Source of the DNA: Chalara sp. BL73
Lineage: Eukaryota; Ascomycota; Leotiomycetes; Helotiales
Assembly (NCBI GenBank): GCA_918026815.1
Contig: CAKJVC010000019.1
Span: forward strand, 1 to 64,000
DNA: 64,000 bases
Reading direction: 5' to 3'
Below, piece after piece: positions 1 to 64,000 of the stretch. Position 1 is the stretch's first letter. Each line of letters opens with the position of its first letter. Made by a program: the position numbers and the translations under genes. Under the pieces are notes generated by a model. It searched no databases. It worked only from the letters and a program-made list of their open reading frames with translations, and was not told where the DNA came from.

Positions 1-489
1 AATCATGATTCCCGGGTCATGCCAAGATGCATAAAAGTCAGATGCCGTAATCGTATTTAGAGAGTCTTGATTGGCCAACCACTTTAACCTAGAATTGGTA
101 AGAGCGGAACGCATCACGGCCCAGTTCACGATGGGGCGGCACCTTGGTAGAGAGAAGTGTTAATTAGTATAATTGTAATACCTACGCCATGGGCTCAGAG
201 GACACGCTGCAGCCACGAGGATTTTGGTAAGCTAGCGCTGTCGAATCGGCGAGCGCTTCTACCCATCTGTGAGCAATGTAGAAAGCTGTGGCAGATACGA
301 GGGGATATCCCTTATTTGCGACGCTTTTAAACTCCTGTTAGGGCCTAAACCTTGTGGGGATATGGTGCTCAGGCTTTCTGGGGAAACAGGTTGTATTGTT
401 TAGACTTTCCGTATCAATGTACCTAACTGCTGGCTTGCTAGTTTAAGCTATATATCGACAGGATATCTGCAAATTGTAGAGTATGGATC
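1..489. other. Intergenic, no gene seen
   Basis: No reading frame or repeat that I recognise. It is the 3' flank of the minus-strand regulator that ends at 490. Confidence 0.5.
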
Positions 490-1864
490 TTAGGGAATAT
501 CGATTATCGAAACAAGATAATCAATATGCGGTCGAATATCTCCGTCTACACCATTTTCCTCCTGAACGCAATCAGAACGAGTAAACGGCCCCCAAACTTC
601 CTCATTTAGAGGCTCATCCGCGGTGGAAACTTTGATAGCCCAAGCCATCTGTGGCCACCACTCCTCAGGAAGGAGACTAAAGAGGCCCATAACTCTCTCT
701 TTGCGATACCTTGTAGCCACCATATATTATCAACGACTCTCGTCATGGCGAAGAAGCAGGCCACGATCACCAAAGTCCTTGGGTCCTTCTCCGCGAGCAT
801 ATCTACGAATCGTGTAGAAACTGTTGCAGCGAACCCCATCAGTCGATTTCGCTCAGGCCTTTGATGCGCCCAATTCAAAAATGCCACGGAGTGCTCGTAG
901 GCTGCCCTTGTCTTGGTTGCTAATGTTTCGTTCATGAACTGGAGCTGCTCATCAACCCCGTTGAGCAACGGATCGAAAAATTGAGGGTGATTCGGACTCA
1001 ACTCGAGTGCTAGAGCTGGCTGAGTATTAATGATTGAGAGGACATTTGGGCTATCTCGCAGCCACTGCCAGCCGTTAAGAACAATCGTCTTGACACCTTG
1101 ATATGATAAAAACCATTCCACAGGCGGTGTATAACTTGGTCTCCATCAAAACAGCTGACCACATCATTAGAAAAGAGACGTGCGGCTGTGGCGTAGAAGG
1201 CTATCAAGCTAGATGTTACAAAGAGGGCTTCTACATCTGAGGCATTTAGTGGGGCATTGAGCAGTGACTTGAACTGCGCTATGGCAGTTCTTATGTATGT
1301 ATGAGACGCTCGGGCTAGAGTTTGGTCTTCTGGGTGGCAAGAGCAGATAAAGAAAGAGACAGCAAAGATCGCATCCATCAAATACGGAGCATTGAATGCC
1401 AGTGAAGGGACAACCTCGCCCCAAGTATCCTTGCGACCTGAATCGCTCACAGTCATCGTTTTTGCGATAGAAGACGTAAACACGTGTATCAGCCTTAACT
1501 CGAGTAAGTGAGAAGTTGCAGGATGTCGGGAACATATGGAGAGAGCTGCGGGTGACTCCGGAATGGAAACAGAAGTAGATTCAGGAGATCCCTTATTCGA
1601 CCAGGAGATTGAACTAGTTTGCCTGCTATTCCGACTTATTGGCACACGGGCAAGCTGAGAACTTGGAGTGGTGGCAATTTGCCATGCGAAATCACACGAG
1701 GTCGAATGTCTCAAGCAGTTGCTGCACTCAGGGCGAAGCTCATCGCACTTCTAGGGTTCAGCATGATTCTATATGGATCATCTGATGTTCCGTACCTTTA
1801 TTTTGCGCCTTTTGCATGTCAGGCAACCCCACCTTGATTTTTTATGCGACCTTCTACTAGGCAT
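490..1864 (-). pseudogene. Zn2Cys6 transcription factor (Upc2/sterol-uptake-control-like), frameshifted
   Basis: A fungal regulator of the Upc2-like class. The start is ATG at 1864-1862. Exon 1 (1864-1796) and exon 2 join across a 48-nt intron (1795-1748, GTACGG..AAG) to give a perfect Cx2Cx6Cx6Cx2Cx6C zinc cluster with cysteines at residues 14, 17, 24, 31, 34 and 41. It is followed by the family block beginning LLELRLIH and by SSLIAFYATAARLF. The downstream half (WLRDSPN, FLNWAHQRPE, WWLQGIAKRE, LLPEEWWPQMAW) matches the family well but lies in different frames. A frame change sits near 1128-1150, with an in-frame TGA upstream in the new frame. A second near 693-696 is best explained by one lost G (KRE then VMGLFSLLP). 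An intron could explain the first break but not easily the second. Probably a recent pseudogene, or sequencing error if not confirmed. Confidence 0.8.
1748..1795 (-). other. Intron inside the zinc-cluster codons
   Basis: GTACGG donor, a GCTGAAC branch-like site and an AG acceptor. Removing it joins KIK to C, restoring spacing of six residues between the second and third cysteine. Introns at this point are common in Zn2Cys6 genes; the regulators at 30309 and 41407 have an intron in the same region. Confidence 0.75.
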
Positions 1865-2040
1865 TGCGTATCTTATCTGTATATTGAGGGAGATATTGTT
1901 TTTGGTGATGCCTTGAAGTTGCTACCGGTTGATATGTATCTTCTGCCACCAACATTCGCCTGGATGTGCCGAAAGATTGACAGGATGAAGGCTGTGCAAG
2001 CCAAGCTATGCTACTTTAGGCGACTGGTAAACTTAACGTC

Positions 2041-2049
2041 GTCGACCAG
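2041..2049. repeat. Target site duplication of the MULE-like element, left copy
   Basis: GTCGACCAG, repeated exactly at 4600-4608 on the far side of the element. Confidence 0.75.
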
Positions 2050-2222
2050 GGGTAATACACTGACACCATGGTGTCAGTTTAGAGCTGACGTAAGCACGAC
2101 ACCACACCACCTACACAAGGCACCCAGCCTGTAAACTCAGGGCAACCAGCCTGTAAACTCAGGGCAACCAGCCTGTAAGCACAACGCGACCAGCCTGTAA
2201 AAACGCGATTATAAACTTGAAA
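2050..2222 (+). repeat. MULE left terminal inverted repeat
   Basis: About 173 bp. It includes the palindrome TGACACCATGGTGTCA and four CAGCCTGTAA units spaced by CTCAGGGCAAC or similar. It pairs with the sequence at 2977-3129 plus 4578-4599, with only a few differences. Confidence 0.8.
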
Positions 2223-2442
2223 TAATTCTGTTTGTGTATAACGCTATTTATCACTTTAAAAAGGAATTTTTTAATGTTAATCTTTTTCATATGCTTTATT
2301 TAACTTTTTGGCTATAATTAAAATTGTACAAATTGTTTTACAAATTGTAGTTTTTTTTTTTTTACAAGTTCGTGACTGATTTTGCGAAGTTTTTAAACGA
2401 AAATTGATCGCTATAGTCGCATTTAGAAAACACTTTTTCCAG

Positions 2443-2862
2443 TAACGTAGTTCACAAGCGAGTGGGCAAAACAAGCTCATGCACACTTTTTTACATACAA
2501 AAACGTCTGTGCACACTTTCTTTAATTGTTTATAAAAAGTTTATAATTTATAATAGAGATTTTCTACTTTAAATATAAGTATTATTTTAAATCTTAAAGC
2601 TGTAGGATTTATAGTTATTAAAATATGAAGTAAAATGTAAAAATACAAGGATTATTTGGCCCCCAAATTTTATATCTTAATAAATATAAATTAAAAAGCT
2701 ATTAAACTGTAAATAGTGTTTCTTTATAGCATAGATAAACTGTATTTTAAATTATAAAATTTTATATAAACAATTAAAAAAGGTATGGTTATGCACAGAC
2801 GTTTTTGTATGCAAAAAAGTGTGCATGAGCTTGTTTTGCCCACTCGCTTGTGAACTACGTTA
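2443..2862. mobile_element. MITE with about 70-bp terminal inverted repeats
   Basis: Sequence from 2443 to about 2513 (TAACGTAGTTCACAAGCG onward) recurs as an almost perfect inverted copy at 2792-2862. The outer dinucleotide on both sides is TA, so a TA target duplication with repeats starting ACGTAG is likely. There is no coding capacity: the centre is AT-rich. It sits inside the MULE-like element. A related end is seen at 62720-62763. Confidence 0.75.
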
Positions 2863-2976
2863 TATTAATCCGAAAACATAATAATACTGTTTTGCTTAAG
2901 CTTGAATTAGTTTGCAAAACTAGTTTTAAAAGCAATATGCAGTTTTAGCAATAGTAACATTTAAAAAAAAGTCACA

Positions 2977-3129
2977 TTTCAAGTTTGTAATCGCGTTTTT
3001 ACAGGCTGGTCGCGTTGTGTTTACAGGCTGGTTGCCCTGAGTTTACAGGCTGGATGCCCTGAGCGTACAGGCTGGGTGCTTGTGTAGGTGGTGTGGTGTC
3101 GTGCTTACGTCAGCTCTAAACTGACACCA
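2977..3129 (-). repeat. MULE right terminal inverted repeat, inner part
   Basis: Reverse complement of most of the left repeat, including the CAGCCTGTA units. The outermost 22 bp of this repeat (4578-4599) were displaced by insertion of the 3130-4569 element. Confidence 0.8.
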
Positions 3130-3227
3130 CCAGGGGTTGACAGAATTGAATCCGCACGGGCCAACAACACCAAAATTAATTATCGCGATTGAACAAAAAT
3201 TGTAAACAACCACTTCACATCATAATT

Positions 3228-3485
3228 ATGGCTCCACTAACGCGATCCAATCCATTTCGAACTCTTAGCCCTGAATCTCTTCACCGTAAGAATGCTTCTA
3301 CGCGAAGAAAAACCAAGTTCTTTAATGCGTTAGCTTACAAGGAAAGCAAGTCGAATCGAGCTATTTCAGCTGAATGTGAAATCGACGAGAAAACTAGCCG
3401 CAATTGGCGCAAAGAGTACTTATTTTTTGGCGAAAGAGCAAAGAAGCTTATAAAAATCGATCTGCTATACTTGGAAAAAGTCTAA
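3228..3485 (+). pseudogene. Transposase N-terminal part (helix-turn-helix region)
   Basis: ATG at 3228, after the terminal repeat. The frame has the fungal Tc1-like pattern of a basic leader, TRRKTKFFNAL, a helix-turn-helix (AISAECEIDEKTSRNW) and then a stop. The DDE catalytic part is not open in this frame, and the middle of the element is a string of stops. It is read as the broken 5' part of the transposase in this transposon. Confidence 0.6.
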
Positions 3486-4263
3486 AATTACTAAAAAGCA
3501 GTGTAAAATGCTTTGTTTACTAACTCGAAATTCTGTTCGAATGCAACAGTTTAAAGCTTAAATAGAGTACTACAAACTGCCTGTAAAAAAGCGCTAACTA
3601 CAAAGAAAGTTGAAAAAGTATACAAAGAAAAGTAAACAATACAAGTGTAGCTTTGTTAAAAAGTTATTTCGGCCAAAAATAAAAAAGAACGCGGTTTATA
3701 TAAACTCGAGCATATGTACAAATCTTTTTTCGGTTTTTCGACTATATCGTTTATACAAATAAAGCACATGTCGATTCTACTTCTTTGCTTTTTTTAACTA
3801 CTCGAAAGCAAAGAACTCGCAATAAGCCTAAAAACATTGTAGAAAGACCGCCGCTGCAAAAGTGCGTTTTCATATCGCTGCATAAGTCTTTTAGTACGGC
3901 AAAGCAAAGAAATTGGAGTTTTACAATAATGAAGAAAATCATATAAAGCAGTTTTTATACTTTAAGAAGCGTTTTACTACCGAAACTGAAAAAGAATACT
4001 ATGCTAAAGTTTTCGAATAAGAAGCAAAAAGCTTTACAAAGTAAAAGTCAAAGTTACAAGCAATGCGATAACTTAGAAGTACTACGTAGAGCGTTTACTA
4101 CTTATTTATTGTAATGCCGTCAAAAAATAAATTTAATCGACGATAAACTATAGCTTTTGCAAAAAGATAGTAACCCAAGTTACGGAATAAAAAAGAAAGC
4201 ATTGCACAAAAGTATAAAAGGGCCTATAATATTAATAACTTTAAGCACTTTGCTCAAAGCTTA

Positions 4264-4476
4264 AATTTGAACTTTATCGAAGCTATTTGGAACATTATAA
4301 AACAAAGACTTCGACGCAGAATTTTCGATTCAAAGAAAAAGATGAAAGCAAGAATTCAGGAAAAATAGAATAAAATAACACTACAAGAAATAAAGGATCG
4401 TATATTTGATATGCTTAGAAGATGCCACGTGGTTATACAATCAAATGGAGGCCCTGTTCGAGGCAATAAGTGGTAG
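4264..4476 (+). pseudogene. Transposase C-terminal part with TGG-to-TAG stop
   Basis: The frame reads NLNFIEAIWNIIKQRLRRR, the conserved tail of the DDE_3/Tc1 catalytic domain (the family motif is N-P-I-E-x-x-W). It ends in a natural-looking TAG after RGNKW. One internal TAG (4366-4368) falls where tryptophan is expected (EK-W-NKI), a G-to-A change with G next to G. Confidence 0.7.
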
Positions 4477-4599
4477 AATGGTGGAGTTGTTGTAGTTTTT
4501 GTTCTAATATATGATTTTGATGATTTTGGTGAAAGTGGCCCGTGCGGATTCAATTCTGTCAACCCCTGGTGACACCATGGTGTCAGTGTATTGCTACCC

Positions 4600-4608
4600 G
4601 TCGACCAG
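4600..4608. repeat. Target site duplication of the MULE-like element, right copy
   Basis: GTCGACCAG, matching 2041-2049 exactly. Confidence 0.75.
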
Positions 4609-4958
4609 TGATCCACTGACTAAGATTGCTATCCAACCTAACTTCTCCATATTCACGTGACTAACCGTCCAAGAGTCTTTCCTGCCGCATATGCCGGGCG
4701 GAACATCAGGAAACGGGAGAACAAAAACCTTCTAAGATTGCGTATCACAAACTATGGTTAGTAGTCCCTAAGCCTTGTTACCTGCGCGTAACAGCGGCCG
4801 TGGTACATGTTATGTATAATTGCACTGCACACACTACCTCCAGTTTCACCGCTTATTTTAAAAAGTTAAAGTTCACCTTTACTGCCATTTAACCTTGGAT
4901 TTAGAATTGGATTTTGAAATTAACTATTGAATACAAAAAAGATGTAAATATATAGATT
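4609..4958. other. Intergenic, no feature seen
   Basis: Between the transposon cluster and the 3' end of the GH20 gene. No recognisable coding or repeat content. Confidence 0.5.
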
Positions 4959-7173
4959 TCAAGCCGTCGAAGTCAAGCTCATGCCACTGAAAAGACCAGA
5001 CCATCCACTGCTCTGTCCACCAAGAATCTTCAATGGCGCCTCGATCGCTATCTCAGCCTTATGGTGATAGATTCCATTAATACCCATGATAGCAAGGAAC
5101 TCTTCTTCGACACCGCCATTTATTGCGGCATATGTGCGATTGCCACGCCCAATTAGCGAGAGATCGAACCACTCATTATATGGTACCGTGCTATTAAGGC
5201 GGAAGTAGCTCCCGCCGGCGAACAGGGTAATTGTTGGTGTTAGCATCAAGCTCGAGTCTCGTCCGCTCAAGATCGTTGCGTGGCTGGACTCTGTGAGAGA
5301 ATCGATGAGAAGGGAAAGTGAGAGAGTATAATTGCGTCCTTTAGAGTCTAGTGGAGTAATAATTCCGCAATTACTTGAGACTACAACAGCTGGTTGGCTA
5401 ATACCACGCCTAGTCGATCCGCAATCAGTGTGTGCATGGTAGTTGTTCCTAGAAGTATCAAAAATTAATCCCTTGAGGTGTTCATCGACAATTGTGTAGT
5501 TAAATATCACATCTGAGCGTGATGCAATCCTGCGCTCCAGGTTTTGTCCCGGAATCTTTGGTTGTAGCAGCTCGAACGAGTTCCAAAATTCAGCCTCGCT
5601 GAGACTTCCACCCCATTGCTTGTCAGCCAGTGCTGGGATCCCTTCACGCCAAGCATAGTAGGCCTCAGAGTATACAGAAGCATTGGCACCGTAGTCGTTC
5701 CAGAGCGGCACAATTGATCCAAGTGCATAAGGATTTGAAGCATCCGGGTTATTTGTTGCGTTTCGCTGATCAAACATATAAGGCCTCCAGTATCCGAGAT
5801 CGGGCGAGCCGTGGAAGGTTTTTGTAAGGTTGATGGTGTTCAAATATGGGCGGGGCCCACTTATTGACGATATAGAAATCATCATTCGAATTTACTACTG
5901 AATAGTTGTTCTTCATGTACTGCCAGTAAGGATTATCTTCAAAGAACTCCCAATGCTGCACAGAAACATTTTGGTAGACGTTGGACCAGGTAGAATTGTA
6001 GATTGGTGGAAATGTTCCCCAAATGCGTATTGACTTTCCACTTCTTGTGCCAATGAAAGAGTCCATCTCGTTGACGAACATATTGTAGTCTGCTTGGGAT
6101 GCTGTATACTCATCGGCACCTATCGAAACGACTTTGGAATGAAACCAAGGCAGGAAAGTCGCCCAGATAGCCTTCATGGTCGGAATGGTTTCTGGATGCG
6201 AAATATTGAGTAGGCTGAGATCACCTTCCAAACCAAGCTCGGGCTTCCACTGCGTGATGACAAGGGCATGTCCTGGCGCTTCAATCTCGGGAATTATAGT
6301 CACACCGCGTGCTGCGCAGTTAGACTGAATGTCATTGAATGTGGCACGGTCATAAGACTCGTTGGCATGGAGGTTAAGTCCTGAGACGGCATCATCTTCA
6401 CTCCATAGCCGGAAACGTGCATAGAGTTCTAAGGACTGCTCGACTGTGTAGTTAGGGTTATGCCACAGATTGTCACTGAGATGGATGTGTAGGACATTCT
6501 GCTTGAAGAAGGACATGTAGCTGCAGAGATCGGTCAGGAAATCAGGCGGGTAGTAATGACGACCGGCGTCGAGCATCATGCCTCGAGTCCCCCATCCCGG
6601 AGCATCGACAGTAGACCCATATGCAATCGATGGTGTTTTCGAATCTTCTAGAGATAATAGTCCTTGCTGTAATAAGGTTCGAGTGCCCCACCATACTCCG
6701 AGCGGTGATGCGCCGGTTATTATCAGAGATGAGGCATTAACATGGAGGCTGTAGCCTTCAGAAGTTTCTCGACCAGCAGCATCAAGATAACCGCGGGCAT
6801 CACCGAGAGTGAGAAAGATACTATCTTTGGAGTAGTGGATCCCATGCGCAATATCTAGCTTTACATCAATAACTTCGCGCAAGTCATCCGCAAACACTTT
6901 AGCAAACTCGTAAAGCGTAGGAGGGATTAAAGTTTGACCAGCCTCATCCACGGATTCTGCATAACGCGAATCTACGATAATGCGTCTAGCATTTGCAAGA
7001 TTGAATGTTCCACCCGTAGTAGCCTGAAAAGAAACAGTGGGAATGCCCGACAGAAATGCGCCGACGTGTGTCAAACCTGCGAGGCAAGTTAGCATATCCT
7101 ACGAAGTTATAGTATAAGTCCCTAGTGCGAATTGCATACTGAGTCCAGCTATGAGTACTTGTGTGCTTTTCAT
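4959..7173 (-). pseudogene. GH20 beta-N-acetylhexosaminidase, one frameshift
   Basis: A secreted exo-hexosaminidase that would release GlcNAc from chitin oligomers or glycans. Start ATG 7173. Exon 1 joins across an intron (7139-7077, GTATGC donor, TGCTAAC branch site, CAG acceptor) to give a hydrophobic signal peptide (MKSTQVLIAGLSLTHVGAF). The catalytic domain includes GMMLDAGRHYYP, HLSDN, the GH20 catalytic pair in SIGADEYT (Asp-Glu) and WAPP. The frame then shifts near 5848-5857 in the C-rich string GCCCCGCCC: dropping one C continues WAPP into YLNTINL. The remaining ~300 residues (RPYMFDQRNATNN, PLWNDYGANASVYSEAYYAW) complete the barrel and a beta-sandwich-like tail. About 716 residues if the shift is corrected. 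Either a young pseudogene or a sequence error in a C run. Confidence 0.85.
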
Positions 7174-7812
7174 GGTAGCAGTACCTTTGGTCGGCACTTT
7201 CAAAGAAATTGGGTGACTCGGCTGTGGCCGTGTTTCAGACCTTGAGTGGCATGTTTAAGCAGCAACTTCAATAGCTATCTATACGTAAAGTCGGAGCAAT
7301 ATGTGAACCCTACCAGGCAGACCAGGGCAATAAGATATTCTTCCTCCGCCTTGCAAGACATAAACCTTAAATTTTACTTAGTAACGTTACCAGACGATCC
7401 AAATGTTAGTTGCTATGGAACGATAAAATGGCCACCCCTGAGGTTTGGAGGCACACAGTGCATATTCTAGACCTCAGAGCCGAGCCGAGCGGGCGAGAAT
7501 GGCGGTGACGCTGTACATCACATGCTGCAATATTAGGCAAAATATCGCTACCACCCTGCCAACTTTCTTGTTTTCCTTCCTCATAAATTGTGGATTAAGG
7601 ATCGTGGGATGTCTCCATAAGTTCTACAAGTTAACTTAAGTCCCGTGAAAAATCCTTCTAACCTACTTTGCACGTTATACTTCCTGCTTCCTGCATGGAT
7701 GCAACAGTCCTCGAAACAAATACTACAAGTTGGCATTGTCAGGGTACAAGACTACGACAGCCCGACACTCTGGTTAACACAGGCTAGCTATATGGCCCAT
7801 CAAAGACGAAAA
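7174..7812. other. Intergenic, no gene seen
   Basis: Upstream of the GH20 start and downstream of the GH29 end. It should contain the GH20 promoter. No clear motif recognised. Confidence 0.5.
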
Positions 7813-9500
7813 TTAGCTTAGCGGTAGCTGATTTCTAAACACCCATGTCCACTGATCTGCTTGCTGGATCTCCTGGCTGATATCCAGTTGCACCTTAGCC
7901 TGCCCATCGATCTCCCCTGGTATACACGAACAGGAGACCACTTCGCCGTGTAACCGTCCGCCAACGACGGTCACCTGGTCCCCATCCACCAAGGGAATTG
8001 GGCTGGCTAAGGTTAATGTACTGTTGATCTGATTCATGACCAGAATGTAGAATGCGTCCAAAGTGGTGGTGAATCTTACATCATCACCATCTTGTGGTGT
8101 GATGAACCAGTTCGTAGTATTGAAAATCGCCTCGGCGTGATCCTTGATCCAGGCCCCGGCTTGTCGTAGATGCTGAGCTTCTAAGTCTAGGATGCTTCCG
8201 TTGCCTTGAGGTCCAATATCCAGAAGGTAGTTCCCATTTTTACTCACAATATCCACCAAATTTGTGACGATGGTGCTCGCATTCATATACTGTGCTGAAG
8301 CTGTAGCACCGTTGAAGCCGTAACTGTATGGATCCACTAGCAAGTGCTTATTAGCAAATGCTACGTAATAATGAGTTGAGCTAAGAGTTTCTGCTGCAAA
8401 GAACATCGAGTAACTTACTACCCGCATTACTCTCCCATTTTCTCTTTGCGTGGTAGCGAGAGTGCTATATTCAGGCGTATCAAAATCACAGGAAGCCCAC
8501 AGCGATTATTCATTACAACTTGCTTATTCTCTGCTAACGCGGCATTATACCATTTGGCAGCAAAGCTAGTCGTCAGGTTCGGGCCGCCAATATCGCACCA
8601 CATGATCTCGCTCCCAAGGGCGGCAAGGGTTTGCATTTCTGGCAGCACGATGTCTTCCAGATAATTGTTGACAGGTACATATCCCCTATACGGTAGAATA
8701 TCGCCAGTGTAAGGATTTGTTGCATTATGGCCTGGCCAGCGACCAAAGCCGTATGACGCGTAATCAGGATGGAACCATTCTGGCAGGCTATAGTAAGCTG
8801 CGCGGTGGAGTTGTGGCTGGTATTTTGCGGATGCCTCAAACACTTCCTTGATGAAGTCTCGGTGTGGATACTGAGCAACTGAAGTTCGCTGAGTTACATT
8901 GATGGGAAGGTCGTAGAGAGCATAGCCATCGTGATGCTTCGCGACTTGCACAAAGTAAGTCGCACCTGAGTCTGCGAAAAGGTTGACCCACTCTCGCGCG
9001 TCATACCCTTCTGCTTGTCCGGAAAATTGTCCATGAGAATCATCGTATTCTCATTCCATTCCATAGTACCTGTGACTGTCAGCTGAATGTACTAGGTGGT
9101 TACAGTCATTATCTACCATTCAGCGTATGTCTCATTTGGTCCACTGTTGCCCTGCAGAATTTATGTAAGCGTACATCGTAGTACTGTAAGGCGTCGCGTA
9201 CGGCCAGTCGGCTCAAACTTACCCAGGCTGGAATTGAATAAAGCCCCCAATGAATGAAGATACCAAATTTTGCACCATTGTACCAGTCGGGAGACTCGTG
9301 GGTATAAATTGACTCGTAAGTTGGTTCGTATGCTCCAATGCCAAAAGTAGCCTCAAACCCAGCACTTACGTCAACTCTACTGGACTTCAAACGCGCAGTC
9401 GCAAGGCCTGTGGTACCTTGTTCATTGTCACCCTTGATTTTTACTCCCACTTGAATGATAACTTGATCCCCTGGGCGAAGGCGTCTCTTGATTATACTTC
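7813..9500 (-). pseudogene. GH29 alpha-L-fucosidase, broken by one stop and two frameshifts
   Basis: An extracellular exo-fucosidase family. Landmarks in order: an N-terminal beta-domain strand (RLRPGDQVIIQVGV), WYNGAKFGIFIHWGLYSIPAW, AKHHDGYALYD, WCDIGGP (region of the catalytic Asp), then NGNYLLDIGPQGNG and a C-terminal beta domain. Introns that restore family motifs: 9222-9152 (gives PAWGNSGPNETYAEW), 9116-9070, and 8418-8337 (gives SNAGMDPYSYG). Lesions: an in-frame TGA at 9053-9051 in MEWEYDD context, a one-base loss near 8487-8492 before DFDTPEYS, and another shift near 8440-8460. The 5' end beyond about 9500 is not resolved because a stop lies upstream (SIIKRRLRPGD). Same strand as GH20; both act on glycans. 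Confidence 0.8.
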
Positions 9501-9599
9501 AGGCTTTACGGTTGTTAATCATCCATGGGGAGGGCGCTATGGTGAAAGATGCTTACCCACCGAGTTGAACATCCCACGCCAACTCCAGGTTTTCAGCCC

Positions 9600-10150
9600 G
9601 GGCCACGAGGATGATTCCACCACGTCAACATTCTGTGGATTGCACGGCGTTTTTACTTGCGACACCAATATCAGGATGCCTCGTCATGTCCACATGTCTC
9701 CCAATGCGTCCGGCCATGGCTAACGATACATTGTCGAGAAATTATTGGTCTTGAATGGTGTGGCTCTCGCAGAGCTTCAGTGGCGAGATCTACGTTATTC
9801 CACCTAACACTACCGTCCTCATCGGCCCGGGTGTGCCTCATACCTGGACAGCCTGCCCTCCTGGCCTGGACCTCCATCTACTCGGGGTCTCTGGGGAGGA
9901 TAAAACTGTGTCAGAAGGGAAGTTCACTGCTGTCTACGACTATGAAACCGCTACGGCGTTCTTCCCGACGGCACGAACCAATGTACTGGTGGAAGAGAGC
10001 AAGTATGTGAAATGTAATAACCTTCATGCAATCCAGATTCCGGCTTTCACCCTCGAGTACTTAAGGAGAGATGCATGGTTTGTTTGGGGAGGACAGTACG
10101 GAAACTCTGCCGCGAAAGCCATGAGTGATGGCGTTGTCAAGAGTGGGTGA
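9600..10150 (+). pseudogene. Cupin-domain protein, stop and frameshift
   Basis: A small cupin of the kind often found beside fungal metabolic genes. The frame from about 9640 reads GVFTCDTNIRMPRHVHMSP and then hits TAA at 9721-9723. It continues RYIVEKLLVLNGVALAEL and shifts frame near 9772-9785 into SGEIYVIPPNTTVLIGPGVP, then HTWTACPPGLDL, ending at 10150. The His-containing MPRHVH and PHTWTACP segments are the metal-site strands expected of a cupin. The TAA is a C-to-T change if the ancestral codon was CAA. The N-terminus is not defined. Divergent from GH29. Function unknown; sure of the fold, not of the substrate. Confidence 0.65.
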
Positions 10151-10626
10151 ATGTATCAATGTCCATTTGAATCGCTACTGCTTCTTGTTCCGTCGTGTTG
10201 CGCCATAGCCGAGACGAGGGGATGCAAGTGATGAAAGACACGCCGAACGCCCCCACGGGCCTGCGGAAAATGCTCTTGAATACTAGTTAAGGGACACAAG
10301 GTGAGAATGAATGGCCTCCCCGTCCTATCCTACTTGATTACCGTCTAACTCTTTCATGACCATATAAGGCAGTCCCAACAGAGCCTCACACACCTGGCCA
10401 CAATTGGGAGTAGGGATAACCGATTGGCATAGATCACGACACTTTAAGCCACAGATCTCAGCCCGCAGTTAAGATGAAGTCGCGAGAACTAGACAGCGTT
10501 TCTCCAGCGCATGCATGGATTCACTGTATTATCAATGGATAGTGGCTCGTGCGAAGTAGTGGGGTTCGAGGTGGGGTAAACTTAGCCTTAGGCTAGCACC
10601 CCATCCTCTGCCTTGGGTCACCGCAC
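10151..10626. other. Intergenic, no feature seen
   Basis: No recognisable coding or repeat content between the cupin remnant and the short inverted-repeat element. Confidence 0.4.
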
Positions 10627-10779
10627 AGTCAAACTTGGGTATATCGGAACGCTCGGTGCCAAACCAACTTTCCGATATAGCGAGGTCCATTATAGCTACC
10701 TAAAGCCTGGCGGATCCAAGGTTCATTCCGATATACAGAGGTTTCCGATATAACGAGTTCCGATTAATCAGGTTTGACT
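10627..10779. mobile_element. Short MITE-like element with TATATCGGAA / TCCGATATA repeats
   Basis: The left end reads AGTCAAACTTGGG and the right end, inverted, reads AGTCAAACCTG. Internal motifs TATATCGGAAC, TTTCCGATATA and TTCCGATATAACGAG repeat on both strands. This arrangement resembles the ends of fungal pogo/Tc5-type transposons with the body deleted. Target duplication not certain. Confidence 0.5.
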
Positions 10780-10872
10780 ATATTACTTACCCCGTCTCTC
10801 TCTCATGCTTCTCTCTCTTGCGGTCTCAAAACTACTTAATCACCCAATCCATGAATAGAATGTTCCATTAGT

Positions 10873-11585
10873 GGCGAGCACGACGGATCCACCTCGTCCT
10901 GATGCTTTGGTTGTTGGTGCCGGATTTGGGTGCATCTATCAATTTAAAAAGCAGCCCTAGGCCATAGATATGGCAGATGATGTAGAGGCACTTGGTACTG
11001 GAGCCATTACCCAGGAGCTATGTCCGAGTAAGTGAGCCTCAACGGTGGCTGTATTTTGCAACTGTTTCTGCTTTAAAAAATACTATTAATTTAAGTAGTA
11101 CGCAATATTTTTGATCAGATGTTCTCGGGACTGAAAGATTTGGAGACATATCTATGGGATAGCTATTATTTACAAGGTCCTGAGATATTAGCATATCTCA
11201 AACATGTAGTTATGAAATACGACTTGCAGAAGCACGTCCAATTCAAAACAGAACTCCTAGCAGCACAATAGAGAGACGCTGAGCGCAGATGGATCACCAC
11301 GCTATAAACGAACGGGATCCTTGAAGTCAAACACCCCACGGCAGGACTTAGTTTACTCCAAGAAATTAATTTTCTAACAACCTCGATAAGTAGGAAGGCG
11401 AAATCTATCACACAGCCGGTGGCCCGACAAAGCGTGAGCCTCAAGTGGGAATCACCGGCAACGGGTCTATGAATGCCCAACCTATAACCGTAATCTCAAT
11501 AGTCGATGAGGTAAATCAGGTGCTGTTCTTTCAACGCAATCTACGATCTAGCGCCTCCGCCGTAATGGCCAGTCTCAACTCGACA
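10873..11585 (+). pseudogene. Baeyer-Villiger (FAD) monooxygenase remnant
   Basis: A flavin monooxygenase of the Baeyer-Villiger type, heavily decayed. Visible in order: DALVVGAGFG (FAD-binding GxGxxG), AIDMADDV, GTWYWSHYPGAMS followed by a GTAAGT donor (about 11030), then GPEILAYLKHVVMKYDLQKH, a TAG where tryptophan is expected (AAQ-W), GEIYHTA, GITGNGS (second dinucleotide-binding GxG) and VLFFQRN. Frames change repeatedly and stops occur, and no downstream part is seen. Clearly non-functional. It fits the run of broken metabolic genes on either side. Confidence 0.65.
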
Positions 11586-11985
11586 CCGAAAATACATTAA
11601 CGGGACATACTAAAAAATCTGGGACCAGGTTTAGAACCGTCTGTTCGCGTATGGTTTTGAAGAAGCCGCGGCTGGCTTTTAGTGTCATGAATCTACTTAC
11701 TTATAAGTAACGCCAATGCCAGCAGACGAAAATAGACTCAAAACCACCCGCTTCATGAGGAGTCCAAATAGTCGCGTCGATAATCCTCCGATCGGTTCCG
11801 CTAATAAACCGATCAACTTTTTGTTGTTTTGCTTAATTTTTTTCCTTCTTGTTTAAATCCTACAAATCTGGGGCCGGGCCTGCTGCTTAAGTAGCTTTTA
11901 CAATGTTTCTTGCTTTTTATTGAGTGCCAAAATAATTGCATAGGCGCGTTTTATATCCCGTTTGGCACGTCCGCTTTCTTGAACG
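11586..11985. other. Intergenic, no gene seen
   Basis: AT-rich spacer after the monooxygenase remnant. Nothing recognised. Confidence 0.4.
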
Positions 11986-11994
11986 TAATTCCGT

Positions 11995-12435
11995 AGTTAA
12001 AATATGGGAATCGATTAAAACGGGCACGAATAGCGTCTCCACAATTACCCACTATTTCCTTTATTCAGGGATTTAAGCGAAACCTGGATATGCGCTTTTC
12101 TATTTTCAGAATTTTGCTATGCTGCTGTACTAAGCGAAATACGCTAAGCCTAATTGTATTTGAAATCGGATTTTTGTTTTTGAAATAAACCGCGTTACCA
12201 AATATATAAAAGTATACATTTAATCGATTTGTTTAATTTAAATCTATTGGATTTCAACAAACTAAATTTTATTTTTAATGGTGGTTGTTTAATATAAGTA
12301 TTATATTGTAAAATTGTACCAAATTGCAACACGAAACTTTCACAAGTTCCGCACCTGCGGAAATAAAAGCGGCATGCCATAATATTTGGTGTGTTGGCGC
12401 TATTCGTGCCCGTTTCAAGCGTACCCAAAATATGG
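11995..12435. repeat. Imperfect inverted repeat, possible decayed DNA element
   Basis: AAACGGGCACGAATAGCG near 12018-12036 is repeated inverted near 12398-12416, with AAAATATGGG outside each copy. The interior is AT-rich and non-coding. Could be a degraded MITE; the ends are not defined. Confidence 0.4.
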
Positions 12436-12698
12436 GTCTAATATGGATGGCTATTTGCACTTCGGGACAGATGGTCCTTAACCTAAATGCATTGGTGGCA
12501 ATGATGATCCGACCGCTGCAATAAACTGAAAGATGGATTTGACATGTACTTGGCGCCTCCCGTGGCCATCACACTGCGGAACCCTGCGATCATGGCCGTA
12601 TTGTTAATCTCAACTGGCTAAGAATATTGACCCAGGCCCCATCATGCTACCTCTCAAAACGTATAACGCCAATAATTGAATTTTGTTAAGTTGGGATA
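12436..12698. other. Intergenic, 3' side of the P450
   Basis: No coding signal recognised. Confidence 0.4.
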
Positions 12699-14312
12699 TT
12701 ACGTTCTGACTACAGGTGTAAGCTTCACCATCAGTGGCGGCTTTTCATACACCAAGTAAAGCTTCTGACCCTTGTTCCAGTCTCTGCTCTCCTCACAAAG
12801 CTCCATATCAAAGTTCCAAATCATTTTCGTTAGGATAACTCTCATTTCCGCATATGCTAGATTTCTTCCTATACAGTTCCTCGGCCCTACGGAAAATGGC
12901 TGTAGAACTTTCCTGTTGTCGTTTTGAATTCTGCATCCCCCGTCCAGCGCTCAGGGATGAAGTCGTAGGGTCGCTTAAAATTGGAACATGAGTGATATGC
13001 GCTCCAGTGATTAACTGCCACAGATGTGTTACCAGGGACGAATCGCCCAGCAATCATACATCCTTCTGGGAGCGTGACCCGTTGGAGGATTGCCGCCGAC
13101 GCCGGGTAGATTCGGAGAGCCTCGTTGAGCACTGCTAGTTCGTAGTTGAGCTTGTTTACGCTAACCATTGTGATATCTGATTCAGTCCTAAAAGCTCCTC
13201 TAATTTCTGCTGTGAGTTTGGAAAGAACTAGTGGATTGGCTAAAAGATAGTATGTTACTCCAGATAGAAGCGTTGCTGTTGTTTCTGAGCCGGAAATGAT
13301 GAGAACCACGGCTGTTGTTGTGAGCTCGTTGAAACTCATGCCCTGGGGAGTATTATAAAGCTTTTGTGCTTGTGACAAGCTGATGAGCATTAGTATTGCA
13401 AGTAGAATAATATAGATGATTAATTATGGCACGTACAAGTCGGGACGGGGGTCTGGTAGCTCCAAGCGCTTTTTGAGCTTTGCTGCAGTAATGTCTCGAT
13501 GCTGGATTTGTATTTTTTTGGCAGACCTTGGCGCGAGGAAGAGTATGATCTTATTGAGTGGGTAGAATTTCACGGCGAGTCCGAGTAAGTTAGCTGCTAC
13601 AAGAAATCTGAAGAAGGTGGAAACCCAGAACTATGAGTGATTAGTACTGTTATGAGAATCATTGGCTTGGGGAAATACGTTGAGCTTGGAATTTTCTAAG
13701 CAGTTGAAAGATTCCCCAAATGTCAGATCACTTATGACATCAAAAGTGGTGAGGTTGTACCATTTGACCATATCGACAGACTGCTCGCAATTCTCATGCA
13801 GCCTCTGTATAAGAAGGTCGAAATATTTTTTCATGATGGGTTCCTGGTCTCTCATCGCTTTTTCAGAGAACCCGGCAGACAAGTTTCGCCTCGAAAAGTA
13901 TAAGCCTCACACAACTATGCATGATCTTGGAAATATTTCCATACCTCATACGTGCATGTTCCTTATCGCTAGGCTCCAGTAACAGGCCGTATGCGCCATT
14001 CGGTGGAGGATTAAATTGACTGGAATCCTTTTTCAGCTGCTCGTTTCGAGGTGCCGGTTTTCCGTAGATATCCTGCCATGCGTCGACGATATATGATAAT
14101 TCGTCAGGAGCTATCCGTATAATGGGCCCATATTGTTCATGTAATTCGGAAATTTTGTACGACAAATTTCCGGTGACTTGGTGGTAGGCATTCGGCAGTC
14201 TGCTGATTGCCCACAGTGGTGGCCCTGGGTAGGCTGAGAGAGGATGAAAGTACACTCGGTAGAAGGCGAAGCAGATGAGGTAAAACAGAAACTGAAGGAA
14301 TATGGTCAGCAA
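12699..14312 (-). pseudogene. Cytochrome P450 monooxygenase, frameshift before heme motif
   Basis: A microsomal fungal P450. N-terminal membrane anchor (FLQFLFYLICFAFYRVYF), proline hinge YPGPPLWA, I-helix SGSETTATLL, ExxR in LNEALRIYP, FIPERW, and heme-ligand motif FSVGPRNCIGRN. Introns restore the fold: 13944-13890 (gives ARMRRNLSAGFSEKAMRD), one of roughly 50 nt ending at about 13619 (opens exon FWVSTFFRFLVAAN), and one starting near 13435. Near 12922-12925 the frame shifts in an AAAA run (one A missing), separating FIPERW from the heme loop. Stop TAA 12701-12699. No in-frame ATG precedes the membrane anchor: the first codons read TTCTTGCTG after a stop, so the start codon is lost or in an unseen exon. 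Substrate unknown. Confidence 0.8.
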
Positions 14313-17145
14313 GAATGCTTCTGGATATTAGCTCTGAAGGCTACAGCATAACACCGTTCATTAGCGGGATTGAGATAATCATCTTTCCCTACTGCCCGCA
14401 AAGGCTCTTACACAAGTGATAATTAAGCCAGGATAGGAAAGCCCACGCGAATCAGCGTCGAATAAAGCCATCATTGAGTGATAATGGAGGGAAAGGCGCG
14501 CGGTTAGACAGAACACGATAAGAAGAACGCAAGTGAGCAAGCAAGTCAATACTGAATGAAGGTGGAGGTAGAGACAACAGCCTAAGTTCGGTACCCGTGG
14601 GAGTGGTGGGAACCGCCTCTGTATATAATACAGAAAGGCAAAGAAAGTATGGTACCAGTCAATTGCGACTACCAGGGCAGTAAGATCTAGCTTATGCAGA
14701 AAACTATTTAAGCGGCCAATTAAAAGGAAAGTGTGGTAGGAATGCCAAGCTATTCTGCTCCCGAGACCCCATAAATTGTGGAGGGGTGCTCTTTCTTTTC
14801 CGCCATGGATTCGATATATACCCGGTTGTTTGTTTCACTGCATGATGTCGGTTTATTCAGACGCTTTTCGTCATCTTGTCTTGGCGTGTCCATAATAGTC
14901 TATAGCGCCTCACTGCTTAGCTTTCCTTAGAAGCCGTAAGCGAGTCCGTAAACGAGAACGAGTATGTGCACGTGGCGCCAATTATATTATTTGTGTTGTG
15001 GGAGGGGTTGCGTCGAAGCTAATGTGCCAACCTTCAATGTAGCTCGTTCCGTGACCGAAACCATAACAAGTCGTATGTATGCTCGGACCTAAGGGTAAAA
15101 ATCTTTGAAGTATTTGCCTCAGCTAATATGGACTGTTTCTCCTGTCACCATTGTCGTAAATCGACCAAAGGTAGTGCGCACATCCTAGGCCTGAGGATGC
15201 TGATTACGGGTGTCGAGGTATCTCTGTTCAGCACACTCGTGACGGGGGCTACGAACGAGTAGGGTCAACAAGCGTACCCGTTAAACGGGGAACTCTACCT
15301 GGAAAGATTAGCGCAACTATAATAATGCGTATCAACATTAAGATACTCAAATTACCTTGGTGGGCGTATGGAAGTCCAGGGGAAAGAATCAAAAGTATAA
15401 AAGGAAAAAGAACAATGCATATCGTAGTCACATATAAATGATTATAGCCGTGAAAGAGTCGCTTCACTTTTTATAATTTGGTGTCGAGTCAGTCCTAACC
15501 TCGAGGAGATCTGTGTTCGCCCACCATGCTTTCCTTAAACAATTATAAGCTGTTTACGCCAAACGAGTCCTAAATATTAATTTGACAGCCTTCGCTGTTG
15601 TCAGCACGATTGAACATATGCCTCAGTTTATTATATTCGGTTGTCTAGCGGGCGATGAGTATGTAGTTCGTATATATGTTGTGAAACGTGGCTTTTTTCA
15701 ATCCTAACGCTGGAATAAGTAGTGGATTAAAACTATATTTAACTTTTAATTGGGTGAAATCGAGTCTAGCAAGTTGTAATAAATCGATTTAGCTGTAAAG
15801 GTTATGCAAAAAACTAACGGTGCCAGAAAGGCTTTTGTATCCGAGAATAATTATGCCTGTATTTGACTAAAAAAGTCACAACCACGATTACAGAGCTGGA
15901 AGAAACGTAAAGCTGGCAATCAAGCCAAACGTTACGAATAGCGAATTTCTCTCTTGTTAAGTGGTTGGAATCGATATTGTTATATGCTCTTATTCCATGC
16001 AATTCTCGATCAGATATTGCTTATCGTAATGCATTTTGTAATGGATGGTGGTGGGTGACGTATCCACAGTGGGCCACAGATGCAGGGCGTAACTGCAAGG
16101 CGTGCATTATTTACATTTGCCGAATGGGCCTAACCAAGATTCGTCGCTGAGAAGTACGCTTGACTAGACAGCAGGTCGAGTGAAATTGCTCCTTAAAGTC
16201 TGAAAATAGGATATAGTAGAATATTTGCAACCAAATCACTAATTGAAAAAGCTGCTATTACTGTCGCTACCCAGGCAACGAATGCCGTTAGGTCAAAAAG
16301 ATGGACAATTAAAGACCAGGTGCCTAAGATGATGGTAATCACTAGCAGATATGCGGCGTAGTACTTTCCAAATCGCCGGGATTAATTTTTTTTTAAAAAA
16401 ACAAAAAAACAAAAGGATACCAGATATACCATGTAAATCTGGTCCAAGTAAGAATAATATAATTAACAGGAACAGTAAACTGTAATTTTGTTCGTCATAA
16501 AGATATACGGGTGGGATACAAACAGCTGGTTATATCACATTAATACCCTAGGCAGTATAAGATTGTAAGGGCAGTAATTATTACATTATGCTATTAACCA
16601 CACTGACAAAAAAACAACGTCCGCCTCCCGATTCCTAACAAGAGAACTAGAGAGGTGGCAGGGGATATCGAGGCACGTGAACACTTTTTTGGGGTTTTCC
16701 CTGAGGTACTCTTGGAGAGCAACTAGCTCTTCCGTGGATGAATAAAAGGTCCAAACAAGGGTTTCCTCCCTTCATTACTTGGCGTTTCATATATTTCTCG
16801 CCCCCCCTCAAGAACACATTCAGATATTCATAATTCTCGTCAGGGATATTAAACAAAAGCCGAATCCGGTGCATAAAATAGATTAAGTTTGCATGGTGTG
16901 CGTTGCCAATTGTTAAATCCAGCGTAATCCTAATTTACTAACAAGTGGGGAAGCATGGAGCAACCGACTGCTGATACAGATCTATGTCATTGTTTGGTGG
17001 AATTTCACTCCAAGTACTAGTTAAGGCGCGATGTTTCTCTAATTAGGCGTTGTCGAATAAATTATTGCCTGTCGTACTGCCAAAATTAAAGTGCTTGGAA
17101 ATAAGAGGAACTAGTGGGGGGGTTTAACATTGACATTTCTTACCT
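14313..17145. other. Long gene-poor stretch
   Basis: About 2.8 kb with no reading frame that I recognise on either strand. It includes a short A/T run at 16385-16420. It should hold promoters for the P450 (left) and AA9 (right). Confidence 0.5.
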
Positions 17146-17152
17146 ATATAAA
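17146..17152 (+). promoter_or_regulatory. Likely TATA box of the AA9 gene
   Basis: TATATAA about 82 bp before the AA9 start codon, leaving a leader of roughly 50 nt. Confidence 0.5.
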
Positions 17153-17233
17153 CATCTACTAAAACTCGACAAAAGGTTATTGCTCTCTAAACCATCGCTC
17201 TCAAGACATACACTGACAGTGGGAACCACCAAT

Positions 17234-17989
17234 ATGAAATTTGGCGCCTCTTTTTTTGCCCTGGTTGGGGTTTTTCTTCCGTCAACCAGCGCCCACTACA
17301 CCTTCAGCCAGCTCGTTGTCAATGGCGCTATTGTCGGTAGTGACTGGCAGTATCTTCGACAGCACCAGCGTAGTTATATGCCCACCAAGGGCGCCGACAT
17401 CCTCTCAAACGACTTCCGCTGCAACTTGGCAGCTGGAAGCGGTGCCAATACTCAGGTCTATGCCATCAAAGCAGGAGACAAAGTTGCTTTAAAACAAGCC
17501 TATGGTGGCACCGGCATGGCGCACCCGGGGCCAACTCAAGTCTACATGTCTCGGGCCCCCAGTGGCAACGTAAAGACCTACGCTGGAGATGGCGACTGGT
17601 TCAAAGTCAAACAGGGCCTTATTTGCACACCCGGTAGCGCAGCATCACTGCAGAATAGCGCTTGGTGCAACTGGTATAAGGATCGCATTGAGTTCACGGT
17701 ACCGAGCAATCTTCCCGCTGGACAATACCTCATCCGCGCCGAACATATCGCCATCCACGGGGCACACGAGGGTAACGCGGAGTTCTACTATGCCTGCGCT
17801 CAGGTAAGCATTGCTTCCGGCAGTGCCTCGTCGGTTCCTGGGCCTACGGTCAAGATCCCCGGTGTTTATAAGACCACCGATGCCGCTATCAACTTCAGCG
17901 TTTGGGGTAGCGCAACATCATACCCTTATATCCCCGGACCCGCGGTTGTTTCTGGGGGCCAAACTGAAGGTAGCAGTTCAGGACGCTAA
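17234..17989 (+). CDS. AA9 lytic polysaccharide monooxygenase (secreted, copper-dependent)
   Basis: Oxidative cleavage of cellulose or related beta-glucans outside the cell. The start at 17234 gives a 20-residue signal peptide (MKFGASFFALVGVFLPSTSA) followed at once by histidine, which as mature residue 1 is half of the copper histidine brace. An in-frame upstream extension would destroy this. The second brace histidine is in GGTGMAHPGP (about mature 77). The conserved core follows: SNDFRCN, GDWFKVKQ, DRIEFTVPSNLPAGQYLIR, AEHIAIHGA, and EFYYACAQ with the axial tyrosine. 251 residues with no carbohydrate-binding module; the C-terminus ends in a Ser/Gly-rich stretch. Single exon, intact, unlike most neighbouring enzyme genes. 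Confidence 0.93.
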   Translation: MKFGASFFALVGVFLPSTSAHYTFSQLVVNGAIVGSDWQYLRQHQRSYMPTKGADILSNDFRCNLAAGSGANTQVYAIKAGDKVALKQAYGGTGMAHPGPTQVYMSRAPSGNVKTYAGDGDWFKVKQGLICTPGSAASLQNSAWCNWYKDRIEFTVPSNLPAGQYLIRAEHIAIHGAHEGNAEFYYACAQVSIASGSASSVPGPTVKIPGVYKTTDAAINFSVWGSATSYPYIPGPAVVSGGQTEGSSSGR

Positions 17990-18389
17990 ATTTCGTGCGA
18001 GCCATCCTGCCTCATCAAGAAATAGGCCCAAAGATGCTATTTCACAACTTTTACCAGTGGGTAGGTGACAAAGCAGAATATAGTTAGGAGCACAGAATAA
18101 ACAGTTCAGAATTTTGCACAGTTCAAGGGCTTATGAGACATGCCATGGAAAGCCCTGTTCTCCTTGCTTTCTTTATAGCCTTCCACAAGTTATAGCGGAA
18201 TCCCTTAATGACTTAGTGAGGAGAAAAACGACATTATTGAGACTTCCTAAAGTTTTCCCTTATGTCAAATGGACTTGGAATAGTGTGGGAGGTGATGGGC
18301 ACTAGTCACATCCGGCTACTCTAGCTTAGGCTTTATCTCTTAGCATAGACAGAAGCTATTATTGTAGGCTACAAGACTCAATGCAGTTA
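17990..18389. other. Intergenic, no gene seen
   Basis: 3' flank of the AA9 gene. No homology recognised on either strand. Confidence 0.4.
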
Positions 18390-18660
18390 TTAGGTATTTA
18401 GATAGCTACCGCTACTCTGAATACACTTCATTCTTGTACTAATCTCTTTCCCCAGCACTCTCGCTGGATTATGGTGTGCTATTATCGCTAATTTCAAGCC
18501 TATATTCTGTAGTAAGTCTAGTAAACAGGCCGAATACCCGTTTGCATGGCTGGTTAGTGTCGGTTCGGCTTGGTTGCCAATGTGTTCTATCCTGTGACCC
18601 CATCTCGTGAGGGAACTAGACAGCCTGAGTCCCTCTGGTCCAGCTCCAATAATCAATAAA
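18390..18660 (-). pseudogene. Fragment of an aromatic-ring FAD monooxygenase
   Basis: About 88 residues with the FAD-binding motif LIIGAGPEGLRLSSSL followed by RWGHRIEHI and HANGYSACLLDLLQNIGLK, the N-terminal pattern of the p-hydroxybenzoate/phenol hydroxylase family. There is no in-frame ATG and no continuation downstream. A family member has 400-600 residues, so this is a truncated leftover. Confidence 0.55.
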
Positions 18661-20000
18661 TGTCAATTGTATCTATGTGTTCAGCTTGGCTAGGCTAGGT
18701 TTCATGCGCACCAACCATAGTTTGGCGGCAATGACTCGCGGTCTATTGAAGCCCAAGAAGCAATTATTCTGTCATGAAGGTGTCTTTTATGCTATAGTAA
18801 GGCAAAATGTTTCGATCACATAGCTGACGTACCGCTGGCATTTAGTTGGGATCTGTAGGCGAAGCGCCTTGGTCCTTGACGATTGGGGATCCGAATCTGG
18901 AAGTTGCATGCCTAGCAGATTGCCGACTCTGATACCCGCATCGACTTCCATTGTCAAACCCCACACTTGCGGTATGGAAACGCCGGCCGAGCAGTGTACT
19001 TCAGGTAGTCTCCCCGCCGTCTCTCATTCATGGCTTATATGCGAAACCCTGAAAATACTATCAAAAGAACGCAAAATTTTATTCCGATTAATTCGCACTT
19101 TTGGCGTAGTTAGTAGTACATACCGTCAAAGAGACCTATTTTGCCCTAGAGAGACACGTTTGCCAAGATTTTAGACAAGAATGTTTCCTTTGTATCATAC
19201 GGGATGCGGCCGGGAAAGTTCGGCAATTTACCCCACAACAAGGACCTGATTACAGTAGCCATTACCACGGGCCTGGCGCGGAATATGTCCTATCATATCA
19301 TATCGCATCGTATAGCCTATTGTACTACCATTTGTTTTAGCCGCTAAACAATCTCCTTTTCCACTTCTCAAAGGCGTACTTCGACAAGCCTTAATTTGGA
19401 AGATGCTGTTTCGTACGGAGTGTTCCTTCCGTCGCTCGTTTCCTAAATGTGGCTCAATGAAGATTTGTTCAGCGCATGGTGTCTGTGAACCTGAACACAC
19501 GCCGAAGCGCCTTTAAGACATAAGAATGGCAACTCTCTCGCATCGCACAGTTGCAGGATATTTACTTATGCCGTTAATGAGCACCCCTAACGCCGTGGTC
19601 CGTCATTTTGGAACATGCCCATGAAGGACAACTGCGGCAAGGCTGTGGATATCAAAGCGGAAGGTATGGCGATCGAGGAAGCCTGACCAGCTATCTAGTA
19701 CTAAGTTCCCCGGATAGAGGATGGAGGTCACAGTAGTTGGAGAGACACCGAAGCCTCCAAGATGACAGGGGTGAACACAAACCTCATGATGTATGTATTA
19801 GAATATACAAATGTAAATATAACTGTTGGTATCACGGGCTTACCTTCCACGGGGCAAAAGGCGCAGCTCTACTTTGTAGGCCACGCTCTTGCTCTTGATG
19901 GATATGGTAATTATTCTTCTAGATTCTACAAAATGGGGGTTGTGCGGACCACGTGACCTGGTGGGTCGTATGTGGATCCGTAAACCCCTACTTCCTACAA
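18661..20000. other. Gene-poor stretch, no confident feature
   Basis: Short open frames on both strands (such as 18869-19174 and 19228-19500) show no recognised domain and no intron pattern. I do not call genes here. Confidence 0.4.
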
Positions 20001-20046
20001 TAACGTCTATCCCTGCGTAGCGAGAATCCCTGTGTGCCGAGAAAAA
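20001..20046 (+). repeat. Terminal-inverted-repeat-like sequence, left copy
   Basis: TAACGTCTATCCCTGCGTAG and onward through GCCGAGAAAAAT. An inverted copy with about six differences lies at 26029-26075. Each outer edge is TA. Confidence 0.6.
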
Positions 20047-20586
20047 TATTTTGTTCAAGGGCACTAAATATTTCCCACGCACAGAATTAGATTTATAGTT
20101 AGTTAGACATGATTCCTTAGTTATTTCTGTTATAAGATTTAGTTTCTAATGGAAAATAATCGACGATTTGGTTATGTCATTGATCATTCCGTCTATAGTA
20201 TCGATTTTCGCTTTTGCCGTACTTTTTTACTATATTACGAACAACAGCTTTTATTTAGTTCTCGGAACTCCAGAACAAAAGCTTTATAATGTCAAAATAT
20301 TATATCAAGCTTTAGATATTCAAAGCATATAGAAACTCCGGTTTCGAGTTTATTCGGAAAATAAAAAAGAGCCAGATAAAAACGCTAAGCGTTTCGCTAA
20401 GTACTTGCAAATTAGCGTGCTAAAATGTTTATATTTACAGCTATACTAAATAATTTTACGTATATTAATACCGACGTCACGTAAAGTGTAGCGTTTTTCT
20501 AGAAGCTTTTACGGAAGCCACGTATGTACTTTCGATGGCGGTACTTTAATCGTTTGTGATGCATCAATATAGATGAATCAGATTTT

Positions 20587-20887
20587 TGTAACAATCGAAG
20601 GCATATGGACTCCTGATCACGTGGCAAGGTACGGACCCAAGATGGGGGAGAGCCCATACGGACCCCCTTCGGACATGACACTCATATCCCTTACGGACCT
20701 AGGTACGACACGGACTCCGGAAGGATATGGAGAGGGATATAAAAGGCGCTTTTTATGTCTACAAGATTATTTCTTTCTCTATGTTTTTTATATCCTTCGT
20801 AGTAGACCTCTTAGAATACTACTATTAGCCTAAGATACGTACTCCCATATACCTCTACTCAGCCTGTAGTGTCCTAGCGTCGTTACA
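20587..20887 (+). mobile_element. Solo LTR with 5-bp target duplication
   Basis: 301 bp starting TGTAAC and ending GTTACA, flanked by ATTTT at 20582-20586 and again at 20888-20892. It carries a TATAAAA box at 20738-20744 in the position expected for an LTR promoter. No internal retrotransposon sequence is attached, so the body was lost by LTR recombination. Confidence 0.8.
20738..20744 (+). promoter_or_regulatory. TATA box in solo LTR
   Basis: TATAAAA within the LTR, followed by a short transcribed-type segment. Confidence 0.4.
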
Positions 20888-20929
20888 ATTTTATTACTAC
20901 CGTAGCACAAATGTTACTATAAAGGACCG

Positions 20930-21290
20930 CGCCAGTGAAGCTCTTGCAGAAAGCCTACTGCCGGGAGAGCTTCGTACATATAAGGCTTTTTTCAAGAATA
21001 AGAACGTATTTTTTTTAACTTTTTATCATCGCGCACAGGAGCGACGCTCGAAAGAAAAGAAAGCCTAGTGTTAACAATACTTTACTTTATTGGAAAAAAT
21101 TGCTTTCGAAAAGTATTTAAAACTAATATCTGACCCCGGAAATCCTGTACGAATAAAGTTTATACTTTCACTAGCCTTTTGTATCGCCCGTCAACGGTCG
21201 AAAACAGATAAAGCGATCAAGCCTCCGAATAAAAACTGGGCCCAAAGTTTTATAAAACGTCATTCGGCCAGCCAGAACTAGCGTCAGAGC
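20930..21290 (+). pseudogene. pogo/Tc5-type transposase N-terminal remnant
   Basis: Reads LLPGELRTYKAFFKNKN with a stop or two, then FEKYLKLISDPGNPVRIKF and PPNKNWAQSFIKRH. This is the paired helix-turn-helix (psq plus CENP-B-type) N-terminus of fungal pogo-like transposases. The DDE domain is absent downstream. It lies about 0.9 kb inside the left inverted-repeat-like sequence at 20001 (0.6 kb without the solo LTR), a plausible position for that element. Confidence 0.6.
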
Positions 21291-21598
21291 CAGACCTAGT
21301 GTCAGAATTGGCTTGGGTAAACCCGCCACAAACATGGACTGCACCCGTTGCGCAGATGTACTAAAATGCAACTTATGGAGGACAACCCTGTGTATTGTTG
21401 CAAGAGGAGTAGAAAGTCATTCCTCTTTTATTTGGTTCGAATTAGATTTGTAAGGCAGAATCGCGCATGCGCTTGATTACCATGCAATAGAGTTAGTCTT
21501 GGTAATATTCATGGCGCAATAGGAGTAATAATGGGTCATCTCGTACCAACCGTCAATGATTAACTCTTTGTATATGTCTTGGGCAGATTTGGGCTCCC
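21291..21598. other. Intergenic between transposase remnant and membrane protein
   Basis: No feature recognised. Confidence 0.4.
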
Positions 21599-22446
21599 TT
21601 ATTTCACTCCTCTCCCAATGTGTCTCGACTCTTCACCCACCTCGCCAGCTTGTGTCCTCCCTTGACTTGTGATTAATAGCGTCTCTTCGTCAATTCTTTC
21701 TGCTGTAGCTTTCCTTCCGGCCTCAATATCGCCCACTGTCTCCCCTCGACAATACATTGTTTTCCACAACGCCTCTCTCTGCAACCTTATAAACTGCCTG
21801 TATCTCCAGTATATATCCGGAAGAAACGTCTTCAAGAGCCAATGCCCAGTTGGTAGAAGTAAAGTAGCACTCCAGATCACTATCGGCATAGTAACCTGGA
21901 GGCTTACTAAAACATTCTGCCAATCGAGGCATATAAAGCATATGATAATGAAGTACGAGTAGCCGTCAACGAGGTCGATGTCTTCCATATGTAGGGAGTT
22001 AAATGTAAATATGCCGAACAAGAAGGAAATGAAGGAAAGGAGGAATAAAGCTGTGCTGAGACAAAGCACGCTATAGAGTGTAATTTCCTGTATTTGCGAC
22101 CATCAGTATACTCTCCTCATCTATAGAGTAATCCGTAGGCTCATATAAAGAAGGACAGAAAAGAAGTAGGGGAATAACGTACAATTAATACAGCATCAAG
22201 ATCTTTAAAGTCTTTACGGACGCCAGTCTTGCAGATATGTAGTGTTTTCGAATTTGCATCGCTGTACGGGGTTTGCAGGGCAAATCCTCTGGGTATACTT
22301 AATGCGAAAATAGGGTCATAATGTGAGATTGCAATCGCGCAGTAGAAGGTTACGATGGCGATAGTGAGTTGGCACAGAAAGGTATGCACTCGAAAATGTC
22401 TTTCTTTAGTTGCGGTAATGACTCTCATCATCTCGTGTTGGGGCAT
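21599..22446 (-). CDS. Hypothetical multi-span membrane protein
   Basis: Start ATG 22446. Exon 1 (22446-22183) and exon 2 (22087-21599) join across a 95-nt intron (GTACGT donor, CTGATGG branch-like site, CAG acceptor) to give DAVLIEITLYSVLCLS with no frame break, about 250 residues. Hydrophobic segments: FLCQLTIAIVTFYCAIAIS, LCLSTALFLLSFISFLFG, a YSYFIIICFICLDW segment and MPIVIWSATLLLPTGHWLL. The cytoplasmic-type tail is charged (RYRQFIRLQREALWK, then Glu/Arg-rich). I recognise no family. It is divergent from the HET gene with 344 bp between the starts, so they may share a promoter region. Intact, unlike many genes nearby. Confidence 0.65.
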
Positions 22447-22790
22447 TTTAGCACGGCTGACCAGACTCGGGACCGAATGGCTGTCGGCTGTAATGATAGC
22501 AAGTTTTAGATACAGTAGAGGGCGAATTAAGTGTCGCGAGTTTTTTAATTATTGATTTGAACGGGCTCCATTTTCAGATATATGTGGCTGTGCATCCCTA
22601 CAGGTTGTAATTGTGCGGTTCAGCGATTCGTCCGAAATTTGCTTGGCACCACATCCCCCCAACTTGTCCTCGACAAGGCTGTCGATGACGTGTTAATGGA
22701 GGCCACCTATACAGTATGTATAACTTTAGTTATATCCGAGTAGAAGCATTTTTCCTCTCCTAGCCAAAGAGGCATATACATGGGGACACT
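22447..22790. promoter_or_regulatory. Shared intergenic region of the divergent membrane protein / HET pair
   Basis: 344 bp between two opposite start codons. Must contain both promoters. No specific operator recognised. Confidence 0.4.
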
Positions 22791-25120
22791 ATGCTCTGTC
22801 AAAAGTGTTCTAAAATTCATTTTACACTTGTCGCACAGTCTGTAACTGATCGCCCACACCAACTCGTGGATTTCCAACCAGAGAGTGGTCTCACAAACCT
22901 CTACTATTTGCATCATGAGAGTTCACAAGCACTACAAAAGTCGGCATATGAGGGATGTCATCTTTGCTTTATGATTTTAAGTAGCGATGGTATGATGGAT
23001 TTCATCAGGAATTCTAGCGACTTTCGAGATACCGGAATTGTGCTCTGGAGGCGCTGCTCCAATTTATCATTAACTAGGAAAGGTTTGGATGAATGGAACC
23101 AAAAGTGGTATATCGATATAGAGTGGCCTGGCGGTAGTTTGTGGGCGTACACATTTGACAAATGTGAAAGTACGTATTTCCTTCACATAAATTTACAACT
23201 ATCATTTGGGTGCTAATATGTCTATATAACGAAAAAGGTCCGATTGTCGAGATCCTTCAAGCTTTATCCCATTTTACAGGTCCTTCAGCTGCAAATTCAC
23301 AAATATTCCAAAATAAATCAGTTGTTAGCCAGCCATTCGATATCGCCGATGGTCTTGCAAATTCTCTGACCAAAATATACTCTCCTGAACTTGACATCTC
23401 GACAACGTCCCCGGCAAGCCTATCTTTAGCATCTAGCTGGTTAAAGGTCTGTGAAAAGACTCATCTGCCATGCAAAGAATACCAAGTTCGCGGATATCTT
23501 CCGAATCTACTAGTCGATGTAAGCGACCCACGTAACCCAAAGCTAAGTCGATGCACCAGCAGTACCGACGCCTACGTTACTTTGAGTTATAAGTGGGGAG
23601 AATACATAGAGTGGGTAGAACGCGAGGAGTGGGTAGAGGTAGAATGCAAGGACTATCGCACGACTACTTCAAATGTGAAGACTCGTGAGGTGAAAGGGAT
23701 TTCACTTCAAACGCTGCCCTGGACAATCCGGGACGCTATTTATGTATCCTCTGCGCTTGGATTCCAGTGGCTTTGGATTGATTCATTATGCATTGTGCAA
23801 GATAGTCCTGAGAAGGAGAGTGATATCAACAGCATGGATCTTATTTTCCGCGGTTCTGCCCTGACATTATTTGCAGCTGCTGGCAATGATGCGAATGCGG
23901 GACTCTCAACCAATAGAGATCCTCGAGGTACTAGACCTTGCCACCTGAAGTTTAAGACTACTTGGAATGGAAGCACGAAGGACGAGGAAGCATATATCAA
24001 CTTATGGGGAGTTAGAAGTGGCAATGAGCCACTGTTCCAACGTGGATGGGTTCTTCAAGAGCAAATACTGGCAACTCGAGGACTTTACTTCGGTGAAAAA
24101 TACATGAGCTGGCGTTGCACTTGCGGGCATGCTTCGGAGCGTGATCCTCGACTCCAGTCCCATATCACAGAAGTGCAACGTCCTAACGAAGAAACCTATC
24201 CAAAAACCGACCAGCATACACCCGAAATCGACGATTTTCAGCCTTTTCGAGCATGGTTACTAAGACCTTACGAAACTAAGGATCAAAGAAAATGGCGGAT
24301 GAATCTAGAGAAAACCAACGGCGGATTTTCTCATCATAGCTATGAGCGTAAAAACCATTTTGACTACTGGTACTCGATGGTCACTCGTTACAGTTCTCGT
24401 CAGCTATCGAATAACGAAGATATACTCCCAGCTGTGGCAGGACTTGCAAATGCGGTAATCGGAGTACAGCATTACGAGTATGTACAAGGGCTTTGGAAGG
24501 AAGACTTGCATGTTGGCTTGGTCTGGTTCGTCGCTAGAGACGATAGAGATATTAATCCAAAGTATAACAACATGGATAAGGATAAGCTGAATTTTCCAAC
24601 CTGGTCTTGGCCGTCACAATGGGGAAAGCGGATCGAATTCCTACAGAACCCTGCTATTTATATGTCGATCGAAGCATTACGTGTCAGATTTTCTTGGCAG
24701 GATTCTCAACGTACGCTGCGTGGCTCTATGGCAGACCCATCCTCGAAAATCACAAGTCTGTTACTTACTGGGAAAGCCCGACTTGCTATAACTGAGTCAA
24801 AGAATAACGAGATTATGCTACTGTGTGCTGACACACGCGACTACGTGGGGACACTGCTTTCAGATCAAGCTAAGATTACCACTGGTAGAGTAGTGCTTTG
24901 CCTCCTCTGCAACGCTTGTCTGGAGAAAGAGAATGATAAAAGGATAGGATTGAATTGTCTTGTGCTCCATCCCCTTCATTTTGCTCGAGAAGAATACATC
25001 CGGGTCGGTGTTGTGGCAATCAAGAAGTCTGACTGGTTTGGATCTATCGAAGGATACAGGAAGCTTGACAGGAACACAAAGCTAGATAGGTCTTTTGAGC
25101 GAACAATCAAGGTCTTTTGA
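22791..25120 (+). CDS. HET-domain (heterokaryon incompatibility) protein
   Basis: Member of the fungal non-self recognition family whose activation can trigger cell death after fusion of unlike hyphae. Exon 1 22791-23169, intron 23170-23237 (GTACGT donor, TGCTAAT branch site), exon 2 23238-25120, 753 residues. The HET domain starts near residue 239: YVTLSYKWGE, then LPWTIRDAI, LGFQWLWIDSLCIVQD with SDINSMDLIFRGSALTLFAA around residues 300-340, and FQRGWVLQEQILATRGLYFG with MSWRC. The N-terminal 230 residues include CxxC pairs (CQKC and CHLC) typical of these proteins. No NACHT or repeat domain follows; the C-terminal half has no domain I recognise. Open throughout. Confidence 0.92.
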
Positions 25121-26028
25121 TGACCTAGTCTCAAGCTACCGAAGACGTGTCAGCTAACTATGCTGCGTTCTAAATAAACGTATTCCGCTATCACTTATGC
25201 CGGGCAATCGCTAGCGTACTGTAAACAACTTCGTACAGTGAGACAAGATATGGGCGGATTGTGAGTCACCCTCGGTTGCTCATGAAGCATTTACCTCCGT
25301 ATCTTACATGGAGATGGGGTGGGAATGAAACAACTGAGTAGCAGCTCCATGCAGAAGCGTGGAAACTTCTTTACAGAGTAGCTTACCAGTGAAGTATCTA
25401 TCAACAGTAGTCCGAGGGCCATCTGAATGGAACTTTCTAAAACAATAGGGTTCTTGTTTCCGAAGCTCATTGCTTGGGCTGCGTGTCATCATATTTCTTA
25501 CTGTACGGGAGTCATGGAAGAAGGACGCTATTCAGCCTGTACAGGCTGAGTAATTAATTACATAAAGCAATTCAGTTTTACAGAATTCCATCGTCTCGCT
25601 TATTGCAAAAAAATACCAATATATAGTAGGGTGTAGCTTCCAGCACACCAATCCATATTTGGTTAGTCACTTTTTCAGATGTACTGATCCGCGTGGCGAG
25701 TTTATGCAGATCTGCATGCTATAGCAGTCACAAAGTTAAGCTATGAATTCTAGCAAGGTATTGGATGTATATAGCTTAGGTAACATCCTTCTATATATAT
25801 TAGAAGTAAGAAAAGTGCCGTAGTGGAGATATAGAGACGAGACTCTATTGCACTATAAAAGAAGGCATTCTATAAATTAAGCGCGAGAAAGATTATATAA
25901 AAAGAAATTCTTAGTAAGAGGGTCTCAATACGTTTAGAATTGGCTGTGGAGCATAAGTAATACAAAAAAAATAGGGGTTGTCTATATGTGTATAATTTTA
26001 ATATAGTTTAAAAGTGAAGTATCTATCT
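25121..26028. other. Intergenic, no gene seen
   Basis: Contains the palindrome CAGCCTGTACAGGCTG near 25534-25549 and AT-rich sequence towards the right inverted repeat. A 62-codon minus-strand frame at 25304-25492 shows no known domain. Confidence 0.4.
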
Positions 26029-26075
26029 TTTTTTCTCGGCACGCAGGGTTTCTCGCTACGCAGGGATGGACGTTA
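26029..26075 (-). repeat. Terminal-inverted-repeat-like sequence, right copy
   Basis: Reverse complement reads TAACGTCCATCCCTGCGTAG and onward, matching the copy at 20001-20046. Confidence 0.6.
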
Positions 26076-28878
26076 TCTGTTTTGAGTTATTTATAGCAAA
26101 TAATGCCTGAAGATCTGTGCCATAAAACAGGTCGTTATTGAACTTGATCAAATATCAAGCGCTGGATAAACGTGCCGACTTGGGAAACAGAATCATTGCT
26201 CTGTCCACTGGCAAGGCCAGGCCAGCACCTCGCGATATCCAGACAGAGAAAGTGATAGTATTGTGGCCGGAAGACCTGGGATCATCCTGTTGTTTCTTCC
26301 TATTCTAAGATATCAGCACTGACCTGGTTCTGTCTCGGAGACTTCAACACACCACCCGAACCCGAAGAGTCCTATATAAAGACCACGGAACAGGGAATCG
26401 GGCAATACCCCAGGCCTCCGTGTCCGTGCCTCGGGCTTAGCTACGAGCCCGTGCTCATCTATACTCCTATACACCTAGAGCGCCTAGTGCATTTACGTAC
26501 TGATTGCGATGACGCCTGACGGAGAGTCGTAAAGGAGAAGAACTTATTACAATGTCGCTGGTGGATGATAGAGGATGGATAAAGGTTCGAACCAGATGGC
26601 AGTACTCATACTTTTGAGCCTATTTTGTGTAGAGTAGATGCGATCGGATACCAGAAGTTCCAGAAGTTCCAGCAACGGTTCGTCAGAGCTCAGGGGGTCA
26701 TTTTCATGTAGGATCCGCGGTGCTATAGATACAAGTATGCCATTTGAGATTATAGTGGCGGTTTACCAGGAGCAAGAAGAACCACGATCCTGTCTGCTCT
26801 GGAGCACACGTGACCTATATTGGCCAGGCTCTCAGGGCTCTTTGTGTATATATAGCCTGCTCTCCTCGAGCTCCTCTTCCTTCCTGAGCTTTAGATTCTC
26901 TGGTGTGATACAACCAATACCCACTGTATCTGTAGATCCACAGCGTGCGTCGTGACAATTTCATAAGAGGACTTAAATATCTAGTGTCCTATTCCGAATA
27001 CGAAGTGAAACCTGTTAGTGATATAAGATATATATATAATTAGCAATAAGTTCGAAGCATAAATGTCACAACTTAGTTGCTGAATTGCACTACACATATA
27101 AGCCATCTTTGCTGCCTCCTCGGCCTTCTTGGCATTCTAGAATCATCTCGGCTCTTGGCTGATTGAACCGAATTGTTAAGCTATGGTTGTATTGTTATCC
27201 AATTATGAGCGGGCACCTGAAAGAGGCCATATAATATTTAATTCCGCATGAAGCAGAGAACCAGTTGGAAACTTAGTTTGACACACAGCTAAAGGTGAAG
27301 AGAGTCAACAGAAACTTGATGTACTTCTACGACTCTATCGTACATAGTATATTTGGATGATAGAAATGTTTTAGAAATGCTCAATTGACTCTACATGGTA
27401 GTTTCTATCTCTCCAACACGTCTTCTGCCGTTGACACAGCAAATAAATATATCAAGCGTTGAAGCAGATTCTATTATTAAACAGCTGTATTTGCCTGGTA
27501 ATTTGACGGACAGATAGTCTGAAAACACTTCCATTTCCCCCTCGCTCGGTACACACGCTTCCCTGGGTGACCTGTAGCTTCTGAACTACTACTGAGCAAA
27601 CGTCAGTAACCGACCATTCACTTCACTCTCTTATATGGAAGTTGCGGGTATATGGCATGGACCAGGAGGCAAGGAGATTGAGTGTTGAAGATGATATGTG
27701 TCCCTCACATTGGCAAAATGATTGCATCAGCCTATTGTCTTTAATAGCGCCTGCATTTGCCACAAAATATCGGTGAGTTCAAACTCTCCATGATACCCTA
27801 AGTAAGCTGTATGGGTTGTTCTACGGCAGACCAATTAGATAGTACGGATGGCCAAGCAACCCCAGCGTGTTTCTGTGATGTGTCCAAGTTCTAATTCAAT
27901 ATCACCTAGCATTTGGAATAACACTTGCTACGAAAGATCCATATCTTTATGCATGGCGTCATCGAGTCCGCCTGGTTACAGAATGATGAAGTCAACTTTC
28001 GTCCTTTCCTCCTAGTTTTTGAGCAACAGCCCAAGGTGTATCATTTCTGTGAGGGGTTTGTGGCTATGCAGAAATAGGCATTAAAAGGAATTAGAATGGA
28101 ATCAAGAATGCTGGATAGATGGAGGTTTGCTCCCCCGGGTTGCCCTTTTAAACGTCACTGGAAATGTCATGCAGATCAATGCGTTGATTTGGCCTCAAGA
28201 ATTTTGCTAGTTAAGGAATATGTTTAAGACTAAGAATCGACAGTTTAAATGAAAGCCAATGCTTGTTGACGAAGAGATGTTCACAAATTTGTCTGGTTTC
28301 GCTGTCGGAAATGGATTTGATGCAGTAAGATGAGGTGTTTGATCCTTTCGTAATGCGGAAACAAAAGTATTAAGGCTAGCCCTTGCTAGTGCTTACATCC
28401 CGGCATTCTCCTAACAAACTTCAGATAGCCAGCAGGTGAAGGAGAATGAAGCTGGTTACCTTTGTATCTAAGGACCTTTACTGTGTGGAAGCGAAATACA
28501 TGGTTGCGGAATCGACTCATAAATTCATCTGACCATCGCTTAATCCCCGATGTAGTTCGTATAAGTGGGGCATAACGCACGTCCCCTTCTCAATACGCGT
28601 GTAAGCCGTTTTGGGAAATCTCAATGCTTGGGGCTTTCGGATAATGAGGTGGTTGTTTTTAGATGACAAACATGGATTCACTGCTAATAAAGTCGTTGTC
28701 CCTCTGTTCTCCCAACTGATTTCACAACATGTCCTTTTCAATTCATTTTTTATTTTTGTATCCCCTTTCGTTTCATAAAATTCTGTCTTCTATGATCCTA
28801 CTTCCGATTCTGTTATACATTTGTGGTTAATCAATCTCTGGGCTACAAAAATCGCAACAGCAAAGTTAAAATACAGCG
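26076..28878. other. Long gene-poor stretch, possible LTR-like segment at 26553-26957
   Basis: No gene recognised. 26553-26957 begins TGTC, ends GACA and has a TATATATA box near 26848, which looks LTR-like, but no flanking duplication is present, so it is not called as a solo LTR. Confidence 0.35.
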
Positions 28879-29783
28879 ATGGCAGTCCTTAAGCCATACA
28901 AAGGCGATTACTACTTGTGGAAATTTCTCCCATCCCAACCCGCCTCGATACTATTCACACTCCTTTTTCTTATTATCACCCTTCCACACTGCTGGCGGAT
29001 TTACCAGATGCGTAGTTGGTTCTGTCTATCGTTTGCTATTGGATGCCTATGTAAGCATCCCCAGACACTCCATTCTCTGGATGCAAGTCAAACTTTAGCA
29101 TTTAACACATCAACCTAGGCGAGGTGATAGGTTACGTAGCTCGAGCAGTCGCATACAACAACACCAACAACCTTCCTATTTATGTGATCCAAAGCGCATT
29201 TCTTGTGATAGCGCCCGCCTTCTTCGCCGCTTCGATATACATGACCCTCAGCCGAATCATCCGCTGCGTGAAAGGCGAGCACTTATCCATCATACGCATC
29301 AACTGGCTCAGCAAAATATTTGTGGTTGGGGATCTGCTGTCGCTGAATGTTCAGTCAGGAGCGGCAGGCTTAACGCCTCACGAGAACCTTGCTAAGATTG
29401 GGGAGAACATTATATTAGGTGGCCTGGTCTTTCAGCTTGCTCTTCTGACGTTATTCTTGTTAGTAGCAGTTATCTTCGAAGTACGGCTGAGGAAAAAGCC
29501 TACACGAGAGTCTTACGCAACGGACGCCCCTTGGAAGCAGACTCTCTATATGACGTATACCGTTAGCACTTTGATCTTTGCTCGATCGGTCTTTCGTATT
29601 GTAGAATATGCCCAGGGTATTGATGGTTATGCACTAACACATGAGTGGACACTTTATGTATTTGACGGGGTGCCAATGTTGGGTGTTGCTGTTATCTTTA
29701 TAATTTGGTATCCTGGTTACATTAAATCTACGGTTACCGACTCAGGGAGAATAGAGCTGAGTAACAGGGGGCATTTGTCCTAG
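28879..29783 (+). CDS. RTA1-family membrane protein
   Basis: Seven-span membrane protein of the RTA1 / RTM1 group, known in yeasts for lipid movement and resistance to toxic compounds. Exon 1 28879-29050, intron 29051-29118 (GTAAGC..CTAG), exon 2 119 onward to 29783. The join gives FAIGCLCEVIGYVARAVAYN without a break, 278 residues. The family landmarks are the glutamate in the EVIGYVAR helix, YVIQSAFLVIAPAFFAASIY, LFARS-like IFARSVFRIVEYAQG with GY and a final VPMLGVAVIFIIWYPGY span. Followed on the same strand by a Zn2Cys6 regulator. Substrate cannot be inferred. Confidence 0.9.
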
Positions 29784-30308
29784 GGACTATGAGTGGAAGA
29801 TTGATTTGGAACGGAAGAGGGGACAAGGCGATGGTGTCATACTTGAGTTATCTGGCCGAAGCAGCTGTAACTCGGGGCTCTCTCTTGAAAGGCTGGCAGT
29901 CATAGAACATGGTGCTAAGATATATATGATGCAAACGATGTAACTTTAGATGGATAGTGATTAGGCACTGTGATAGAAGCTGAATAATATTGTGAATCTT
30001 GAGAATTGGCCACTTTTTCTGGTGCCTGTAGGCTAGAGCACGGCGCTGAGATATTCAGATGGATGCTTTTGCGTGCTTATGCAAGTTAAGTGGCTGTGCT
30101 GTGGCCTACGAAGTGTACTACCAGGCAACAATATGCCAAGATAGGTACCGGCATCTGGGCATCAGTCTTGGCGTATTGTCTCCATACTTATCGCAGACTT
30201 CCACTCTCACGACCTCATCCGCCATCAACCATCGAGTGCGCAGCCTCAGTTCGTTATATACCCAAAAAAAATCTTGTTATTGCCGGAAGGCACTGACTAT
30301 TCTGCGTC
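29784..30308. other. Intergenic between RTA1 and Zn2Cys6 regulator
   Basis: 525 bp, holding the terminator of one and the promoter of the other. No motif identified. Confidence 0.4.
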
Positions 30309-31719
30309 ATGATCCGTAGAAGTCACAAGAAATCCAGATTGGGCTGTGAGCAGTGCAGACGCAGTCGAAAAAAGGTAAAGTGCTATAAATCGAAGTCGTG
30401 GTCACGAGATCTAAGTGCTGATTATAATCTTCTATAGTGTGATGAGACTCACCCGGCTTGTGTCATCTGTATAACCGCCAGTAAACAGTGCTCTTATACG
30501 CGTAGCACTAATCGTCAGAACAAAAGAGAGAACGAATTTGTTATGCACAAAGAGCCCGAAAACTTGGCCGTATCTACAACCCCCCTGCTCAGCATCACAC
30601 CTTATACGATCAATTACTCTTGTCGACCTCTGACACCTTTAATTCGGCCTCCTGATCCTTATGTTAATCTTCTCCATCTAGAACTATTTCAGAATATAAT
30701 CTGCAATTCTAGTTGCTTCTTTTCCGACAAATCATTCCAAGATCAATGGCGCACCACATTACTTCAAGTAAGTCTTCTCTATTGTTGTCATTTCCTTAAT
30801 CTTTGGAGATGCTGCCTTCCTGTTGCCTTTACACAACGATTACCGTCCACAGTTCCTAGGTTTCTGTTTACTGTTTCACCCTATTCACCTTATATAGTAT
30901 ATGAAATACTAAGTTCTCATCCAGTACACGTTCTCATATCCGTATCTGATGTGCGAAGTACTTGCAATCTCAGCATTTCGCCTCAGTATTCAACACCCTT
31001 CGAAGTCCGAGCTCTATCGTACCGAGTCAATCACTCTCCAAACACAGGCGCTATCTCACTTCAACGCGTTAGCACATGTTTACAACCAAGACAACATAAT
31101 TCCGTATTTTCTCTTCTCTGCTGTCCTAGGCCTACACTTTTTGTGCGACAGCCTCTTAAGCCCTAGTACAGATCTCAGCTCATTTCTTGATCGCCTTGTT
31201 CAGTCGATGCAGCTTTTAAAAGGTGTGCGGACAATGGTTGGGAATTCCTGGGAGTTCATCAAGAATTCGGACGCCAAACATTTGATGCAAGCTTACGAGT
31301 GGCCAGCCATGCATCACGACAACGAGGTGACTCGCGCTTTTGAACATCTGCGTACTAAATTTCACCGATCTGATACCCTTTCCACTTTAGAATCTAAAGT
31401 GTACTGCGAAGCTGTTACAGGCTTAATTTCGGTCTATAATTCTCAACCTTTGGAGATTATAGCTGATGAACGGCCAATTGGAAGGATGCTTATGGCCTGG
31501 CCAATGCAGGTATCAGCTGAGTATACGAAGTTCCTTAATGACAGGATGCCAGAGGCACTGGTTATTATGGCTTATTTTTCAATCCTGTTACATAGTAAAA
31601 GAGCATACTGGGCTGTGGGAAACGCAGGAAACATTTTGCTTACTGCTATTGAGAAGTATTTAGGAGATGGGTGGGCTGAGTGGCTAGTTGTTCCGAGGAG
31701 ATTGATACTGGCATGTTAG
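30309..31719 (+). CDS. Zn2Cys6 transcription factor
   Basis: Three exons: 30309-30374, 30438-30767 and 30925-31719, with introns 30375-30437 (GTAAAG..TATAG) and 30768-30924 (GTAAGT..CCAG). The first intron lies inside the zinc cluster. The join gives a perfect Cx2Cx6Cx6Cx2Cx6C with cysteines at residues 13, 16, 23, 30, 33 and 40, preceded by basic RRSHKKSRLG. The second join gives FQDQWRTTLLQ then YTFSYPYLMCEVLAISAF, the start of the fungal-specific regulatory region. 396 residues, fully open. Same general class as the broken regulator at 490-1864. It follows RTA1 on the same strand 525 bp downstream, so local control of RTA1 is possible but unproven. The short first exon is easily missed. 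Confidence 0.88.
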
Positions 31720-31868
31720 CCTGATCCAAGGCACGTTTTTATGTTTAATCGAATCAATCAGGTGGATCACATCACGGGTGCTTAGAGTGATTAGGTCTGA
31801 AGTTTTAGCGCGTGACTCAGCCTACGATAATCCAATCTCCCGGACTAAAGCCTACATTTTGCACGGGG

Positions 31869-32267
31869 CTAGACTTCCATTGTCACTAATTCGTAAACTT
31901 CCTCATCCTGTGCCTTGCTTGCCAAGGCATACAAAAATCTCAACAGCAAACCATCCACCCTAAACGCCGTATCAACGCTTTTTCTATACTCTGCCAGGAA
32001 TGTTCTAAAACATCTAAAGCTTACCTTAAGCACCGACCGGAAGGTCCGTATTCGAAGGGTAATTCCAAAGTTCTGTTCTAACAGGAGGAGCGCTTGCCAA
32101 ATATCGGCCTCAGAGTCGCCGAGTAGTAGAGCGTGAATTTGAGCAGTAGAGGACATAAAGAGATTTTGCCAGACCATGGTGTAAGGAACATCACTATTTG
32201 GCTTGCAGTGTGAAGTGTAAGCCGTGCTACAAAAGGACGAGGCATATGATATCAATTTTTTCCGCAA
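31869..32267 (-). other. Uncharacterised open frame, possibly a gene fragment
   Basis: About 130 codons with fairly normal composition, ending YALASKAQDEEVYELVTMEV. No domain recognised, no clear ATG, no intron pattern. It may be the 3' end of a decayed gene. Low certainty. Confidence 0.25.
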
Positions 32268-32903
32268 GAATGGATAAGGTCGGAGTCAGTTTTGGTTGTA
32301 TACTGAAGATGCACGGCAATCTTCAGAGATATTGGTAAAAAAAGAAATTATCTGAAATAATAATAACCTAGATAACCAGTCACAAGAGTGCGACCCAGCC
32401 CCGGCCTCTTCTATCGGCGAAGATTTTGAGTTGTGTCGTGGACGTACGAAGACAAAGATAACTACCATCCGTCTAGCCCGTCTGATAATCTCTGTACAGC
32501 CGTATCAGAGCAATAACTGGTCGGAGGCGGACCACAGATTCGGTGATGAAACTCGCTGATTTGATAAGAACTTGTTTCAGGAAGATCATTTGTGTAACAG
32601 GAGCAGAGTGTTGGTTAAGTATTGATATTAGCCCACATTTTGAACGGAGCTCCGTCCTGAAAAATATTGGCAAGTATTAGGGTTAGATCATTTAAGGAAA
32701 ATCATTACGTCACCATAGGTCATTCCTTCCTTTCAGGCCACAATCATGTCCACGTCGGCCCACGCACCGAGTTTATATGCTGCCAACGCTTGGAAATATT
32801 GAGCACTGAGAGATACTTCCCAGGCGCCATGTAATGCGGTTCTGCAGCGTTCTTACAGCTATACAACCTATCTGGCCGATTAGGAAATCACTCACATCAC
32901 CAG
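32268..32903. other. Intergenic, no feature seen
   Basis: No recognisable coding content. Confidence 0.4.
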
Positions 32904-33595
32904 ACATTCGCTGGATCTTTATTTGTTTATAATTCAGCATATTTCTTCCAGCAAATCGGCATCGGAACGAAAGCCACATACCGAATGAACGTAGGCGGAA
33001 CTGGTATGGCTCTTGCTGCAACGCTCATGTAAGCAACTAATCCAGAGAACCTAAGACTGGCTGCAACTTCACTCATCCAACATTCCACTCTAGTTCGTGG
33101 TTCGCGATAATGCCGTATATGGGACGTCGAATAAACTACAACGTGGGGATGGCTGCTATGGCTACTTGGCTATTGCTGATTGGGCTTCTAAATATCAAAG
33201 AGGGTGGTCACAAGATTGTCATGACTCAAGCAGCCCTCACTCTGATCTGGACCTTTACTTTCCAGCTCTCCGCAGGTCAGCTTGGTTGGGCTCTTCCAGC
33301 AGAAATTGGTTCCACCAGGTTTCGCCAGAAAATCATATGTCTTGCTCGCGACGCGTACTACATAGTCAACTTTGTAGCTAGAACTTTAGAACCATATTTC
33401 CTAAATCCGAGAGAGTGGAATTTAAGGGGCTATACAGGATTTGTATGCGGTGGTACTGCGTTACTGACTTTGATTTGGGCATATTTCCGCCTGCTAGAAA
33501 CGAAGGGAAGGACATTTGGTGAGATAGGGATGCTTTTTGCAGAAAAAGGTCAGTGTGAGAAAATTCAAAAAGTACAAGGCGGAGCTGTATACTGA
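32904..33595 (+). pseudogene. Sugar porter (MFS), C-terminal half only
   Basis: Begins within a transmembrane span, TFAGSLFVYNSAYFFQQ, then NVGGTGMALAATL. A 65-nt intron (33029-33093, GTAAGC..CTCTAG) joins to LISWFAIMPYMGRR, followed by the sugar-porter blocks GWALPAEIGSTRFRQK, ICLARDAYYIVNFVA, LEPYFLNPREWNLRGYTGF and PETKGR-like LLETKGRTFGEIGMLF, ending at 33595. A complete porter has 12 spans and about 500 residues. Roughly the first six spans are missing and I find no trace upstream. Truncated copy. Confidence 0.75.
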
Positions 33596-35570
33596 GACAT
33601 CACCAATTGTAGAAGCGGTTGCGGGATGGTGAGTTAAGTAAAGTGTGATTTAGCACAACGGCGTTTTTGTTGTTATTATGTGATAGTGCAACTGTTCGGT
33701 TTCATCAAGTCCACTATTCAGTTTAAATATTATGGGAAAGTAGCCTTGAGGTGCGTTCAAAGTGAATCAAAATAAGTTATGCTTCTAATCATGACAGCGT
33801 TTTTCTGGCTGCAAGCATATCGAATATGGATCGGACGGACATATCCGACCAGTCTTGTAGCCGTAGCTGTTATAGTCGCGATATATTTTTGGCAGCTCTC
33901 GCACTAAAATATATTAGGCTGGCAATAGTCACCGTAGTGTTGAACGAGTTGTAGGTAGAGCTTTATATGAAATATCAGAGAGTTCATTCATACGATGGCA
34001 AGAGGTACACAGACCGTAACCTGGGTCTATATGGTGGTATATGGTGGCTTTGGCAGTGCATATAGGCTACTATACTTCTCAATTCTGCTATGACAACAAT
34101 CACCCGTAGGTATCACACTGATAACTGGCTAGTACCTTCCCAACAAATAAATACTAAAGTAGCCATACCGTAGCCTAAACTCCTTGGCTATATATTACCC
34201 CTCAGATGCTAGAAACACCGATTTAGCAACATTGTTACCATCTATATGCTATCCGTGTTCCGGTCCCTTGATACTTGGGCGGTGTTGAGGCTGGTCTGTT
34301 GTTGTCTTGTAATGAATCACGGAAACTTTACTACAAATCTCTGTTGCTTTTGTCACTAATTATTTATGTAAATACAGCGTATCAACACTCGAACATATCA
34401 TAAACAGATCCTACATAATATTGCCTATTCCTAAAGTTGTGCATCTGCCACACTATATAGTTATTCACGACATTCTAAGCCTTTCTTGCTAATAGTAGAC
34501 TTCTAATAGAAGTTATTCTATGTGTTCAAAGAGCACTCCCAAACCGGCGATCTCCCTTGAATATCAGAATCATCCAAAATCTTAGAGGCCGATCCCAAAA
34601 TAGACTTGTAAAAGTACTTAAGAATAATGTCTAACACTTTTATCTAACGCGGAGGGCATAAAAGACCTCAGTGTTTGTGGTGTAAAGCAGCAGAATATGT
34701 GAGGTGAGATAACGGCCAAGTCTGTTCATGTATTCGAGTTTTTGGTGTCGCTTCTGGGAAAATGTTGTATGGTTATGGATTTAGAAAGGGGGCCGCAACA
34801 AAAAAGGCTTTAAAAACCGAACTCTATGGGCGGATTTTTCACAGTCTATTTCTTTGTGCTAAACTAGACTTGGAAATATTTTCACATCCATATTTCGACA
34901 TTGCTCGGAATTGTTGACTGGGGGCTCCATTCTTGCTCTTCTCATACGCTGCTAAGTCAACTTGGCTCGGAAAACAAGAGCAAAGATACTTAAAACCTTG
35001 AAGCTACCCAGGTCTTCAGAAACCAACTACTTCTTCTATATATAACAGGGACTTTCGCTTGTAGGAAGATATTTGTAACGCTAAATTGACCGATATCTCT
35101 CGTAGTCTCAGGGTTTTGGCGTGCCATTTTCTCCTGTACTATGCTAATTCCTGTATCAATAATACCTTCACTTAATAACATCAATATCTGATGTATCCAT
35201 TACAAGATCCTTAATTAATATATATATTTTTTGAATCGTGAAGCAGTACATGTATCTTTTCTCCAATCCAGCTACTGCATTAAGTTTATCGCGAACTCTG
35301 TTAATAAGCTTCTTCTCAAGGGTCCAAATTCCTTCAGTTCAAATACTGTTCTACCTTCACAACCAGGTTATAGCACTCTAGGATCCGTACATACATTCTC
35401 TGGCCTCAAGATGCGGCTGTCTCCTGGACCATTCGGGGTTAAAGTGGGGACAGTAACACGTGTCATTCATGCGACCCACCAATTTGGCGTCAAGGGATCA
35501 AAATTCTACCAGCACAGTATCGACCATTCTATACCAAGAGCCATACTACTATCGCAATCATTGAGGGAGA
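33596..35570. other. Gene-poor stretch, no confident feature
   Basis: Nearly 2 kb between the porter fragment and the methyltransferase gene. Frames at 34990-35184 and 35231-35584 show no domain. The region should contain the promoter of the methyltransferase. Confidence 0.4.
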
Positions 35571-36290
35571 ATGTTGTTCTTTAATTCTCTCCCGCAAGTC
35601 TCTTTACTTGCAGCAATATTAGCTTCTACAACTGGAACCTACATTGCGCTCTCGCCTCCTAACCCTAACCCCTCATCTAGGCTAGTGACTGGCGACTCAC
35701 TCCGAAGGCTGAATGTTACCAATAAACTCACTATTAAAGTTGCATTGGCAACATTGGGTTTTCTGGCACTACATACCTGCAGCCTTGTCTGCTTGTATCC
35801 AAACATTCCAGGATCCGTCCTTCGCCATGGCGCAGCGAATGACCTGAACATCGGCCTTATAACATGGTCAACATCAACGGCTATTCCACTGGCCTTGATA
35901 CTCTGCGTCGGTGCTCCCCTTCGCCTGGTTTCATATACCGCACTCGGAAAGAACTTTACATTCGCGCTTGCAAAGCCGGATCGCTTGAAAACTAGTGGTA
36001 TCTACCACTACGTACAGCATCCCAGCTATACTGGGCTTATCGTCCTTGTCCTTTGTAATGTGGCGCTGCTATTCCGGATGGATGGAGTGCTTGGTTGCTG
36101 GATTCCACCACAATTGTACCAGGATTTTCGGAGTCTAGAATGGGCATTAGATCTAGCCGGGCTGCTCGTGTTGGTGGTGGGTGTGTGGACGCGGGTGAAG
36201 GAAGAGGAATGTATGCTGCAAGCTGAGTTTAACGTTAAGTGGGAGAAGTGGCATGCTGTAACAGCACGGTTCGTACCTTGGGTTTTCTAA
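35571..36290 (+). CDS. ICMT-like protein-S-isoprenylcysteine O-methyltransferase family membrane protein
   Basis: 239 residues from ATG 35571. Spans: LPQVSLLAAILASTTGTYIA, LTIKVALATLGFLALHTCSL, STAIPLALILCVGAPLRLVS and two more around TGLIVLVLCNVALLFRMDG and LDLAGLLVLVVGVWTRV. The methyl-donor binding motif of the family is seen as LKTSGIYHYVQHPSYTG, with the C-terminal KEEECMLQAEFNVKWEKW. ICMT enzymes methylate the farnesyl-cysteine end of Ras-like proteins or mating pheromones in the ER. Many fungal genomes carry extra paralogues of unknown substrate, and this shorter form may be one. Single exon, intact. Confidence 0.85.
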   Translation: MLFFNSLPQVSLLAAILASTTGTYIALSPPNPNPSSRLVTGDSLRRLNVTNKLTIKVALATLGFLALHTCSLVCLYPNIPGSVLRHGAANDLNIGLITWSTSTAIPLALILCVGAPLRLVSYTALGKNFTFALAKPDRLKTSGIYHYVQHPSYTGLIVLVLCNVALLFRMDGVLGCWIPPQLYQDFRSLEWALDLAGLLVLVVGVWTRVKEEECMLQAEFNVKWEKWHAVTARFVPWVF

Positions 36291-37052
36291 GTATTGTCCA
36301 TCTATTCATATCACAAATCGGCCTGGACCGACTTTTCCGGGAAGCAGAATGAATGTAAGGGTTTTGAACTGGAAAATCGAAGATCTCCGTGCAGAAAAGC
36401 TCGAAGCGTTAACTCGGGTCTGTTCTTCGCTTTCAATTTGAAAGTCGGATCGTGGTGTTTTCGTTGAAGTAATCCATGAGGCTGAAGTCACCATCTGTTC
36501 GTCGAAATGCCCCGACTTGGCCATAGGCCCATAGCTCTTGGGTTGGAACGCACTGTTATGGGCTTTCAGGAATCAGTTTCACGGGTTGACGAGATTTCGG
36601 AATCGAGTTCCGGACCGCTTTTTTGACAATGGTGGCATAGCCTTTGGTTCATAATAAGGGTTCGGATCTTTCTGTGAGTGGATGAGCACATTCCGAGACT
36701 GCAAAACACACGAGTCAAGTTTGTCATTTTTTGAACCCCACTTTATAAAATTGGGTAATCTGGGTGCTCCAGTTCCCACAATCTACCCCAGACGGCTCCG
36801 AATATTTATGCAATGCACACTGAGGCCCCGAGAGTCGATACCACCAATGTGGAAGACAATATCCACTTGACAACCTAGAGTCCTCGCACTCTACCCCACA
36901 TTTCAAACCAGCAATTACCTTAGAAGTGGCTAAGATAATAGGGTAGGGTAGTCCGAGTTCAAGCATATTTATATCCATGCCTCGTCCTGTCGATCCTGAG
37001 GTTTTGATAAAGGGCTTCAGCATCAATCACCAACAGTACTAATTTGCGCATT
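36291..37052. other. Intergenic, no gene seen
   Basis: Minus-strand frames at 36306-36524 and 36724-37026 have no recognised domain. Confidence 0.4.
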
Positions 37053-38842
37053 ATGGGTATATTCAAATCAAAGAAGGGAAGTTCTGAGGCAGCTGTTGGC
37101 CCAGAATTAGCAGCGGCATGTACTCTCCTCGTCATACTACTGGGCAGCTATGCTTACATTTTGTTCAGCATCTTCCACAGAATCCAAAACCATGGTATCA
37201 AACTAGGCACCTTTTGCTGCTCAACCTCATTCTGCTGGTCCCGCTCCTGTCGTCCTCCACAATTGGTTTTGATGGTACGATGTTCAACCTACAACCTTAA
37301 AGAGATGAAGTCGACGCTAAAGACATCATCTAGGCGCTATGATGAATGGCTTGCAGACGGTGAAGCAATGGAGAATTTATTTTGGCCAGCCCACAGCAAG
37401 CATACTCGGCGTGATGAACGCTATCTATCCAATCGGCAAGCTCATGGGTCTTTTCCCAGCGACATGGCTATCTGATAGATTTGGTAGGAGGTCATCCATG
37501 TGGGTTGGCTTTATACTTCTGCTATTGGGCGCTGGCCTACAAGGTGGAAGTGTCAACCTCGCCATGTTCATCGTTTCGCGATGGCTGCTTGGGGCAGCTA
37601 CAGCCTTTATTGCACAGCCTTCACCTATTCTGATCGCAGAACTTGCATACCCCACCCACCGCGGAAAGGCCACTTCTTTGTATCAAACATTCTTTGTGAG
37701 TCCAATCCTGACCTTGAAATTTAGCCTCATCATTTTGACCTAGAATAGTATTTTGGTGCTATCTTTGCAGCATGGTCAACGTACGGAACCTTTCGCCTAC
37801 CATCGTCGTGGAGTTGGAGGATTCCGTCCGTTCTCCAAGGGGCTATTCCTGCGATCCAATTCTCACTCTTCTATTTTCTCCCTGAGTCTCCAAGGTATGT
37901 CCATGAGATTTCACGCCCTGCCACCTCGTTTAACAGATCCGCAGGTGGCTTGTTGCTCATGGAAAGCTGGAACAAGCACGCAGCATCCTGGTTCGTTATC
38001 ATGCAGGTGGTGATGAGTCGTCGCCATTGGTCGACTATGAGATGAAGCAAATAGAGGAAACTATCCGCGTCGAGTCACAAGCTTTGTCTGAATCATCGTA
38101 TCTAGACCTCGTTCGCACGGCACCAAACCGCAAACGCACGCTCATTGCCATCATCGTCGGGTTCTTCGCCCAATGGGTCGGAAACGGCGTTGTGTCTTAT
38201 TATATTACTCTTGTCCTTAAAACCATTGGAATAACCGAAACAAAAGACCAAGCATTGATCAACGGGCTTCTGCAAATATTCAATTGGTTCGCGGCGGTTC
38301 TTGCTGGTGCGCTTATGGTCGATCGCCTTGGACGTCGCACGTTATTCCTAGTTTCCGTTGCGGGAATGTTTGGATCATACATTTGCTGGACTGTCCTAAC
38401 AAGCGTCTTCACCAGAACCCTTGACCAACATGCTGGACATGCCGTGGTGGCTTTCATATTCATCTATTATTTCTTCTATGATATTGCCTGGGCACCACTA
38501 TTGATGGCATACCCGGTCGAGATATTCCAGTACACATTGCGCGGAAGAGGGGTCACAGTAACATATGCGGCCACTTTCATCGGCTTGATCATCGGCCAGT
38601 TCGTCAATCCTATCGCCATGTCTAATATCGGCTGGAAGTATTACATCGTCTTTTGCTGTCTTCTTGCGGTATTATTTGTTATCATTTGGTTCCTGTTCCC
38701 CGAAACAAAAGGACGCACCTTGGAAGAAATCGCGGAAATTTTCGACGGGCCGAATGGGAGCACTAGAACCCTTGTAGAGAATGAGAAGGAGCCCCAAACT
38801 GAATCTATTGAGGTAGCGCCTTTGAGTGCATCCAAGGCATAG
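37053..38842 (+). CDS. MFS sugar porter (hexose or lactose permease type), exon 1 unresolved
   Basis: Twelve-span sugar/H+ symporter. Likely start ATG 37053 (MGIFKSKKGSSEAAVG). Later introns fit exactly: 37275-37333 (joins FDG to AMMNGLQ), 37696-37748 (joins QTFF to YFGAIFAAW) and 37895-37944 (joins PESPR to WLVAHGKLEQAR). Family motifs: DRFGRRSSMW, PESPRW, QWVGNGVVSYYI, DRLGRRTLF, LRGRGVT and PETKGRTLEEI near the C-terminus. The only problem is the first intron. The donor at 37120 leaves a phase that does not match the acceptor at 37180 that opens NPKPWYQTRHLLLLN, so a weak donor (about 37095 or 37131) or a one-base lesion must be assumed. Close relative of the fragment at 32904. Confidence 0.82.
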
Positions 38843-39076
38843 ATCAAAAATGGCACTGCAAGGTTGTAGGAATCAAAGATTGACTGGCAGCTGAAGAATC
38901 ACTCAACGAGGCTGATTGGCTGGTACAGTATTTGAATATTTGAATTCACAACTATGTAGTGTTGTCTGCTTAATATTTTAATGATAATGCTGCTTAACAT
39001 CTAAATCTTTGATACGTATTTGCAACGGAGATCCAGACAACATGAATTCCAGGATAGCTCAATGACATGAGTTTCT

Positions 39077-41407
39077 TTAGAAGTTACCTGGCACGCTGTT
39101 TATCCATGACATATCGTTTGGATCGAAGTTAAAAATGTTTAAGTCAGACCTTCTATCAAACCCCGTGAAACTCACATGATCAACATCACTTGCTGAGCCA
39201 CCAGCCCCGGAAGATAATTCTGGCATTGCCGGGCTTAAGTGTTGATCGCTTGCCTCGTTCACCATAGGAAATTTGGAGGATAGGATCTCCAGCGCAGTCA
39301 CACATCGTTGCGCCGACTCGCCAAAACACTCTAGAGATTTCAAAATCTCGATGGCATCGTTCCACGATTGGGTGACGGTATACTGAGCAATGTTATGTTG
39401 TATTACCGGTCGCAGGCGAGCAGCAAGGAGACATGTCGCTGCCGAGTACACATCTTATGCGAGACTTAGCTGGCACTCCTTGATGGGTTGGAGAGGAAGA
39501 TACATACAAAAATGTTATACCACCAGGCAGGCAGTACACCAGTCATGTCCTTCTTGATGAAGTGGACACGAACTATGCCAATTAAGTCATGGGCAGCTCT
39601 GAGAATACGATTTCTACATTGTAAAACCATGCGCTGAGTGAGGCTTTCATCCAACACTGTTCCAGCGTCGGTTGGAGCTATTTGAGGAAGGCAGAACTGA
39701 GAAAGAATCGGCCTGAAGAGTAATATCCGTGTATGGAGAAACCTGTTGCTCGTTAGATTCGCTTACATCAAGTATCAAAGTGTAGTGGTGCCGGATCTAA
39801 CCTGATGCGACTGATGATCGCTTGTCTTAAGAATGTGCTATTTGAAAAGGACTCGGAAGCGGAAATACGAAGATGAAGTGGTAAACTTTGGCCCCAGTTC
39901 ATCAGAGCTCGATCGAGCTGGATTACTTTTGCGATGTCGCCGAACTGAGACTGCGGGGATGGCAAGTTGGCAGAAGATTTATGCCTCTCGGAATCTTCTC
40001 CAAAGTACAGTGTGACAAGAATATCATTTATTATATCGTGGAGCTGAAGGGATTTGATGAAAAAGGTTAAAGTTGATGGCGTATCATGTGGTTGTGATGC
40101 ACATATTCCCAGTTCGTCAGACAATAGATTATCATCTATGTTTGCTGGTAGAGGAACAGTACATGAAAACGACTTGGAGACTATGGTTGGTCTACCGAGT
40201 GTCATAGACAATACTCTGTGGCCCAGTCAGCAATTTCAGTAACACGGAATGGAATATATGCACCGATCCATTAGAACACAACCGTGCCATATCCTTCGCG
40301 CAATTTCTCGTTTACGTTGGGTTACAAAAGTAAGGTTACATTCCAGGAGGTGTAGCCCAAGTCCCTGTGCAACACGAATTGCATGTCCTACAACCATCCA
40401 GCATTGGTGAGGGGTATTAGTGCTTTGTAGATATTGCCCCATAATAAGAAGACATTGAATCAACTCAATGGAGCCAGGTTCCCATAAACTCATTTGAAGT
40501 AAGCCTTGAGCGCGTTTGAAGTATATCGCCGCGGACGATGCTCGGTCCTCCACCTTTATTGACTCTGTGAGTTGACAAGACAGCGCAAAGATACAATTCA
40601 AGGTGCACATAAACAGACGTTCATCTTGTTGCATCTGTGCGCCAGACCAAATGCACGTACATGCTTCTTCAAAGCTCTGTCGATCTAAAAATGGATATAA
40701 AGGGTGAACAAGATCCCAATACACAAGAATCAAACTATCTGCAATGCGTCTAGGAGGCAAAACATAATCGACACCATCCCCATCCTGAGATCTAGTGTTT
40801 GCTGGGAGCGGAGGCGCGAAGAGTGGACCATGCCTCCTGCCATCGTGGTCAGCTCCACCTGGAGGCATGAACTTAGCATCAACAGCTGATTTGATTTGCT
40901 TCATGAAAGAGCTTGCACTACTGCTCCCAAAGAAACCATAGCTATCGACTGCGCCAGTCATAGAATCAACACCACCTGAGGGACTCTGATGTGGAGTTTC
41001 CTCATGTTGGATTGAGCCCCTGTGTCATGAGATATCACGGGTATTATATTCTCTGAATACTGGTGAGAATCTAATAGCGGGTGCAAAGGGCTATGGCCCT
41101 GCGGTCCCTGCCCCAAAAGCTGATCGAAGACTTGGTGATTGTCTGATATGCTGTGATCATGTGATACTGAGGCTGGCCTATTCGGGCTCTTCTCGATAAT
41201 CGTACTCGCGATAGAATTTCGGATTACCTTGGGTCGCTCAGCACTCCATCTGCAGTTGATGCCCCGATCCTTCCTCTTCAAACATACGCCACAGACTATC
41301 TGTTGTATTAGCTAGGTCTGATCAAAAACTCATGTATGTGATATGCCTTTCGACTTACTCGGTCTTACACCATCACATTTGACCTTTCTCACCCTGCATG
41401 TATCACA
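39077..41407 (-). pseudogene. Zn2Cys6 transcription factor, cut at its 5' end and frameshifted
   Basis: Zinc cluster remnant CDTCRVRKVKCDGVRP, then intron 41358-41296 (GTAAGT..ATAG), then ICGVCLKRKDRGINC. The fungal transcription-factor homology region follows: SLILVYWDLVHPLYPFLDR, FALSCQLTES, HQCWMVVGHAIRVAQGLGLH, IARRIWHGCVLMDR, then an intron (about 40260-40212, GTGCAT..CACAG) into VLSMTLGRPTIVS. Downstream pieces (FLHTRILLFRPIL, LPAWWYNIF, YSAATCLLAARLRPVI) sit in shifting frames. One frameshift separates HDTGAQSN from HEETPHQSP near 40998-41010, and there are others near 39770 and 39450. The coding sequence stops at the first cysteine codon (41405-41407); the next bases already belong to the AT-rich block. 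Confidence 0.75.
41296..41358 (-). other. Intron inside the zinc-cluster codons of the broken regulator
   Basis: GTAAGT donor and ATAG acceptor. Removing it joins VRP to ICGVC in frame. Confidence 0.65.
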
Positions 41408-44400
41408 CGATTATACAAAATTTATTAATTTAAATATTATTTATAAGTTTAACAAAAATTATTATATTTATTTAAAATTTTAAAAGTTAAAATTTTTTAA
41501 TAGTTATATAGTTTAACAACGATTTTTTGCGTCGAAACTAAATTATAGCGCGAACTATTAATACTAAATTTAATTACATTTTTAAAAATAAAAACAAATT
41601 TCAAAAAAAAAAGCTTAATTTAAAATAAAAAAGTTTAAACTAAAAAAAAGCGTAATTAACAATATTAAAACTTACGTTTATAAAACTAACGATATACTAA
41701 TAAAAACAAAACTAAATAATAAAACGAATATTTAAATATAAAACTTTATTACAAAAAAGCTAAAATAAAGTTTATAAAAATTAAACTATTTACTAAAAAA
41801 CAAAACGTTAAATACTATATAACTTTAAATTTATATTATAACAAAAGTTTTAAAAACAAACGAAATATAGTATAATTAAAATATTACAGTTAAAAACAGT
41901 ATTTTTAAAAAAAAAATTTAAAAACAAGTTTAAAAACTAAAAAACTAACTTAAAACAAAAAGTTATAAAAGTTTAAAATTAAAACTTACTATAATAAATA
42001 CGCTAGTTAAATTTAATTATAGCTATAAAAGTTTATTAATAAAACTTATAACTTAAAAATCGATTTTAAAAATTTATATTAAAAAACTGTTATTGCTAAC
42101 AAATCGGTTTTGTTTTTAAAAACAATTTAAAATTTTAAAAAACTTTAAATAAAAAAATAAAGTATACATTTATTAAAAAAAGTATAATAAACTTAAAAAA
42201 CTAGTAATTTATTTTAGTATTAATTTTAATACAACTGTTAAACAAACATTTAAAAAAATATAATAAATTTAAAAAAGCTAGTAAATTGTAATAAAAATAC
42301 AGTTAACATTAATTTTAGTTTAATTAAGTTTTATTCGAAATATTCGAAAATTTATTTTTTACGCTAAAAATAGTTATTATATTAATAAACTGTTTAAAAT
42401 TTATAAATATTAAAACTACGTTTAATGTAAATGCCGAAATTAGTTTAATAACGCTAAAATTATAACAAAAATAAATATTTTATTATTCGAAATAATAATA
42501 TAGCTTTAAAAACTATTATAAAAATATATTAAAATTTATAAAATTTATAAATAATTTGTTAGTTACTATTAACAATACAACTATAAAAACTCGATTTTAT
42601 ATTATAACTTTTTAGTTTTAAACTAATTTTAAGTTTTTATTTATATGCAAAATTAAAATAGTATTTTATTATTTTAAAAAATTTTTAACAGTTTTATTTT
42701 TTGTTTTTATTCGAAACTTAAAAACTAGTTTAATTACTATAATAAAAATAAATACTAAAACAAAATTTATAAAAAACGCTATAATATATCGAATTTAAAA
42801 TACTATCGAAATAATTAAATTTAATAATAATAACGAATATATAACAAATTTAAAAAACTAAATATTTGTAATTAACTGTATAGTTATAAATAGTTTTTGT
42901 ATAATAAATGCAAAAATGTTTTAAAAAGTTTTAGTTTATTTTAATATTTAAAAACTTAAAAACAAATTTTATTTTTAAAAAAAAAAACGAATTTATAAAT
43001 AATTTGTAAAATATAAATATTTATTTAGTTTTAAATTTTGTAAAATAAAGTTTAACTTTAATTATATATTTTTTTTTACAAAAAAGCAACGTAATATTTT
43101 AATATAAATACTATATACAAAACAAAAAACAAAAAATTTATTTAATTAATAAAACTAACGAAATAAACAATATTTTAAAAACAAAAAAACTAGTATAAAA
43201 ATTTAAAATAAAAAACGTTTTTAAAAATAAACTAAAATATATTAAAAATATATTATTTTTAAGTTTTAAATATTTTAAAAAGTTAAAATTTACGTTTAAA
43301 AAACTAAAAATTTAAATATTAAAAATATACTACAATTTGCAAAAAAAAAAAAAAGTTTTAATTAATAAAAAAAGTTTTATATTCGATTAGTTTAAATACG
43401 AACAATTTTATAAAAATGTATTATTATTTATTATAATTAAAACAATAAAATATACAGTATAACAAACAGCAAGTTTTTTATTTCGAAAATATTAAAACTT
43501 TTAATAGTAAAATATTTAAAAAAACCAAATTGTAATATATTAAAATACTGTAATAAACTATATTAAAACTTATAGTTTTAATTGCTAAAAAAACTTAGTA
43601 ATTACAAATTAATTAATTTAGTAATATTTATAAATGCTATTATACTAAAAAATGCGAATTTATTTTTTTAATAAACGAATTTAATAAATTTGTAAAATAT
43701 TATATTGCGAACTTAATTAATTTATATTTTAAATATAATTAAATAACGTTGCATTTTATTTGTAAAAATATAACAGTATTTTTATATTATTCAATTGCTA
43801 AAATATATAATATTATTTTAAAACGTTACAAATTTAATTATAAAATGTATAAAAATTATAATACTTGTTTTAGCTATAATTTGTTTTAAAATAATTATAT
43901 TTTTTTAAACAATATAAACGTTAAAAACTTTATATAAATTATAACAAAAAAAATATTGCTCGAAATACAACAATATATTTTTAAATATATTTAAAATTTC
44001 GATAAAACGCTAAAACGATTAAACGTGTAAAAACTTTATAAGTTTTAAGTTTTAATTTGCAAAACAAGCTAAATATTGTAAATTTCGTATATAAACTTAA
44101 AAAAAAAAATTTTTATAAACAAAATCGTTAAAATTATAAATTAAAAATATTTAAAAATATTACAAAAACTAAAGTTTTTATAAATTTGTATATATATTTT
44201 CGAATTTAAATAAAATTTTTAGTATTATTATAATACTTATTTACAACTTAATAAAAAGTGTTATATAGTATTAAAATTTTAAAGTTTAAAAATAACTATA
44301 AAAACATTATAAAACGCTATAATTATAACGTTAGTATTTATTTAAATCGACTATAAACTAAATATCGAAAAAATTGTTGTAAAGTAAATACTAGTTTAAA

Positions 44401-47400
44401 TAATTATAACAGTTATTTAAACTAAAAAACTTTGTTTTAAATAAAATTAAATTTGCTAAATACAAAAACAAAACGTAGTTAAAAACCGAACGTAATTACA
44501 ACGTTATAAAACAAAAATACAAAAATATTTTTAAAATTTTAAAAAATTGCAAATTTAAATTATTACGATTTACTTTATATTAAAAACAAATACAAATATT
44601 AATAACTATTAGTTTATTTAAAGATAGTATAATATACAACTGTTAATACACTATTAAAAAACTTTTTATTTTAAAAATACCGATTTAAAAAGCGAAAATA
44701 TTAACAATTAAATATTAGCGAAATTAAAGTGTACAAAATATATTTTGTAAAAACAAAACAAAATATAAATTTTAAGTATAAAACGAATTTTAAATTGTAA
44801 AATAAAAAACTAATATTTTAAAAAAAAAAATAAAATAGTTTTTTACGCAACAAAAAATCGAAATCGAATTAAATTTAAAAAACTTAAATACAAAACATTT
44901 ATTTCTAGTTTTAAATACAGTAAAAATTTATTAAAATAATACGCTATTTAACAATATTTAAAAAGTTTAAAAATATAAATATTTTAAAATTTTACAAATT
45001 TAAAAAAAACATTAAAATATAACGTTTACAAACAAAAATTATAACGTTTATTAATAAAAAAAAATTTATTAAGTTTATAATCAATAATAAATAAATCCGA
45101 AATAAATTTTTTAAAATATATACTACTAAAACAGCTATAAAAAAAGCATTTATTATAAAATTTTTAACAATATTTTTAGTACAATTATTATAAAAATGTA
45201 AAAAACTATATTAAAACGTATAAAAAATATTAATTTAAAACAGCCGAAAAAAAATATATATATATATATATATTTTACAACGTTAAATAAACTAATAAAA
45301 AAAACAATTAATATTATTTATATATTTGTTTAAAAATAAAAAAATATTTAGTTAGCTAAAACAATATAAATAGCTAGCTGAAAACAAAACTATTACAAAT
45401 AAAAATATTTTTACAATTATACAGTTTATTTAAAAAACGTTATTTACTGTTATAAAATTTTTAAAAAATAGTAATTAATAATAAAAAATTTCAAAAAAAG
45501 TGCTAAAATTATTTTCGAAATAAAAATAAACAAAATTCAAATTTTTGCATATTATATTATAGTAAATAAAATAATTGAACGTAATTATAAATTTTTAAAA
45601 ACGTTTTGTTTAAACTAAAAAACTAAATTAACAATTTAACAATTGTTTTATTTGTAAAACGTACTATAGTTTACAAATTTATTAAATATATATTGTTTTA
45701 TATAGTTTATAAACAAAAGTTTATTTTGTTTATAAAATTACGATTTTTATTTAAAATTTTTTTACAAAAAATTATTAATTGTTTTAAGTTTATTAAACTA
45801 AAAACAAAACAATTTTAAATAAAAAAAGTCGAAAAACTAAATATAAAAAACTTGTTAACAGTAAAAAAAAAAAGTTTTTAATACTAAATATAAAATTAAA
45901 GTTAAACTGCTATAAAAAACAATATTGTATTTTGTTATAATTTTATTAAAAAATTAATATGTTTTTTAATAAAAGTTTAATTTTAAATAACTAAAACTAT
46001 ATTAAATATTTAGCGTTAACAATAATAAAAGTACTATAAATTTAAAAATTTAAATTTAATAAAGTAATTTTAAAAAACTTTTAAAAAACAAACTTAAACT
46101 ATTTTTTAACGAAAAGTTATTTTTATATATTGAATAATAAAGTAATAAATAGTAATTTAAACTTTAAACTTAATTTTAAAAAGTTTAAAAATATTAAAAA
46201 ACAAAAAAAAACAATCGACAATTTATAGTTCGGTTATTTTATTTAATAAACGCACAAAAAACTTATACGTTCGAATAAATTTTAAAAACTTTCGAATTAC
46301 TAAAATTTAAAGCGCTATTTATTAGTTTAAAAGCTTTTTATAATAAAAAAGGTTTTAACTAGTATTACAACAAGTTTTAAATTAAATTGTTAACAGTAAT
46401 TATTATTAGTTATTACGTTTTATTTACTAATTTAACAATAATTTTTTAACAATATTTTTATTTTGTTTTTGTAAACTAAAACGCGCACAATTTAGTATTT
46501 TATTATATAAATAAAAGTCGTAATTATAGTTTAAATATTTATAAATACAAAAAAAAAACTTTAATAATTATTGTACTAGCAAATAAAACGTAATTTTAAA
46601 AGTTTACAAAAAATAAAAAAAACAACAAGCTATTTTTAAATAAATTAATTAAATTAAACAATTTTAAAACTGTATATATTTCAAAATTATAAAAGTTTTA
46701 TAAAAAAACTTTTAAAATTATAGTAAAAAAATCAAAACAATTAAAAATAATTTTTTTTAGCTATTTTAAAAAAAAAATTATTAAAAAAAACTAAGCGAAA
46801 TACAGTTTTTTAGCAAACTTTTTAAGTTTAAAAAAAACGTTAAAACAGTTATTTTTAGTATTTAACTTAATTTTAAGCTTGTAAAATTAATAATTTAAAA
46901 AAACTTTAAACTTTAAAATAATTTTACAAGTTTTAGCAAATTTAATATACTTTAATAATTCGAAAATATTTTTATAATTTACAATTCAAATTTAAATTTA
47001 ATAGTTTTAGTAAATTTAATTTTAGTTTTAAAAAGTTTATTTCGATTTTAAAAGTTTTTATTTTGTAACGTTATTAATTAAAAAAAACGATAAAAAATTT
47101 AATAACGCTTAAAAATATTTAGTTACAACAAACTTAAACCGAATTTAGTTTATTGTTTTCGGAAATAAAATTAAAATTTATAAATAAACAATTTGAGTAT
47201 TAACAAATAAACAATATACAAAATATAAAAACTTAAAATTCAACTTTATAATAATAAAAAACGTAATATATTAAATATTTTAAAACTTGTTTAAAAAACA
47301 AGTTTTTAATAAATAAATTTTGTTTTGCTATTAAAAACAATTAAAACTTAATAAACAAAATAAGTTACAAATAAAAAATTTTGTTAACTAAAAACAATTG

Positions 47401-49436
47401 CGTAACGTTTAAGCCGAATAATTTTAATACTGCTATTAATAACAACGCGTTAAACTGTTTCGAATAAAATTTTTTATAATTAATTAGTAAAAATACAAAT
47501 AAAAATTGCTGTATTAAAAAACAAATAGTTTAACAAAAAATGCAATAAAAATAGCAAGTATTACTTTTCGAAAATTAAAACTTATATTAACAGTATTTTT
47601 AACTTAAAAAACAGTAAAAAACCCGAAAACTTTATAGTAACTATATTCGAAAAAAAAAATTAATATAAACAAAAATATACACGTTTTTAAAGTTAACCGG
47701 TACAGTTTAATTGCAAATAGTTATATTAAAATTAAATTTATTAAATTTTTTAAATTTACGTTTTAACACTATAATTTGCAATATTATAACAACGTTAAAA
47801 TTATAATATTATTAAACTGTAAAAATTTGTTATTTTGTTGTTTTGCTTTATTTTTAAATAATATTTTAGTTCGAAATATAGTTTAAAAATAAAAAAATAA
47901 AAATTGTATTTGTTATTTTATTTAAGTTTTAATTTTGTTTTTAATTGTATAATTGTTAAAAATTAAAAAATGCTAAAATAACAGTTAGCAATAAAAATTA
48001 TAAAACGATTTGTTTTATTTATAATTTTGCTAAAGTTTTAGTTTTGTTTTATTTATTACGATTTGTATATATTGAAAAGTTAAAAATATAACGTTAATAA
48101 ATACAATAGTTTTTATTTTAATATTTTATTTTAACATTTTTTAAAATTGTTCGAAAAAAAATAAAAAAAATATAACGTAATTGTTGTTTTGTTCAAGTTT
48201 TAATTTTATTTTTAATTATATAACTGTTAAAAGTAGTTAAAAGCTACAAACAACAATTAACAATAAAAATAAAAATAAAAAATTTAGTATATTTATAGTT
48301 TTTGCGTTACAGTTTCGTTAACGCAACTTTACTAACGCTTTATTTTATTTTTAATATATAGTCGCGAAATTTACTTTGCTCGATAATTTTTGTTTTTAAT
48401 ACTAATTAGTAATAAAAACAAATTAAAAAAACGATTTAGTTTTAATTTGTATCGACAGCAAATATAAAGTAAAAAATTAAATGTAAAATAAAAAATTAAG
48501 TGTAAAATAAAAATTTAAATATAAAAAAAAAAAAATTATAAAAAATTGTAAATTAAAAGTAAAAACAAAAACCGATTAAAAAATCGATTTACATAACAAC
48601 AACGTATTAAAAACGTTGCAATAAAAAACACTTTTTAATTTTTTATACTAATAGTTTATTTAATTTAATTGTATATTTAATACAGTTGAATATAAAAAAT
48701 CAAATAAAAATTGTATAAAAACTCGAATAAAAAGTAATTGTAAAAAAACTTATTAAAAATAAACAGTTAACAATTAATTTTTGCAAAAATTAAGCAGTTA
48801 AATATTATACAAATAATAAATTAAATTTTTATAATATTGCTCGAAAAAATTATAATTATTAAAAATCGAGTTGTTGTTGTTATTGTAAAGTTGTAAATTA
48901 AAAAAATTAAAAAAGTAATATAAAAAGTCGATATTTTATTGCTAGTTAAGCAAATTAATATTTATTTTTAAAAGTAAAAAGTAAATTATGTAATGCAATA
49001 ACAATTCATAAAGCAATATTAAAAAAAAACTCGATTTAACTAAACGCAAACTTTTACTAATTAGTGCTTAAAGCGAACACGTATAAAAAAAACGAATATA
49101 GTAAAAACGATTTTTTTATTTTATACTTTGTCACGTAATACTTATAAATAGTCAGTTATATGACTTAATAAGCATAAATTGTATATAATCTGCGTTTCCG
49201 GTAAAAAAAGCGCACTATTATTATACAACACACTTTTCTATTTTTCTATATTTTACACTACTATAAGCTATTAACGTTTATTTATTATATAAAGCTTAAG
49301 CTCGCCGGTGCTCTCCTTAGTATGCTGCAGCCACCGCTATCACGCCTATGAGTTTTGTGCTAAATCCTGTTGCTGTTCTTGCTTTTAGCATGTTCCTCGC
49401 CACAATATTATTACGCTTTTATATTTTTATTACAAA
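41408..49436. other. AT-rich hypermutated block, no gene
   Basis: About 8 kb with almost no G or C and no long open frame. Nearly every cytosine is preceded by A or G or lies in CpG. TpC and CpC outside CpG, and their complements GpA and GpG, are almost absent. Presumably old transposons mutated beyond recognition. A short less-mutated island at 49130-49430, with normal words such as CTCGCCGGTGCTCTCC, precedes the hAT coding start and may be its 5' untranslated part. Confidence 0.8.
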
Positions 49437-51160
49437 ATGTCTCAACAAACTCAATCGAATCGTATTATACGTTTACAAAATTCTTTGGATTTTGAAATTG
49501 ATATAAATACTTAACCTATTATTTTTAAAAAAAATTTATTTCAAAAATTTTAAATCCGCCACAAAAAAATATTAATATACCTCGAACTATTACTGTTAAG
49601 TGTTTACAAAAAAAATGCAAGTAAGTAGAACTATTTATAAAAACTAATTATTTACTAATTATATAATAGTAAAATTTAGGAAAATCAAAAAATAAATCAT
49701 TCAACAAGCAATTATATTGCACATTATAATAGCTCTCATAAATCTTTTAATATAAAAGCTATAATAAACGACTCTGAGTCCGGTAAGCTAAAACTTTTTT
49801 TAAAAAAAAAATATTAATAAAATTCTATAGATTTCGATATTAAAGAAAATAGTCAAACTTCGACTATATCCGACTATTTTAATAAAAATCGAGCTTTAAA
49901 AAAACTAAAATCTCCCGAATTTAATGTAGTACAATTCAAAAATTTACTTTTAAATTTTGCTATAACAAATAATATATTTTTTCGAGCTATTACAAGTAAT
50001 TCTTTTAAAAAATTATTAAATTAATTATTTTTGTAAGTTTTCATTTTTTTTTTTTTAAAAAAAAGCTATTATTAATATATTATAGTAATATACCGCTGCT
50101 GTATTATAAAGTTTTAAAAAACGATTTAAATTCTTTGTTTTTACTAAAACAAAATCTTATTAAAAACGAATTAAACGAACAAATAAACAGTAACGGTAGT
50201 TTTTTAATAACTTTAGATTTTTAAACAACTATTAATTAAGATTTTTATCTCGGAATTACTTTGTACGTATTTGTATTAATATTATTATTATTAAAAAATT
50301 TACTAACAATTTTTAAATATTTTATTAATAAAAACTTTGAATTAAAATCTTATTATTTAGCTATTCGAGAATTAAAAAAAAAACATTTTAATGTATATTT
50401 AAATAATATTTTATTACAAGTTTTAAAAAAATATAATATTGAGTATAATATTACAAAGTTTTTTTTTTTTTTTTGTTTTTTTTAATTTTTTACTTTTTAT
50501 TAATATATAAATTAATATTACTCGAAATAACGCTTTTTCGAACAATATTTTGTTGTTAGCTTTTAAACAACATTACAATAAAAAAGCTATTAAATTTCAA
50601 GGCGATATATATTGTGTCGCTTATATATTAAATTTTGTTGTACAAAATATTTTAAAAGTTATTATTAAAATTTTTTTTACCGATTTACAAAAAGTTTATA
50701 ATATAGAAAACAATAAAAATATCGAAAAAGATTTTTCTAGTAAGTTTTATTAACAACAAATTTAAAAAAAATATAATTAACTTAATAGAAATTTTAATTT
50801 AAAAAAAAGTCCGAAAAATTATTATCGGACTTAAATATAACTAAAAAAATCGTCGATTATTAAAAAAGCAAATTTTAGCTTAAAGAATAAAAAATTATAA
50901 TATTCCGCAATTAAGTAAAGTATTTTTTATTTTTTTTGCAACACAAAATTTGTTTATAATTAAAAAAACTAACTAATTTTTTTAAATCAAAAAACTTGAT
51001 AGTTTTCGACAGCTAATATGTTTTATAATTTTTTAAATTTATATAAGCTTATTAAATCGGTTATATTTATATTTAAATTAAAAGCATTTAAAAATAAAGC
51101 AATTGAATTATTAAATAAAAATATAAAATATTTAGAAAATTGTTTATAAATACTAACAGT
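49437..51160 (+). pseudogene. hAT transposase, 5' part
   Basis: ATG at 49437 (MSQQTQSNRIIRLQN). Further on, NSLFLLKQNLIKNELN, FLITLDF with a stop where tryptophan is expected, FINKNFELKSYYLAIRELKK and VLKKYNIEYNITKF show the RNase-H-like core of hAT transposases, followed by IKFQGDIYCVAYILNFVVQN (family pattern C-x-x-H-x-x-N-L-x-V). The histidine position reads tyrosine. Many stops and AT-driven substitutions; not functional. Confidence 0.75.
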
Positions 51161-51165
51161 ATTTG

Positions 51166-51368
51166 TGTAAAGTGCTGGAGTAGGGTGGCACAAGTCAACT
51201 GCAATTGATACAAAAACTAATCTTTACTTTCTTTACTACGTCCCGAGTCTTCTATTTATACCCTCCGAACTCCTGGCGACTTTCTACGTGTTTATACATG
51301 CCAAGCTTCAGTGCTTTTACCGAGCCCTTTTTAGTGCCTTTTAGCACGTGACATTCTGGCGCCTAATA
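51166..51368 (-). repeat. LTR, left copy (3' LTR of the element)
   Basis: Starts TGTAAAGTGC and ends CTAATA (CTGACA in the other copy). 203 bp. Differs from the right copy at 22 places by my hand count, all transitions. Confidence 0.9.
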
Positions 51369-51384
51369 TTGCTCCTTTTTTTAA
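51369..51384 (-). other. Polypurine tract
   Basis: On the minus strand AAAAAAAGGAGCAA abuts the LTR, the primer site for plus-strand DNA synthesis. It fixes the orientation of the element. Confidence 0.6.
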
Positions 51385-52329
51385 AACGTTGTTCCGACGT
51401 TTATACTAGTATTGTAAGCTTTAAACGCGAGTATAATAGCTTAGTATTGTAGCTAGCTTGTAAAGCAATCGAAAGTAAACCGAAAAAAGCTCGTAGCAAA
51501 CAACAATTTAAGTACAATAAAAAGCGGAAACTGAGTACAATAAAAACAATTAACAATACTTTTAAAATAAATAAGTAACAGCAATAATAATTTTTTAATT
51601 ATAAATAAAAATAAGTAATAGTCGAATTTCAGCCTATAAATAAGCGCTTTTTTTCTGTTTAGCTGCGTTTTTTTTTTTTTTTTACAACATTATTACTAAC
51701 ACTATTACTACTATTACTACTACTACTACTACTATATTTGTTTTGCGTTTCGCTTCCGTTTCGGCTTCGGCTACTTTCGTTTGCTTTTGCTGCGCGAAAA
51801 TTGCGAGCTTTAAACTCGAAGTCTGCTGCTTTTTCGATAAAAAAAGCAGTATTAAATGCTTTCGCTGCCGCGGCTTTAAAGCTAAATGTTTTTTTGTAAG
51901 TATTTTGTAGTTTTAATACTTTTTCGATTTAACTCCGGCTAGCTGCCGGCTGTTTTTCGTCGCTGTAGTAGTCGCTTCGCACGCTAGTTTCGTTTGCTTT
52001 AAAAACGTTCCGGTTTTAACAACTGCAAAAAACGCTTCCGTAAAACTATCGCCCGGGTTTTTTTCGGAAATTAAAAATCGTTCGAAAGTTTTGTTTTGTT
52101 AACAAGCTTATTTTAAAAAAGTAAAAGCGGTTTTTTTGGCTTTTTTTACAAAAGCCAAAAAAACCAATTTTCTTTTGCAAAAGTTAGTTAAATTGCAACA
52201 AGTAACAGTAAGTAATCGAACTTTTTTCGACTTGTAGCCGATTTAATTTAGCTAAACCGGCATCAACAAAAACAAAAACGAAAATAAAAATAACAAAAAT
52301 AAAAATAAAAATAAGTTTGTTTCCGAAAA

Positions 52330-52343
52330 AAAAAAAAGAAAAA

Positions 52344-52380
<37 letters not shown>

Positions 52381-52400
52381 AAAAAGTCGGAAAAAAAAAA
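52330..52400. repeat. Poly-A run
   Basis: Almost uninterrupted A for about 60 bases (52328-52380) inside the retrotransposon. Assembly length here may be unreliable. Confidence 0.8.
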
Positions 52401-52795
52401 GTAGTAAAAAAAGTAGTAGCGGCTGCTTTAGCGGCGAGTAGTTTTTTAGACGTTTAGCTTCGCTTTCGAGCACTTATCGTTTCGCCTCCGAGCTTTTGCT
52501 ATTTGCTTTCGAGTATAAAAATTGACTATTTTGCTTTTTTTTGTTTTTTTTTTTTCGATTTTTTTGCTATTTCGAACGTAGTTTTTTAGTAATACTTTTG
52601 CACTATTTCGTCGGCGCTTTAAAAGTTCTTCGCAAGCTTTTATAAGTTTTCCGCAAAAGAATACTTTTTTTAGCGTACTAAATACTTTATTCTTTTTTTT
52701 GTAGTTCGGTAAGCTTAAATAGCTTTTACTTTGTACTTTTTTTTTTTTTGTACTAAAATCGGCGCCGGTTTTTCGACGGCTTTTTTACGTTTATA

Positions 52796-53188
52796 CTACG
52801 GCTTTAATAAAAATACATAAAACATATTGTAAATCTTGTAAAATAGCAGTAGTTCTAGTTTGTAAACTTGTTCGTGATTTTTTATAATTTTTAAAATTTT
52901 GAATAGTTTTAAATATTTGTCTGCAAGCTTGCGGCTAAGCTTAAATTGTCGAATATTTTTTAAAGCTAGCATTACTTTTTTTTTTACGCGAAAACAAGTT
53001 AGCTTGTATTTTGCGTTGTAGTACTTTTTGTGCTTTTTGTAAGCTTTTCGGAAATTACTCGAAAGCTTTTTTTGTTTTTTTACTAAAAGCTTGATTTTTT
53101 TTTTAACTGCCGGCTTTTTTTTTTTAAAAACGTCGTTTCCGACGTTTAAATCTAGCTTAAAATCGAAGCTGTAAAGTAGTTTAAACAA
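52796..53188 (-). pseudogene. Retrotransposon integrase C-terminal region
   Basis: About 130 codons reading SFDFKLDLNVGNDV, FRKAYKKHKKYYNAKYK, FRVKKKVMLALKNIRQFK, SRKLADKYLKLFKILKII and a C-terminal YKIYNMFYVFLLKP. This is the pattern of the integrase C-terminus in chromovirus-like gypsy elements (ending in I-H-x-V-F-H-V-S-L-L-x-P). Many acidic residues have become lysine or asparagine, as expected from G-to-A change. Confidence 0.8.
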
Positions 53189-54760
53189 AGTATTACCGGT
53201 GTTTGTATAAACAAAATTGTTGTATATAAATTCCGCTAAAACTAATTTCGAAATTTAGTTATTTTGCTTATAATTGCAATACGTTTTTAAATAAAATTCT
53301 AAAGTTTAATTTTGTTGTTTCGTTTAGCCGTTTGTTTGCGAGTAAAAAGCAGTAAAAAGTCGGCGGCGAATCTTAAAGTAATACATAAAGTTTTTTTAGA
53401 ATTTGTTTGTAAAAACAAACTTTTTATTAGTAGTAATTTTTTTTAAAAATCCGAAATTTTTATAAATGTAGTTTATAAACAGTTTCGCAAGCTTATAAGC
53501 TTAAATACTTTTCTGTACAGCTATATAGCGTGCTAGTTTAGTATATTTGTTAACTATAACTAATACAAAGTTATATATTTAGTTGTGCTTTTTGCTGAGC
53601 AGTAAATTTGTAATAAAATCTATAGTTATTTTTTTTTATAGTTTCAAAAAAATAAAAATCGAAACTAACTCGCTGTAAATTCAATGCTTTTTCGGTTTGC
53701 TTTTTTAGTATTTCGTGCACGTTTTAACATATTTTTTAATATTATTTTTTAAACTAAACTAATAGTACTTTCGGCTTATTAGCTCGTGCGTTTTACGCAC
53801 GCTAAAATAGCCGGCAAGCTTTTTATTATAATGCACGTGAATTATTTCTGCGCGTATTAACTTTTCGTTAAAAACATATACAGCTTTTTTATAACGGAAT
53901 AAGCTATTTTTGTAACTTATGCTTTATAGCTTTTTCGCTTCGGTTTAGCTTCGCTTTGTAGTTTTTTCAGTAATTTTTCGAACTAAAAAAAAATTAGTTT
54001 TTTGCAGTTTCGTTAAAACGTTTTAAATCGGCTTCGTTACTTTATTATATACTGTTTCAGTCGATAACAATATAATCGCTACTTTTCGTAGCACGCGCTG
54101 TTTACAACTAGCTATACTAACAATAAGCTTAAATTTAACTTTTCGGATTACGCTACAATACTTTTTAGCTTATAACTTTGTTATATTTGTTTTTAGCTTC
54201 GGCATTTTACCGGTTCGAAAACGTTTATTTCTCAGAATAAACGCGACTTTACACAAGCGCGCTTAACTCGTATTATTTAAAAGTACACTTTTTAAATAGT
54301 TTTTTAAAGCATAAAACAATTTTGCTACACGCAGTTTGTTATACAAAGTCAAAAAAAACGTTTTTGCTTTTTTTTCGCTTCGCTTTCGATTCGGCGTTAA
54401 CTTTTTATAGTCCGGCTTTTGTAAAAGTCCGTTTGCAAAATTAGTTTTGCTTAGTTTAAACTTAATTACAAAATTAAACTCGTTTAAGTTTTCGGCTTAT
54501 TTCGTTTAACAGTTTGTAAGCTTTTTTTTTGTTATAAAATATTTTAAATTGTTGTAATCGATACGAACTGTAACGGTATTAACATTGCTTCGAAAGTATT
54601 GTTTTTATTGTCGAAAAGCATAAACTATAATTATTAACTTTATATTGTAAGTATTATATCGAAACTTAACAAAAGTAAGTTTTTTTAAGTAAAAAGCGAT
54701 AAAGTACTATTTAGCTTTTTTTTTTTTTTTGAACAGCTGCAAAAAAATCCCGGCTATAGC

Positions 54761-55290
54761 TTATTTAAAGCTATTTGTTTTTACTTTAATTCTACGTTGC
54801 GAATTAAAATGTTTAAACAAAAGTGTTTTTCGGAATTTCGATTTCAAAACTTTAAAGCTCGCTAGCGCTTCGAGCTTTACTCGGAAAAAAACTGTAAGCT
54901 TTTTTATTTTTTTAAAAAAGTTTATTAGCAGTATATAAATACGAACGTATTTTTTAATAAATCGTTTATAAAAATTAATAAACTTTAAAAACACTTAAAT
55001 ATTTTTATAGCACGTAAACACAAACTATTCTTTTACGGTTTTTACGCGAAAAAAATCTATTTTTATGCTTTTTAGCTTTACAATAAAACCTAGAAACTTA
55101 ATAGTATTTGTATTAAAACAGCACTTAAAAAAGTTTGCGTATAGCTTATACTTTTATAGCTTTTCGAAAACTTTATAAACTGCTTTCGTATAGTTTTCGA
55201 TTTTCTTTAAAAAAATAAGTATATTATTAAAGTAAATTACGCAAATCACATCGACAAAGCCGACTAGCGCTTAGTTGATATAAGCTTAAA
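54761..55290 (-). pseudogene. Retrotransposon reverse transcriptase and RNase H region
   Basis: Reading leftward: the catalytic box appears as IYFNNILIF (55237-55214), where family members have Tyr-x-Asp-Asp. Both aspartates are now asparagine codons (55223-55228). Next come YKLYANFFKC and FLGFIVK, then FLKFINFYKRFIKKY, the thumb/connection block, and the RNase H start near 54770. Inactive enzyme. Confidence 0.8.
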
Positions 55291-57367
55291 ACATAGTTAA
55301 AACGTTCGAAAATTTAAAAAAAAAAACTAAATACTCGAAATAGCTGTATCGAGTACAAAACGCCGTTTTTTATTTGTCGTTTTTTTTAATGCGTATTCTG
55401 TAGTAAACATTAGTAAAATTTATTTTTATAAATCGTTTTAAGCAACGAAGCTTATTTAGTATTTTACTAATTAAAAATAACAGCGTTTTATTTTTAATCG
55501 TAACTTTATTTAATTTTTTGTAGTTTACGCATAGTTTAAAAAAACCGTTTTTTTTAAATACGAATAAAATCAGCGCTTTTGCAAAACTAGTAAATCGGCG
55601 GATTTACTTTTTTAATAAAAAAAATTCGAAATATTTTTTTAGTATTGTTAATTTTTTTTTTAAAAACAAGTAAACAAAGTTTTATAGTAGTACTGTTTCC
55701 GGCTTGAAATTAATTCGGTATTTTATCGAATAATGCTTTAGTAAAATGCTTGCGAAAACGTTGTTAAATATATTAGTATAATTTGTATACTTAAAAAAAA
55801 GCAATATTAAGCTTTTTTTTATTCGCTGTAAAACTAAACAATAAATTATTTAGTTTTTGCTAGTTTTGCAAAAGTTTTTAATATTAAATACTTTAATTTA
55901 AAACATTTTAAAAAAGTATTGTTAGCTTTTTGTAAAAAAACGTATAACTAAATCGATTTGTTTTAGCTAAAAGTACTTTAATATAAAAAAAACGTTTAGT
56001 ATATTAAAGTCGTACGCTACAAAGTCGTATCGGTAAAGTTTTGTAGTGTTTTCGAAATCAGTAATTGCTAGCTCGATATTGTTAATTCCGTAAATAACAA
56101 CTTTTTTTTTTTTTACTGTAACTAGTTGGAATTAAGCGTTTTTCGATTTTTAATTATGCTATATAGCTAAAAACTGTTTTACATAGTTTTGCTTTGTATT
56201 GCTGTCGATAAACGCTTGTATTTTTTTCGTTTTTTTTTCGGCATTAAATACTTGTACCGAAATAACTATTCGTTTTTTTTTTGCGTTTTTGCTTGTTTTT
56301 TTTAGTAAAAAAAATATTAAAAACGAGCTTTTTCGTTTTTTTGTTTAAGTTTTAAGCAATTAGTAAAAATATAACTTTTTTTTTTGCAATTGTAGCATTT
56401 TATATTAAAGTATTTAAAAAATAAATAACTTTTTTTATTGTACCGATAATATCGAATAATGCTACGTTTATTTTTTGTGCTAGTACCGATAAAAATACGA
56501 TTCGTTTTACTTAAAATGCTTTTTGTGTTTTTTTAAGTATTTTTTGCTGCAAAACGTTAAACCGGCGTTTTTAATTCAGCTGTAAACGTAAAAGCATCGG
56601 CGCTTTTCCGCAGGTTTTTTGTAGCTTTTTTATTTAAGCTACTAAAATTGCTAATAATTTTTTTTGCGCTTTTTATTTTTCGGGCCAAAAATATTAGCGC
56701 TTTCCGGCTTTTAAAGAAATTTTTATAGCGCAATATACTTGTTTTTAAGTTATTTTTAAGTTTTTCGAATAGCGTACGTTAACAGTACGTATTATTTACG
56801 ATTTCTAGCTTTTTTTCGAGCGTTTTTAAATATATTGCAAAAGTTTTTACTAACTGGTTTTTTTGCTGCTTAGCGTTTTTTAGCTTGCTAGCCGCGTTTA
56901 GTTTTCGATTGTTTTTATTCGTAAAGCAATTATAAAAAAAAGCTATAAACTTTTTTTATATAGTATTGCCGATTTTTATTTTCGACTTATAACCGTTTTA
57001 TTTCCGTTTTGTTATTACATCGAAAGCGAAAATACAATAGTTTATTTTTCGCGTATTATTAAAAAAATAGTAATTTTCGTTTGCTTTAAAACAGCGTTTT
57101 GCAATTAATACAAAAAACTGCATTTTTAATAAAGTTTTTTTTTTAAAATTAAATAGATTTTTAAGTTTTAATACCGGTTACTAAAAAAATAGCTAGCGCT
57201 TAAGCTTTTTTTTAAACTTTGTTTTGTTCGAAAGCGTTTTACCGATATATCGGCGGCGTTTCGCTTTAGTTTTTTTTTCGGCTAGTTTTTAGCTTTTTTC
57301 GAAGTTATTTAAACTATACAACTGTTTTTTTAAAATCTTTTTTTGTTTTTTGACTTTTTTAAGTTTT

Positions 57368-57690
57368 TTAGTAGTGTTGCTTGCTTTTGTAAGTTTTTGC
57401 TTTTTGCGTTGCTTTGCTTAACGTATTTTTTTTTGAAGTTTTATTACAATAAATAACTTGCGAGTTAATGTATTTTGTGTGTTTATAACAACGTCGTTTT
57501 TTTGCCGTTTTTAAAGCGTTTCGTTTTCGATTTTTTCCGAGTATTAACTTTTTTTTGATTTTTTGCGCATACAAGTTGTACTAAGTAAATCAAAACTCAA
57601 GTTTTTTGTAGAAAACCGAGTAATAAATCAACGAGCTATAAAAGCAAATTTAGCTGTTTTTTTTTTTCTTTTCGACATTATAACGTTTTA
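57368..57690 (-). pseudogene. Possible gag-side remnant next to the 5' LTR
   Basis: ATG near 57676 (MSKRKKKTAKF) shortly after the LTR, followed by stops and then a basic frame at 57574-57368 with RRCYKHTKYINSQ. The lone Cys/His pattern could be a decayed zinc knuckle. Position favours gag, but homology is not clear. Confidence 0.4.
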
Positions 57691-57744
57691 GGTGCGATAC
57701 TTTTCTGACTTGTGCCGAACTACATTTCGTAAGAAAAATTAAAA

Positions 57745-57947
57745 TGTAAAGTGCTAGAGTAAAGTAGCACAAGTCAACTGCAATTAATACAAAAACTAAT
57801 CTTTACTTTTTTTACTACGTCTCGAGTTTTTTACTTATACCTTCCGAACCCCTGGCGACTTTTTACGTGCCTATACATGCCAAGCTTCAGTGCTTTTACC
57901 GAGCCCCTCTCAGTGCCCTTTAGCACGTGACATCCTGGCGCCTGACA
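57745..57947 (-). repeat. LTR, right copy (5' LTR of the element)
   Basis: 203 bp, TGTAAAGTGC to CTGACA, followed by the target duplication ATTTG. Confidence 0.9.
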
Positions 57948-57952
57948 ATTTG

Positions 57953-58860
57953 TAAAAACTACTACAAAATTACAAGCGGAAAATTACTTTACAGTTTACT
58001 ATATTATTCCGAATATTTATAATATTTATTATAAGTTTAAAAAATTAAAAAAAGAATTTAAAAATGTTAGTACTTTTTTTAATATAATTATACTAAACTA
58101 ACATTTTAATAAGATTTAATTTTAACAAACGCTTTAAATCGCGAAATTGCGAAATTATCGAAATATTATTTTAAAAAAAGAAATATTCATTTTAATAATA
58201 AAGCTATTTATTTAGCTTTAATATTAAACTTTAGAATTAAAAAAGAAAGTTTAAGCAATATCGAATTAAATTCCGGTCAAATTAGCGATATTGTTATTCG
58301 CTTAAAAATTGATTATAATAAGTAAATTTATAAATTTATAATTTTTAACTAGTAACTAATTTTTAATAGTTATAAAACGAAGTATTTAAAATATTTATTT
58401 TTAAACGAAAATATCGAAACACTTAGTATTAATAATAGTTTTAACAACGAATTAAATATTTATTTACAAAATAACGAAAAAAAAGTTCAAAAAGAATTAT
58501 ATTTATATTTTAAAGAAAAAAGAGCTACTAAAAATGTAAGTTAACTTTTATTTTATTTTATTAATAAATTAATTAATTTTTATAAGTTAAACTTTTACAA
58601 TATTGAATATTTAATAAAAATAAATATCCGGTTTTGTTTTTAATAGTTAAAAAATATTTACAAATTCCGGCTACAAGTACGTTTTCAAAAAGATTTTTTT
58701 TACACAGTGTTTTAATTATTAACAAATTAAGAAATCGACTAAATAAAAATACTTTTAAAAAAATTATTTGTTTAAAAAATTAAAGAATTATTAATAGCGA
58801 AAAAAATATTAAAAAAGAAAACAAAAAAAAAGAATTTAAAAAAAAAAACATTTTTGTAAT
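57953..58860 (+). pseudogene. hAT transposase, 3' part with dimerisation domain
   Basis: Directly continues the 5' part: the sequence left of the retrotransposon ends in LENCL..ILTVF and the right part resumes with KTTTKLQ, ENYFTVYYIIPNIYNIYYKF. Near 58660-58790 the hATC dimerisation motif is clear: IPATSTFSKRFF, RNRLNKNTFKKII, CLKN. Several in-frame stops. Confidence 0.75.
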
Positions 58861-59166
58861 TTAAATACTAAAAAAGTTTTACAATTTTGTATAATTAATA
58901 GTAATAAAATTTTTATATTAATTATACTATAAAAGTTTTTAATATTAATAACTGCTGTATTGATACATTTAATAAAAGTTAATAATTTTAAATAAAATAT
59001 TAATTTATTATTGTTTAAAAAAAAGTTAAGTAGTAATTTGAATATTTTAAGTAGTGAAATTGACTATTCAAATTCAACTTAAACCTTTTACTACTCAAAC
59101 TCAACTCAACTCATTGAGTAATACTCAATTACTAATTGAGTAGTTGAGTATTTTTTAGTCACACTG

Positions 59167-61340
59167 GTAAACGCAAAAAATGCTAAATTTCGAACGTTCG
59201 AAAATTGTGCTTAATTCGGGTTTTTTGCTATAATTCGCGCTTTTTAGTATTAAGCAAATTTTTTTAATTTTATAAATGTATTCGAATCAAATTAAAGTAT
59301 AATTAAAATTTAAAACAACTTATAAAAGTAGTTTAATTTATAAGTTTGCTATTTCGAGCGATTTTATAAATCGATATACTCGAAAAACGATTTAATAACG
59401 TACTGTAAAAAAGCCGTAAACCGAAAATAAAAGTAATAAACAATAATATAAAAACAAGTTTAAACGCTGTTTTATTTTTATTTTTGTAGCGCAATTTTAT
59501 TACTTGTAAAAAGCTCGTTTCGGCTTAGTAAATAATAATAAAAGTTATTTTATTGTATATTAACTGTATTAAATGTAAAAAAAACAAAAGCAACGTTAAA
59601 ATTAAAAAATCGAGTTTAAATTTATAAAGTATTGTTTCGATTTTTTTAAAATAAACGTATGTCGGTTAAATAGTTACTTTAACGAACAATTTAAAGCAAA
59701 ATATAATTCGAATTGTTAACTAACGTTTTTACAAGTTTTTTACAAATAAAATTTTTAGTTTTTAAATGTTTAAAAATATAAAACTAAACCGATTTGCTAG
59801 TTTTTCGCTGTATTAAAATATTAAAAATTAAAAACCGCTAGCAAAAATACTAGCTAAATTTGCTATTTTTATAGTATAGTAAATGCCGCGTATATTTCGC
59901 TAAGTTAATTTTACGGATTCGTAAAACGTTAAACTTTGTATAGCCGGTAAAATTAAAAATTAAAAAAACTATAATAAACAGTTTATTGTTTTTAGCTGTT
60001 TTATTTAAAAAAGTTGTATAAATAAAAAATGCTAGTAGTTTGTAATTTAATAAAATTTAAACTGTACGCTCGGCCGTAAAGTTTGCTAATATTAAATTAA
60101 TTTTTGTAGCGTTAATACCGATATTAAAAACTATTAATTAAAAATTTAAAAAAAGCAAGTTGTTGTTTGTAATAAACTATATCGAATTCGGATTTAAATT
60201 ACTATTAAAGTTATTATTGTTAATAATAAAAAAAATAAAAAATAAAACATTACTGTTTTTCGAAAGCGTATTAATACAAATTGTTAAAATTGTAATATTT
60301 TTGTAATTTAAATAGTAAGTTTATAAAAACTAAAGCTAAGTTAAAACTCGGTTTTTACAAACTCGAAAATTTTTTGTATATTAACAAAAGTATCGAAAAT
60401 CGGCTTATAAAACATTATTGAACAGCCGTAAAAGCATTATATTTAATTTAGCAAACAAATTAAATAATACATTAATTGTTTTAACAATGTTTTGTGTAAA
60501 GTTTACGTAATAGCTCGAATAGTAATATTAATAACTGCAAACGTAATAAACAATTATTTAAACGTATAAACGAGCTATAATTATTTTTTTAATTTAACTT
60601 AAAGCTAACAAATAAAAAAAAACTTTTTCGAGATTTATATTATTATTTACATTTATTAAAAAAAACAACTAGTTGTTTTTGTTTTGTAAAAAACACTGCC
60701 GACAAAATTCGGCTTGTAAATGCATTTTAAACTAGCGTTTATTATACCGACTATAAATTTTTATTTTTATAGTATTTATAACTGCGTAAAAGTTTTAAAT
60801 ATATTGCTATTGCTTTGCAAATATAAAATTTAGCTTTGCTGCAAATTGTTAAAAAAGTTGTTTAATAGTAATTTCGAGTAAAAAAAAAAGCGGCAGTATT
60901 GTTTTTTAAAAAAAAAAAAAGCCGAAAAGTTTTTAAGTTTGTAATAAGTATTTATAGACGTATTGCAACGTTTACAAATCGATTAACACGTTTTCGAAAC
61001 TATATATTAAAGTCGACAAGTTGTAAAACTCGTTTTTGCTGTAATCGAATTCAAGTTTTGCGACATCGAAAATAAATAGCTAAAAGTCTGCTAGTAAAAT
61101 TAGTAAAATTTTAAAGAAATAAAAAAAAATTCACGTGTATTAGCACACGCAAAACAACATTTAATAGCTATTACAAATAAAAAAAGTAAAGTAATTAATT
61201 AATTAATTAATATTTTTAATATTTTGCTACAGTTACAAACTTTAGAGTCAAAAAACGTGTATTGTAGCTAACGTACAAACTTGTAAATAGCTCGTGTTTA
61301 AAAACACTTTCGCAAAGTTTTTAAAGTTACTTAATTTCAA
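59167..61340. other. AT-rich hypermutated sequence, no gene
   Basis: Same composition as 41408-49436. No recognisable element. Confidence 0.6.
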
Positions 61341-61690
61341 TTCTATTATTAGAACTTGTAAATAGTTTAAAAGCTTGTAAGTATAGTACTTTAAAAACTT
61401 GTAAAATCTTGTAAGTATAGTACTTTAAAAGCTTGTAAAAGCTTGTAAGTACTTTAAAAGCCTGTAAATTGAAAACTAAGTTTTTAAGTTTTTTTATTTC
61501 GCTGCGTTTAGCGTTTACAGCTAACGCACTATACAGTTTGTAAACGGCCTGTAAAAAAGCCTGTAAAAAAGTTAAAAGCTTGTAAAAAAGTCAATTTTGG
61601 AAGCAAAGCCTTTAAGCTTTTTTATTTCGCTGCGCCTAGCGTTCGCAGCTAACGTACTGACCTGTAAACGACCCGTGCAAAAGACCTGTC
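61341..61690. repeat. Cluster of CTTGTAA / CCTGTAAA repeats, possible MULE-type end
   Basis: Direct repeats such as GTAAGTATAGTACTTTAAAA (twice) and many AGCTTGTAAA, GCCTGTAAAAAA and CCTGTAAACG units. The unit resembles the CAGCCTGTAAAC subterminal repeats of the element at 2050-4599. An imperfect copy of TCGCTGCGTTTAGCGTTTAC recurs within it. Confidence 0.5.
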
Positions 61691-62699
61691 ACCTGACTAC
61701 TCTTTTTTAAGTCACATGATTCGTTTTGAGCCCTCAACCACCAATTTTCGGCATCACGTGCCCCCACACACTGGGTCCTGACTTTAGTAAGAAAGCAAGC
61801 TTTCTAATAATATTATGCTTTTTGCAATAAAGCTTAAAATAAGTTAAAGAATAACTATTGTAGTTATTAAAAACAAAAAGCTGATATTTATTTTTTATAC
61901 AACTTTTTATTTACAACTTTTTGTATACTAAGTAAAATTTTAATTTTAATTTAATATTTGTTTATTTGTTGCTTAGTTATTTGCAGTTATTGCAATTAGT
62001 TAATCGTGCGGCAATTAACTGTTTTTATACTACAACAACAAATAAGTTTTGTTAACAACAATTATATATAACAGCAGTGTATAGCCGTACGAAATAATGT
62101 TTTTAAATAACTGTAATTTATTTCGCCGCTTAAAACTTGTTACGACTATTTCGGACAAAATCCGGCTTATTACAAAATTTTGTTTTATTAAAATCGTAAA
62201 CTTTTTTTATATCCTATATTTGCTAATTGTGTTTTGTACAAGAAACTACGCGTTATACACGTCCGGATTTTTACATTAAGCTCTTTAATAGTTAATTTTT
62301 CGATTAAAACACATTCGGAGTTTTAATTCTTGTTGTACAAAGTTCGAAATCCTGTTTTTGCTAACGTGTTCCGTGTTTTGCTTTGCAAATAATCGATTTG
62401 TTATATTTTTTATAATACTTATTTCAGAAAAAAACAATCGCGAATTTAAGTCAATAATATATTGTACAATAACTTGCTTTTTTAGGTCGGTAAGTTTCGA
62501 ATTTTAAAAGTAGTATCGCGCTTTAAAAGTATTTTATAATATTGATTAAAAAGTATTAAACAAAACACATTAAAAATCCGCGCCACGCGGCTTAAAAGCA
62601 AATAAAAACTTGTACAAAACGTATTTACAGCAAAAAAAAAATCAGATTTTTTATATGTGCGAGTTATTTGTAGTAGAAAATAAATGCTATTCAAAGTGA
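61691..62699. other. Mixed spacer: short normal-composition segment then AT-rich sequence
   Basis: 61700-61785 has ordinary composition (ACGTGCCCCCACACACTGGG) and stands out as unmutated. The rest is AT-rich with short frames of no recognised family. Confidence 0.4.
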
Positions 62700-62719
62700 T
62701 ATTGTACAATGCCAAGAAA

Positions 62720-62763
62720 AAGTGACGGGTCACTTGTGTTGCTAGGTCGCTTATGAACTACGT
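62720..62763 (-). repeat. End related to the 2443-2862 MITE
   Basis: Reverse complement reads TAACGTAGTTCATAAGCG, matching the MITE end TAACGTAGTTCACAAGCG with one difference. The partner end was not found. Confidence 0.5.
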
Positions 62764-62769
62764 TATAAG

Positions 62770-63392
62770 TATTATTTTTTATTAAAATAAACCATATATT
62801 TAGCTTTATGTCTTAGTACGTAAATATTAAAGTATTTTTAATCTCTTTTAAATTCTTAGCTTTAAAATATAATAAAAGAAGTTCTTAAATTACTTTAAGT
62901 CTTCCTTTATTGGTGTTACGGTCTTATCAGCCTACAACTGATATAGATAGAAGATCTTGGTCCGAGGGTTGTTGGTCTGGGAAAAAGTAGGTATACCACA
63001 TATAAGGATTAAATCTCAATAACAAGTATACTGTGAAAATACTATTTAAGTTAAACACGAAGCTTTTATTTACAGAAAAGCTATTTATTTATATAAATTC
63101 CTTGTAGTTTAAATTATTGCACTCGGTATAATTTATAAATTGTAAATTATAGCATGATTTATGATTTATTACGTAATTTTTACTTTAAAAGTTTTTTGTA
63201 TAAACTAAGTTTACCGAGCTTTAAGTTTCTAAAATACAAGCTTGTTAGCGCTGCGCGTAACACTATTTCTTTTTTAAACTAGCGTGTTTACATATTTAAG
63301 TATATTAAAAAAAAATATCGTAAAAAGCTGCATAGCCGCTTTTTTTTTTTATTATAACAACTAAGCGTATAGCCGATTACTTTAAGTCCGAA
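62770..63392. other. Spacer with a normal-composition segment
   Basis: 62910-63050 is ordinary in composition (starting near TGTTACGGTCTTATC), perhaps part of an LTR, but no partner or duplication is seen. Confidence 0.35.
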
Positions 63393-64000
63393 ATGTCGCG
63401 AAAAAACATTAAAAAAAAAGATTTAAAAAAACGAATAATTTTAATTAGCGAAAAAATGATTTCGTATATTGCTTGCGAAAAAAAACATGTTTAAAATCGA
63501 CATTTTATAAAATGTATAAAAGCAAAAAAGTTAACTCGTTGTGCTAAATATATACGTCGTAGTTTTTCTAGTTGTAATGCTAGTAGTTTTGCTTTTAAAA
63601 ACTAGAAGTCGTTAAACAAAGCGAAAAAAAAGTTAAAAAAAAACAAAACTAAAACCGAAAAAAAAGCCGAAACACTTGCCGAAGCTATTACGAAGATTTC
63701 TGCACAAATTAAACGGATTCGTACGCAAAAAAAGTTTTTTCGTGCTCGTAAAAAAAAAAAGTTGCGACGAAATTTCGCATTTTTAAATAAGCTCGATGTT
63801 TTAAAAAAAAAAAAGCAAACAGCTTAAAAAGCTACACAAACTAAGTTCGAAAATCTCTTGAAAAATGTATATAACGTATTCGGTACACTTAAAGTTTTGC
63901 CGAGCACTTTTTTTGCTAATTACGATTTTTTTTTTTTTAAAAACGTTTTTTAAGCTTTTTATTTAAAGTTTTTAAATATTAACAGTAAAACTTTTTAAAC
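63393..64000 (+). pseudogene. Transposon-associated coiled-coil protein remnant, runs off the window
   Basis: ATG at 63393 (MSRKNIKKKDLKKRI), then CIKAKKLTRCAKYIRRSFSSC and the charged helix KAETLAEAITKISAQIKRI followed by RTQKKFFRARKKKKLRRNF and a LNKLDVL segment. This A-x-x-K-I/L-x-x-L/I-R-x-Q-K-x-F-L pattern is common in small fungal proteins encoded within or beside transposons. At least two in-frame stops, one where tryptophan is expected. The window ends before any partner gene. Confidence 0.5.

What the first reader, a model, noticed from the sequence alone, without database searches (positions are those of the whole stretch)
41408..64000. Hypermutated block with a non-classical context: C lost after pyrimidine (YpC), not before A
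Classical repeat-induced point mutation turns CpA into TpA. In this block CpA/TpG is common, whereas TpC and CpC (and complements GpA, GpG) outside CpG are almost absent. Nearly every GA sits in CGA and nearly every TC in TCG. The two LTRs at 51166-51368 and 57745-57947 give an independent test. By hand I count 22 differences, all transitions. 19 fit C-to-T after T or C (or G-to-A before A or G), and only 6 fit CpA/TpG. This points to a cytosine-modifying process reading the 5' neighbour, unlike the Neurospora rule.
Basis: partly seen in the sequence, partly recalled or inferred. Interest (0 to 1): 0.9.

Follow-up and report, generated by a model that had tools for sequence, protein, structure and literature searches.

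The report
Fungal repeat hypermutation reading preceding pyrimidine
This fungus has riddled its repeated DNA with C-to-T changes where the C follows a T or C and is not followed by G, which differs from the textbook fungal rule (C before A) yet passes the standard tests for it.

Summary
The window lies in a 58.7 Mb ascomycete genome, probably Helotiales near Bisporella. The AT-rich block is made of dispersed repeats. Against the least mutated natural copy of the 51166-57947 retrotransposon, 19 other copies or pieces show 17,501 C-to-T/G-to-A changes and 392 transversions. Hit rates are YpCpH 78%, RpCpH 20%, YpCpG 25%, RpCpG 6%; a following A gives no advantage (YCA 74%, YCT 82%). Five more repeat families show YpCpH highest. 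Hits cluster by strand and fade over the outer few hundred bases. That is how repeat-induced point mutation (RIP) behaves, but with another target. Two RID-class methyltransferase genes and a DNMT5-like gene are present; no DIM-2/Masc2-type gene was detected. Standard RIP indices pass this block as ordinary RIP because they read only the 3' neighbour. Best reading: a RIP-like, RID-class process with YpCpH specificity. The enzyme is inferred; a deaminase is the main rival. The sharp border at 41,408 is not clean evidence: its left side recurs unmutated on another contig.

The parts
1..41408 (.). Gene-bearing DNA of ordinary composition, used as internal control: GC 44%, YpC/RpC ratio 1.00. At least 38401-41407 recurs on contig C160 (99%, no substitution in the stretch compared)
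41409..49410 (.). Degenerate copy of a dispersed repeat of about 8 kb (family 2); 41409-44599 is 12.5% GC and, pooled with four other copies against L039, shows the YpCpH rule
49405..51165 (.). Another dispersed repeat with further copies in the genome; composition depleted of YpC (ratio 0.62)
51166..57947 (-). Mutated LTR retrotransposon (family 1). Reverse-transcriptase matches in other copies lie on the strand opposite to the window + strand. 20 copies or large pieces scored in the genome, GC 0.205-0.450
51166..51368 (.). Left LTR
57745..57947 (.). Right LTR; 22 transitions against the left LTR, 19 of 22 at YpC
57948..64000 (.). Rest of the AT-rich, YpC-depleted block (ratio 0.39); contains a stretch 76% similar over 313 bases to a DDE_1 transposase copy (L054); not dissected further

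Best explanation
A homology-triggered mutator of the RIP type, carried out by a RID-class (Masc1/RID) cytosine methyltransferase, turns C into T in repeated DNA wherever the C follows a pyrimidine and is not followed by G (YpCpH). Shown: the C-to-T spectrum, the YpCpH rule in six repeat families, its absence from ordinary DNA, strand clustering, fading at element ends, and two RID-class genes with open frames. Inferred: that RID-class enzymes are the mutator, that homology triggers it, that it acts before meiosis as in Neurospora, and that the changed context comes from a changed RID. Candidate causes are the RID orthologue on C164, which carries V after PCQYFS and A after EQT where most relatives have P and F, and the divergent second RID-class gene on C79.
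For: Family 1, 19 copies or pieces against natural copy L018: YCH 11,720/15,087, RCH 3,707/18,174, YCG 1,717/6,792, RCG 357/5,782 (sums); YCH is the highest class on both strands in each of the 19. A logistic fit on seven copies puts the main weight on -1 pyrimidine and +1 not G, with A, C and T at +1 nearly alike. Family 2 and four further clusters have YCH highest. A 300-base repeat, compared between the window and two other copies, gives 60 of 76 transitions at YCH. With L018 as reference, same-strand hits cluster within 200 bp (z 5.9 to 8.7 in five of six copies, 2.3 in L020) and opposite-strand hits hardly do (z -1.0 to 2.2). In 18 of 18 ends of nine full-length copies the outer 100 bp are hit less than the 700-1200 bp bin. 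Left of L021, DNA of GC .53-.60 with YpC about equal to RpC adjoins a mutated piece. Of 20 stretches drawn at random, 19 have GC 0.44 or more and YpC/RpC 0.77-1.30; the other (GC 0.35, 0.68) overlaps a DDE_1 match. RID-class genes on C79 and C164.
Against: No experiment links RID to these changes. The literature ties RID-class enzymes to CpA or CpT. Many transposon copies are open with identical match scores, and at least 3 kb of the window next to the block recurs on C160 without substitutions in the part compared: if that is a true duplication and not a contig overlap or second haplotype, it escaped. So the process may be rare or inactive now. Copies share ancestry, so counts are cells, not independent events. 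L018 is itself partly mutated (1,502 reverse transitions). In the reverse comparison (L018 hit, other copy as reference) strand clustering is uneven: same-strand z 0.1 to 6.2, opposite-strand z up to 4.3 (with L016). Family 2 has its reference at only 29% GC. The DDE_1 cluster carries 151 transversions beside 682 transitions, and one DDE_1 pair (L054/L055) shows no clear rule.
Confidence: 0.68

Rival explanations
1. A DNA cytidine deaminase of the APOBEC/AID sort, or a fungal OTT_1508-type deaminase, edits exposed single strands of repeats at YpC, and RID-class genes only help find the repeats or are not involved.
For: YpC is the classical deaminase context and strand-clustered runs are typical of deaminases (both recalled). 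The genome has 11 OTT_1508_deam matches, 10 of 11 without a stop inside (frames of 77 to 518 aa), and 8 PF00383 matches, 7 of 8 without a stop.
Against: PF00383 members are mostly ordinary nucleotide enzymes (recalled), and no genome with classical RIP was searched for comparison. Strong avoidance of a following G is not a known deaminase hallmark (recalled). APOBEC_N and other deaminase families were not searched. Editing of reverse-transcribed cDNA alone does not fit: L018 is hit mainly on the window minus strand and L012 mainly on the plus strand, and a DNA-transposon family is hit too.
Confidence: 0.16
2. Classical CpA-directed RIP, seen through a biased reference or skewed composition.
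For: The block passes stringent RIPper thresholds (product 1.37, substrate 0.58, composite 0.79; thresholds in PMC7882544, passages).
Against: YCA 0.74 is below YCT 0.82, and RCA is only 0.20 (sums). The LTR pair gives 6 of 22 at CpA. In a simulation on native DNA a CpA rule leaves YpC/RpC at 0.99, while a YCH rule at p 0.9 lowers it to 0.27 and still passes the indices; the block has 0.34.
Confidence: 0.03
3. A general mutational bias such as ultraviolet damage at dipyrimidines, or relaxed repair in heterochromatin.
For: C-to-T at YpC is also the ultraviolet signature (recalled). One clean border, at 41,408, could be a contig junction or rearrangement rather than a limit of the process, since the left side recurs on C160.
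Against: Ultraviolet dimers would also raise C before a pyrimidine and would not spare YCG; here RCT and RCC (0.18-0.25) are close to RCA (0.19-0.21). Ordinary DNA beside L021 keeps YpC/RpC near 1, 19 of 20 random stretches are normal, and strand clusters and end fading fit repeat-directed action.
Confidence: 0.08
4. Two layers: CpG methylation kept by DNMT5 shields CpG from the mutator, and the mutator itself reads only the 5' pyrimidine.
For: A DNMT5-like gene is present: methylase part close to Cryptococcus DNMT5, SNF2 domain (E 2.1e-11), weak RING match below its cut-off. The CpG effect and the 5' effect are roughly multiplicative by my arithmetic.
Against: Long-kept 5mC at CpG should itself decay to TpG, yet CpG is at 2.9 times expectation in the block. 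No methylation data.
Confidence: 0.05

Closest known systems
RIP of Neurospora, Zymoseptoria and most Pezizomycotina
   Same: C-to-T in repeats, strand-biased clusters (PMC7296669, passages), RID-class gene present
   Different: Target there is CpA: 240 of 242 mutations in a Zymoseptoria duplication (PMC10294615, passage). Here the 5' pyrimidine decides and a 3' A gives no advantage
CpT/CpA signatures in Botrytis, Sclerotinia and Magnaporthe
   Same: Two are Helotiales relatives with RID; CpT hit as well as CpA (PMC4352252, passages)
   Different: Only 3' neighbours are tabulated in the passages read; whether a 5' pyrimidine effect hides there is unknown
TpCpG mutation in Microbotryum transposons
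   Same: A 5' neighbour matters (TpC)
   Different: Needs a following G, which is what this fungus avoids; a Dnmt1 class IIA gene and no RID listed (PMC4352252, passages)
APOBEC/AID hypermutation
   Same: YpC context and strand-coordinated runs (recalled)
   Different: CpG avoidance, action on repeats, end fading; APOBEC families were not searched

Membership tests
RIP (broad sense) | C:G to T:A transitions, almost no transversions | tested here: met
   17,501 C-to-T/G-to-A, 1,502 reverse transitions (reference mutated), 392 transversions over 19 copies or pieces. More transversions in the DDE_1 cluster, 151 beside 682 transitions
RIP (broad sense) | Repeated DNA of unrelated element classes hit, ordinary DNA spared | tested here: met
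   Six families incl. LTR, other RT and DDE_1 elements; 19 of 20 random stretches normal, drawn from 41 contigs that had come up in searches (30.0 of 58.7 Mb); ordinary DNA left of L021
RIP (broad sense) | Triggered by duplication, stopping where homology ends | tested here: inconclusive
   End fading in 18 of 18 ends supports it; the border at 41,408 is not clean, and a near-identical stretch on C160 is unmutated
RIP (broad sense) | Strand-clustered hits | tested here: met
   clearer with L018 as reference than in the reverse comparison
RIP (broad sense) | RID-class methyltransferase gene present and intact | tested here: met
   C79 and C164 genes, EQT motif, spliced frames open; start codon of the C164 gene not determined
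RIP (broad sense) | Depends on RID/DIM-2 and occurs before meiosis | not testable with these tools
   needs crosses and deletions
Classical CpA RIP | Preference for a 3' A | tested here: not met
   YCA 3,013/4,081 against YCT 5,495/6,689 and YCC 3,212/4,317; RCA 1,065/5,389 (sums)
Microbotryum-type TpCpG mutation | Following G required | tested here: not met
   TCG 847/3,764 against TCH 7,086/9,171 (sums)
APOBEC/AID deaminase editing | Responsible deaminase gene identified | tested here: inconclusive
   PF00383 and OTT_1508 matches only, no link to repeats
Editing of retroelement cDNA | Hits on one strand of retroelements only | tested here: not met
   Opposite strand preferences of L018 and L012; DDE_1 cluster also hit

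The most novel reading that the evidence does not exclude
The mutator is not RID at all but a fungal DNA deaminase (or the rare C79 RID-class paralogue turned into one) that reads the 5' pyrimidine, so repeat-directed hypermutation has been built twice in fungi; and because the standard indices cannot tell the two rules apart, part of what is published as CpA RIP in Helotiales and other groups is really YpC.
Probability: 0.2. Interest if true: 0.92.

Novelty: new variant of a known kind. Interest (0 to 1): 0.76.

Why it matters
RIP is described by what follows the C: a 2025 survey of 1,239 fungal species concludes that RIP-like defences share a preference for CpA (PMC12543289, sections 9 and 10 read). 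This genome is a clear exception. The common tools count only the 3' neighbour (PMC2621366, passages), so such exceptions can pass unseen. It makes a testable question: what sets the target of a RID-class enzyme? Natural variation in context across related Helotiales would allow the residues to be mapped.

Tried and rejected
First alignment of family 1 mixed strands: half the copies were aligned in the wrong orientation; discarded and redone. In some searches the script's word 'sense' means the window + strand; the reverse transcriptase lies on the other strand.

Pooled counts over the pairs of short RT/DDE_1 stretches (180 pairs) include very distant pairs where the signal is diluted; the cluster summary with pairs of at least 80% identity was used instead. 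It holds 7 clusters. L041/L042 has only 2 differences, L054/L055 shows no clear rule; the other five have YCH highest (the DDE_1 cluster L045 etc., L056/L057, L061 etc., L064 etc., L074 etc.). I count four further families, leaving out L056/L057 as too small. A check against families 1 and 2 found no match for L064 etc. and L074 etc., and only 67% over 156-165 bases to family 1 for four of the five L061 etc. stretches, so they are separate families at that sensitivity.

I had taken the border at 41,408 as a limit of the process against single-copy DNA. A check showed that the left side recurs on C160 and that C160 goes on with ordinary DNA, so the border may be a rearrangement, a second haplotype or an assembly junction. 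The claim was withdrawn and the confidence lowered slightly (0.70 to 0.68), the deaminase and general-bias rivals raised by 0.01 each.

Classical CpA RIP, ultraviolet-type mutation, cDNA editing and a mitochondrial or low-complexity origin were considered and set aside on the evidence given. A sequencing artefact was considered (inference only): it would not give graded decay from 45% to 20% GC between copies or end fading.

Species: only one protein (96% identical to Bisporella sp. PMI_857) and RID relatives point to Helotiales. Seven literature searches found no 5'-pyrimidine rule in RIP in their listings; the library lacks preprints and most subscription papers, so absence in print is not shown. 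The basidiomycete trinucleotide paper (PMC3318451) was not held.
Full report
What was claimed.

Check in the window. The block is 20.8% GC against 44.0% before it, and the change is abrupt at about 41,400. By trinucleotide, the block holds ACA 739, ACT 923, GCA 354 and GCT 608, but TCA 137, TCT 133, CCA 33 and CCT 49; with a following G the pyrimidine effect is gone from the counts (TCG 547, CCG 202, ACG 423, GCG 251). Within the 199 aligned bases the excess at YpC over conserved C is significant (odds ratio 18, P 5e-6).

What the block is. The window is bases 1-64000 of contig C16 (139 kb) in a 58.66 Mb genome of 199 contigs. The stretch 51166-57947 has 20 scored copies or large pieces in the genome, itself included, the others 80-90% identical, with GC from 0.205 to 0.450. 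Reverse-transcriptase matches lie inside several of these copies, on the strand opposite to the window + strand. The stretch 41409-49410 belongs to a second family and 49405-51165 to a third; 57948-64000 contains a relative of a DDE_1 transposase copy. A gene in the unmutated part (17234-17986, an AA9 monooxygenase) is 96% identical to a protein of Bisporella sp. PMI_857, placed in Helotiales, Leotiomycetes. This is one protein and gives kinship, not species.

The rule. I compared 19 copies or pieces with copy L018, the natural copy of highest GC, one by one, without making a consensus. There are 12,282 C-to-T and 5,219 G-to-A changes, 1,502 reverse transitions (mostly sites where L018 itself was hit, by inference) and 392 transversions. 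Summed: YCH 11,720/15,087 (78%), RCH 3,707/18,174 (20%), YCG 1,717/6,792 (25%), RCG 357/5,782 (6%). Among YCH sites the third base matters little: YCA 74%, YCC 74%, YCT 82%. A logistic fit on seven of the copies gives +1.4 to +1.6 for a pyrimidine and -1.4 to -1.6 for a purine at -1, -1.9 for G at +1 against +0.5 to +0.7 for A, C and T, and a weaker preference for T (+0.7) over G (-0.6) at +2. YCH is the highest class on both strands in each of the 19.

Other families. Family 2 (window copy and four others, pooled, against L039): TCA .83, TCC .70, TCT .84, CCA .73, CCC .50 (9/18), CCT .72 against ACA .27, ACC .15, ACT .29, GCA .33, GCC .18, GCT .34 and CpG .16-.36. The reference there is only 29% GC, so absolute rates are less sure. 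From 40 short stretches that I picked from the RT and DDE_1 lists, intact and broken mixed, seven clusters have pairs of at least 80% identity. The three RT clusters give YCH .27.60 and .28 against RCH .05.14 and .06; the larger DDE_1 cluster gives YCH .28, RCH .06, YCG .14, RCG 0/121, with 151 transversions beside 682 transitions. One DDE_1 pair (L054/L055) shows no clear rule, one pair (L041/L042) has two differences, and one pair (L056/L057) agrees but is small. Pairs within a cluster are not independent. A 300-base repeat at 20587-20887, in ordinary DNA of the window, compared with the two copies that lay in loci already held, gives 32 of 38 and 28 of 38 transitions at YCH.

How it behaves. 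(a) Strands: with L018 as reference, hits on one strand cluster within 200 bp (z 5.9 to 8.7 in five of six copies, 2.3 in L020), while hits on opposite strands are near expectation (z -1.0 to 2.2). In the reverse comparison, hits in L018, the picture is uneven: same-strand z 1.0, 6.2, 5.7, 1.8, 2.2 and 0.1, opposite-strand z 2.3, 4.3, -0.3, -1.2, 1.5 and -0.7. Part of the clustering may come from the end fading described next. L018 was hit mainly on the window minus strand (177/363 YCH against 16/234 on the plus strand with L012 as outgroup; 115/280 against 47/461 with L016), L012 mainly on the plus strand (534/758 against 77/257). (b) Ends: in nine full-length copies, 18 of 18 ends are hit less in the outer 100 bp (0 to .65) than at 700-1200 bp (.38 to .98). 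(c) Borders: the left flank of L021, at GC .53-.60 with YpC about equal to RpC, is unaffected right up to the mutated piece; its right flank is ordinary for 250 bases and then AT-rich, and the flanks of L009, L012 and L016 are mixed. Copy number of these flanks was not tested. The border at 41,408 looked like a second clean case, but 38401-41400 recurs on C160 at 99%, and a longer look shows 1,546 aligned columns with no substitution up to exactly 41407, after which C160 continues with DNA of GC .39-.48 and no element. This may be an overlap of contigs, a second haplotype or a duplication. (d) Elsewhere: of 20 random 1.5 kb stretches, drawn from 41 contigs of known length, 19 are normal in GC and YpC/RpC; one is intermediate and overlaps a DDE_1 match. 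Twenty more were requested but not obtained. Strand-biased clusters are a known mark of RIP: in Neurospora 91.9% of mutation clusters are one-stranded (PMC7296669, passage).

Why it would be missed. RIP is usually scored by TpA/ApT and (CpA+TpG)/(ApC+GpT), or by CpN-to-TpN tables, all of which look only at the 3' base (PMC2621366, passages; thresholds in PMC7882544, passages). The block scores 1.37 and 0.58, composite 0.79, a clear 'RIP'. Applying a YCH rule to native window DNA gives the same kind of score at p 0.9 (1.66 and 0.65; at p 0.6 the substrate index, 0.83, does not yet pass the stringent threshold) although A is not preferred, because the rule spares ApC and removes TCA and CCA. A CpA rule leaves the YpC/RpC ratio at 0.99, while the YCH rule lowers it to 0.27. 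The block has 0.34 and L018 0.92. The YpC/RpC ratio is therefore a simple test that separates the two rules.

Machinery. Four PF00145 matches fall in three genes. Those on C79 and C164 have the RID-class EQT motif and open frames across introns that I placed by eye; the RID/Masc1 class is that of PMC4352252 (passages), while the EQT motif as its mark is recalled. The C164 gene is closest to Leotiomycete RID proteins, 55-63% identical in the methylase domain to the Sclerotinia, Chlorociboria and Coleophoma proteins. It has V after PCQYFS and A after EQT; among 28 relatives (all 25 and 3 of 6) the first position is P in 21 and V in one, the second F in 25 and A in one, and none has both. The C79 gene has six detected relatives, the best 33% identical; both protein searches scored only the candidates sharing most words. 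The third gene, on C82, matches entries 7r76/7t02 at E 2.4e-35 (molecule named Rad8 in the listing; that this is Cryptococcus DNMT5 is recalled) and continues into an SNF2 domain and a weak RING match. DIM-2 and Masc2 join a methylase to BAH domains (PMC5148876, passage); the genome's two BAH matches lie on C9 and C10, other contigs than the methylase matches, so none was detected. Deaminase-family genes exist (8 PF00383 and 11 OTT_1508 matches) but nothing ties them to repeats.

Interpretation. The simplest account is a RIP-type process whose enzyme, a RID-class methyltransferase, has shifted from reading the 3' A to reading the 5' pyrimidine while still refusing a 3' G. The context, strand and end facts are shown; the trigger, the enzyme, the timing and the cause of the shift are inferred. 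A deaminase remains possible because YpC and strand-run patterns are also its mark.

Against what is known. Published contexts are CpA (Neurospora, Leptosphaeria, Zymoseptoria), CpA plus CpT (Botrytis, Sclerotinia, Magnaporthe), CpG plus CpA (Tuber) and TpCpG (Microbotryum) (passages). In Phialocephala, another Helotiales fungus, CpA was inferred from dinucleotide counts (PMC5148876, passages), and for Hymenoscyphus the passages show only indices (PMC8254937). In the nematode-trapping M. haptotylum CpA was reported less preferred (PMC3828140, passages). None of the passages read reports YpCpH. I therefore rate it a new variant of a known kind, with membership in RIP proper unproven until RID dependence and timing are tested.

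Noticed in passing
window 38401-41407 and C160:6728-9745: The ordinary DNA left of the block recurs on C160 without substitutions in the 1.5 kb compared and ends exactly at 41407, where C160 goes on without the element: haplotype, duplication or assembly join.
   Followed up: partly
window 20587-20887: A 300-base repeat with about 36 listed matches (84-98%) in the genome; the window copy sits in ordinary DNA, and two other copies differ from it mostly at YpCpH.
   Followed up: partly
contigs C22, C24, C27, C80, C92, C98: Many transposon copies with open frames and identical match scores, pointing to recent spread that the mutation process has not stopped.
   Followed up: no
C79:18167-19105 (L001): A divergent second RID-class methyltransferase gene with few detected relatives and an altered last motif (IGNVYPS instead of IGNAVPP).
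   Followed up: partly
C164 gene (L003): RID orthologue with unusual residues next to both catalytic motifs (V after PCQYFS, A after EQT).
   Followed up: partly
outer 100 bp of family-1 copies: LTR ends are hit little even where the interior is over 90% mutated at target sites (e.g. L010: 0.22 and 0.11).
   Followed up: yes
Eleven OTT_1508-type deaminase matches, 10 of 11 without a stop inside; role unknown.
   Followed up: no
C7:549230, C10:49846, C33:105405, C90:60488: Four DDE_1 matches with the same score and two TAG codons each, as if an already interrupted copy (or one with an intron) had multiplied.
   Followed up: no
window 2069-2223 and 2976-3129: Inverted pair of 155 bp, 96% identical, in the gene-bearing part; possibly a small mobile element.
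   Followed up: no
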